Part shown: one piece after another, positions 1 through 64,000 of the stretch | Layout of the letters: the number at the start of each line of letters is the position of its first letter | Numbering within the stretch: the stretch's first letter is position 1 | From: Asterochloris sp. CNOR1 | Taxonomy: Eukaryota > Chlorophyta > Trebouxiophyceae > Trebouxiales > Trebouxiaceae | Assembly (NCBI GenBank): GCA_963969365.1 | Contig: OZ017752.1 | Location: 1,612,001-1,676,000 of the forward strand | DNA: 64,000 nt | Reading direction: 5' to 3' | Translations under genes and position numbers: made by a program | Notes under the pieces: generated by a model | Databases searched by the model: none | The model's input: the letters and a program-made list of their open reading frames with translations, nothing else | What the model was told of the DNA's origin: nothing

Positions 1-3000
1 CTGCGGGCGAGCCCTGACTGTGCCCCTGCAGAGCAGAGCGGCAGGCTTGCAGTCGTGCGGCGCCGAGCCTGGGAGCGCGGCATTGCTGCACCTGGGCACA
101 AGATCCACACAAGCAATGAGGGCAGTGCCAGCCGTGCCACATCTGCGCACTCCTTTGGTGTGCAGACGCTGGGCCGCAGCGGGCACTCCAGCACTTCTGG
201 CAGTACAAGCAGCGGCAGCATCAGTGCAGGCGGTTCCACTTCTCGCGCCAGCAGTGGCAGGACTGGTAGCAGCACCAGCGCGAGCACCAGCAGGCCGCAG
301 ACATCTGAGCCTGGCTTGCCAACTCCGCCAAGCGCAAGCGGGGGTGCAGCACCGGCAGGTGGTGCCAGTGATGCGCCAGACGCTGCCAACAAGTGGAGAG
401 ACCTGCTGCAGGGCCTCAACCTGCAGGCGGACCACGACCATCTGAGGCTGCTGCAGACACAAGAGGCGGGCAGCAGAAGCCTGGTGGTTCTGCAGGTGCG
501 ACACCTAACTCTCAGTGTTGTTGCACACATGACCTGCTGCTGGAGAAGAGGCTGCTAGGTCTCAAACTGCAGGCAGAGCTTCTTCAGCTGCAACGCTCAA
601 GGTGGGAGCCCTTTCTGGCAGACCTGGCAGTCTCTTTGCATGCAGGAGGGCTATGGTGTGAACCAAGCTGCAGAGCGAGGGGCCTCTGAGTGCCCAAGCC
701 AGCCGTGGAGTCAGCAGGTGGCCGCAGTGGCCCAAGAGATGGGCGCTGGCATGCTTGAAAGTGTGATGGAGACACTGCTGCGCCAGGTGGGCCGTGCCCT
801 GCCTTTGTATAAACCCCTGCCCAAGACACCCAGCTTGATGGGCCTGCCTGAAGCCGAACCATGCCTGAGTCATGAGCTCTGCCAGCAGCAGGATCCAGAA
901 TTTTTGCCTTTGGCTTCTGCGTGGGGCCTGGCCGTTGCTGTTCACACAGAAGGCTTAAGCCAGCAGGCAGGGCAACGAATGCAAGCTGGCGTGTCCACTT
1001 GAGGTTGTAGTGCAAGGCTGCCAGCCTGCGGCGCATCGCTCCTTATGTCTGCAGGCTGCTCAAGATGTCCTGCGGCTGCCAGGAGCTGCCTCTGCATTTG
1101 CAGACACTATGCTGGCCCTGAGCATCATGGGCTGCACCGGCAGCCACAATGCTGCGCAGCGGCTCTGGCAGGAGCAGTCTCACTCTTATTCAGGCCAGAC
1201 GGCGGCAACTGCTGCTGACAAGCAGCACGCGATAGGAGCACCAGGGGCGGCCCTTCCACCTGGGCAGCACCCCGGGGCTGAGGCTCAGCAAGCAGGTGCA
1301 GGGCGGTCAATGTCAGTGCTGACGCTGCAGCAGCAGGCAGTGGCGCTGGTGGGTGCGGCAGTGGATGTGCCCGAAGCAGCTGTCAGGCAGCTCTCAGGGG
1401 TCAGCCAGGTGCAGGGCCTGCAGGCGGCCGCTGTACTGCAGAGCACACCCCAAGCCTCTGCCACCACCCCAGCCGTGCCTGTAACGGCAGAGCAGGCAGC
1501 CCAGGGCAGCAGCCAAAGGGCAGGCACGGCAAAGACCCCCCCTGCTGATGGCCAGGCAGCCCTTGCCCAGGACCTTGCCATCCGTCAGCAGGCCCTGCTT
1601 GGGCTGGCAGCACACCTGGCGCAGTGCCATGCAGCTGCAGCAAGGCACGCAAGCGACACAGGGCAAGTGGCGGCATCGAGGCCCATGGGCAAGCCTGGGC
1701 GATCGGGCGGCCTGGTCCCCAGTCAAGCAGTCCCCTACAGTCTGGCGCCAGAGGCACGCCTGCCACTTGGCACTGCCCTCAAGCAGCCCCTAAGCGCAGA
1801 GCAGGCAGCCAGTCTCCATCGCCAGCTGCTGCCTCTGGAGGTGCATGCAGGCGTCTGCATGCCTGCCTCGCTGCCCCAGCCTGCACAGCCGACAGGCAGG
1901 GCACAAGGCGGTCCCCAGTGGCAGCGCCGTGGCCTGTCAGCCGAGTACACCTTCTGGCAGGGAGCCGCTTTGCAACAGCAGCCCGTGGCGGCCGCACGGG
2001 AGGCTGGGCAGCAGTCAGGCCCTGCCAGCCCGCTGCTGTGCATGGCGGCGGTGCCCCAGGCAGGGCTGCTGGCCGGTGGGACTGCAGACGGTTCCCTCTG
2101 CATCTGGCAGATGGGCACTACAGGAATGCAGCTGCAGCAGCATCTGTCTGGGGTCGTTCAGGGAGCTGTGCTTGGTGAGGCCCCGTCGCCCTGCAACTTT
2201 GGCCGCTGAGAAGGATTAGGGTTGCGGGCTGGTTGTCACTCTCCCTTGTCACTTCCCACCCCTGACTTGCAGGCGTGGCTGATGGCTGTCTCAAGGAAGC
2301 ATTACAGGGTGCCTGCTGTTCGACATGTTCATGCTGCTGCTCAACTCTGTGGCAAAATACCTCCTGAGACACAGCACCTCCTGAGACTCAAAACCTCTTG
2401 CAGGCATTTGCTGGGATACCGCAGGCCACACCCTGGCCGTAACATCAGCAGAGTCCTTTGCTGTCCTTCGCCCTGCGCCTCCAGCGGCCGAGTGTCAGCC
2501 ATTGGCTGGAGAGGCCTCTGGGCAAGCTCGCAGCAGCAGCGCATGGCAGCTCAATTTGAGACTGGATGCCGCTCAGCTGCTGGGATCGGTGCAGTGCAGC
2601 GCCATGAGCATCTGGGACCCTTGGGAGGCCTTGGCGGCTGAGGAGGCAGAAGCTGGTGAGGAGCTTGAGGCAGATGCAGTGCCTGGCAGCAGCCTGGCTG
2701 CTGATGCAGGCACAGCTGCTGCACAGCAGCCGGCAGCTTCCAAGGCAGTGCCGCCAGCCATGCAGGTAGGCAACAGGAGGCCATCTCTGGCAGAGGCAGC
2801 ACTGGCAGGCAGGCAGGCAGCTGCCAGGAGGCCGTCTGTGGCAGAGGCAGCCAGTGTTGCCGGCCGCACCCAGCCGATGCCAGGGGCAGGCACTCAGGGA
2901 CAGCGGCAGCCACAGCAGGGCCGCCAGCACCTCACTGCCCTGCTGCTGCTGGAAGGCCCCGCTGTTTTTCTGGTGCGGGCCAACCATGATCTGCTGCGTG

Positions 3001-5750
3001 TCAGCTTGCCGTCTGCTGACGTGGCAGCGGCTGGCTCAGCAGGGACTGCTGAGCAAGCAGGGCCACAGCAGATGCCCGCTGATCAGCGCGAGCCACAACA
3101 CCCAAGCTTTGCAGCATTCCATGATGGCCCCACCCGCAGCCCCAGGAGCACAGACAGGCCCCGACAGGTTGCAGCCTTCCTCACTCCGCCCCTAGAGGCA
3201 GCAGGGGAAGATGCACCCAGGCAGCACATCTACAGGGGCCACAAGGTGAGTCCCACAGCTGCTGGCTGCTGTTCCCGCCGGCAGACCGGAAGCATGTTTC
3301 TGCCTTGGCACACTCCAGGACCCTTGCCCTGGGGCCCCCTGTCTGCTTGGATGTTGCGCCAGAGTGAAGACTCTCAGCAGTGGACAGCGGCTTGTGAGCC
3401 CCTCGCAGGTGGTGCCTGCCGTGCAGGCAGCAGCAGTATGGGCAGGGATGGTGTCAGCGGGGCTGTTGACACTGGATGGGGAAGGCACACTGCTACAGTG
3501 GCCTGGTGCACCTCCTGAAGTGGCAGGGCCTGGCTGGGTGCTGCCAGGGCAGTCCTGGAGCCTCCGGCCATCAGTGGAGATGTGGCAGCCGATGTGAGGA
3601 GCTCTGATGCCTGACAGGGCTGCTGTCCCATGCACCTTGGCCTCGTCGGGAGAGTGCATTGTGCGCAGCCATCGCAGCTGCAGAGGCTGCTGCTCGATAC
3701 ATGGTGTCGGTCAGCAGATTTGTGATGGACACATATGGAACCAAACCTGCTCACCCTGGCTTGAGGGGCACTTGCGGCTTTGCAGGACGCCATGGCTGCA
3801 GTGCCGACAGAGCAGGCTGAGGATGCTGCAGGCTGCTGCTTGATGCGACTGGCCTTCACTGCTACACCAAGTTTAGGTGCAGTGCACATGCACCTCTGCC
3901 GGTGCCTGCAGGTCTCCATGGGCTGCAGTGTCTGCAGAGCAAGCCGAGCTGCTGAAGGGCCAGCAGCCCTGGATGGTGCGCCACACCACTACCCCGCTGC
4001 AGCCCGTGCAGCTGCCTGCAGAGCCCGAGGACGCTGCCAGGGAGGGCTTCTTTTCGGCGCTGCGTGGGGGCAGGGGGCGGCTTGCCCTCCCTGCAGCTGC
4101 CGCCCAGGCAGCCATCAGGGAGGCCCTGCACGTGCAGGAGGGTGGCAGGCCCGGCGTCGCACAGCTGCTGCTGGCTCAGCACGCTAGCCCGGGGGAAGCA
4201 AGCCTTGTGGGGCTGCACTGCTGCCAGGTGCACTCAGCTGCGCCTCTTCCAGCCTAGCCAGGCTCGCAGAGCCTATAGGGCACCCTGCAGTTGTTGGCCA
4301 CTTGGGATCCTTGTTGCCCCCAGGGCGGCCGTCTGCCACACTCAGCTGACGCCTGTGCTCACTGATGCCAGCAACACTGCAAGATGCACTGCAGGCGTGC
4401 TCAGAGATGTCGTCAAGCCTGGTTGACTATCTGATCATGTTGCCACTGCTGGTGTGCGTGTGCAGGCAGTGCGTCGCAGCTGCCGTGCTCAAGTGGTGGC
4501 CGCTTACATGGTACTGGGGCGGCAGCACCTGCTGCTGGTAACTGCGCCAGCCACCAGTGCCCAGCTTCCTGCCAGTGCTGTGTTCAGGGTGCGGCTGCTC
4601 AACCTCTCCCAGCCCGAGCCTGAGGTGAGACATATGCCTGCAGGCCTGATGGAACGTGAACAGGGTTTGGGATGCGGTTTCCGCTGCTGTTGATGCCAAA
4701 AGTATTGCACTGCGCCCGACCTTTCAGCATCGCCCTCTGGTTGCATTCGGCAAATACGCAGACACGCATCTGCTGTGTCTGTATTACAGCTGGAGCAATT
4801 ACCCTGTGCTTGAATGTATCTTTCCTGCAGCTGGTATCAGTCCACATGGACACCTCAACCTGTGCTCAGCATGCACTGCATCTTTGCCGATGCAGCTGCT
4901 GCAAGTCCAGATGGACACCTGATGTGCACGCTGTCACAGGCGTTCTGCAAGGCTCCTGCACTTGCATTATTGATCGCTGGACTGAGCATGCGCTGTGATT
5001 CTGCCCCTGAAGCTGGCCTCCATCCAAATGGACATCTGGGATGCCAACAGCGGCAAGCTGCCGCCAGCCTGCGCTGTGCTGCCACCCCTGTCAGGCCTGG
5101 CTTCTGCCCATCTGGCGGTGGCATTGGGGCTGGGAGCAGTGGGAATCTACTCCCTTATCACAGGTGAACACTGCCACCGCAACACTTGAGCATTGTAAAG
5201 CACAGCTGGCGTCACATCGTTGTGGCTTCAGCTTGTCACTCTCTGGAGATGACCTCAGCAGCAACAGCACACAGGTTGAGTCAGTCAAGGAGACTGTGAG
5301 CACAACTTGGGGGCGCTCTCATCTGCATTGCAGACTGGTGCTAGTACTGGCTGTTAACAGGAGCTGCTCAAATTACCTAACCGTGCTGCAGGGGCCCTTC
5401 TGCAGAAGCTGGAGGTGCCTGGCATAGTTGACAGGCAAGTAGTCAAATCGTTGCAGCTCTGTTCAGCTGGTAGGCAGCCTTGCCTGGCAGCACTGCATGA
5501 AGACGCCTCAGCGCCAGTGCTTGCTGTGCTGGACACTTTACGGGGGGCAGAAGCGCTCGCTCAAGAGCGCTGTGCTCAGTTGACCTCCGAGATGCAGTCA
5601 GGCCCCTCTCATGTGTCCAGCAGAGACAGTCAAGGCAATGCCGCGTCTACCAGCAGTTCTCATTCCAGTGAATCCCATTTGACCTCTGCAAGCAGCACCC
5701 CACGAGGCAGGAACAGCACTTTGTTGGACAGGACTGTCTCTCCAGTCTAA
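1..5750 (+). CDS. Large WD40-like repeat protein, 3' part (5' end outside window)
   Basis: This is the downstream part of a large multi-exon gene; I do not recognise the family. Readable exons include about 1-495 (Ser/Gly/Thr-rich linker, then a leucine-rich helical stretch), about 507-660, about 718-786, a long exon at about 1055-2174, one from about 2600 to 3245, and shorter ones near 3412-3590, 3940-4230, 4490-4625, 5010-5163 and 5400-5750. The long exon is Ala/Gln-rich but ends with a beta-propeller-like strand, LLAGGTADGSLCIWQM, typical of a WD40 blade. Later pieces such as AVWAGMVSAGLLTLDG and LLLLEGPAVFLVRA have the same alternating hydrophobic pattern. The exon around 2790-2850 holds two copies of RRPS(L/V)AEAA. 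The C-terminus is Ser/Thr-rich and stops at 5750. Tomosyn/Lgl-like or other trafficking propellers were considered, but no diagnostic motif is visible. Intron joins are the least certain in the window. Confidence 0.55.
4821..5040 (+). repeat. Three degenerate copies of a junction segment in the WD40-like gene
   Basis: A segment containing tccaNatggacaNct occurs at about 4831-4855, 4896-4920 and 5013-5038. A second shared block (agcatgc-ctg) recurs at 4867-4888 and 4984-5005. The first copy directly follows a good acceptor, tttcctgcag, and the third reads into the apparent exon LASIQMDIWDANSG. Copies are about 65 and 115 bases apart. Confidence 0.6.
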
Positions 5751-5963
5751 GCATGATTAACCTCCAGGCCTTCCCCATATCTGGACTGTGCCTTCTCTCG
5801 ATTTGCATTCGATTCAGACTCAACAGCTTTCAGAATTGGGCAGCAGATGTGGGGAGGAGCAGTCATGCCTGCAGGGTAAGACTGGTACAAAGTCTGTAGT
5901 AAGCGGGCCTAGGCTAGTTCTCAGCAAACATCCACCCAAATGGGGCAGTGATTGCGGGTCAGC

Positions 5964-8900
5964 TCAACTCTCTGCAATAAATTTGGCTGCCCAAAAGACT
6001 AGCACCCAGAAGAAACCCAGCTTCACGACATTGAGGGTACTCTTGGTCACCCGACCTGCAAGCTTTGACAGGGCCGTGCGGGCACCTACAAGTGGATACA
6101 AACTTCTGAGACCAGCCAGGTTTGCAACAAGCTCAACAGCAGGTAAATTGCAGAGCATTGCTGTGAGAGGGTGGGGCCCCAGATGCAGCAATGACAGGTG
6201 GGATGTGCAGCAGCACGCACGCTCTGATGTGACTGCAGCGGGCGCACTCTCGGGACTCACCAGCGGCAACCACAACAAATCCAAGCAGCACCAGGGCTGC
6301 CTGCAGTGCCAGCTTTGTGTTATCGTCGAGTGGAACTTTCGAGATGCTGGCCGCCTCTGAGTTGAGGGCCTTTTCTGTGAAGTCAGACACATCAAACAGC
6401 AGAATGCCGCCCACGCTGCCTGCCAAGGCTGTGAGGAGCGCAATCCCCAAGATGTTGATGCCACCTGCAGGCACATGCCTTCGTGTTGAGGGGTTGGTTC
6501 GCCTGCAGATTAGCCACTTCCTCGAGAGTACAAACGCGCAAAACACATGGCTGTGAGTGCTTGAGGTGTGCCCGCACCCACAGCCACGGCTGTGACCCCG
6601 CAAGGCACCACTGCCATTCCAGCCACACCGCGTTGAGGGAGCGGCATCAGTCTGTGCCACCAGGTCGAGGCCCCACATCAAGCAGCACGATGTCTGCCCA
6701 CACACACATACACACACATGTGTTCACCTCTCTGCCGGGCCTCTGCTATCTCGATGTCTCCCTTTTCAATGAACTGCTGCAGGCCCATCTCCCCTCCTGC
6801 GAAGCCTCCGGTGATGTTGTCTACAGAGCAGAGCATCCTGATCAGCTGCTGAGAAACATCCCGTGGAGTGGCATACATCAGCTGAGTCTTCTGCACAGGG
6901 GCAGGGTTGCTCGCACTCCAGCAAGGCGGCTGAACTGAAACCTGCCATGCCATGGCACTCCTTGGCTGTTGCGCAAGTCTGCACTTGATGTGGACAACAT
7001 TGCTGCTGCAAGACAGCAGCTGAGTGCTCCTGGCTGTGCGTCATGCAGACAGCTCTCCTCTGACGAGCACCAGGAGGCCTCAGTGAAACACACAATGTGA
7101 CCACCATCCTCACCGAAGATGCCAATGCTTTCCTTGTCAGGATAACGCCGAGGGTCGTCCTTGACCATCTTGCCCTTCAGGCCCTGCTTTCTGCTGTCAA
7201 AGTCGCTGCACCAAGACAGAAACAAAGTTGAGAGCAGCCCAGGGATGTAAGCAGTGACGGCTATCCAGCCAAGGAGACATGGCGGTCCCACAGTGCAGCA
7301 GTCTCCTGCTGCTGTGAGGCAGGAGGGTCGACATCTCCCTGCATCTCACAACCCACTCTGCGCAGGACCAGCCTGACTGCCCTGCTTCATGCTGCAAACT
7401 CGTGCTGCAAAAGGGCACAAGCATAGGCAGCTCACCCTTTGTCAAAGCCGATGTAGAGGGTGTCGCCGTCCTGCTTCATGACCTTGGGCTGGCTGGTCAT
7501 GGCCTTCTTCCTGTCCTCCTCTGACATGACAGTCTTGCTAGCACCTGACGAAGCCTGCTCAGCCTGCAGGAGCCATCCATCAGTGAGTCAGCCTGTGCTC
7601 GATGCCTTGACATGCAGCTGGCTGTTGCCCAGTCAGCCAGGTGTGCCCAGGCAGGGAGCAACAGCCAGCCCTGCTGCAGCTAAGCCTGTGCGGGATGCCT
7701 GGGCAGGTAACGAGCAAACGTGGTTGCAATAGCATGGCGCGCCTTTGGGCAGGAGGCAGCAGCCATGCACGTCGGCCGGTGCTGAATGCCTGGGTGGGGT
7801 GCCAGCGGCCTTACAGCAGCGCGGCACGCCCTCGGCAGGGGGGCAGCAGCATCACCACTGGCACCTGGCCTGTGCTGAACGCTCTTGCACAGGCAGCTAG
7901 CTGCTGCCAGAAGGTTTGGGCAGGAGGTGGCTGGTTGTTCTCAAGCCGGCTGTAAGGCAGATGGCGGACACGCTGGCAGCTCGGCATGCCTGACAGCAGA
8001 CGGCGAAGCTGCAAGTGATGCATGGCGACTGCAGCTGGGCTTATGCTGGATACATGGGCAGGCTGGCAAATGTTCACGACGTGTTGCACCAAGCTAAGCA
8101 GGATGCAGCGCGCTGTGCACGGGGGCCAGCAGGCCAAGGCTGGCGTCACGCCAGGTTACAGGTCAGCATGCCAGACAGAGGCGGCGGGATGCACATAAGG
8201 AGGCAGCGCTGACCTGGATGAAGGACAGCAGACCTTTCTCGCCACCAGCCCAACCTCCTGTGGTAGTGGACCTCTCAGGATCTGCAGACAAACCAGCAAC
8301 TCTCGTCCTCCCACAAGGCAAGCCTATGATTTGTTGCTCCTGGGCATGCGCGCCTGCAGACTGCTGCCCAGTCCCTGCGCAAGGCACCACGCAGCCCATG
8401 GTGGTGCCTGACATCAGAGACAGACGGGCGGGGCACCCAAGGCAATCAGACTGAAGCACGAGGCCTGCCGGCCGCTGCCCCAGCCTGCAGCAGCACAGCC
8501 CTCTGGCCGCCTCCCTCTAGTCCGGCTGAGGCACTCACATCTGGAGGGGTCGTCCTTGACCACCCTGCCAGGCCGGGTGCGGTCATAGTCTCCCTTGGAG
8601 TAACCCAGATAGATGGTCTCCCCGCTCTCCTTCAGCACCTCAATCTCTGGGCCCTTTTGCGTGACCTGTGCAGCAGGAGATAGCCATGCTGCATCACACT
8701 GGCTTAGCTGCAGTCTCGTGTGGGATTCGCAAGCTCTGGCCCCTTCTGCTTGGCTTGCACAGTGGCAGTCAGCCAAACACCACCACCTGTTTGGGGGGTA
8801 GTTCTGAATTACCAAGACAGCAGTAGCCAGCCTTCGATGTTGAAACCACCCCTGAGCATGAGCAGGATGCTTGATTGCAACAATCCAGCCCAGGTAGCCC

Positions 8901-9589
8901 AGGGACGGTGTGTAGCCCTCGATCTCCCGTCCATTCTGCCATTGTAGCAGCCAAGATCATCACTGCTGACCAACCAAATGCTGTCAGGAGCATGGCGGTA
9001 CAGATGCCCATGGGATGTGCACTAAGAGCGTGGCCGCCATGCTGCTGGGACTGCAACACAACCCTTCCCCGCCCACTGCTGTGTTGCACTGTCGCAGGGG
9101 GACTCCAAGGCAGCACTGCCTGGGCCAGAAAGTGGGCCGGCCATGTGAGCAGGAAAGGCGCCATGCCGCCAGCCTGCGATAGGCAGGGTCAATGGTGCAG
9201 GCAGGAACCTCAGTGTGCTCTGCATTCAGCCAAACGACAATGCCAAAGTGCATGAAAACATCCCCATGCAGCTATCACTGTGAATGTACCTTGACTTCCT
9301 CGCCCTTGGCCTCTGCCTCCTTCTTGATGTCAGAGGCCACCTCCTTAGCCTGCTCCTCTGACTGTAGCTCCTGCCTCTCATCAGCAGGCCTGCTTGCGCC
9401 ATTGGCCTCTGCTTTCTGCTCAGCCTTACTTTGGTCTGCAACGTTGACCTGCGCAGCAGCAGTTACCAAATGCAGTCTCTTCTGTTGGGTGCATTTAGAA
9501 GCTGCATTGCCTGTTGTCAGGCTTCCACTCAAAAATAACCTCACCTGCTCTGCTCTGCATCTCACTAATTTCCTCCTATGCAATGCCAT
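5964..9589 (-). CDS. Plastid/thylakoid-type membrane protein with two VKDDPxR modules
   Basis: Seven exons keep phase throughout: 9290-9589, 8539-8665, 7436-7544, 7114-7205, 6728-6820, 6261-6464 and 5964-6160, giving about 373 residues. The N-terminus (about 50 residues) is basic, rich in Ser/Thr/Ala and ends near LVTAAAQVNVA, like a chloroplast transit peptide, followed by a charged Lys/Glu linker. Two similar modules follow: IEVLKESGETIYLGYSKGDY ... VVKDDPSR, and KVMKQDGDTLYIGFDKGDF ... MVKDDPRRYPDK. Next comes a glycine motif ITGGFAGGEMGL, then a hydrophobic helix (INILGIALLTALAGSVGGIL), a second (LALQAALVLLGFVVVAA), and a last one near the C-terminus. Plant plastid proteins with VKDD-RYPDK and GGFAGGE motifs are known to me only as uncharacterised thylakoid proteins, so function is not assigned. 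The last exon is the least certain: reading straight through exon 6 would give another C-terminus. Confidence 0.75.
7560..7960. repeat. Intronic tandem repeats, period about 90
   Basis: The intron between exons 2 and 3 of the thylakoid-type gene contains at least four degenerate units beginning near 7592, 7686, 7778 and 7866. Each starts with a cctgtgctgaatgcctg-like block and later carries a ggcaggNggNagcagc-like block. Unit lengths are about 88-94 bases. They have no coding continuity. Confidence 0.6.
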
Positions 9590-10518
9590 CTGCACCGTTT
9601 GCTGTGCATGAGTTCTGCCTGGTGGCAGCTGCGTGTGTCCCCTCAGCACACCGTGCTGCTGCATGGCTTGTGGCCAGCAGGCGTCAAGAGCTGAATGGCA
9701 ATCTCCTGCTGCCGCCGGCTAGTGGGCAGAACAACTCTTGAATGGCGCTCCTGAATGGATCTGGGGTCAGAGCAGAAGATTAGGAAAGAAAGTCAGTTTC
9801 GGATAGGTCTACATTTCCGGATAGGTCTATATGTTGCATTGCGCTGATACGCTATATGACTGCATTGATGGGTTGGACTCGAAACCTTCTCCTTCAGCCT
9901 TGGAGCTGGTGAGTGCATCATGTGGGACAGGCAACATTTCCAGCGATGTGGCAACCCCCGGTTGTAAGCCTAGTAGTGTGAGACATACGTGGAGGCCAGG
10001 TCGCGTGCTAGGTTCCAGTGAGAGTCAGCATCCAGCTGAAGACACTGATGCTCAGGTTGATGATCTGGGGGCATGCTGTGATCACGACAATTGCCTGGCT
10101 GGATGGACAGTCTCATGTGGTGTGCTACCACTGCATGCAGTCAACGTTTACTTGTCCGGGAGCATCACCTTGAGAAGGGACAACACCACAACTGGCTTTG
10201 GAACAGCTCGCGGGCTTGGGGTACCCTCGTCTGTATATGCTGCAGAAGAGGATGGCAAGGAATGTGACACCTCCTCAGGCCCAGCTGAAGGAATGTCACT
10301 GACACACACGGCACTGCCCCCCCACAGGCAGGTTACCAACATTTTCTCCTGTAACCTTGAGATGTATTGATGGTGTAAGTGCAAATGCCTTTTGGTGAAG
10401 CATCAGCATGACCATTGGTGCTGTGGATGTTCAGATTGCTGTTCAGTCTCTCAATGTTCAGGCACTTCAATTGCTGTTGTCAGAAGCAGCTATCTGGGCA
10501 GAAGAGGCACTGTGAGTG
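9590..10518. other. Intergenic stretch between two minus-strand genes
   Basis: This holds the 5' flank of the thylakoid-type gene and the 3' flank of the BCS1-like gene. It contains an 18-base near-perfect direct repeat (ttcggataggtcta-at) at about 9797-9830 and the plus-strand reading frame listed separately. I see no other supported feature. Confidence 0.5.
9831..10370 (+). CDS. Intronless open reading frame of 179 codons, doubtful
   Basis: An uninterrupted ATG-to-stop frame of 179 residues lies between two minus-strand genes. The product is hydrophilic, with Ser/Gly/Asp and ten or so Cys residues, no transmembrane helix and no motif I recognise. All confident genes here of comparable size have introns, so an intronless gene would be atypical. 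It starts immediately after an 18-base direct repeat. It may be chance open frame in a long 3' flank of the BCS1-like gene. Transcript evidence on the plus strand would decide. Confidence 0.22.
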   Translation: MLHCADTLYDCIDGLDSKPSPSALELVSASCGTGNISSDVATPGCKPSSVRHTWRPGRVLGSSESQHPAEDTDAQVDDLGACCDHDNCLAGWTVSCGVLPLHAVNVYLSGSITLRRDNTTTGFGTARGLGVPSSVYAAEEDGKECDTSSGPAEGMSLTHTALPPHRQVTNIFSCNLEMY

Positions 10519-13500
10519 TCACGTGGTGGTTCGCGACTTGACCATGTCCAGGACAGCCTTGAGCGCTCTGTCAGGGCTGGTGCGGTACATGTCCAGCTTG
10601 GCAGTGATGTCCGCTGGTGAAATCCTCAACGCGGGAGTCATGAGAACATCCAGCTCGTCCAGCACACGGTGCCCCTTGATGCCTAAGTAGTTAGCAGCCA
10701 GCTTTCGCAGCACCTCCCCTGCACATGACAACGCAAGCACTAAGCAGCTGGCCAGCAGGCCTGAACCATTGCAGGAACCCAGGAGAGCCCTGTCAGCAGG
10801 CCAAGACGCTTGCAGCTGGCTTGCCCCTTGGGCCAGCATTCAGTTGCAGTTGCAGCTGGCCCAGCCCTTCAGCAGAGTTGCTCACCAGTGCAGTAGCCCA
10901 GGCCAATGTGCAGGTCCATGCGCCCAGGCCTGATCAGTGCCGGGTCCAGCCGCTCTGGGTGGTTGGAGGTAAACACAAATATTCTTTCTGAGCCGCAGCA
11001 GGACCTGATTCCGTCTGCAGGCAGCGCAAGCATTGCATGGTGGCATGGCAGACCAGCAATGTTGGCAGCCCGAATCAGAATGGTGCTGACAGCAGGCTGC
11101 TCAGCACTGAACAATGTGAGCTGTGCTGAGCAGTTGCTCAAGACAGCAAGCTGCCCAGCGTGGCAGGTCCCAACAGTGGCCGGTAGCATAGACATATATT
11201 GATGATCACCGGACAGACACTGTGAGGTCACCTGCAAAGTTCAGCACCCCTCCCAGCGTGAGCTTGGGAGCGTCGCTGTCCTCGCGCCCCTTCATGCCGC
11301 GGCCAGAGCCACGAACCCGTGGCATGTCGCCGGCAGGACCCGTTGCCTGGCCCCCGGGAGGCGTCTCCCTGCAGTCAGCATCGAGTCAGGTCCCGTCAGT
11401 GACACAGCTGGCCCTGCAGACAGGGCAGTCTGGCCTGCCTGTCCATGTGACCCCCAGCGGAGGCAGACACCGACATCGCTGCGAGGAGAGCAGTGGGGCA
11501 GGCGTACAATATGCGGCAAGCAGATGCCAGGCGCCGGCTGCAGCAGCATGGTCGCCTTGTCCTTAAGGAACTGCTGGCGATGCAGTAGGGCCTGCCTGCG
11601 CAGGCCGTTTTACCAACACGCCACAGGGTAGCGGTCCGTCCCTGAAGGCAGAGACTACTCAACTTGAAGCCTCATCAGCCATCCTGTTGGGGAGCTCCAC
11701 AGTGTCGATGTCCTCAATGACTACCAGAGCCTGGTCACCAATCTGCAGCAGAGCCCAAAGGGTGTCAGCTCTAGCCTCGTAAAAACATCTGGAGGTTAAA
11801 GAACTCTAGGTGCACCACAGCCTGGAACACATTGCACCTTCAGTGCGGTCAAAGCCTGAGCAAGGCTGCCAGAGGCAGACAAGTGAAGCTGTACCATCGG
11901 GGCATACACTCGACGCCCGCCTGCTGGGAAGCACCACTCAGGAGGCTGTCCTGATTCATCACCTGAGTCAGCAGCGCCCTCAAGTCAAGATTGCTAGACA
12001 CGGAGGTCAGGTCCAGATCATAGATGCTGTAGCGCATCAGGTTCGCTACCGCAGCGATGAAGGAGGTCTTGCCTGCACACACAAAAGCATGCTAGCGGGA
12101 GACCTCGGCTGAGCACGCTTCAGCTGCAAAGCATGTCTTCCTGCCCGTGCTAGAGGCAAGGCTCAGACTGAAGTCACAGGCTGGCTCACATCCTGTGCTG
12201 CCAGCATGGCGGGGTCACTGCAGAGTCTCCCGAACCTAGCTGGTAGCAAGTTGCCCAGTGTCCTGTGCTGCTACTGCTGTCAGAGTTCAGTACAAGCAAC
12301 ATTATCAAGCACAAGCTGTAGCTGACAGGCCTGTCCCAATGCTGTGCTGCCGCTGCTGCTCCTGACAATGTGCAGCCCTGCAGAAGCTCCAGGCTGAGGC
12401 TGGCAGGCTGCTCAATGTCTTGTGCTGCTGCCCCTGCCGCCAGCATGATGCAGCTTATTCAGAGTCCTCCAAGCACAGGCTGAGGCTGGCTAACAATGGC
12501 CCCAGCAAAGGCTATAAGCAGATTTCCACCTGTGCCAGGCGGGCCATGAAGGAGCATGCCCATCTTGTGGGCCCGACCGGTGCGACTGTAGAAGTCTGCA
12601 TCCTGCTTGAAGGAGTGCAGCTTGCCCAGCACCTGTTCTCTGAGCATGTCTGGGAGGGCCAGGGTGGCAAAGGTGGCTGGGTGCTTGAAGGGCTGCAGCG
12701 CACCATGGCACTGTGTCAGGCTTGTCAATGGCAAGTTGTACCATGACAACAGGCCACCAGCCGCCGCCCGCATGGCAGAGTTTCAGCACAGCATGGCAGA
12801 GAGAGAGCAAGGCTGAGCACACACCTGCCCGTCCCACATGCGCCTCATCTTTCTGAAGCCGCCAGATGGGTCAGAGGTGTTGTTGTACACCTACAGGCAA
12901 GCATCTCACTGAGACACTCTGCTTTGCATATAAATGGCAAAAACAGTGTGGGGCTGGCTTGTGCTGCAGCAGGAGTGCTTGCAGGCGTGCCTGAGGTGTG
13001 GCTCATGCAAGGGAGCTCGCAGCTGCAGCTGCAACTTGGGCAGACGCAGAAGATGCACAAGCACAGCGACACCATGGTAGCTGCCAAGGTCCAGTTCAAT
13101 GAGGCGACAAGACCCTTGGCCACGTGAGCCCGCAGTGGCTTTCTAAGAAGCTGCACGCAGCTGGCCACTCAACTGCAGCCAGGAATGCAGACCACAGGTT
13201 TGTCGTGCAGAGGGTGCCACAGCTGTGCAAGAAAGAAGCCTTCCTCAGACTGTCAGCTTTGCTAGGGCCGCAACAGAGAGCGCGCAGGAGCTGCTGCCAT
13301 CAGCAACCCACCCTGTGCCCTCAGCTCTCCTTGATACCTGACACCGCACAAAGTGCTGCAGCCCACCTTCAGCTCTCTGCCCTCCTGGGTTAGCTTGTCA
13401 GCCTGCTGCGCAACTGCGCCGATATACTGCGGCACCAGAGGCCTGTGTCGCCGGTGCACGCTCAGCTGAAAGCTGCGAACCTCATCACCAGCATCGCTGG

Positions 13501-14650
13501 GACTCCGGCCGCCACCCTGAGGGCCCATCGGGCCCAGGCCAGGAATGGTGACTGATTGGTTGGCGCGAGCCTTGACGAGGTGGGTCCAGGTAAACTTGGC
13601 GCCTGCGGCCAGCTGATTGAGTTCAAAAAGGCAAGTTTGTACAGAATATGGTGTCAATGCTGAGGCGATGGCAACAACCTGCGTCACCGCAGCCCTGCAC
13701 CGACAGGCTGTCTCTGTGAGGCTATTGTGAAGGCTGTACAGCCCTTTTTTGCGCCAGACATGTGGGCTTGTTGCCCGTCAGGAAATCTGAAAATCTGCTC
13801 ATGTTGCAATACTGCTGACTGTGTAAGCACACTCTCTCAAGTGCCTGTTGTGAGCTCACCCATGTAGGTGTCCGAGCAGGCCTCATTGTCTGCCAGGGCG
13901 AAAATGACACCTGTCCCCTTGGACTGCTGAATCTGTATACGCCGCGCTGAGTCTGTGCCCTTTCCGTTAAGGTACACCTTGACCTGCGCAAGGGAACACA
14001 TGCAGCCCAACCGCATGCTGGAGCACCCATGGCAACATCTGGGCCATGAAGTTTGCTGTGTGCAGAGCATGCAGCTGTCTGTAGGTTGGACATCGGCCCA
14101 TGCTGGGCATCAAGGCATGCCACCTTTTCGTAATTCTCATCTGGTGTCGCTCCATTGAACTCTGCACAGCGACAGCCAGCCTGTAGGACCATGGCAAGCA
14201 TAAGGGAACAGCTCTGAATGGGCCAGGACATGCTCATTAGCAATGTCATTGTCAGAGGCTTGCCTGCGATGGTATAATACCGGTTAGGATCCACAGCGAC
14301 AGCCAGCCTGTAGCACCATGGCAAGCCATGAGGCGATAGCTCTGAATGGGCCAGGCAATCATTAGCAATGTCACTGTCCCAAGCGCTCGCCTGTTGATCC
14401 ATCTGAAGAGCAGCCTGCTCCATTCGGGCGGGAGGATGCCTGCAGCAGCAGAGCAGCTGCATCAGCACTCTCTGATGCTGTGGAGGGCACATATCTGGAG
14501 ACACTCACCCCGCGCCACAGCTCCCACAGTTACCAGCGTGGTTAGGAGCCCAAAGATGCCATACAGGGAGGTGCTCTGGGAGCTGGCACCAGGCACCTTT
14601 GGCGCTGTTTGCATTTGGTTGCCCAAAGCTGCAAATTGAGCTGGAGGCAT
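10519..14650 (-). CDS. BCS1-type AAA ATPase
   Basis: Exons: 14509-14650, 14124-14161, 13860-13983, 13367-13602, 12825-12890, 12530-12692, 11963-12072, 11664-11742, 11232-11368, 10886-11014 and 10519-10718. The N-terminus has one membrane helix (SLYGIFGLLTTLVTVGAVA), then a BCS1-type N-terminal domain ending in RSFQLSVHRRH. The plant-type PFKHPATF lead-in precedes the AAA domain: Walker A GPPGTGKT (split by an intron after the third Gly), YDLDL, Walker B LVVIEDID, sensor 1 FVFTSNHPERLDPALIRPGR with the arginine finger, and a basic C-terminal tail. BCS1 in mitochondria translocates folded Rieske protein; plant and algal paralogues can sit in other membranes, so the substrate is not known. Phase does not carry between the exons at 11664-11742 and 11232-11368, so a small exon or an unusual splice site is missing there; all other joins are consistent. 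Confidence 0.88.
14162..14395. repeat. 126-base tandem duplication in BCS1-like intron 1
   Basis: The block beginning acagcgacagccagcctgta occurs at about 14166 and again at about 14292, and the similarity runs for roughly 100 bases (ccatggcaag, gctctgaatgggccagg, attagcaatgtca). The first copy directly abuts exon 2, so the duplicated unit includes the branch and acceptor region of that exon. Confidence 0.8.
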
Positions 14651-15719
14651 CTGAGGTCAAGCCTGTCACTCAATCAGCACATGCAGAGGTCTCAGTGCTC
14701 CACAGAAGTTCCAACTGCATCGCAGCATCCGATCGAGGCAGCTTCCGGCAGATCATCATCTGTAGACCTAAGAGCACAGCATTGCATTCTGGAGCATTTC
14801 AAGCTTTCAAGTCATGTGGTGATGAGGTAGCATCCTTGCCAAACATTTCAAGGACAGGCGTTGCAACTGAAACCCCAGAAGACGGCTTGCAGAAATAGTG
14901 TGCTGTCTTCAGCAACACTACTGCGCTTCTGAGGCTGCTGCTGGGGATGCCGAACTATCAGCCTGCAAGAATGCGGCAGACTGCCTGAGCTGGCCTTTCA
15001 GTCATGTGTACATCAGCAGTACTGGCAAGACATGGCATATTACCTGGGTAACCACTCTAAATTGAGGTGGAGGGGGTGGCAGAGGCGGGTATGATGCTCC
15101 TACATGTCTCCTGTCAGAGGCGTTGCGCTGCAGGCGCCAAGAAGTGAGAGACAAGCATGTATTCCTGGGCAAGTGTGCACCTCCACAAGACAGAACAATA
15201 ATGGAGGCTCGGGTTCAGCCTCACCTTCTTGGGCCTGTGCTTTTCATGTTTCTTTGTGGCTTTGTGCATCACTTTTGCTTCGATCTGCAGATTGCTCTGA
15301 GCCCGGCAGCCACATGCAGGCTGCATCATGGGCACACGGCTAAGAACAGGCAGGGTCATGGCTGTCTGGGTGGGCACAGAGGGGCTGCGCAAAATCTTTA
15401 ATGACATTTCACGAAAACCCTCGGGGCAAGCTGTGTTGTCGGAATTCCTGGAGAACACAGCACCGCCCTGAGCTTGACCCTTGCAGATAGCAGCTGGCAG
15501 GCAGAGCACCTGTGATCCTCCTCCAAGGCTTGTTCTGAGTGCTGCATGAGCAGCACTCAGCCCTCTGCAAGTGCAGCAACTGAAGCAGAGAATTGGGAGG
15601 ACATTGCCGCAGCTCCCTTTGAGCAGCTGCGCCTTGCCAGCAGATCTCCCTCTCAGCAGGGCGCAAAGGCCTTCTCTGCAGACAGGTAGTCACCCTAGCA
15701 GGTCTCAAAACTAGCACAG
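14651..15719. other. Divergent intergenic stretch
   Basis: About 1.07 kb between the start of the BCS1-like gene (minus) and the first R3H-SUZ exon I can support (plus). It should hold both promoters and possibly an upstream non-coding or short coding exon of the R3H gene. Open frames on both strands here are short and featureless. I see no clear TATA box or repeat. Confidence 0.4.
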
Positions 15720-18700
15720 ATGAGGCTGGCATGCGCGCCCTGCCTGATTTGTGCAGAGAATGCACTGCTGCACCGCCACACACCCTGCAGGCAAGGTGCT
15801 GATGCAGCTTGGGACGGTAGCCAGGGGGTCAGGGGGAGCCAGCAGGCAGGGCCCAGCAGCTTCCTGCCAAAGCCAGACATCGATGAGGCACTGGAGGGAG
15901 CTCTGGCCAAAATGAAAGATCGCCTGTCTGGTGAGTCAGTGACTGTTCTGCTTGCCACTGGGACTCACCAGACACCTGGTCCTCTGCTGCATGTGTGAGC
16001 TGTTGTGCCTGCATGTACCAATATGCACAATAATGATGATGCCTGCTGCTGCAGTTCTGAGATACGAGGAGCTTTGTCGGATTTATTTGGGGCAGCAGGT
16101 AGAGGAGGTGCTCAGGTTCCCCTTGGAGCTCACCACCTACCAGGTGGGTTGCAGTGCAGGTAGCCCCGCATCTGCCTGCATGGTTCAGCAGCCTGCAGGC
16201 TGCCCTGCACTTGCCGTAATGGCTCAGCAGGGTGCACTTGCCCTAATGGGTCATCTGCAGGCCACACTGCACAGTCTTGTTCAATCAGCAGCATGCCGTG
16301 GCAATACTGGTGCTCAGTTGGTGCGCTCAGGCCATGGCCCCATCTTGCTGTGCCTGGCCCCGGCACCTTGGGGCTGGGCTCCCCCAGAGTGATCAGGAAG
16401 TCCATTGATTTGCTATTGCCTCGCCTGCAGCGCCTTCTCGTGCACAGAGTCGCGCACTACCATGGGCTGATCACTGCGTCAGGGGATGAGATTGGGGAAG
16501 ACAAGGGCAGGATCATTGCCAGGAAGGGCCCTGCATCGAGTCTACCAGATGTGAGCTCGTTCATGCAGGTGTTGCAGGAATGCCTTTTTATGTGCAGGCG
16601 CTGCTGCCCCACATGCAGTGCTGTGCAAGGCTGCTGAGGGCTCTGCTGCTGCTTGCCTGCATTTATGCACATTTATTGCCGCCCATCTGGGAAGGCTTCC
16701 CATCTGCTTGCCTCATGACGTAGCCTCGCAGCACATGTTGTCCTGTGCTGCTTCAGACGAGTGCTCTGTCTCAATGCAGGTGAAACTTGCAGATATCCCT
16801 GTGCACCAGCAACCGGCATCGCGGGCAGCAGAGGGCCTGCCGGGGCGTGTCAATGTCCTGAAGAAGGACCCTGCTGCAACTGTCAAGGCTGCCCAGGTTG
16901 CAGCGGCGGCTGCCCAGGTGGCCTCACAGCGGGAGGGCATGTGAGTGCAGCAGTCTTGCCATGTTGAAACCAGATGTGCTTTGCTGGGCTCTCCCCTCGT
17001 CCCTCTGGCTTGCCCCTTGTCAAACAAAGGGTGTGGAGGTCAGCTGCACAGTTGTATGAGATGAGCTTGAGGCCATGTCTGCGCGGGGAACACTGCAGGT
17101 CCCCTGAGGATCGCGACATGGTGTGTTGGCAAGGGGCCACAGCTGATTCAGGCTGCTGCAAGTGGCAACTGAGTGATGGCCCCTGCATGACGTAACCACC
17201 AGACCACCCACAGCTTCTTCGGCGGAGGACCCAGGTGTCAGTACTGAGCTCATGCCCTGCAGGACGCGTGAGGAGCGTGAGGCAGCATATCAGGAGGCTC
17301 GTGCACGCATCTTTGGGGAGGAGGCTCCAGCCAAGGCGCCCTCCCCAAGCCCCTCCAGCGCCTCCCTGGACAGGGCAGGCGCCCAGGAGGCTGCGCCAGC
17401 TGCTTTTCAGCAAAATGCAGGTGGGCACTCAGTTGGGCTTGCTGTGGGGTGTGCATAAACCCCCCCGAAAGATGCCAGGGACATGGTGCCCGCTGCCTGG
17501 CAGCACAAGGCTTGTGTGAGCGTGCAATGCTGGCAGATGTGGGCTTGTGTCACTCTCAGGACAATGTCTCCAGCTGCTGCCTGCCAGCAGATGCAGGCAG
17601 TCATTTGGGCTTTCCAGAATTGCATCCCCGCCCAGGGGAAGCCCATATTTTGCCTGTCAGCACAAGCAGAGACAGCACCCAGCTGGGGACGCTGAGGCTG
17701 AGACCAATGAGTATATGCTGTGCCTCTCGGGGAGGAGGCATCAGCCCCGACAGTGCTGTGCCAGCCAAGCTAGACGTCATGCCCTGCACCTTACCCTTCG
17801 GTGCTCAAGGTGCACTGCCAACACGCTGCAGGTGATTGCCCCGTGCCAGGTGCTGTGAATGTATGCGTGCATGCATTTCAAGGTGCTCTGACGATGTGCT
17901 GCAGGGAGCGCCCCTGCAGGAGAGGCCCCTGAGGAGCGCAGCAGCAGTCGGGGGGGTCGCAACAACAGCGAGCGGCGGGGCAAGGCAGTTCTGCGCAACA
18001 GGGAGCAGGATCTGATGGACCCAGACTACCGGAGGGGCGGTCATGCGTGAGCGCCAAGGCCAAGCAAGGCTTTCCCCTGGCCTGACACTTGCTTGCATGA
18101 AGGTGGAGGGCTGCTGGGCTTTGTGCATACATAGACACATGGTGGTCAGTCTTGGCCAGTCAAGCTCGGCCGTTCACTCAGCCCTGCACAGCCAGAGGGG
18201 CTGCCGGGGCAACCATGAGTGAGCATCCAGGCTCACCAGGCCAAGGCAGCTTAGGTTGCTGGCATCAGCAGTGAGGTGAATGCTCAACCCTGCGGCCTTC
18301 AGCATGGCAACCTGGTGCTGCAGGGCAGCGGCACGAGTAGACAGCATCTTTGGTGAACCCCGGCAGACCCACCCAGGCACCTTCATGCGGCCCACTTACA
18401 CATCTGAGGCAAGCACTGCAGTGATCGCGCCAGGTTGATCTGGGGTTGCTGCAGCTTCCTCATGCCTCCTGCCTTGTGCTGGCATGAGCCATATGCTGCA
18501 CATCTTGCCCTCACTGCTGAAGTTTTCGCTTCAATGCACCGCTGCATTGCAGAAGCTTCACTGCAGATGGCTGTCCCAATCTTAGCCCTGCCCTGGGTCC
18601 TGAGTCCCTGCTGCCTCCTGCTGTGGTCTGACATGCTGCTGTCTGTGACTTGCCTCACACAGACATCTGGCCGTGTCTGCTGCAGTTCCCAGAGCTGGGG

Positions 18701-19165
18701 GGCGGTCCTGGCCTGGGCGGCAGAGGCATGGGGCCCAGGCCACCACCTCCTCAACCTGCAATGTTTCAGCAAGGGCCGCAGATGCAGCATCTGCCACGGG
18801 CGCCTCAGCGAGTGCCCATGCAGCAGCCGCAGTTCCAGCATCAGATGGTAGCTCCTGGCATGCAGGCTTATGGGCCTGGCATGCACCCTGTGCCCATGCA
18901 GGGCTATATGAGGGGCCAACCAGGGCTGCAACATGGCGGGTATGACCCTCAGGCCATGGCACAGCCTGGCATGCACATGGGGGTGGGGCAACAGGAGGTG
19001 TACAGTTATGGTTTGCCAGCTGAGTTGGGCCACCAGCAAATGCCCATGCATTCTGCGCAGGGCATGTGGAATGCCTCTGGGCCTCAGCACCCACAGCACC
19101 TTTACCAGCACCCGCCACCCCCTCACCAACCTGGTCGACGTCCCCAGGAACAGTACAGGACGTGA
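15720..19165 (+). CDS. R3H-SUZ domain RNA-binding protein
   Basis: Exons: 15720-15930, 16055-16143, 16431-16550, 16780-16940, 17263-17420, 17905-18046 and about 18663 or 18686 to 19165. After an N-terminal helix (DIDEALEGALAKMKDRL) comes an R3H domain with the R-x3-H signature in RLLVHRVAHYHGL, followed by RIIARK. A SUZ-type segment follows: NVLKKDP and then TREEREAAYQEARARIFG, the usual composition of SUZ domains in R3HDM/ARPP21/Encore-like proteins, which bind RNA. Next is an Arg/Ser/Gly-rich stretch with NREQDLMDPDYRRG, and a C-terminal Pro/Gln/Met/Gly-rich tail of about 160 residues, typical of RNP-granule proteins. The first ATG shown is the earliest supported; an upstream exon is possible. 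The exon 6 to 7 join is uncertain because the best donor (18046) and best acceptor (18685) differ in phase. Confidence 0.82.
16200..16262 (+). repeat. Short tandem repeat in R3H-SUZ intron 2
   Basis: Two neighbouring units of about 27 bases share tgcacttgccNtaatggNtcaNc, starting near 16208 and 16240. They lie wholly within the intron between the exons ending at 16143 and starting at 16431. Confidence 0.55.
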
Positions 19166-19338
19166 AAATGAAGGGGTCTTTGCCCAATGCATGCGTCAGA
19201 ACATCAGCCATGTGCCAGATATTGAACTGTTGATACTCAATAAGTTGAAGACAGCAGTCTTTTGCCATAATGAATTGAGGGCAGAACAATGATCAGGGTA
19301 TGTCAGAAGGCAATAATATGTCTCAGGTTGGCTGCATC

Positions 19339-20983
19339 TCATGAGGGTGTTGACACCTGCTCCTCTTTGAATTGAATCAGCACACCAGACTTTCCTATGG
19401 CGACCATGCTCAGGGTGTGCCACAGAGCATGCACTAGGTGAAAATCGCGAGCCAAGGCAGCATCCTCCAGCTGAAAAGCCGCCAGACCAGCAGCCAAGCT
19501 TGCTGCTGACTGCCTGTGGGCCTTCAGGACTGCAGGGCTGGCCTTGCCAGAGCGGAGGAACTCAGCCTGCAGCAGGGCTCTCCAGAGTTGACCTTGGGGC
19601 CACGGACAGCAGGCAGCTCAAAAGTGACGGCATGGTAAACCATGGGAGGCACCTGTATCAGGGCAGCGTTGAGCGAGGTGACCGCCGTCGGCTGGAAGGG
19701 CATTGCCATCAAGCTTGCACGAGAGAGGCGCCGTGTCCACTTCTGCAGCAGACAGCAGTAGTGTGGTGAGGCTGCTATACTGATGTGGCTGCGCAGGGCA
19801 TGGAGCTTGTCGGGGAAGGCACAGGCTACACAGCAAATCCACAGCTCTTTGGGACGCCATCATCTGACTGTGCTGAAGCTGAGACGGTTGAGGGGATCAG
19901 TGTCCAGCATGGCTTGCAGTTACCTGGGAGGGCAAAGGGTGCGACGCTTTCACCATCTGGGCTGAAGCCACTGAGATTGTCCAATAGTCTGCAGGCAGGC
20001 AAAAAGGGTTGAGGAACCGGCTCAGGGCACAGGTCGGTCAAGCTGCTATCTGAGTTTGGCTGCTTTCCTGCAATACAACCCACCTGCTTTCCGGCACCAG
20101 CGCCTCAGATTTCCTGATGTGGAATGATACAGTGTGGCGGCCAGGCCCACCACCATGACTGAGATGCCTGCTCGCCTACCTTCTGCTGTTGTGCGTCGCC
20201 TGTACATTGCCACTTTGCTTTGCAGCAGTGCAACAGGACCTAGCAGCATGGCAGCATGGCCCGTGCTTGACTGGGCCCAGAGCAGAGTTGATGCAAATTG
20301 TTGGGCCTCTCAGAGCTGCTGGTGCATGTGCAGTGCAGGGCTACTGGTGCCTGTGCAATGCAGTGCTGCTGATGCCTGTACAGTGCAGTGCCAACGGCTC
20401 TGTGCAATGCATTGGAGCTGACACCACCTGGCTCCCTGAAGTCCAATCGCCACAAAGGGCAGCGAGGTGGCAATGTTGATGCAGCGCTCAAAGCCCGTGA
20501 CATCATTGCAGCCAGGCCCCTGCACCAGGGGCAGGGTGTGACTACGGGCAGGCAGCAATGCTCTACACAGCAGCAACCTAAGTACAAGCAGGCATGGCCT
20601 GTGGCATGCAGCAAGCATGGAGACAGCAATGTAAGTGCTGCACAGGTCCTGTAGGCATAAGTTTGGCTCCTTGCAGGTGCTGCTCACATACAGCACACCT
20701 TCGGCTTGCAGGTGTGGTAGACCCCGCAGGCTTCAAGCCTGGACTGAAGGGTCTGGTGCTGGTGATCAGACGAGGTCCACTTATGTTGTGGCAGAGCCCA
20801 GTGATGCTGCTGTTGATGCAACAATAGCCTCTCAGATTCCCGCTCTGCAGGCTGCAGGGTGAACCTGGCTTGCAGCAGCCTGATTGCTGGCTCCAGCACC
20901 TGGCTTGTGTGGCCTGTCAGGCTTCTCAGGGGATTCAGGATGGCTGCAAACAGCTGCTCCTGAGTCCTGCCAGGGTGAGACAT
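19339..20983 (-). CDS. CREST-like multi-pass membrane hydrolase (ceramidase/TMEM8-related), plant type
   Basis: Six exons keep phase: 20699-20983, 20428-20519, 20084-20217, 19924-19988 (or ending at 19954), 19653-19742 and 19339-19566, giving about 227 residues. The N-terminus is hydrophilic. The rest is a chain of hydrophobic segments: GFERCINIATSLPFVAIGLQ, GISVMVVGLAATLYHSTSG, DYWTISVASAQM, SLMAMPFQPTAVTSLNAALI and HLVHALWHTLSMVAIGKSG. The residues expected of the CREST superfamily (alkaline ceramidase, PAQR, Per1, TMEM8) are present in order: Ser in LYHS, Asp in KADYW, and two His in HLVHALWH. These are thought to form a metal-dependent hydrolase site in the membrane. The substrate cannot be read from sequence. 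Plant homologues I recall are uncharacterised. The two possible donors at the fourth exon are both in frame. Confidence 0.7.
20315..20415. repeat. Three short tandem units in an intron
   Basis: The units gctgctggtgcatgtgcagt, gctactggtgcctgtgcaat and gctgctgatgcctgtacagt lie head to tail at about 20319, 20340 and 20365, within the intron between exons 2 and 3 of the CREST-like gene. A fourth weaker copy may follow. Confidence 0.6.
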
Positions 20984-21211
20984 TGTGACTCAAATATTCT
21001 CCTCAAAGATGCCAACAGACTAGGATTGCTCCTGATTGTCACATCTGATGGCTCTAATTCAGGCAAGCCTATGCAGCATCATGAAGATGACAAGAGAGTA
21101 GCAGAAAGGTCTGGGCAAGGCATGCTGGTGGTTACCATAAATTGATTCTTAACTTCTTTGCCTTCTGTTAATACAATACATGCCATTGTGAGAGGTTAAC
21201 ATCTTTTCACG
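20984..21211. promoter_or_regulatory. Divergent intergenic promoter region
   Basis: The 228 bases between the start codons of the CREST-like gene (minus) and the Ycf49-like gene (plus) must contain both 5' UTRs and core promoters. The middle is AT-richer than flanking DNA (around 21140-21210). No defined motif was identified. Confidence 0.45.
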
Positions 21212-21855
21212 ATGACTCAACAGGTTGCTCGTGGCTGCTGCTTGACACTGCCGGCCTCACGGCCTTCTGCTCTTTTTAGACACAGATTTACACCCCTCAA
21301 ACTCAGGAATTTTGTCCAGACATGCTGCAAGCAGCAAGCAAAATTTCATGAAAGCCTCCCAAGCCAAGCAGCCTACCTCTCAGCAGCGGCTGTGGTTGGC
21401 GCTCTTCTGATGCCAGAGGCCTCAACAGCCGCTGCGATACACGCAGAGCCAGAGAATGCTCTGTCCCTGCCCACATGGGTGATCCACATCTCCAGTGTGG
21501 TTGAGTGGGCCACAGCCATGGCCCTCATGTGGCGCTATGCAGACGTGACAGGTGACCTGGCACCTCGGTGCCTGCAGCTGGCTGTTGCGGCTTGTCTCCA
21601 TCCCATCTCTCAAAACTGACTGGCAGTGGTGCAATGGCCACAGGCAACCCAAGGTGGAAGGGGATGGCATGGGGCATGCTGCCGCTGCTGGCAGGCGCCT
21701 GTGCAGCATGCACTTACCATTTTTTTTACAACTCCCCAGAGCTGGATTTCCTGGTGGCCATTCAGGCAGGGCTCACCTGGGTAGGCAATGCCACGCTTGG
21801 CATTGCAGCCTACAGGATCTACAAGGGCGCACAGGCAGAAGGGACAGTGAAATAA
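21212..21855 (+). CDS. Ycf49-like plastid membrane protein (DUF2499)
   Basis: Two exons, 21212-21551 and 21644-21855, encode 183 residues. The first about 65 residues are rich in Arg, Ser, Ala and Gln and look like a transit peptide, possibly bipartite because a hydrophobic stretch AAYLSAAAVVGALLMP precedes AEPENALSLP. The mature part matches the Ycf49/DUF2499 pattern: HISSVVEWATAMALMWRYAD, then WKGMAWGMLPLLAG, CAACTYHFFYNSPELDFLV, IQAGLTWVGNATLGIAAYRIY. Three hydrophobic segments are visible. Ycf49 is plastid- or cyanobacterium-encoded in other lineages; here the gene is nuclear, has an intron and a targeting sequence. Its biochemical role is unknown. The stop codon is only 53 bases from that of the convergent carboxypeptidase. 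Confidence 0.88.
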
Positions 21856-21908
21856 TTGAATGAACATTGTTCACGATTTTGGCTCAGCATTTCCAATTGA
21901 TTGGCATT

Positions 21909-24900
21909 TCATGTGAGGTCTCGGCGTTGCAAGAATGAATCAAGCATGTGCAGTGCCTCTCGCGGCTTGGACTCTGGCACCGTGTGACCGGCGCCCTTGA
22001 TGGTCACAAATGTGAGCCCCTCATAGTGCTGGGAGTACCCAGCCACTTGGTGATCCACATTCCACTGGCGCCACCCATGCTTCACCTTCAGGCCCAGGGA
22101 GCGCGTCCACTCCTCTGAGCCTGTGTGGGGCACGCACATATCGTGGTCCCCACTGTAGATCAGTGCATGCAGGCCTGCAGCCAGGGAACAGGGGCTGTAT
22201 CCATCGCATCAGCCAAGCTGGGGTGGCGGGGTTGCAATGCCACTCTACCAGGACAAGATGAGGGGGCAGGCTGCAACATTTCGTAGCATAGGGCGTGGAA
22301 TGCTGCAGCTGTAAGGAGCAGGCATACCTCATCAGAGTAGTCTTGCTGAGGTAGTCAGTTTGCCATGGCAAAAGCACACAGTACAGCATAGCAAAAGGAC
22401 ACAGGCGATGACCACTGCACCTTTGTGCAGCAGCTCCTCGTGGATGGGCAGCATGGAGCCCAAATTGTGGTTATAAACGATGCGGTCTGAGCACTCATCA
22501 AACTTCCCTATGGCGCTAATGGGCTTCGCATGTATGGCACGCCGAATTTGGTCGCTGTTAGCAAATGCCCACATCTCCCTGCAGCAGCGTGGTGTAAAGG
22601 GCTCAGATGGTGGTGAACCTCAGCTGCACCGCTCAGACTGCACTTGACGTCCTGATAGGGGGCCAACATGTGCTACACCAAACCCTGCTTGCAGCAGCTG
22701 TACCCACTGCGGGCGGGCGAGCAGTGACTTCTCATGACACTCCCAGAATGGCCAGGAGTCAAGGCAGGACGGCACGTGACCCAGCCCAGCCCCCAGCAGC
22801 TGTCCTAATCACGGAACAGCAAGGCCCAGTGGTACTCAGGAGAAGCCCCAAAAATACAGCACTGCACCAGCCTGAGCTGCAGCACCATCCGAGCCACCTC
22901 CTTGAGCTTAGGTAACAAGCCACCGTGAGGCACACCCAGCTTCCTGCTGTACAACAACAAGGACCCACCTGAAGGCCAGGCAGGGCAGCGCATCGTCAAG
23001 CCCTGGCCCCAGCAGCTGATCACTGTAGAAGAACAGCTCTGGGGCTTGAGGCTCCATGATGGCCTGGACCCAGGCAGTTTAAGCCACAGGAGCAAAATCG
23101 GATGCCTACTTTACGTCCAGGTAGGGCAGCACGTGTCCAGATCAGCCCCAAGCAGCTGAGTCCACTCTGGGGGGGGCTGCTGACTCCCTACTTGCCAGGG
23201 CCTAGGCACTGAACACCGGGCAATGGGCAGACCCCTACCTGGAGTCCAGACAGGGCGGGACGTGGCCCAGCTCAGCCCCGAGCAGCTGGTCCCATCTCGG
23301 GACGGGCCCTGGAGCAGCTCCCCCGCCCAGAGGCCACTGCCGTGCAGCCAGGCTCTGCCTGGCTGCCTGCACAGCCTGCTGCCGTGGCGCGCCGCCATGG
23401 TAGCAGGGCTGCAAAATGTTATAGACTGCAAGCAGCAGAGAGGACTTTACCACTATCATGCTGTATTCAGAGGGACTGACTGTGAATGCTCTGCAGGTAA
23501 GGCAGCAAAGCAAACAGGGGTAATCTAATGATCTGCCAACAGCAGCGTTCAGCCTGGGTGAGCACAAGCAGACCAATTGAGTCTGGCCCCTATGTCTGAC
23601 TGCATTACTGCCACTGGAGTTCGAGGGCTGCAGGCAGACAGCAGCCAGACTCGAGTGGCAACGCAGTCAAAAGGGGTGGTGCACAATATGGCAAACTTGC
23701 AAGCTTACTGTTGATGTTCGTTAGGCTGTGGTAAACCTCATTCAGCATGTCATCACAACTGCTCCCTGCAAGGCACAGCAGCACCTCAGCAGAAGCTGAA
23801 GCCAGCAGAGCAGGAGTGTGCGACAATTGGCAGACAATTCTCACAGTCTGCGTGCAATGGACTGCGACAGCGTGCAAAGGACTGCAAAAGCAGCTGGCAG
23901 CTATGTGACTCTGCAGGACCCCCGTCTCACCCCTGGGCTGTAAGTCAAAGCCCATCTCTGGTCAGTACAAAGCTGCCAGACACCTCAGCAGCCCTGCTAG
24001 TGGCCCATCTTGGGGCCAGCTCCACCAGCAGCAGCTGCAAATGAATGCCATTCGTGCCGTCAACATGCACGCTGCCGGCTACCTAGAGGTGCAGCTCCAA
24101 CACCCCGCCTGACATCCTTTACAGGTGAAGGAAGCTCGATGGAAGGTCCAGCTTACCTTGTGTTGCGTTCCAGAAGCTGCCCTGACACTCGCGATGTACA
24201 CTGTGGTATTGGTCATGGCTCAGCAAGGACTGGCCATAGGCAAAGGGAATGACAGCATTCCCATCAATCTCCTCGTCAGTAACTCCATTGCCCACCGCGT
24301 AGCCCTGCGGGCAGGCATGCACGACTCCAGACAACTCAGTGGGCCTGACTGGCAGCACAGGGTGCACAGCCCTGCACGACACACGCACAGACCAAGGCAT
24401 TACAGGTTGGCACATGCTGGCACATGCACTCCAGGGTGGCAGATGCTGGGGGTTGACGGTTGACAGCCCTGCAACATCTGGATGTGATTGCAACAGCAAT
24501 GCTGCGTGGCAGGTAGCCTTCCAAGCCTTGCTGTGCCAGCAGTGCCCATTGCACAGCTGACCTGCATGTTGACAAAAGGCTTGCTGCCATCCTCATTACT
24601 GTGCAGGATCTGGCGGGCCAGCGTGGGCACATAAACGCCAGCATAGCTTTCACCTGCACAGAACAGGCTCATGTCAATACGCAAGAGGAATGAGATGCCC
24701 TGCTAACGCACCAGGGTGGAGAGCCAAGAGGTTGAGTGCTTGACCTTATGCTGTGGACTGGCTGAGGAACAAATTTGGGCAGAGGCAACTCAGCACCGGG
24801 TGAAAGGCAATCACCTCGGCAGTGCACTCCCTCAACAAGATCATAGAAGGGTGCTTGACGCTGCAGGCCCTTATGAGGAGTGCAAGAAGGAGTCAACAAG

Positions 24901-26429
24901 GCAGATGCTCACCAATGACATAGAAGGGGTGCTTGTCGAACTCTGGGTACTGCTCTAGGAAGCGCCGCACGAAGGTGTCAGAGTCCAGGGCTGTCTTGGT
25001 GTCATTGGTGTTGTAGTCCGACTTGGTCTCAGAATAAGACAGCCCCACCCCTGCACCAGCAAAAGCCACAGACTGTGTGCCTCACTGGGAGTGAGCACTC
25101 CCTTGCCTGGGCCAGCAAGTCCACAGCTGCGTGCCCAGGGGTGCAAGTCTCAAGGCAGGGTGCACCTGACGCATATGGCAGCATGGGGCTCTACCAGTGC
25201 AGAGAGTGGAGTGTCTGCCTGTCTTGAAAGCAAGTGCAGCAGCAGCGGTGTACAACAGGCAGCTGTGCACCGGCAGCATGTTGGCGACCTCCTGCCACAC
25301 AGCATGCATCCCTGCAGTGCCTGCATGTCGGCAGGCCATGGACAGCATGCAGCAGGGCTGCAGGGAACACCAGAGGAGTTCCCTGCCTGGAATGGCGAGG
25401 CTCACAGCCAATGAGGCTTGCTGGTGCACACAATGCAGAGCTTGGCCCATGCAGATTGCCTGCAGGGGCGCACCAGCTGGGGAGTCCAGGTAGATGATGT
25501 TGGCCACCTTGGACCAGGCAAACGGGTTCTCTGTCAGGGTCAAGGGGCCTGCCTTGTCAGGCCCCAACGACATCTTGAAGGGACCATGCTCTGCAGGGCA
25601 GGAGGAGGGCAGGAGACCTTGACGGGGCTGTGGTCTGCAAGGCAGCACAGGAAAGGGGATTGCAGGGGAGTGAAAGCTCTGTGGGAGGGTGGGCGGCAAA
25701 GAACTGCGAGCTGTGCTCTGTGGTTCGGCTTGATCATTCCATGGTGCCCAGCCCCGATATCTTTGCAGGTGCTAAGGCCAAAGGTGCACTGGCCACAACA
25801 GGATGCTGGCATTGGCAATACTGTTGCGAGTAGGGGACACATAGCTGCTCCCACTGGCAGTCAGAGCAATGCCAATGCTGGCATGCAGCTGTGGTGCTGG
25901 TGCGCAAGTGGGGTCAAGAGCAGCTGCTCGCACCATAAACAAAGCCGTCCAGAGAGCTGCAGCCAGGCCCGCCATTCAGCCACAGCACCTGTAGGACACT
26001 GGAAGGGGGTCATGAGGCTCATGCTGCAGGACGCGTGCTGAGGGTTTCAACCCCTTCTCTGTGTGCTGAGACTCAGAGCGCTCCCTCCAGGTTCCAGAGT
26101 GATACTGATCACCCACCAGTGGATCATTCTCTGGGCTGCGCTGGCTGGTGGCAAAATAGTACCAGAGCTTCCTGCCATGCTCCTCATCGACGTCAATGTA
26201 TCCTGCAGCAGGTCAACTACTTGCGCATGATCTGATTGATTGTGACAAGCCAGCAGGTCCTACCTGCATAGTGCTTTGAAGTCAGCTTGGCCTGAAGCCC
26301 AGGGATATCTGTGACCTGATCCTTTCTGTGCTTGGCTCTTTCCAGTGGCAGCCAGGAGTCTGCGGGGGCTGCCTGACTGAGTACAGCATTGTGCAGGACC
26401 AGCCAGGCGCACGGTGCAAGTCCCATCAT
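21909..26429 (-). CDS. Serine carboxypeptidase (peptidase family S10, SCPL)
   Basis: Eleven exons, all in phase: 26264-26429, 26117-26202, 25934-25988, 25474-25590, 24913-25050, 24562-24653, 24157-24304, 23709-23765, 23239-23425, 22421-22578 and 21909-22174, giving about 489 residues, the normal length of the family. A short hydrophobic N-terminus (MMGLAPCAWLVLHNAVLS) is a plausible signal peptide for the secretory or vacuolar route. Family motifs in order: DIPGL, GYIDVDEEHGRKLWYYF, VLWLNGGPGCSS, GVGLSYSETKSDY, the nucleophile in GESYAGVYVP, AVGNGVTD, the PCYHGG segment, the acid in YSGDHDMCVP, and the histidine in IKGAGHTVPESKPREAL. The catalytic Ser, Asp and His are therefore all present. 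The region around VPRWDQLL and AIHAKPISAIG resembles plant SCPL20-like enzymes. The substrate (peptide hydrolysis or acyl transfer) cannot be read. Confidence 0.93.
22750..23297 (-). repeat. Four copies of an exon 3' end, three of them inside the next intron
   Basis: The last about 55 coding bases of carboxypeptidase exon 9 plus its donor (23231-23294) recur in the following intron at about 23110-23164, 22963-23026 and 22752-22807. Shared features read on the minus strand are cagctgctNgggNctg, then cNcgtNccgccctgNctggac and a donor-like end. Only the first copy continues in frame with exon 10. Confidence 0.8.
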
Positions 26430-26541
26430 TGCAGTGATGCCTGTGTGACATAGGTATCACATTTTTAACAAAATCCTAAATCTGACCCCATCTCCAGCTT
26501 GTGCAGCGGATCCGGCACAGCAGCTGCTTGCAGAAGGTCAA
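26430..26541. promoter_or_regulatory. Very short bidirectional promoter (carboxypeptidase / psaL)
   Basis: Only 112 bases separate the ATG of the minus-strand carboxypeptidase from the ATG of plus-strand psaL. Both 5' UTRs and core promoters must fit here or overlap the opposite gene. An AT-rich stretch (catttttaacaaaatcct) at about 26459-26476 is the only core-promoter-like patch. Confidence 0.6.
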
Positions 26542-27932
26542 ATGGCCGCCCAGACCATCAACATGAGCTTCAGCCAGGCTGCTGGCCAGCGTCTTTCGAG
26601 CAAGGCTGCACAGGGTTGCAGGGCTGGCCTCACTGCTCTGCGGGTCAGCAGGCGGAGCCGCAGCAGCTGCATCGTGCGGGCGGAGGAGAAGCCACAGGTG
26701 ACCTCGACAGCAATTCAGATGAGACAGGGCCTGAGCTGATACCGGCTGCTGCGCTGCTGTGATGGCCAGGCCATGCAATCTATGCCAGGCAGCAGACTGT
26801 CTGCCTGCAAGATGCCGCCTCTTACTGCCTGGCGGGGCATGTGCAGGTGGTGCAGCCCATCAATGGCGACCCCTTCATTGGAATGTTGGAGACTCCTGTG
26901 ACCTCGGCCCCCATTGTGGCCAGCTTCCTGTCCAACCTGCCAGCCTACCGGACAGGTGTCAGCCCTCTGCTGCGCGGTGTTGAGATCGGCTTGGTGCATG
27001 GCTTCTTCCTAACTGGTGAGCAGATGCACCAGCAGCCCTGGTGCCTGGCAGGCATGAATGCAGTGCTGGCAGATTAGGCTGCCGGCATCCGCAGCGACAG
27101 CCGATGTGGCGCAAGAATTGGATTATTGGTGCTGCATCTCAGCTGAAGTGTAGGGTGAGCTGAATGTCCATGGCGAGAGCCTAGGGTGGATCACTCATAG
27201 CAGCAGAGCTGCTGACAGCATTCTGCTGTCACTTGCCATCTGCTGTGCTGCTGGCTGCTGCTCTGGCACGGCACTGAAGGCTCTCTGCACCTGCAGGCCC
27301 CTTCATCAAGCTGGGCCCCCTCCGCAATGTGGCAGGCTACGCAGAGAAGGCTGGCTGTCTGTCTGCGGCTGGCCTGGTGGCCATCCTGACAGCCTGCCTG
27401 GCCATCTATGGCGCAGCCACCTTCCAGCAGGACACCCCCCAGCTAGGCGTGAAGACTCTGTCAGGTGAGGCCCTGCAGGGGCTCGCTTGTCATTGGCCGC
27501 ATCCTCAGTGCGTCTGTCAATGTCTAAGTGCTACGAATACTGTTTGATGGGCCTGCTGTGCACCACATCAGGGCTCAAGTTGCGTGAAAAGTCTCACATC
27601 TGCTGCCTGAGCCTGTTGAACAATTGCGACAGCGGTGCGCTCTGCTAGGAGATGCCTCATTGTTGAGGTGTTTGTCCCCTGTAGGCCGTGAGATTAACAG
27701 GGACAGGCTGCAGTCTGGCGAGGGCTGGAACGGATTCACAGCTGGTTTCCTGACTGGCGGGCTATCAGGCGTTGCATGGGCATACATTCTGACACAGGTG
27801 AGTCCTCCACCTGATGGCTGGGCACATCACTACCTTGCATCTATGTTGCCATGAGCATTCAATTATGCAGCACAGTACTGCGCTGACGACCTCTTTCCTA
27901 ATACACTGCAGACATTGCCATACTACCAGTAG
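26542..27932 (+). CDS. psaL: Photosystem I subunit XI (PsaL)
   Basis: Five exons in phase: 26542-26697, 26847-27015, 27297-27464, 27685-27797 and a 21-base last exon 27912-27932, giving 208 residues. Residues 1-50 are a chloroplast transit peptide (rich in Ser, Arg, Gln, Ala) ending near IVRAEEKPQ. The mature protein starts with [20 protein letters not shown] and continues with the conserved [36 protein letters not shown], hydrophobic [18 protein letters not shown], and [13 protein letters not shown]. It ends with the short TLPYYQ. PsaL binds PsaI and PsaH and supports trimer or state-transition contacts in photosystem I in the thylakoid membrane. The gene is divergent from the carboxypeptidase and convergent with the TOPORS-like gene. 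TGTAA follows at 28065. Confidence 0.97.
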
Positions 27933-28064
27933 ACATGCCCTGCTGAAGGCTGGCAGCCTGCATCTTAAACAGTACCTCCAGTCCTGAGCATGTCTTGTGC
28001 TGGCAGCTATTCCAAATTTTCTAGATGAAAGATGTCATGTACAACTTGCTTGAGATGTAGCACG

Positions 28065-28069
28065 TGTAA
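28065..28069 (+). promoter_or_regulatory. TGTAA polyadenylation signal for psaL
   Basis: TGTAA, the usual chlorophyte polyadenylation element, lies 133 bases after the psaL stop and 8 bases before the stop of the convergent TOPORS-like gene, so the two 3' UTRs probably overlap. Confidence 0.6.
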
Positions 28070-28076
28070 ACACATT

Positions 28077-31000
28077 TCAGATTTCGATTTCAGAGGAGCC
28101 CCACATCTGCCACCTGTCATTTGTGGGGCCGTCTGCTGATGTGTGGCACTGGGGCTGCCAGGAGTGTACAGGGATCTCAGGAGTGTCACGGGGTGATGTT
28201 ACGGGACTGCTGAGCCTCAAGGACGACCTGTGCCTGTACCTATGCCAATGGCGTCTAGCAGCAGCAGGGCCTGGCGATGCCCTTGTGTGCCTGCGGCCTC
28301 TGGAGGGCACCTCATGCCGTCTGTGCTCTCTCTCATGCCCAGATCGCCGTCTGGCCTGAGGGCTGCTGCTGCCCCACTCTCCAGAAGCAGGAGCCTGCTG
28401 CCCAGCAGGGACAGCCTGGCTCCCAGGCACTGCAGTGCCTGAGGTACGGTCCAACGCTGCCGGCTCAGGGCAAATAGGGGCCTCTGCATCCCAGCGAGAG
28501 CGCCTGCGTGGCCTGCCTTCCCCGGCAGAACCATTATGTGGGCCGCTACCCACGCCTGGCCAGGAGGTTGCCTCCTGGGGCAGCCTGCCAGCAGCGGCGC
28601 TGTCCGAGTTTGCCACTTCAGGCAGGGGCCCAGGCGCCGGTAAGTGCCAGGACGGCACAGTTCCGGTGGCCGCGCTGGATTGCGTGTTCCAAAGCGTCCA
28701 CTCAGAAGTGCGCACTCGCTGCGCCACGAGAACACCATGCCCCTGCAGGGCCATAGGGTTTTGGCACAGAGAGAGGGTGAGACCTTTGCTGTCAGCTTGG
28801 ACAGGATGCCAGCGACCTGCCGTCCACCTCCGCTAGAGTGTACAACAGGTGCGCATCAGTGGTCCCATTGTGCAGGTGCTTGAGGAGCTGGGCAGGCTGC
28901 CTGCAAAGTGCAAGTGACGGAACAAAGGATGGTCACCCCCTTTCAGAAGCCTACCTGCTGGCTGCCCTTCTGGAAGTAGTGCACCATCCGATCATAGACG
29001 TACGCCACAAACGGGGCATGGCCAAAGCACCTGCAGCAATCCCAGAGGACATCCAAGCCTGCCAGTGCAGAGCATTGTAACAATCTGCTCAACCAACAGC
29101 AGGCCAGGGAGAAATGCAATATGGGCTGCTGCGGGAGGGGCCGCTCTTGCATTGCTCCAGCCTGGCCTGCAGCATGGTGGTGGCTGAGCCAGGGGTGATG
29201 AGACAGGCTTTGTCCTCCTTGTGCATGTGCACTTAGAGCTGGCCAATCAGAACCAAGAGCAGATAATCATGCACAAGGTTGCCAGCTTTGCAGCCCTGAC
29301 CAGAGGTGTGCGCACCTTAACTCATGCCAGAACTGCTCAGTATGGTCGTGCAGGAAGGGGCTCAGCGCCACAACAGCATCTCTGTGACGCTGGGTGTCCT
29401 GGGCGTCCTGCACCTCCAGAGCAGAGCCTGCTGGAGCCTGCAGGCCCTGGAGTCTGGGCGCCTGCCTGCACGCATTGTGCAGCCACACGTGTGAATGTGG
29501 TGCGACCTACATGGTACCCAAGATGTCGCGCAAGCGCTCAGGCCTGCTCCTCAAGCTGCCGCTGACTGAGAAACCAAGGAAACCCCCAAGACGAGTGACT
29601 GCTGGTTGGTGAAAGGCAGCCCAGTTGCAGCGATAAGGCAATGGAGATGGTTCATGTCTTTCTCTTTGTTCAACAGAGAAGCAGGCGCAGAAACAGCAGG
29701 GGCTGTGGCATGAAGCACAGCAGCCCAACCCAGACATTGCAAGCTGTTCTCACCTGCCCAGGCCATATGACGCAACCAGCGCCAGCACAAAACTTCTCGT
29801 CACGCCCACATCCTGCTGCCCCAGGACAGCCTGCAACTCACGCTGCACCCACTTCTCCAGGCGAGGCTGCCTGCCAGACTCACTTGCGGCACGTGGCAGC
29901 CCCCTATGCGTCACATCTGCAAAGAGGTGCGACAGATCATGAGCAAGCCGTTTGCCCACATCTTTGCACTGCAGTCTAATGCCTGATTCAGCCAGTCCCA
30001 GCACAGCTGCTGATGGCCTTGCTTACTGTTGCGAGTCAACAAGTACAGCAAGGCTGTCGGTTGGTGGGAAGTGCAGATGTGCTGCTGCGAAATGCAACCA
30101 GCGTTGGTTGCAAGCATGCACAGCCAGCCCTCACCAGCCAACAGGGAAGCGACTCTGACGCATTTGCACACGGAGTGAAGCTTCAATGCAGGGCATGCGA
30201 AAGTGACATGAGGGCGTAGCACAGCGCCAGGCAGGGTTTTGTGTGCCAGGCATGCACAGGGGCTTGCACAGGGGCTTGCATGCTGGCAGCCAAGCTGACA
30301 GAGCGCCACGGCATGAGCTGTGACAGTGGCTCACCCAGGGCACCAGCGAAGAGCTGATTGTCATACAGGTGCCTGCGCCACTGCACAGACTTGTCTTCAG
30401 GGGCAGCGCTGGCCTCAGGCCACCTGCACCATGAGGAGACATGGTCACAGTTTGGGCGCCACTGCAAGACCGGTCGCTGAGTTTCTAGTACACAGGCAGA
30501 TCTCCATGACTTGTCCTAGGCTCAAGGCAGCGTGTGTCTTCAGCAATTCCTGGTGGGCCTTGAGGCTGTAGCGCAGAGCAAGATTGAAAATGCAGCAGAG
30601 GCTGGTCTCATGCGGGTGAGGTCCATGCTCTGATGTCAGGGCAGATCTCGATCAAAGGTGGTATGCGCCCAAACATGCACCAGAGTGTAGAGCAGGTGTG
30701 GAGCATTGTGCCCCTGCAAATGGGATAGGTTGGATATCGGCTTTGCCCCAAGCAAGCTGAAGGCAAATGCTGCAGGCTGAACTGACGAGCAGACCTGCTT
30801 AATGTCAAGCTGGTGCTGTATGGCATGCCACTTGCAACGTGGCAGCGCCTCTGCAAGGCACATCTCAAAGTGCCACTTGGGCTAGCTGAAGTCCCATGCA
30901 GACAATGCAGCTCAGGCTAAAGCTTATGGGACTGACCTGCTCTGGGAGGTTCGCTGCGCGGAGCCGCTGGCCAGCTGCTGCTGCACACGAAAGAAGTATG

Positions 31001-32287
31001 GTCTAGGCCCAGCACCCTGGGGTCCTCCCTGGTTTGGCAAACAAGCTGCTGCTGGGCGCTGGGCCCCTGCACGTCTGTCGCCCCACCTGATCTGCCTGGC
31101 TGAGCTGTCAGCCAACCTGCTGTGCCCATGTCCCCTGCTGGAGTGGCCCTGTGGAGGGTGCTGCTGCTGCTGCTGACGCAGGGTATAATGGGCTCGCATG
31201 TGGCCGTGCAGCATGCGTTCCTGCAGCATGGAGCGCAGCCAAGAGTGAGGCGTGGCTGTGGCACAATGGAGCCATACAGAGCAACTTGTAGGGTGCAGGG
31301 CCGTCAGAGGCGCCCTGTGCAATCATCACTGCGGGGCAGCGTGTGCCCATGACAGCACCAGGAATATGAACTGAGCGCTGACAGCTACTTGGCTTGCAAA
31401 ACTCAAGCAAAGGAATCAAACCTCTCCTGGATAGTGCAGCAGAGTGCAGCAGAGTGCAGCGCTGGCTGCACAAGCAAAGGAAGGGTGTCCTGCAAGCCTT
31501 CACAAGCACAGCAGTGACTGGAGGTGCCCTTCCGTGAGGAAGGCATCTTGTTAAAGGCTGCTGTTGGCGTCTTCAGGGACGTGGCCCACATTTGGCAGGG
31601 CTGCAGTCTCACAATGCAGCTTGTCAGGTGTGTCATGCTTGTGGCTGATGCGTGGTCTCACCAGGAGGCTGCTGTCAGCATTTCCAGGCACGTGGCCAAT
31701 GACTGGCAGAGCTTCAGTCCCCTCCTCCAATGCACTCATCTTTCGTGGCGGAGAGTCTGGGACTGCCTCCTCCTCATAGCTAGCATCTGACTTGATACTG
31801 TGCATGTAGAAACGGACTCGTCTCTGCAGAGCCAGGCCAATGTTTCACTCAAAGCTGTGCACCCCACAGCAGATCTCAGGGGATGTGTGAGCGAAGGTCA
31901 AGAGCAGGGCTCGGCGACTGCTGCGCTGTGTGCGATACCTTGCACAGGGGGCAGATGGGCTTGACAGCAAGCCAGGCCTCCAGGCAATCCCTGCAGAAGG
32001 CATGCATGCAGCCTCCGACTACTGCTCTGACACAGGAGGGCTGCTCCTCCGTTAGACCTGCAGGGCAGCACATCAGTGAGCAGGCATGCGGCTGTAAGAG
32101 AGAGCTTCGTGGGCAGCAATAGTGCAGCATATGCAGACGCACATATGGAGCACTGCACATTGGGCTCTCCCTCCACAGCAGCCTCCAACGGCTCGTCAGA
32201 GAGGTCTATGTGGACTGGTTCATCTGGTTCTGGGCTGGAACAGATGTCAATGGGCGAAGCTGATCGCTTGCGCTTCCTGTCTGTCAT
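28077..32287 (-). CDS. TOPORS-like RING finger E3 ubiquitin ligase
   Basis: Eleven exons: 32143-32287, 31939-32057, 31662-31823, 30937-31220, 30511-30565, 30335-30380, 29754-29916, 29518-29555, 29316-29430, 28955-29030 and 28077-28742, giving about 622 residues. The N-terminus is acidic and basic (TDRKRKRSASPID). The RING-HC finger reads CSIC, then GGCMHAFCRDCLEAW and CPLCK, giving C3HC4 spacing. Downstream are segments that match the C-terminal conserved region of plant TOPORS-type proteins: WRRHLYDNQLFAGAL, PRLEKWVQRELQAVLG, ALSPFLHDHTEQFWHELR and FGHAPFVAYVYDRMVHYF. The last exon is Arg/Ser/His-rich like an SR tail. TOPORS-type enzymes act in the nucleus as E3 ligases; the target is not predictable. 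The start at 32287 is the first Met before the charged region. The join at 29518/29430 is the weakest. Confidence 0.82.
31557..31720 (-). repeat. Exon 3 end duplicated into the following intron (TOPORS-like gene)
   Basis: About 50 bases at the end of exon 3 (31669-31720, coding LPVIGHVPGNADSSLL) recur 109 bases downstream in the intron (31559-31611), where the frame would read LPNVGHVPEDANSSL and then a stop. The copy is preceded by an acceptor-like gactgcag, so it could also act as an alternative terminal exon. Confidence 0.75.
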
Positions 32288-33948
32288 GCTGGTTCCTAGT
32301 GAGCTGTCCAGCACGGCAACGCTTGGGGGTGTGCCTGCTGACAGAGTAGTCATGCCCTGTGGAGCCCGGGCCCACACACGGAGTGAAGGCAGCCAGACCT
32401 GCTGCGCCATCTCCCTGTTTCTTGCACCTTGCTAAGGCCACAGCTGTGGCCACAGCTGCGGCGAAACTGGACTCAGGCAGGCCCGCAGGCTTGCTTGAAG
32501 CTTCATGTTGCCCTGCGCCTTTTCTAGACTTGAGGCTGCACGCAGTGCCATTATGTTGGCTGCAACCTATTCACGGCGCTTCTGAACAGCAGGACTGCTT
32601 GACTTGGCCTGTGGCGGTCTTCTTTTCATGCGACCTCTCTCAGCTGAAGGTTGGCGTTGTCCAGCAAGGCACAGTAGCAGCGTAAACCATTGCAGACTGG
32701 GCAAGCAGCAGTAGCAGCACTGGCGTGCATCAAGTCTCAGTATTGCTGATGGGCTAGCATTGAGCAGCTCTATGTGTTCAAGAGCTTAAATGTCATGGAT
32801 TCCCAGTTTGCTAGTACTGCATGTGTCAAGTAGCAAACATGTTACCCTGCACACAATCAGGGCTCAGGGAGCCTCCTGAGCCATAGCAACAGGCTGTGGA
32901 TGTGGCTATGCTGTATGCTCCAGTTGGCAGTGCTGCTGCTCCAGGTGGCATTGTGCACCATGCAAATCAAGCTGTTTTAGAGAACCCAGAAACATACAGA
33001 GAAGCGGTTATGCTCCACAAGCAGCGGCATTTGTGGGTCCAGAGGTGATCTTGCTACTTCATTGTTACGGGCGCTGCATCAGCAGGGCTTGCCCTGCTCC
33101 TGTGCAACATGAACTGGACACAGGCAGGCCGCTTGATGAAGTGGCCAGCTGCGGCAACAGCAGGCTTGTTCGTGTGGACGGCAATATGTGCTGAACATGT
33201 GCTGTAATGCCCCATTCATGGGGCTGCTATAGTCCATGGCAGCATCAACTAGTGGTGCAGCTGCATGACCACCTGTGCATGGCCCTTAGGCCACTGGGTC
33301 ATTGCTATTGTGTCCTTGGAAGGACCAGGCAGCTCGGTTGGTGATCATCAGGGTGGCATAAGCCCGCCTGGTGTTCATCAGGGTGGCACAAGCCCACCCG
33401 GTGCACACTCAGTTTGGTAGCCCGCTCGATGCCATGATGGCAGAGAAAGAGCTGGTGCCCTGACCACTTGCAGCCTAAGGGCAAGGAAGCATGCATGACT
33501 TTGAGCAGGCTATCACAACGTCACCAGTTAATGAGCTCATCCAGGGGAGCTGCTGTTGCACAAGTATGTTGAGTGAAGAAGCCTTGCTATAGGCTGCTCA
33601 ATATGCAGACAGGGTGGCCGTTCCCTGCTCTCCTCGAGGGTTGGAGCAAGGACATGCAGCATCTGCAAGGGTCCATTGCATGCAGCATCAGCAGGGGTGC
33701 TGCTGCAGCTCTGAAAAGGCAGAGCATGAGTGTCTCTTACATCTCAGGAGCTTGCAAATCCGTGGCCAGAACTGCAGGACCTCATACGTGGGCTGTTGTT
33801 GTGGTTCTCACAATGGAAGCTGCTGACTTGTTCTAATCCTTTCCTTTAAAAGGCACTTTCAGTCCGCTTCTGGTCTGGGATATTTGCACCTCACATTCTC
33901 ACCAGGAGCGCATACCCGCTCCTGCCACTTCGCATTCGAGGACATTGA
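32288..33948. other. Long divergent intergenic region (TOPORS-like / bZIP)
   Basis: About 1.66 kb, the longest gene-free stretch in the window. It holds one clear tandem repeat (33337-33402) and a plus-strand frame of 87 codons at 33573-33836 with no recognisable motif that could lie in a long bZIP 5' UTR. The rest is unremarkable, with slightly higher AT content around 32750-33060. No TATA box can be assigned with confidence. Confidence 0.45.
33337..33402. repeat. Two tandem 31-base units upstream of bZIP
   Basis: The units ggtgNtcatcagggtggca followed by NaagcccNccN are repeated head to tail twice with three or four mismatches. They lie about 550 bases upstream of the bZIP start codon. The function is unknown. 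Confidence 0.75.
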
Positions 33949-35811
33949 ATGACCGTCAGCCTCGCTCACAGCCCAAGCAACTCCTTCCAATTCTTTGATC
34001 TTGAGCACCCCCTCAGCTCAGCAGAGCTCCAGAGCAGCCTGCCCCTGGTGGACTTCAGCTTGCTGCAGGGTGCAAGCAAGAAGGCACAGCCAGCTGTGTC
34101 CGAGGATCCCTCCATCTCTGAGGAATCGGGCGACATGGATGGGTCCAGCGCTCAGCCTGAGGAGGACGCTCTGCCCTCAGCAGGTTCGCTGTGCTTTGCA
34201 GCTGCTCTGGTGTCAGAAGTAGGCTGTTTTCCCAGCATCACCTCTATTACCTCACTGCTGCCCTGGTGCTGCTTCCTTGTCAGGAGTTGCAAAGGCACCC
34301 CCAGGACTATGGGCATTGTCCATGCTTCCAGTGCATCTTTGTTTGCCCTGGTCAGCTCCATCTTTCCACCCTGGTCTTTGCCTGCAGGCGTCATCACCTC
34401 CGGCCAAACCCTTAAGCCAGCTAAAGCAGGCCCCCAGCCAGAGGCGGAGCTGCTGGCCTACCCTCCAGTCAGCGCCATGCGCACAGCGCGCCACGTGCCT
34501 ACCAGCTTTGGCCTGCACCTTCCCTCCTCCTGTGGCCCCCTGATGCACCAGGACCGCCAGGTGTTGGCGAATCCGCTGGGCACAAGTGGGATGGCAGGGG
34601 ATGGGGCCCCAACGTGGCCACCCCACTCAGATGGCTTGGTTCCCCTCAGTGACATCACTTCAGGCAGCAGCCTGCACACCACAGGGCCCAGCGAGGACTC
34701 CCTTATGACAGGCTCCCTGCCTGGCCTGTCGGGGGCCACCATGGGGGCAGGAGCTACATCCTCTCCTGTGCGGGATAAGTCTACCACTGCAGACACTGCA
34801 GACGGCAGGAGCAAGCAGCAGAAGAGGAAGGCGCCGGCGGTGAGCACTTGCATTTTTTTCAAAGCATGTGCTTTCAGGTGTTTCTTGTGGCCCACTGCTG
34901 TAAAGGCTGCCTGCAAGCGTTTTGCTGTGGCACTTTTGAGACCCTGCGCTGAAGTGGTGGGTGCAACCTGCTTTTCAGCGTGTAATTGCGGCATCTGCTG
35001 AGTGTCGTGCATGGTGCTGCCTGGGGCACTTGATGCACTGCAGTCCCCATGGCAATGAGTGAATGAGTGTCACAGCCGACTCAGTCATTGCCAAATGTTG
35101 CGCAGGTGGACCTGAGCGGCATCCATGACCCTGCTGAAAGGCGCAAGCAGCGGCGCTTGGCGAAGAATAGGGCAACAGCTGCCTTGAGCAGGTGGGCAGC
35201 GCTCGACTCGTCAAAGCCTGTGGGTAACTTGTTGTGCTTTTGAGCACTTTGCCACGACACGCTGATGCTGAAGTCGTTCGTCCCTGCCTGGCGGGTGCGC
35301 TGGATGTTGCATGTTGACGCTGTCCATGGCGTTTCAGCGCAAATCTGACCTCATGCCTGTATTCAACTGAATTGCACAACAAGCCTGGTAGCCACGCATG
35401 TGACTTCCCTCATACCCATGCTACCAGGCAGCCAAAGGCAACTGTGCCACACTTCACCTTGCCCTGGACTCCACGCCCTGCAACACAACATCTCACCCCA
35501 CCCTGCCCTGTAGGCAGCGCAAGAAGGAGCAAATGGCCACCCTGCAAGAGCGTGTGGCCCAGCTGGAGGAGGAGAATGCCAACTTGACTGTGGCCCTGGA
35601 CGACAAAGACTCTGAGATCGACAGTCTGAAGCACGAGCTGGCGGGGGCAACCGGGGGTGGCCGCAGCGCAGGCGGCTCGGCCAGCATTGCTGCTGTCGAG
35701 TCTGCCCAAGCTGGCAGCGGAGGTGCTGGGGGTGCCGCTGCAGGCGTGGAGCTGCCCCCGACGGCCCCCCATCAGGCTGCCAAAGGTCAGCGCCGGTCTC
35801 GCAGGCGCTGA
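33949..35811 (+). CDS. bZIP transcription factor
   Basis: Four exons: 33949-34183, 34388-34839, 35106-35191 and 35514-35811, giving 356 residues. An N-terminal acidic and Ser/Gln-rich region may activate transcription. The basic region RRKQRRLAKNRATAALSRQR carries the invariant Asn and Arg with nine-residue spacing (NRATAALSR) and continues into RKKEQMATLQERVAQLEEEN, a leucine zipper with heptad hydrophobics. QRKK after SR resembles the plant bZIP17/28 (ATF6-like) group, but there is no membrane helix here, so it should be soluble and nuclear. An intron falls inside the basic region between the Ser-Arg and Gln-Arg-Lys codons. The C-terminal tail is Gly/Ala-rich and ends with QRRSRRR. Target genes are unknown. 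Confidence 0.9.
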
Positions 35812-36500
35812 TGCACAGGGAAAGCAGAACATCACACAGTAGAAGCCCAGCAGCCCGCTGGCACGCCCTTACACTCTGTGCCTGGGCCCGACCTCCCCGA
35901 ACAGCACACAACATAGAAAGATCTGTCCCCAACACATGCCAGTTGCCAGCCCCCGATTGCCAATTTTGTCATGCCGACTCAAGCCCTCAGAGGCTTGCCG
36001 GCTCTCAGATGGTACCATACGGGCGCTGCCCACCACAGTTCTGTCCCCCTGCCTTGCCTGTTGAACAGCAGCGTGTCCAGGCGGCTGCAGCATCTGCAGC
36101 CTCCTGGCATGCGTGCCCATGCCATTTGCTTGCCATTCATTGCTTTGATCATGTACTTGCGCAGAACCTCAAACCCTGTAAATGAATGTATCCCCCACTC
36201 CCCTTCAGAACACTGGTTGGCCGGGCTTCTGGAGGTGGAGGCTGCTCAGCCTTTGCTTGCAGCTGTGTGGCCTTGTTCTTTGCAAGTTTGCTAAACCTGC
36301 ACCAGCTCCACATCAGGTTGCTCTCCTGCTCACAGCCCTGCCAGTGTTGGGCTATCACATGTCTCGCAGGTGTAGATTGCTTCAGTTCAGCAGCCACTGT
36401 GCCTGTCTGGCTTCTGGCTTGCGCTAACCCATTGCTGCAGGTCAGGCTATGTACCTGTGCCCCCCAAGCCAAGTGCGCCTCTGCCCTTGAGGGTTCTGCC
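35812..36500. other. Intergenic stretch, bZIP 3' flank
   Basis: About 690 bases between the bZIP stop and the first ATG assigned to the next plus-strand gene. It contains TGTAA at 36177-36181 and otherwise no supported feature. The upstream part of the next gene may begin here. Confidence 0.45.
36177..36181 (+). promoter_or_regulatory. TGTAA polyadenylation signal for bZIP gene
   Basis: TGTAA lies 366 bases after the bZIP stop codon; no nearer copy exists on the plus strand, so this is the likely 3' processing signal. Confidence 0.5.
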
Positions 36501-38877
36501 ATGATGCCTGCAGGCGACCCCATGCTGGATGCCAGGATAGTCTGGTCTGTGGCCAACCCTCCACGCCCTGACTTCTGCGCTGCTGACAGCGGGAGCCTCC
36601 TGCCATCCTCCTCTACTGAGGCTGGCTTTGGGCAGTGCAGACCTATGTCTGTCACACAGGGTGAGCACACTTGCAGCTGTCGGGCCCCATGCCTGTGCAT
36701 GGGTGCTGGGTCGGGGCTCCGCAGGCCTGTGTTGATCACCCATTGTGTTTCTGGCTGCACTGGTTGAGAGCATGCATGGGGTAGGGGCTGGGGGGCGTGC
36801 AGGCCTCTGTCTGCTACACAAGGTGAGCTGGCTGCAGCAAGGATGCTGCAACAGCGTAGCCTTGCTTTAGTTGTGCAACGTGGGTCTGGCTGGAAGCGCA
36901 TGCATGGTGTGCTAGATTCACAGGCTTCTAGGTTGCCCTTGAGGCAGAGCTGTTGCACACATGCTGTGCTGAGGCTGGCCTGGCCCCTGCCTGCAGGCCC
37001 TCTGGCAGTGGTCCACACCACCTCCTCACAGGGCCACACCTTTGCCGCGCTGCTGCCATCCCACTTCGGCCTGGCAGCTCCCTCAGCCGCTGCTGAGCAT
37101 AGCTCCCGGCTCAAGCGCCCCAGGGAGGGGCCTTGCCCGGAGCCCTCTGCCTTCAGGCAGAAGCTCAGCCATGGCAGCAGCCACAGCCTGCCAGTTGTAA
37201 GGAGTGCCCACCAGGAGCTGGGCTGGCCCCGCAGCCTCAGCGTGCCACGGCAGGGATGGCAGGCAGCTGCTGCCCCCTCCCAGCAGCTGCGCCCCCAGTC
37301 TCAGGGCCCAAGAGGGGTGGCGACCAGCCACAGTTCCAGCTGCGCACCCACAGGCAGCGTTGACTGGCTCAGCATGACGCCTGAGCTGCCCTCCCCCAGC
37401 CCTGGTCAGTCACATGCCACAGACCTGCAGGCAAGGCAGGCCTGCGAGGGCCTCATGCCACAGAGCAATGCCGCCTGGCCAGGCCCCTCTGAGAGTATGC
37501 TGTCCGGCAGCGAGGCGCCGCAGGCACCTGCAGACCAGCCCAGCGACTGGGCTGCTGCGGCGGCCCTGCAGCAGCCTGGCAGGTCTGCTACACGGCACCC
37601 CTCACTGCCACCTCCAGTGCCCTTGTGGCAGCCCCGCCCTGCGCAGCAGCAGGGCAGTGGCAGTGCTGCAGAGCGCCCCCCACAGCCCAAGGTACTGCAG
37701 ATTGCTGGACTTCTTGAAAGGGCACAGTGCAGCATCCACCCCTGTCACCTGCAAGGCAGGATTGAAAACTGCTTGATGGCAGCTGCTACGGAGGCAAATG
37801 CTGCCTCTTACACATACTGACTGCACATTCTGGGCACCATTCCTCAACCCCTGTGGGCATGCTGCAGGTGAAGCGTGGCGCCCCTGCAGCGCCTGCCAGG
37901 CGTGACGTGCTGGCACAGGCACGGGCTGCCCTGCAGCAGACTCCTAGGGACCTGATGCTGGACCAGCTGCAGCAACAGATGGAGAGTGGCAAGCATTCCG
38001 GCGGGCTGCCAGGGGAAGAGTCGCTGCTGCACCTGGAGCCCTCCCTGGCCGTGGACCAGCCACAGACCTCGAGCTTGTTGACAGCTGCGCTCATGGTGCT
38101 GAGGCAGGCTGGGGGCCCAGGCCTGCAGGCCCCCCTGCCCCACCTGGAGCACGCTGCACACAGCATGCAGCACCACCACCCCTACTCCCCCCAGCAGCTG
38201 ACGGCGGCCCAGATCTCGCAGGCGCGCCAGCACCAGCAGCTGGGGCTGCCCCTGTGCCTGCCGGGGCCCTCGAGGCTCAGTGTGCCGCGCCCCGCCGAGC
38301 TGTCTCCCGTGCCCGAGCAGCTGCAGCCGCCGCGCCCCTTCCAGAGTGTGGCCTGCACTCCAATGGGCTTCACCTACACTGAGAGCGGCCTGCTCGGCAT
38401 GCCCGCGACCAGTTCAGCAGGACTGCTCGTGTCGCGGGTGGCCAGCCCTGCCCATGTGGATTGGGCTGTTTCCAGCTGCGACGACGTTCTGCCTGAGGAG
38501 TCTGGTCTGGCAGACCTGTTTGCAGGTTGGCGTCTGCATGGTGGTTGCATCTGCTGGCAGCCGCACATTGATGGCGTGCTGGTCAGCATGCACATCGAGC
38601 TCCCACTGCCCTGGCTCCGGCAGACATCTGCCTGATGCCAGTGCTGGGTGCTTGACCAGCCCTGAGGGCCACAAGTGCCCATGCTGTGTGCTGATGGAGC
38701 TGCAGGCTGCTTGATCAGCAGCAGTGTCTGTCTATCAAGTGCTTGCTGCCCCACGAGCTTATACGTGCCCCTGCCTTTGCTGTCAATGTTAGTGCTGAGC
38801 TGTCTTATCCCTGTGCTGCAGACCTGCCACCTGCCACCAGCACAGCATCCATCATGGAGCACAGTGGCCCAGAGTGA
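36501..38877 (+). CDS. Unrecognised low-complexity Pro/Gln/Ser-rich protein
   Basis: Four exons join in phase: 36501-36660, 36997-37691, 37868-38525 and 38822-38877, giving about 522 residues. I do not recognise a domain. Visible features are a basic patch SRLKRPREGP near residue 85 that could be a nuclear localisation signal, many SP and PS pairs, Gln/His-rich stretches (QQLTAAQISQARQHQQLGL), an amphipathic helix RRDVLAQARAALQQTP, and an acidic end SCDDVLPEESGLADLFAG. The composition suggests a disordered regulatory or RNP-associated protein. It is downstream of and parallel to the bZIP gene but separated by a stop and a TGTAA. The start is uncertain because the frame stays open upstream. 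Confidence 0.6.
36615..36832 (+). repeat. Exon 1 donor region repeated in the following intron
   Basis: The end of exon 1 and its donor (gcagacctatgtctgtcac ... gggtgagc, to 36668) recurs at about 36690-36745 and 36768-36830. The third copy has gcaggcctctgtctgctac followed by a full donor, aaggtgagc. Copies are about 80 bases apart. Confidence 0.6.
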
Positions 38878-39324
38878 AGCATCATGATGCTCTAGCTCTT
38901 GGTTGCTAATGCCAGCAGGGCAGTATTACTTCCCTCTTGCATGTTCCACCATGCTGTTTATTGAGACCGGCAGGTTCAGGAACTATGTCATCTGTACAGC
39001 CCTCCCACCTTCTTACAAACCTCTCAGTGTGTCCGTCATGCTGCACAGGCATCTGCAATCCTGGTCTTCAATTTTGCCCTGCTCGACCCACACGCTGACC
39101 ATCAGTGTTTCAAGTAGTGTATGGTTGTTTTGCTTGTTTTTTGTTTCTGAACCTGCCTGCCATGCACTCCCCTGAGGCCGACCTGACTATATGGCGACTC
39201 CCTGCACAGCGTTTCATGCCTGACATTGTACATTCTGCTACACCTGGGAACACCCTTAACTTTATTGAGGCACACAAAATTGCACCTCATAGTTGCACTG
39301 TAGACTGACACACAGTATGAATGG

Positions 39325-40829
39325 TTAGAACCTGAGACTGAGGGCTGTAACAGTGTCCTGCAACATCACAATTTGCTGGGCACTTTGGTTTGCAGAACAA
39401 AATGGTCTTTCAACATGACATCTCTCTGGTTGGGATTTGAACCTGCAGGCACAGCAGGTGGTACAGCAATTGTGCATGTCAGAGGAGTGACTATGCTGCA
39501 GGAGGAGCAGGAGCAGACCAGGAATCTTGTCGATGACCCCATGATGAAGCCGGAAGGGTTGGCCTGAGACAAGGTCCTCCACATACAATTTAAGTGACTT
39601 CTCAATGGAGCTGAAGGCAATCTGCAGGCAAAGTCTGAGCCTGTCATCGTTTCATCAGAGTCATTGACAATGCAGCCTGCGTCAGCTGAGCTGCTGCAGA
39701 ATGTTGCTGTGTACCCATGCCCTCACCTCCTCCCAGGGGATGTCTTTGGGCGCAAATAATCTTACATCAGTGCTCTCCTCTGTGTCTGAGTCAAACGTGT
39801 AGGGCGGAGCTAGCCTGGCCCTGCAGCAGAGTGTACCTCGCTGCTGGGGACTGCGCAGGCTCTATAGCAGCAGCCTTGCCGACAGCAGCCAAGGTTACAG
39901 CAGCTCGCCTAAAGAGAACATAAATTTGCCCGATCAGAGGGATGTCAAAAAATGTATATGGTGCCTGAATCTGGACGTGTGCGTGCGCTTCCTCCCACGT
40001 TTCTCGAGCAGCTCCCTCTGCAATGGCAGGCATTGGCATGTAAGCTCATCATGTCCACAGGATGCACCTGGTCTGAGGGGGTTCACCATATCTAGTGACA
40101 TGGCATGCCCAGCCGTGTGGCAGAGGACCACTGACGCTGCAGGGAGTAAATGGCCTGATGGTGAAGGCGGCAATGTGCTGGGTTCTGCCCCACCTGCAGA
40201 GGACTCGTTCAGTTCCAGGTAGCCTGCCGGCACAGTCCATTTGCCTCTGCAGGGCTCTATGGCACGTTTTGCCAGCAGGATCTTTCCTTCGTGCTCAACT
40301 ATGCAGCCAACGACCTGAACGTGACTGTTGCACGTCAGCAGAGAGTGGGCACTACAGCCTGAGTATGCCACAAACTCACCATCTTGGGGTTCAAGTAGCT
40401 CACTGCAGAGCACTGCTGGCAGACATGCCGCAGCTCGCTCTCGCCTGGGGGAACAGCCATTGCAATGGGGCCGCCACACATGTTGCAGAACTTGAAGCGC
40501 TGCCTGGGGGGACAGGCCTGCAAGTGCCGGCAGACATGGTTGTCTGTGGCTCGCTGCACAAGAGCAGGCAGCACACCTTATCTATCTTCCTGGTCCAGAC
40601 AAAGCCTGTGGTGCTTGAGCCATCAAAAGGCTGCTGCGGCTGAGCTGCACACATGGCTCTGCGTGCCTGATAGCCTTGCTGCCTGCGATGAAGGACCTGC
40701 AGATAGGACTGTGTGGAGTTGTATGTGCATTGCAAGCAGCTTGAGTATGCTGTTCAACAAGCTCACCTTCCTTAGACAGAAGCTCTCTGTCAACCAGAGT
40801 CCCCTGCCCCGCAGCATGGACGTCTGCAT
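39325..40829 (-). CDS. NUDX23: Plastid-type Nudix hydrolase, FAD diphosphatase-like (NUDX23 type)
   Basis: Seven exons in phase: 40767-40829, 40577-40696, 40380-40517, 40194-40314, 39909-40017, 39727-39820 and 39325-39621, giving 313 residues. The first about 45 residues look like a chloroplast transit peptide. A zinc-ribbon-like segment follows (FCNMCGG ... [14 protein letters not shown]), then [20 protein letters not shown] and the Nudix box GYLELNE ... RETWEEAH. This order matches plant NUDX23, which cleaves FAD and ADP-ribose in plastids. The usual Gly near the end of the box (REUXEEXGU) is His here (EEAHA). [16 protein letters not shown] and [11 protein letters not shown] also match the family. 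The intron after VLF needs a GC donor (39908-39907) to restore FRARL. The C-terminus is longer and Cys-rich compared with Arabidopsis. Confidence 0.88.
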
Positions 40830-41882
40830 CCAAACCTTGAGCTAACTGCAACAGGCAGGATCGTGAATTGACCAGATTTGCCAGAAGAACTCAATTTCAA
40901 TGCCCCATCTTGATCAGAAGTCCCTGGGACAGTATTTTGCCGTAAGCAAACCAAATGCCGGCCGAAAAAGAACGCCCTTCTTATCTCCACTCAGTTGGAT
41001 GTGAGCATGACTATGCGTGGAGCGAGTGTAGCTTCGGCTCTTGATGGTGCAGCCAGATCCTTGTGGCAGAGCCAGTGCTGGCTGTTCCCATGGCTGCACA
41101 TAAGTACAGCTTGCGTTGGTGCACATGGAGCTTCGCGGTGCACATTCTCTGCTATGCAGGCAGTGACTCTGAGGCCGCCAGCAGCCATGCTCAGCAGCCA
41201 TGCTGTCCCCAGCCAGGCCACCATTTGGATCAGCTGAAACAGCTCATGAGCTGACATGGCAGAACTCATAGCGGGTGTGCACCTCCTCAAGGCTACTGTC
41301 ACAGCAAGAGTTCACCATCAGTCCCTGTATTGTGGGAGCCGTGTACAGGCCTGCAAAGGGCTATACCCAACATTGCTTGGGGCAATGCCCAACGATGATG
41401 TGTCTGGGCACGGCGGGCTGCCTCGATGCAGAGGTCGCCAGGGATGATGGCAGGGCTGACTGTGCGGAATGGCACTTGGAATGGCTCCTCCTTTATGGGC
41501 AAATGCACCGAGCGCATCTTGGAGCATGACCTGGGGCCAGAAGAGCCTGGCAGTACCTTCTGGACCCGCAGTGGCAGGATGTGCCAATGCTTTGACGCCT
41601 CCTAAGCAGCAGCAGGGATGACATGGGCACAGCACTCAGAATAGAGGCACCTCGTGTCAGGCGGTGACCAGATGCACCGCCCCTGTACCCATGTGGCAGG
41701 GGCTGCCTGTAGCTGCACTGGGTTGCAGAGCTTCAAGCAGGACCTGCTTGCATATGTGCTTTGTGTGCGGCCTGACTGGGAAAGCATAGCATAGCACACG
41801 TCTATATTTCAGAAAGAAAATTCCTTGATTGGCCATCGCTGTCCATCCACAAACTTGCTTGCCCAGCTGAAGCCGGCAGGCG
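40830..41882. other. Divergent intergenic region, unresolved
   Basis: About 1.05 kb between the Nudix gene (minus) and a small plus-strand gene. Short open frames exist on both strands (for example a minus-strand stretch around 41390-41520 with some exon-like character), but none joins into a chain with splice sites and none has a recognisable motif. I do not call a gene here. Confidence 0.4.
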
Positions 41883-43082
41883 ATGGGCCAGACCCTAAGT
41901 GCTCTTGCACATGAGTCTCTCCTTGGACTAGCAGCGTTGATTGGGGCAGCCACCGGCCTTGGCTGGGGGGCAGTGACTGGCATTGGGGGCTTAGCACCCG
42001 CCCGTGGCGAGGCAGGTAGCTCAGGTACCTGTGCACATCTTGTTGCTGCCAGATTCAGTCTTGAGCACCTCTGGAGCCTGAGGCTCACCACAGTGCGAGC
42101 CCTCTGCTATGACAATACAGTCTTGCCTGCAGGCTCACAGGCAGAAAGTCCTGTCAAGCCTGCTTCCAGCCGTGCCAAGGGCGTCTCCAGCCCCGTGCTG
42201 CTGCACCAGGCAGGGCCACAGCTGGCATCCTACAGGCTGGACACATTGGACTCTGGTGGCAGCTCTTGGTCCTCCACTCACCTGGTGTGTCCTGTCAGCT
42301 GTTGAGAAGTGCAGTGCCATGCCAGAGCATCTGCCAGGCCAGAGCTTCCAAGGTCGCATGCAGGAATGAGGCGCAGCTGCACTTACTCGATGCACCCAAA
42401 GCACCGCCTCATGCCGGCACAGCTTTCAGCAGCGCTCATGCATGGAGGCCAAAGGCATTTCTAGCGCATGGCAGCTCTCGCGTGATGCAGCCATACACTG
42501 TGTGAGACATGCCGTTTTTGCTGTGTAGGTATCCAGGGGGGAGGGCGTGGCAGTCAAACAGGCCCAGCACACCAACAGTGCAGTCAGTGTGGTCAACCTG
42601 CAGGTGCTTCCAGGGCCCAGCAGGCCGGCAGAGCAGTTCAACAGTGTGCCCAGCTCACCGCAGGCGCCATCAGTAGCACCCTCGGAGGCTGGCAGCTATG
42701 AGTCTGAGCCAGCGGCAGGTGCATCTGTACTTGTCTGTGTGATGATGATGTTGCTGCCGCAGCGTGGCCTGGCGAAGCTTCCCTGCATAGCTGTGCTGCC
42801 TTGTTTATGAAGTTGGCGCGTGCTCTCACAGTGCCTGGGCCTGTAGACACCGATGCTTCATGCTGTCACGCAGCTGCCTGTGTCCTGGTGGCTTCAGGGT
42901 GCTGGCTGCGCTGCCCTGCAGATGCTGAGGGGCAGCCACGCAAGAGGCGCTCATTCCGAAAGAAGCTCTCGTCAGGCCTTAAGCGCACCTTTGTCGAGCC
43001 CTTCAAAAAGTCTAGCAATGCCAGCGATGAGGTTGTCAGCAGCGCAGCTGCGTCTGCGCAGGCAGCCCCCAGCGCGCAGTGA
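41883..43082 (+). CDS. Small protein with N-myristoylation-like start and basic C-terminus, unrecognised
   Basis: Four exons in phase: 41883-42024, 42133-42284, 42529-42718 and 42922-43082, giving 214 residues. The start MGQTLSAL fits an N-myristoylation signal (Gly2, Thr or Ser near position 6), and it is followed by one hydrophobic Gly/Ala-rich segment (LLGLAALIGAATGLGWGAV). The middle is Ser/Pro-rich and disordered. Near the C-terminus is a strongly basic patch, RKRRSFRKKLSSGLKRTF, which could bind membranes or nucleic acid. The ending is Ala/Ser-rich. No family is recognised. TGTAA occurs at 43248-43252, 166 bases after the stop. Confidence 0.65.
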
Positions 43083-43247
43083 AAGCTGCTTCTCCTAGAA
43101 CCCATGATCTTTGTGTCTAATTACCTGCCTATGTATGACTGCCTTTGTGTATTTTGCTGCATTAGGCAGCCTGCTGTTGTGTCCAGAGCATTCCAGCCTG
43201 ACCTAGCTTGAGAACTCTCTACCAGCTTGTGACCTCTCTATCAGCCA

Positions 43248-43252
43248 TGTAA
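43248..43252 (+). promoter_or_regulatory. TGTAA polyadenylation signal
   Basis: TGTAA downstream of the small basic protein gene, between it and the convergent 12-exon gene ending at 43379. Confidence 0.5.
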
Positions 43253-43378
43253 GCTCCAGAACACTGTTGTCTAGCATACAGCAACACAGAGGTGGTTGCA
43301 TGCAGCAGCTGATCAAGACATCCTGATAGCATGAAGAACAATTTATAGAGGACAGAGCTAGCACGGCTGCAAGGAAAC

Positions 43379-46300
43379 TCAATTTTTCAAGCACATTGGG
43401 TTCTTGAGAAGCTGAGCAGGCGCAATGATGATGCGTCTGAACGCTCTCCTTGTCCTGCAAACCGCGCACACAGGCATGAGTAAGCAGAGGCCCCGTTCTT
43501 CCATGCTGATGTGCCATCTCATCGGTGCTGATATTCACTGCAAGGTCTTGTGTGCCTTGGCTCACCTCAGCAAGACATCAATCTCCAAGCGAGCGGGGTA
43601 TGCAATGCTGCTGGTGCGCCGCTGCGCAAACGTATTGTCCCTGGACGCTGGAAGCAGAAGGGGGTATGAGCCATAGGCCATATCGGGATACAAGCACAGC
43701 CTGCAGCAGCATAAGCCTCCCTTGGTCCAGAAGGATGACCTGCGTTTTTGCTTTGTTGGTGAACACAGCAACAAGGAGTGCCGCCACAGAAAGCCTACAT
43801 TGCGTCACTACATTTTGCGAGGGGTGAATCTCACTTGGCAGGTCGGGTGTTGCAGTTGACCAGCTCGCTGTCATCATCAAACAGGACGTTCTGCAGTGCA
43901 GCATTCTATGCTGTGCTCATGCACAAGACCATGCCTGACATGTGACTGTGCAGGACGACTGGAGAACAGCGTATGGGTCAGTACACAAGACAACACAAAG
44001 GTCCCATGCCAGGCTATGGAACGGAGCGGCGACTGCGCCAAGCAATGCACACCCACCTGCATGATGCCCTGCCATGTGCCACCATCGAGCCATGTAGTAG
44101 GGCCAGGATCAAGCCTGCAACAAGGCAACCCAGGCAGGCCTCAGCATGCACGACGCCTCATGCACCTCCAGCCATTGTGCAGAATGCACAAAGCAGCAGC
44201 CAAGCCTGTGGGTCCTGCCAAGGAAGCAGCTGGAGGATGGGTCAGCGCGGCTTCAGTACCTGAAGCAAGGAGCATGCTTGACACCGAAGCTGCAACATCC
44301 TTTGGCAACAAGCCCTGGGCTGCAGTGCAAGAGGCTGCCAGTGCAGTGTGTGCCACAGCCAGCTCGCCAGCAGTAGAAGAGCTGCTACATCAGGCAGCGT
44401 AGCACTGCTGCCAGCAGTGTCCGGGCACTCAAGACAGCTGAACAGTCTCTGCTCTCCAGCTTGGGGTGCGGAAGGCCTGCCAGTGCAATGCTTGCCACAG
44501 CTAACTGTGCAGCCTTGAACAAGCATAACCTGCCGCCGGGGTGCATGACGGGAGCGCCCTCTCAGGCAGAACAACGTGACCAAGATGCCAGCAAGGGAAT
44601 GCCACCGCAGCCAGTGCAAGGGCAGGGCGCCTCACCGGTCCCTGCTCTCCAGCTTGGGCTGCTCATCAAAACTGATAGTCCCCTCGCGGTCCACGTCTGT
44701 GAGGTGCTCCTGGATGAAGAGGTGGGCCACCAAGCGGAGGCTCTGCACATTGTATACCGGCCCTGCCGACCACCTGAAATCGCAATCCTGCACAGGACCT
44801 GTCTGCATGAGCTTGCAGGGGTGCAGTGCAGCATGCACAGCAGTGGCATCAGCGCCAGGCAGCAGCTTGCTTGCCGTGGGATGTGGCTGATTGGCCATGC
44901 TCCCACGTACCTGCAGGAAGCCCTCAAAGGCCCAGGTCTGCCTCATGAGGGCTGGCAGGGAAGAGCCTGGGTACAGCTCCAAGTCCAAGGCACCACTGTC
45001 ATTCTTTGCTGGCGGCAAAGCACATAGCTACAGGGCACAAATTGCTTTACAGATGTGACTGCTGAAGGAGAGCAGGAAAGGTGTGCCAGCCAAGCTGGAG
45101 GACAGCCACATAAGAGGCTCCCAATGATGGAGGGGTCACAGCAAGCAGCTTGTGCGGGCTTACCATGCGCACACAGCTCTCTGGCTTGAAGGGCATGTTG
45201 TGCTGTCACATCCATCAGCGGCCTGGGCGCCTGATGCTGCATGTGCAGGCTTGGGCATGGCTCAAGCCAAGTTCAAGCGAGCACAGCTCAAGCAATGTTC
45301 AAGCAATTCAACCCACCAGAAGACGCAGGGAGGCTTGCCCTCGGCCAGCTCATCCTTAGTTAGCTTGAAGCTCACTGCAGTCGCAAAAGAAGGCAGACTT
45401 TGCACACCATGTGCTGAGGGCTGCTCTGATGGGCGCTCGTGTGCACCGCCCGCACTTAGCAGGCTAAGATCTGCTACACACTGGCAGCATGGCCGCCACA
45501 CAGGGTCAGCGAACACCCAGCAGAGGCAGCTGCAACGGCCTGGATGTATCTCGTGTATGCATGCAATAGACCCTGCCTGCTGTGCAGTGGCTACATTGAA
45601 AGCGACTTCAAGCAAGAGCCCACAGCAGACATAGCAGGCTACACTTGCTCACCGAGAAATGGGGATCAGACAGTTTCCTGCTGTAGTTACTCTCCCAAAC
45701 TCAATCTGGACGCTGCGTGGTGTTCAAGCTGGCTGGGCTGGTTGCAAAGTAATTGTGAAGATGCACCTTGTCATCTGCAGCTGCAGAAGGAGGGCCACTT
45801 GCGTGAGGGCATGGTGGCCAGCCTAAGCACATGTGTGTTTGCTAAAGTGCCTTGCCATGCCTGCAACTGGCTACTGCTGGTGCAACAGCAGGACTGCAGG
45901 GTTCAAGCACACAGGCCAGTGTGCAAATGAGCGTTATATCTAAAAGGCACAATGCTGTGGAGTGGAGCTCTCATGGTGACCTAGTCAACCACTTGCCCCT
46001 CCAGCGGCATTGCAGGGAGCAGGAGCCAGTGATGAGCAGGCTTTAGTATGTTCACGCCAGCAGCACAGCATCATGCATGCAACCAGTTGCGGCATGACAC
46101 GCCACAGGAAGGCAGGTGCCTGTGCCTCGCTTGCGGTAAAGTTGCCTCTGCCTACACAATTCAGCAGACAGCCACCTTGCGATTGGTAGCTCCTGATGGA
46201 GCAGAACTCAGTGGCATCCTGCTGCTGATCCTGCCTCCAGCCCACATTATGAAAACGCCAATTGCCGAAGTATGACTGCCTGCATGAGTTTCCAGTTGAC

Positions 46301-47004
46301 GTGTGCCGATAAGCCATACAGCAACCCAGGCATATGCTGGGTCTCCATGCAGGGACACATCAACATGACAAAAGGCCTTGCAGCTGCAGTAATGCAAAAC
46401 ATGTAGCAAACACATGCACACCTTCCACCAAACAACACATTGAGGTACCTGCTCCAAAGCTGGTGTGAGCCACCCTCAGGGAGTTTGAGAGCTTCAAGTC
46501 CAGCAACGATGTCTCCTTTTGCACCCAGCCCCGAAGAAGAAGATGATGCTGCAGGTTGCGGTGAGGCCATATTCAACGCCACTGTTGGCGCAACAGCTGC
46601 CTCCCTGCATTGCCAGAGACACCCTCAGCTGTGAGCAGAGGTCACACCTGCGCTTGTAAACCACTGTGTGTGCTATTATGTCACGAGGGCAGGCCTCTGC
46701 ATCCCTTCTGCCTGGGTCCACCACAGCCTATCAGCATTGTTAGGGGAATGACCACGCAGCAGGGTGTGGCTACTATTGGATGACGATGGGCCAATTTTTG
46801 TGTTATGGATACGATTGAGCCAAGAAGACACAAGCCACATGGTGCTTACTTGGTCTTGAGCGCGTGCCGGCACTCCAGGGTAAAGCCAACCCAGCCCCGC
46901 AGGCTGGCGGTCGTGGCCAGCCGTGAAAGCAATTCAAGCAGTTCTTTCTGGAACTCTAAATGAATCAGCACCAAAGGGAGTTCTGTGTCATCCAGCAGTG
47001 ACAT
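43379..47004 (-). CDS. Unrecognised conserved-looking protein, 12 exons
   Basis: Twelve short exons keep phase exactly: 46850-47004, 46648-46707, 46449-46604, 46176-46279, 45317-45374, 45164-45222, 44911-45008, 44636-44787, 44057-44114, 43835-43890, 43566-43640 and 43379-43454, giving 368 residues with no internal stop. This makes a real gene very likely although I do not recognise the family. The N-terminus is Leu-rich (HLEFQKELLELLSRLATT) and followed by GWVGFTLECRHALKTK. A Ser-rich linker leads to a Trp-rich stretch (YFGNWRFHNVGWRQD), then PGSSLPALMRQTWAFEGFLQ, GPVYNVQSLRLVAHLFIQEH, TTWLDGGTWQGIMQ, and RRTSSIAYPARLEIDVLLR. The tail is basic and hydrophobic. No signal peptide is clear. It could start at an upstream in-frame ATG (47112). 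It shares a roughly 335-base divergent promoter with the RecQ gene. Confidence 0.7.
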
Positions 47005-47338
47005 CCTGGTAGCCTGACAGGAACTCGCCTGATGGACGGGTTCGTGCTTTGGCTGCATCGGGCATGAAATCAAGAGGCTGCATGCATGACACCAGCTGCA
47101 CGAAGACCGCAATCAAAGCTTCCGGGCGGCGGTTCTGCTTGTTGGGAAGAGAAAAGGCTCTGTTTGACCATGCATGCGGCAAATTGTCTGATGAGTCGGG
47201 AACGCTTATGCTTTGAGATCCAGTGTTCTGCCCAGACAAGCAGTCGGGAGCCATGAGGCTGCTGCCTGGAATTAAGAGCTCAGCACAGTGACTTGCTTTC
47301 TAGCCTCATGAGCTGATCAGAAAGTGTTTGGTGTTGGT
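47005..47338. promoter_or_regulatory. Divergent promoter region (12-exon gene / RecQ)
   Basis: About 330 bases separate the two start codons. Minus-strand open frames upstream of 47004 suggest that part may be 5' UTR or coding for the unrecognised gene. No defined core element was identified. Confidence 0.4.
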
Positions 47339-55402
<8,064 letters not shown>

Positions 55403-56674
55403 CCTGGCTGTGTACACTGCAGCTGTAGACCACTCCCTCCTCCCCCTCCTTGTCTTGGAGACCCTCCTTGACGTGAAGCCTGCAGTACCCGTTCATCTGT
55501 GCAAGGACAGACAGCAGTGATGAACAAGCTCATCATGTTGTGAGGCTGAGCTGTCATTCCAGCTCATCAAGCAAGTAGTTCAGGCCAACCTTGCAAAAAC
55601 GTCCAAGACTGCCACATCTGCTGGTGGCAACCAGCACAGACGGTTGGAGTGCAAGACGCCACAGTTGGAGTGCAAGAGGTCATGCCTGAAGGCACTTCTG
55701 TGATGTTTTAGATGATGTCAGCAAAGGCCCTGCCCAACACCATGCAGGCCTGGAGCGCTTCAGCTGCAGGTTTAGAGATGTCATGCCGGGGTATTGCCCC
55801 ACAGAAGGCAATGCTCAGTAGCAGGTTGCAGCTACTCAAGCCAGAAGCAGCTGCAAGTGCCCTGGCGACCTCATATCCAGTCACAGCCTTGCTGACAGAG
55901 CCATCTGCATGCATGTTCATGCGGCATCGTGACATTGCAGCTCAGGCAACTCCACTTGTAGCCATTGCAGCCTTGCCAGAATACACTGCAGATGCAGCTA
56001 GTCCGGCCATGGTGCAATAAATATTGTCGTGCCCAAAGCAGCACAATGAAACGGCAAGCATCGGCTGCTACACTGCTCATGCATATATCCCAAGGGCAGT
56101 AGTATCCATGAGCCCATCACAGGGATTCAGTGCCTGCCTCCAGTTGCTGCAGTGCGAGTTTGTCCACTGAGCATGCTTGCTGGCACTGCAGCTGCTGCTT
56201 GGCAAGTGCTTGCGTCTCACAGACAGCCCAACTTGAATGTCAGAGGGCCGCCCGGAGGAGCTGCAGCACAGGTGTCTGTGCTCTGGTGTCACTGAAGGGT
56301 GCAGTTCTCAAAGGGGGGCTGTGCAACATCATTTTGGCTCATGGAGGTGTATATCGTGAAGACATAAACTAAGATCCTGGCCGGCCAGCTCTGCAGCAGA
56401 GTGCCCATCCAAGCGTGGGGCCTCATTATGCACAGTTGTGCTCCCCTCAGCCACTGCGGCGCGGCCAGGTGGCTTCCTGCAGCTGTTGCGCTGCACTCCT
56501 GGCATGAGGTAGTTGACATGTGGGACCACCGCACCACCTCAGACCTTGTCTGTTGCGACACTCTGACCCGGCATGACGATGTTCAATCACGCTCTGATTG
56601 CTTCCGACATCCACAGGGGTGTCTGACCAAAGGTGCCGCAGCCGTTGCCACCGGGCGGACTGGCCTCTGTCCCC
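55403..56674. other. Intergenic region between RecQ and TTC4 genes
   Basis: About 1.27 kb between parallel plus-strand genes. Overlapping open frames of 75-102 codons occur on both strands around 55708-56020 and 56290-56560, all without recognisable motifs or splice-consistent chains. I do not support a gene. The TTC4 promoter should be in the right-hand part. Confidence 0.4.
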
Positions 56675-58971
56675 ATGGCGGTAACAGCATCCAGGCAGGA
56701 TGTCATCAAGGATGATGACCTTCCTGCGGTGTTCTGGACATCTATGCCTGAAAACCAGGACAACCCAGATGCAGCTGCCATTGAGGCCCTGATTGCAGAA
56801 AGCACCCCTGAAGAGAGGGCAGAAGGTTTCAAGGTGTGCTGTGCTCCTTGGGCAGCTCAATCTGCCCGTCTCCTGTAAGGGTCAGAATGCCTGCACCCCC
56901 ACCTGCAGACTCAAGGCAACGACGCCCTCAGGACTGGCCTCAAAGTGCGCAAGAAGTTCTACCTGCGAGAGGCTGTCACAGCATACACAAAGGGCCTGGA
57001 GCTGAAGTGCAGCCACGTCAAGCTGAATGCCCAGCTGCTGTGCAACAGGGCGCATGTGCACCTGCAGCTGGGCAACAACAAGTCTGCCCTGGAGGACGGC
57101 ATGCAGGCCGCCGCTCTGGACAGCACAAACTTCAAGGTGATGCCTGCCGCCAGGCCCCCTCTGCCTCTAATTTCGCAGGCACACTGGTCAGCTGCCACAC
57201 TGGCATTATCCCAGGCTGCATCAAGGCATTGGCTATTGTTTGCTGCGTTCCCCATATGTGGGCTGCCTCTAGCCTGCTTGCCACCGCTGCAGTCAGCCCT
57301 GACCACCTGCAGGCCTTCTTTCGTGCTGCCAAAGCCGCACTGAATTTGGGAGACTTTGACAAAGCACTGGCCATCTGCCACGAGGGCAGGCAGGGAGCGC
57401 CTGACATGCCCGAGTGGGAGAACCTCGAGCAGGCAAGCAGGGCATTGCCCAATCCTGATGGTGGCACTGCCTTCGGCCTGTCTCGCACAATGCAGACATT
57501 AGCCTTCAACTGTGACTTGCAATTTCTGAGCAGCTCATCTGTGAGCTGCACCAGGGGTCTTAGTGGCCATATTGCTGCGTCTCTGCGTGTCATGGCACCC
57601 CCCAGCAGAAACAGGGTGTTGCTCTTGTGGCAGTGGGACGCCACAGTCTGCCAGCTGCCATGTGCTTGGCCCAGCCAGCCCCTCCCTGCGCACCTGCAGG
57701 ACGCCCACAGACAGCAGCAGCGGGCAGCACAGCAGAAGCAGGACCGCCTGGAAGCCGCAGCAGCTGCCCGGGGTCCAGCCCGCCAGCTAGCCACAGTGCT
57801 GACCTCGCTGCGGGGGTGGCGCGTCGGAGCGCCCCAGCTCAGCATAGGTGGACCTCTTCCCACTGCAGCACTGCTTGGCCGCGCAGTCATGTCCCCAGGC
57901 AGCCGCATGGTCCAGCCTCCGGGCGTCCTGCTGCCCGGCACGCTGGCTCCTCAGTTTTGCAGGTGTTGCTTAGTGCGGCAGGAACTGGGAACCCACATTT
58001 GGCATTGCAGGGTCCAGTGCAGTGGCTTGCGGTCGCATGGCGAGCTGTGCTCGACCCCAGCATCTTGCCTACCTTGCCTCTGAGCCTTGTTGGGCACCAC
58101 AGAGACCAGGAATGCGCAACCTACCAGGCCTGGTGCACTGGCTACTGGCCAAGCTCAACACCGACCTCCTCTCTCAGCAGCACTTCCTTGGCGCTGCAGG
58201 AGACAGGAAGCCGCATGTGGACCCTCAGGGTCTGGTCCACTGGCCAGTCCTTTTCTACTACCCCGAGGCAGGCCAGCAAGACGCCATCGAAGACTTCTGC
58301 GAATCTGACAGCCTGACAGAGCACCTGGATGCCATGTTCAGCCCCATGGCATCCCCCTTAGAGTGGGATGAGCAGCACAACTATACCAGGGAGCGCCTTG
58401 AACTTTACTACCTGTCGCATGCAGCCACCCCGCTAAAACAGCAGGAGCTCACAGAGGTGAGCAGGACTGGAGGCTGGGTATCTAACAGGGGTTGCTGCCC
58501 GTCTTGTTGACGTCTGGGCATCCCAGTACGGCGGCAGGAGCTGACTGAGGTCCACACCCGCCTGGCAGTGGACACCTGCTGCCTGTGCGTCTGGCACACA
58601 CACCATGATTCTGCTACATCAGGATAGCACATAGGCACGCCAGGTGCGAGGCAGCCAATCCTGCTGCTGGCAGCCTTAAGGCATTGGGGCAGGAAGCCTG
58701 AGGGGCATACCCCTGCTGCCACGCAGGCTTTCTGAGGCATTTGCTTCTGCAGGTCCTGTATGGAAGCTGGCCAGAGACAGCTTCCCATCGTGAGCCGCAG
58801 AGATACGGCCCTAAAGCAGCGCGCTGGGTTCAGGTTACCGAAGCTGAGCTGCTCGGCGAGGTGCTCAGCCGCAGTGACTATGTGATCCCTGGAGTGCCTG
58901 TCTTTTTTGTGGTGGCAACAGGTTCGCGCTTCAGAGAGCGCTTTCTCTCTGATGAGGTCCCGCTTCTGTAG
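56675..58971 (+). CDS. TTC4: TTC4/Cns1-type Hsp90 co-chaperone with TPR domain
   Basis: Six exons in phase: 56675-56833, 56909-57136, 57313-57432, 57700-57847, 58200-58456 and 58753-58971, giving 376 residues, normal for the family. The N-terminus has the family start DDDLPAVFWTSMPE. Three TPR units follow, with the Hsp-binding type signature in GNDALRTGL, FYLREAVTAYTKGLEL, NAQLLCNRAHVHLQLGN and FFRAAKAALNLGDFDKAL. A charged Gln/Arg helix (HRQQQRAAQQKQDRLEA) leads to the C-terminal wheel domain: GLVHWPVLFYYPEAGQQDAI, LEWDEQHNYTRERLELYY and the ending with VIPGVPVFFVV. Yeast Cns1 and human TTC4 link Hsp70/Hsp90 to translation factors. The intron after ENLEQ requires a GC donor (57433-57434). 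The gene is convergent with the ion channel gene, 296 bases between stops. Confidence 0.93.
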
Positions 58972-59267
58972 TGTTGGGTGTCCTCATGGAAGGAATGAGC
59001 AGATGCGTCAGCTTGAATTAACAGATGCTTGTTTGGAGAAAGAATGCATGCACATGCACAGAGCTTCTTGCGCACCCATTGCAAGCTGTAGCAGCCCCAA
59101 GCCCATGAAAGCATGGTCAGTCCAGCAGCAGGACCAGGATATGCTCACATCGCTTTTTCAAGTGGGGATCTGCTGTCAATAGCAAAGGATGTTCAGTGTG
59201 CAAGGCAAAGTTGCTTTCTTTGGTGCTGTGCTCTCGCCATGCCTGAACATGCAATGGGGTCCTCTAT

Positions 59268-62200
59268 CTAGTCCAGGCCAGCAATGACCACCACACGTGA
59301 GTGCTCATCAAATAAGTGCTGGTCTGTGCTGCGTGGTGCCAAGTGCAGCGTGCCCTCTTTGCTCTCAATGTAGCCAATCGCAGTCTCTCCATCTAGGCGA
59401 GCCATCTCCTCAACCTGCAGCAGGGCGTCTAACAATGCGAGTCTTGTGTCTGCACATGCAACAAGGGGCATGCTGTGGGCAGACCCTCAAAGCATGAGCT
59501 AGACTCCAGATAGCAGCATCAACAGCAGTATGCTTCGCTAGCACTGTGCCAAAGGCTAGCATGTGCTGACCTGACTGAAGCTCACAGGCTTTTCGCTGAC
59601 CAGGCCAAATCGCTCTGGCCGGCGCAGGTAGATCTCCTGCCCATCGCTGCTGTCCACAAGCTCAGACAGCAGGGGGGCGAGGTCTGGCTCCGTGGCAACC
59701 TGTGCAGGCAGGAAGCACAGGTGAGGTGAGAATGCATGGCCTGGCCATTGCTTCTTGTGCAGCTGATATCCATGCTGTGACCTGAGCACATGCCCCTGGC
59801 TGCTGTGGCCACCGCAGTGTGTCATGCGCAGCGCAACAGAAAGCCTGTTGGTCCCAGAGCTGAGCAGGTGGCAAAGGGCGCACACAGTGACCTAATGACC
59901 GCCCAGTGGCTGGCACTGCACAACATAGAGTCAGGGAAAGCGATGCCGCCTGGGGTTCGTATGGAGAGGGTGTCCAGGGAGTATGCTTGTGCATGTGGTG
60001 CTGGGCGCTCTCGCCTGAGACAGCAGGCCACTCATCAGCTCCTCTGGGTGCACTAGCTCAGCGGTCAGATGTGTCCGCTGCCCGGAGGTGATGATGTGGT
60101 TGGCCACCTGCAGTGTGTCATGTGATGTTTGTGTGTCTGCAACAAAGCGCGAAGAGAGACACAGCAAGGTCACATGTACACAGCCAACTGAAGCGTGTGC
60201 TGAAGGTTGGGCATGGAGTTGCAGCACGCTACGGAAGCAGGTAACGAACAGTTCAGGGCACTGGGCCCACCTGCTGGCTGATCAACAGGCTGCAGCAGCA
60301 CCTGTCAGGCAGGCAAGATGGCAGGACACACAACCTCATGGCAAATGGGTTTGTCACCCTACAAAACTGGAATGCCTGACTGGTACGCCAAGTCACCTGC
60401 ACTGTCTCGGGGTGCTTGATGTTGGTCACAATGTGGACAGGCTTCTCCTGCTTGCGGTTGGCTGCCATGAACTCCTCAATCTGCATGAGGTTGGCCAACA
60501 TCTGGGCATCTGCCTCTTTGCTGGGGATGCCTGGCACGCTGCCTGCAGGGTGAGCTGTCAGCAGCTCAGAAGCATATCTTGCCTCTGATTGATACCAGCA
60601 GACCCTGCTGATGGGTGCAGGGCAAATGCAAAAATGCAAGTGATGTGGGGATTGCCTGGAGAAGGGGGCTGGCAGGTGATGCTGGCAGAGCCCACGCCAT
60701 AGAGCACCAAAGACAGCTGGCCATGGACACCACTCCAGCCACCACAAATGCATCCGCCAAAATGAAGGCCATCCCGCATGTGAGCCCCGTCCAGAATTAT
60801 GCAGCGTTCATCGTGTGCCCCAGCCAATCAGATAGGTGGAGGAGGCCTATACGATTGAGATCAACCCATGTCTGAGAGTGGCACCTCGAGCCTTGCCGAG
60901 CCTGTCAGGCGGAAGCACAGCATCCGAGGACATGCAGTCAGCTTGGACGAGACAGACAGCCCCTGCAAGCGCCCACCCACCCAGCAGAATGGAGTCAGCC
61001 TCTGCCATGCCCGCCTTCTGAAAGCTCTTCCAGCTGGAGGGGTCCCCCTGGATGTGGTTGAAGCGGCACCCATTCACCCGTCGCTCCGGCATCCCTGGGG
61101 GCACCTCCTGGCTGACCACGCTGACCACTGTGCCCTCCACCGCATACTCAGACAGCCCTGCAGGCATGACTGGCAGTGATGCCAGAGGGAGCAAGATTGC
61201 AACGCGCTGCGGCGCGAGGTTTGCTCCCTGCAGGCAGGGGAGACTGCCAGCCTTGGGCTCCGCCTGACCACTGTGTCCACCTTTGCAGCAACTTGCAGAG
61301 GGAGCCTGCAGAGCTCGTCTTGTTGCATGTAGTGCTTATGCATGCGTGCAGGCAGGGCCTCACAAGAGGCAGGCACGCATGCTGTGAGGGCTGCTGCAGA
61401 CGGCCAGCTGGCTGAGAGGCAGCTGGCGTCCTTGCAGAACCTCAAGGTGCCAATGCAGTGCATTCTGCAAGGCATGCTGCAGCGCATGCCTTCTGCTGTG
61501 GTATGCCACCTGCTATGATATGCACAGGTGCAGGGTGCAGCCAGCAGGCCAGTAACAAGCACAAGGTGCAGCACAGTGCAGCGCAGAGGTTATCCAAAAG
61601 GGAGTGACCTGCTGCCAGGTCATCGATGCGACCTGGCCACCCCAGCACAACAATGCGCTTGTGGTTGGACCCCGTGGGCGGCGCCTCCCGCACAGCCTCT
61701 GCGCGGCTCTCGGGGCCGCCGCCATCGTGGTCCCCAATCCAGTGGCGCTCCAGGGTGGCCCTAGCCCCATGGTGGGGGTGAAACGAATCTGCAACAGGCC
61801 GGGTAAGGTCAGAGTGCCGGCTGCAGTCGGCAGGCAGCACAGGGCTGGGGTGGGGCCAGGAGAACCCCGCAGAGCAGCCATCTCCCCAGGTGCAAGGGGC
61901 TTGCAGCCAGCAGGGACTCGTTACTGTGCCAGATCAGTTCAGGGTCAGGCAAGAAAGTGGTGAGCAGCTGTGTACTGCAGTGATAGCCCTGCGATGCCTA
62001 CTTATGATGCATGTGGGCAGCATGGAGGGGGTGCAGAGATGGCTGCAGGGCACATGAGCAGAACAGAGCTACATGCTGCACCTGAGTCCCCCCCAGCAGG
62101 ACAATGGTGCTGTGGGCAGTCAATCCCTGTGACTGCCTCACCATCATTGGCCAGCACGATGAGGCGGTCACCCCTGTCCAGCGTGGCTGTCTCTGCAGGG

Positions 62201-64000
62201 TTCAGGTGCAGGGCCCCATCCTGGGAGATGTAGCCGCACAGGATCCCCTCACGGAACAGGCGCCGAGAGTCCCTGCATGCAGGTGTGGCCTGCAGAGGTG
62301 TGCACGAAAAGAACAGACCACCCATTCAGATTCAATTGTCAGTGATGACGCAGAATGTGCCAAATCTGTGGCGCTGCAGACAGCTGCCATACATCAGGTT
62401 CCTGCATGCAGGCAGTTCCTGCCGCAAGTCCCCCCAGAGTTGGGAAATCTAGTAGTGAGGAAACTTGTTCTCTGGAGGGCGTGACCCAGGATTGGAAGGA
62501 CCCAACATGCTGGGTCAGGGGTATAGGGTGTGCCAGCGGCAGGCAGCAGGCCGTTCACTCTGTGCCATTCTTGTGCGTGATGCGGTCACGCCTGGCTCGA
62601 ATGCAGATGGAACTGTTGAGGCCCTCATGTGCAGCCCACACTAAGCTGTCATGTATGGTGCTGTAGTCCTGCTGAAGGCGTCCTGCTGGGCGGGGGCACG
62701 TCAGCAACACATGTAGCTAAGCTGATGCTCCCAGCTCCCTGCGTGGCCCTGCCTCAAATCGCGCACCTGTAGGTCCTGCCGTGCAGCTCAGGGAAGCCCT
62801 GGATGTAGAACGTTGCACCGTTTTGAGGGCTGTGCTGGGTCAGACTGCAGTACACATTGGCCACCCCAGGCTGCAAGCAAGGCCAGCAACAAGTCAGCCA
62901 GATATCACACAGCTGGACAAGGTGCAGATCGCGCCCCCTCGCAGAAGCTTGCTTTCAGGTCTGATATTCAGGCACTCGTGTAGCAGAAGCTGGGGATGTC
63001 ACCTTGCTTCAGGGATGTCACGCAGGAGCTGCCTCAGCATGGTGGCAACAGGAGCATGCCAAACAGACTGCACCAGAGCCATTGATCCAATCAAGCCCGT
63101 TGCGGGTGCTGTGTGGTGCACCTGGATGGCTGTCTGTGCCACTAGGCGGGTGATGTCTCTGTTCCCATTGATGTGCACCGGACGGAGGCCCTGGTCGGAC
63201 TGCGCGGGTGTCCTGGGCTCCGTGCGGCGTGCTGGCAAGCTCTCCTCTGGCGTTTGGATGACGATGTTCTGCCCTGAGCTGGGCACTGAGGGGTCCACTG
63301 CCGCGCGGGCAGACTTCAGGGCCAGCACAGTGGCAGCCTTGATCTTGGAGGCGTCCTGCAGGCGTCACACAGGGAGCTGGTGTAGCCCAGTTGACTGAGA
63401 CACGTTCGAGCGTCACCCACTGCAGAAGTGGGTACATGCCAGCACAGTGACCCTGACTCAGGAGACATTTTGCGTGATCTAGCGTGCATGCATAGACAGG
63501 CCTGCCAGCATCAGCTGGCCTGGCGCTGAAGCAAAGCACTGAGGGCCAGGAAAAATGCCAGGTCAGCTTGGGCACCAAGTGGGCTGGGGCTCAGGCAAAT
63601 GCCACTGAAGCCTGGGTAGGGCAGGACGATGCCAGCAGGCTCCAATAACTCACTGCTGCATTTTCAGGGTGCAGCAGCACCACTGTGTGCGCACTTCCTG
63701 CCGAGATGCTGTTCAAATCCTTCAGGAAGTGGGGCGCACCTGCAGGCAGTGCACAGCCGTTGTCCAGAGGTGGCTGTGCAGATGCCCTCCTCGTTACAAT
63801 CAACAGTTGAACCTCAGGACAACCTGAGAATGCTGAAAGCCCTTGCTCAGGACACGAGCAGGCGTAGCAAATTATGTCGCTGACTATTTCCTATTTGCAT
63901 TGCACAGCGCCGCAAGGCTGTCTTGTGTCTTACATCATATGATGCTCCTGTCCTCTACCAAGGCAGCCAGGGCCTCACCAGAGCGGGTGATGACCTTGAT
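59268..64000 (-). CDS. CASTOR/POLLUX-type ion channel, RCK-containing part (5' end outside window)
   Basis: Exons: 63979-64000 (partial), 63657-63739, 63003-63355, 62767-62844, 62142-62272, 61609-61788, 60981-61157, 60397-60542, 60015-60107, 59571-59699 and 59268-59414, giving about 512 C-terminal residues. The pore-forming N-terminal helices would lie to the right of the window. Visible pieces match the cytosolic part of plant CASTOR/POLLUX (DMI1) channels: SAGSAHTVVLLHPENA, DASKIKAATVLALKS, LFREGILCGYISQDG, RGDRLIVLANDG, HKRIVVLGWPGRIDDL, PVHIVTNIKHPETVQ, and a second RCK-like half with GQRTHLTAELVHPEEL, DGQEIYLRRPERFGL, GETAIGYIESKEG and RVVVIAGLD at the end. In plants these are nuclear-envelope cation channels acting in calcium signalling; in algae the role is unknown. 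The intron after LLSQ requires a GC donor (60014-60013). Confidence 0.87.

Follow-up and report, generated by a model that had tools for sequence, protein, structure and literature searches.

We wanted to establish whether introns of the alga Asterochloris sp. CNOR1 lengthen by taking up copies of the exon-intron junctions that bound them, as a preliminary description of one 64-kb stretch of its DNA (the window, meaning the whole stretch analysed) had proposed. The sample consisted of the window and 18 other 10-kb stretches (180 kb). Genes were modelled with our own ab initio HMM; its models run some genes together and treat at least one decoy copy as an exon. The carboxypeptidase, AAA/BCS1 and RecQ genes were identified by Pfam; the other gene names are those of the preliminary description or were given by eye.

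Introns hold copies of their own exon edges

A copy of the intron's own flanking exon edge was detected in 22 of the 202 better-supported introns of the ab initio gene models, and in 36 of 488 when all introns were pooled. The controls for the 202 introns were all low: length-matched foreign introns gave 7/2000 matches, non-adjacent introns of the same gene 1/548, shuffled introns 6/1010 and reverse complements 3/202. An earlier and stricter intron set, which was small, had given matches at a score of at least 32 in 8/84 introns. The copies are anchored at junctions and oriented accordingly: the end of an exon is copied in the downstream intron and its start in the upstream intron, in 29 cases as expected versus 1 to the contrary (216 exons). 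The test named in the preliminary description, own versus non-adjacent or shuffled introns, was thus strongly positive (22/202 versus 1/548 and 6/1010), and this excess, together with the orientation, supports its claim that introns hold local copies that include exon-intron junctions.

In the window, 13 exon edges were scored, and each score was compared with those from 1000 shuffled versions of the intron. Eight of the edges, in seven genes, were clear, and five were not or hardly so. The cases outside the carboxypeptidase gene are as follows (scores are followed by the number of shuffles that did as well).

3907..3958, plus strand: WD40-like gene, source, acceptor and start of exon 3912-4206; 79% identity over 53 bp to 3781-3832
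3781..3832, plus strand: WD40-like gene, decayed exon-start copy in intron 3594-3911; spacing 126 bp; score 39, 0/1000
4815..4920, plus strand: WD40-like gene, a pair of copies, spaced 62 bp, in the intron that precedes exon 5013-5163; 80% over 44 bp to each other
7379..7402, minus strand: gene at 6-9.4 kb, weak copy of exon start 7181-7205 in intron 7206-7435; score 28, 1/1000
14165..14378, minus strand: BCS1-like gene, 127-bp tandem duplication directly upstream of a likely acceptor; 87% over 90 bp; TRF period 127
31555..31608, minus strand: TOPORS-like gene, decayed copy of exon end 31666-31719 in intron 31221-31661; 76% over 54 bp; spacing 111 bp; score 43, 0/1000
36793..36820, plus strand: gene at 33.9-38.9 kb, copy of exon end 36630-36658 in intron 36661-36837; spacing 163 bp; score 31, 3/1000
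44445..44469, minus strand: gene at 43.4-47.0 kb, copy of exon end 44638-44662 in intron 44115-44635; 92% over 25 bp; spacing 193 bp; score 40, 0/1000
53861..54463, plus strand: RecQ gene, four-copy ladder of acceptor and exon start; 78% over 94 bp at spacing 92 bp; score 40, 0/1000

The WD40-like copy at 3781-3832 retains TTGCAG|G, and its reverse-complement control was high (27). The two copies at 4815-4920 are possibly of the start of exon 5013-5163, to which they score only 22 (39/1000 shuffles). The copy at 36793-36820 retains AAG|GTGAGC; we took its gene, at 36.6 kb, to be the "low-complexity protein" gene of the preliminary description, where its identity is not stated. The RecQ ladder consists of copies at 53861-53901, 54244-54282, 54278-54371 and 54370-54463, the last of which contains the exon start adopted in the model; the end edge of this gene scored 18 (547/1000 shuffles). 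The BCS1-like duplication was labelled an exon by the HMM and is not an exon-edge copy, and the three BCS1-like exon edges scored 14-16, with at least 484 of 1000 shuffles as good. Seven genes thus hold a clear exon-edge copy, which confirms the observation, but the BCS1-like gene is not confirmed among them. The spacing, put at about 80-215 bases in the preliminary description, is 77-225 bp in the window cases, with one carboxypeptidase copy at 486 bp.

The serine carboxypeptidase gene holds several such fossils.

23239..23292, minus strand: source, end of exon 23239-23490 and its donor; five homologues
23115..23172, minus strand: decayed copy 1 in intron 22579-23238; 80% over 59 bp; spacing 129 bp
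22964..23021, minus strand: decayed copy 2 in the same intron; 72% over 58 bp; spacing 270 bp
22752..22802, minus strand: decayed copy 3 in the same intron; 84% over 51 bp; spacing 486 bp; score 62, 0/1000
24842..24860, minus strand: short copy of exon end 24919-24938 in a second intron; spacing 77 bp; score 28, 0/1000

The five homologues fix the exon end: all of them lack an insertion where ...CLDS and REMW..., or the corresponding residues, meet. Copy 2 is an exon in the HMM, and no such segment is present in any of the five aligned homologues.

The repeats are local, direct and spread over the sampled contigs

When repeats of at least 30 bits lying 20-600 bp apart were counted in all places over the 244 kb, we found 120 direct versus 2 inverted pairs. 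Intron interiors contain local direct repeats of the same sort as the junctions. Such repeats are far more frequent than chance would give. In the window, 20 matches reaching 30 bits occur 40-600 bp apart in direct orientation and none in inverted orientation, whereas, by the same criteria, one dinucleotide-shuffled window gave 3 direct and 1 inverted, and 50 kb of E. coli K-12 gave none of either kind. Counts are low in every control, whether inverted, shuffled, foreign-intron or non-adjacent, and we reject chance arising from biased composition. Recognisable local repeats cover 6,544 of 130,000 intron bases (5.0%), and coverage of exons, at 4.2%, is not far under this.

We note that the window is not richer in repeats than the other stretches, and the phenomenon is genome-wide: the window holds 16 clusters in 64 kb versus 70 in the 180 kb of the 18 other stretches, and its six full pieces average 3.3 pairs per 10 kb versus 5.6 elsewhere. 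The unusual density that had been suspected is thus not supported. Nor is the spacing nucleosome-sized, as had also been suggested. It is 60-139 bp in 57/120 pairs and 140-219 bp in 21/120, with 16 pairs at 120-139 bp followed by 5 in each of the next three 20-bp bins, and units below about 50 bp are undercounted owing to the score threshold. This histogram, which peaks at 60-139 bp, rules out a nucleosome-linked process with spacing near 147-200 bp. Further, a search of the 56-Mb genome with four tracts, including the BCS1-like, TOPORS-like and RecQ ones, returned one locus each, although this search was coarse and also missed neighbouring internal copies. Within single stretches, which were searched one at a time, no direct match reaching 38 bits spans more than 2 kb. 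On these two grounds, we reject an introner or transposon origin.

The copies decay as non-coding DNA

The copies have diverged while their source exons remained under constraint. Mismatches at codon positions 1, 2 and 3 number 91/635, 85/631 and 151/633, with no difference between the rates at positions 1 and 2 (P 0.69), and 23 of 53 pairs contain frameshifting gaps. Both the mismatches by codon position and the frameshifts led us to reject the copies as coding exons, and the pattern is that of decay as non-coding DNA. The splice signal is retained as a donor GT in 7 of 24 copies, 2 of which reach past the intron at this point, and as an acceptor AG in 7 of 16; several of the positions are extrapolated. 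These shares look low, as they would under selection against decoy splice sites, but the set is biased, since the gene finder favours whichever copy has the stronger splice signal.

Older pairs look spaced, and placement roughly fits a random model

Twenty pairs are strong (at least 45 bits, spacing at most 200 bp), and in eight of them the match fills at least 83% of the spacing, namely L013 545 (68 bp, three copies), L008 6918 (119 bp), L003 7127 (65 bp), L005 5648 (106 bp), RecQ (92 bp), L011 4101, L010 650 and the exonic one at 2743. In the other 12, the match amounts to only 28-70% of the spacing. The remainder of the unit shows significant similarity in 15/40 pairs (2 expected). Given this partial fill and the few similar remainders, the older pairs look spaced and not head to tail. 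Further, among 34 measured cases only 8 still show the intron side of the duplicated junction (P <0.001 versus simulation), and, when pairs are restricted to a spacing of at most 160 bp and a clean edge, 6/20 do so (P 0.014-0.04), whereas the simulated share is 52-57% at like exon identity and 57-65% in another simulation. Recognisable intron halves are thus fewer than simulated, which is evidence against the simple form of the tandem-duplication reading.

Exon-intron and intron-intron pairs stand at 38:19, and a model of random placement gives ratios of 1.13-1.58 (P 0.05 to 0.42). Random duplication with a filter against changes in coding sequence thus roughly predicts the share of junctions. 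The copying is not clearly aimed at junctions, as had been supposed, since purely intronic pairs are common and the observed ratio is near that of the model. Exon-exon pairs are only mildly depleted (14 versus 19.0 expected, P 0.15), though in some of them the supposed exon is really intron, and there is an excess of pairs in which each copy contains a junction (11 versus 2.3 expected). Both counts, like the 4.2% repeat coverage of exons, tell against the tandem-duplication reading. In 18 of 24 exon-end matches, the aligned exon part stops within 6 bp of the junction.

Discussion

We consider it probable that small tandem duplication, filtered by selection, lengthens the introns of this alga. 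Segments of mostly 60-135 bp would be duplicated locally and in direct orientation throughout the genome; those within coding sequence would presumably mostly be lost, and those within introns tolerated. Duplications that cross a junction would be tolerated as well, because the mRNA is unchanged while the outer splice site stays in use, this being the first donor where an exon end is copied or the last acceptor where an exon start is copied. A spare exon edge and a decoy splice site would be left inside the intron, which would become longer, and the spare parts would decay neutrally. Duplicated segments may duplicate again, giving ladders of up to four copies. The data themselves show the repeats with their size range and their local, direct character, the anchoring at junctions, the decay of copies beside constrained exons, and the presence of all this across the sampled contigs. 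For the older pairs, in which only part of the unit still matches, we infer a head-to-tail origin, and the decoys are probably ignored by splicing. The duplications may arise where nearby nicks or staggered breaks are repaired by fill-in synthesis, a mechanism reported from rice and mouse cells. The preliminary interpretation is partly supported: introns do hold local copies that include junctions, but the special density, clear junction targeting and nucleosome size find no support, and intron gain proper is hardly seen (6/467 introns).

The scarcity of intron halves and the partly filled spacings could also be explained if exon edges were placed into the intron at a distance, without the adjoining intron sequence; one possible source is transcription-linked breaks near splice sites, another templated insertion during end joining. 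Such junction-directed or spaced copying would account for an intron side that is recognisable in only 8/34 cases, below simulation, for the many strong pairs that fill only part of their spacing, for exon parts that end within 6 bp of the junction in 18/24 exon-end matches and for the 11 junction-junction pairs where 2.3 are expected; the 38:19 ratio also exceeds the lowest model value (P 0.046). However, under the other two model settings the ratio agrees with prediction (P 0.42), 19 pairs at 50-200 bp spacing are purely intronic, both sides of the junction are present in those 8/34 cases, the whole unit is covered in 8/20 strong pairs, and anchoring at the edge is expected of any junction-crossing duplication. 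We therefore regard this account as unlikely, and we similarly doubt that exon-edge copying which prefers junctions or leaves a spacer is the leading source of intron length and decoys in the lineage. If it were, decoy splice sites arising from junction-preferring copying would have to be silenced by selection.

The remaining explanations carry still less weight. Intron gain by tandem duplication of the AGGT type would give an intron as long as the unit and leave donor and acceptor flanks alike in register; such flanks are seen at a score of at least 18 in 6/467 introns versus 1.85 expected; the L013 545 unit also carries AG|GT. The cases are very few, though, and of the two best, that at L005 9476-9571 looks like a duplicated acceptor split by the HMM. 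Intron gain proper is thus hardly seen, with at least one of its two best cases ambiguous, and we hold it to be very improbable as the explanation. Real alternative or mutually exclusive exons would fit the retained GT (7/24) and AG (7/16) and the copy called an exon by the HMM, but the equal mismatch rates at codon positions 1 and 2 (P 0.69), the frameshifting gaps in 23/53 pairs and the carboxypeptidase copies without counterpart in homologues make this slightly less probable again. An artefact of the gene finder or of biased composition (CTG/CAG/TGCAG-rich DNA) is the least credible of all: CTGCAG words are repeated, the ab initio models are imperfect and a shuffled window still yields 3 direct matches that reach 30 bits, yet counts stay low in the inverted, shuffled, foreign-intron and non-adjacent controls and the repeat excess is independent of the gene models.

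Tandem duplication has reportedly been found to interact with splice sites by Hellsten in 2011 and by Gao and Lynch in 2009. Intron gain by tandem duplication shares this interplay with splice sites, but here an existing intron is lengthened and typically no new one arises. Introners likewise alter intron content on a genome scale; they are dispersed families, whereas the copies in the alga are local.

Small tandem duplications that come from the repair of adjacent nicks or staggered breaks are described for rice, where the tandem share of insertions drops, past 125 bp, from 70% to 5% by 200 bp (PMC7971508), and for mouse cells, with CST/Pol alpha-primase (PMC8355091). Like the repeats in the alga, these duplications are local and direct, range from tens of bp to about 125-200 bp and are frequent in the genome, and the fall-off above about 135 bp in the alga resembles that in rice (PMC7971508); in the alga they are seen as old, decayed copies, with part of the unit often unmatched, and not as segregating variants. 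A potato RdRp gene resembles our cases in having a junction-crossing duplication that carries splicing signals, but the outcome in potato was a new intron in a single gene, whereas the alga has a fossil copy in 22/202 introns and no new intron (PMC4974935). In Chlamydomonas and Volvox, tandem repeats in introns are denser near junctions, a likeness that extends to green algae, introns and the bias to intron ends; the available part of that report counts repeats by density and motif and does not mention exon-edge copies (PMC3887541). We found no published description of exon-edge fossils in the titles and opening abstracts of the top matches, which cover few subscription journals and so are weak evidence of novelty.

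Because the exon side of a copied junction is conserved, each copy can serve as a dated fossil. The copies are also decoy splice sites and decoy exons, by which gene finders are misled, as our own HMM was in calling one of them an exon. Overall, small local duplication would provide a simple and testable account of how introns lengthen without transposons.

Sample and gene models

We sampled 244 kb of this 56.38-Mb genome (21 contigs, ~58% G+C), comprising the window (C7:1612001-1676000) and 18 further stretches of 10 kb, drawn one per contig from C1-C18. For Asterochloris glomerata, PMC6652019 gives 56 Mb, with 98% of the genome at 56-62% G+C, and 9 introns per gene; we note that contig C20 of our genome (G000), at 110,056 bases, is near the A. 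glomerata mitochondrial genome in that text and may be the mitochondrion. Gene models were predicted from sequence alone by a splice-aware hidden Markov model that we trained on the same DNA and that returned 578 exons (median 124 bp) and 525 introns (median 205 bp) with a donor consensus like CAG/GTGAG and the acceptor consensus CTGCAG/G. Proteins from the window models (one edited) matched the Pfam families S10 (E 1.8e-125), AAA (2.2e-15) and RQC (6.4e-24). Among the best 120 of 3864 matches to the serine carboxypeptidase, the closest named ones were from Trebouxia lynnae (64% identity) and another Trebouxia (63%), followed by Myrmecia (62%) and Chlorella (53%). The models join neighbouring genes together; at window 47460-58971 the gene finder fused a RecQ helicase with a gene that by eye resembles one for a TPR protein, probably two genes.

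Local direct repeats

Across the 244 kb, 120 direct and 2 inverted matches reached at least 30 bits at a distance of 20-600 bp. The window alone held 20 direct and 0 inverted matches of this strength 40-600 bp apart; the corresponding counts were 3 and 1 in one dinucleotide shuffle of the window, and E. coli K-12 gave none of either kind in 50 kb. Searching within each stretch, we found no direct matches of at least 38 bits more than 2 kb apart. At 28 bits or more there were 135 non-redundant pairs, of which the window contributed 27 and the other stretches 108 (P 0.12 for the difference); the pairs formed 86 clusters, 21 of them with at least three copies. Recognisable repeats made up 5.0% of the sequence labelled intron, 4.2% of that labelled exon and 2.4% of that labelled intergenic. 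We conclude that the local repeats are real and genome-wide. The preliminary description had suggested that the density of junction copies in the window would be unusual; at 3.3 repeat pairs per 10 kb in the window's six full pieces versus 5.6 in the other stretches (range 0-12), the window is typical of this genome and, if different at all, on the low side.

Density was uneven among the sampled stretches: L002 and L014 had no local direct repeats of at least 30 bits, and L005, L013 and L016 had 11-12 each. Further, stretch L012 carries a larger tandem duplication at 6184-6987 (spacing ~393-404 bp, 81-86%) that spans exon and intron and may be an exon duplication. The protein predicted at window 7094-9435 (-) has, by eye, two diverged domain copies, ETIYLGYSKGDYDRTRPGRVVKDDP...GGWAGGEKGLLSFI and DTLYIGFDKGDFDSRKQGLKGKMVKDDP...GGFAGGEMGLQQFI, which look like an older multi-exon tandem duplication within one gene.

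Copies of exon edges in adjoining introns

The last and first 60 bases of the flanking exons were aligned to their own intron, trimmed by 6 bases per end. A score of at least 28 was reached in 22/202 better-supported introns (window 6/65, elsewhere 16/137), compared with 7/2000 length-matched other introns (Fisher P 4e-18), 1/548 same-gene non-adjacent introns, 3/202 reverse complements and 6/1010 shuffles. Among all 488 introns of 60-1200 bp the own match occurred in 36, and the corresponding controls gave 20/4867, 5/1827, 3/488 and 8/2440. In a stricter set of 84 introns, at a score of at least 32, we found 8 own matches; exon ends matched 1/785 foreign introns, and exon starts likewise 1/785. 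The pattern first noticed in the window, introns holding copies of the adjoining exon edges, is real and general.

The copies are anchored to the junction. We compared the two edges of 216 exons that were at least 120 bp long and flanked by introns on both sides: the downstream intron held 17 copies of the exon end and 0 of the exon start, and the upstream intron 12 of the exon start and 1 of the exon end; part of this asymmetry arises because spacings are short. The clearest cases, in which the match fills all or nearly all of the spacing, and the carboxypeptidase copies are as follows.

L013, 545: 68 bp, three copies, 96%
L008, 6918: 119 bp, 88%, acceptor
L003, 7127: 65 bp, 87%, donor
L005, 5648: 106 bp, 82%, donor
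Window 53861-54463 (+): RecQ ladder of four acceptor and exon-start copies, TTTGCAG acceptors 92 bp apart
Window 22752-23292 (-): carboxypeptidase copies

The copies decay like non-coding sequence. We scored mismatches by codon position in 53 pairs of exon and intronic copy: positions 1 (91/635) and 2 (85/631) were alike (P 0.69), and position 3 (151/633) was affected more often (P 1e-7). An exon under constraint should differ in this way from a copy that decays freely, and the result also speaks for the gene models; 23/53 pairs contained a frameshifting gap. In the carboxypeptidase, the CLDS and REMW segments, or what corresponds to them, follow each other without any insertion in all five aligned homologues, indicating that the look-alikes at 23115, 22964 and 22752, one of which the gene finder called exon, are all three intronic. 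Across the 244 kb, decoy splice sites in intron copies kept the donor GT in 7/24 cases and the acceptor AG in 7/16; this retention looks low and might reflect selection against decoys, but the count is biased by the gene finder.

Origin of the copies

Random placement of the observed pairs gave an expectation of 34.2 exon-intron and 39.2 intron-intron pairs; we observed 40 and 35. A duplication model with uniform events, those inside exons dropped, a similar score cut-off and decay on both copies for introns and on one for exons predicted exon-intron/intron-intron ratios of 1.13-1.58. At spacings of 50-200 bp the observed ratio was 38:19 (P 0.05 versus the lowest prediction, 0.42 versus the other two), the remaining pairs being 6 exon-exon, 12 with part-exon in both copies and 3 intergenic. 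The observed ratio lies near the model range, and the junction copies may thus need no special mechanism.

Several results depart from simple duplication. Similarity on the intron side of copied junctions exceeded the 95th percentile of the control in only 2/19 exon-end and 6/15 exon-start cases; simulation at similar exon identity made that side recognisable in 52-57%, or 57-65% in another run. When spacing was at most 160 bp and the edge of the alignment lay within 8 bp, it was recognisable in 6/20 (P 0.014-0.04). At least 83% of the spacing was covered in 8 of 20 strong pairs spaced by up to 200 bp, and 28-70% in the other 12. The remainder of the unit was similar beyond chance in 15/40 pairs (expected 2), both copies contained the junction in 11 pairs versus 2.3 expected, and exon-exon pairs were only mildly depleted (14 versus 19.0). 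Each of three causes could account for part of these misfits: faster intron-flank turnover, templated insertion that includes a spacer, or errors in the gene models.

With regard to the source of the duplications, the nucleosome-sized spacing proposed earlier does not hold: among 120 pairs, 57 were spaced by 60-139 bp and 21 by 140-219 bp, so that numbers drop where nucleosome spacing would sit. In rice, the tandem-duplication share of insertions drops from 70% beyond 125 bp to 5% by 200 bp; the duplications are ascribed to adjacent-nick repair (PMC7971508). In mouse cells, breaks with 3' overhangs yield small tandem duplications via CST and Pol alpha-primase (PMC8355091). Likeness in size suggests that nick or break repair may act here too. 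From 27 intron-only pairs in this single genome, we roughly estimate that each kb of intron undergoes ~0.6-0.9 events per neutral substitution per site in one lineage.

We also considered introners as the origin of four intron tracts and ruled them out, since each tract had a single genomic locus in a search of coarse sensitivity. Intron gain of the AGGT type would leave donor and acceptor flanks that resemble each other in register; such flanks occurred in 6/467 introns versus 1.85 expected, and gain of this kind is hardly seen. At L005 9476-9571, the ends of a predicted 96-bp intron align in register around CAG/GTGTGG; this is either a duplicated acceptor or a duplication-gained intron. The literature searched, which covers few subscription journals, yielded no account of exon-edge fossils in their own right; within it, the closest single case comes from potato, where duplication across an intron-exon boundary made a new intron in one gene (PMC4974935). 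In Chlamydomonas and Volvox, tandem repeats reach their highest density in introns and close to junctions (PMC3887541), which agrees with local duplication. Overall, small local duplication together with purifying selection on coding sequence offers an economical account of the exon-edge copies, in which small segments would be duplicated locally and selection on coding sequence would filter which duplications remain.
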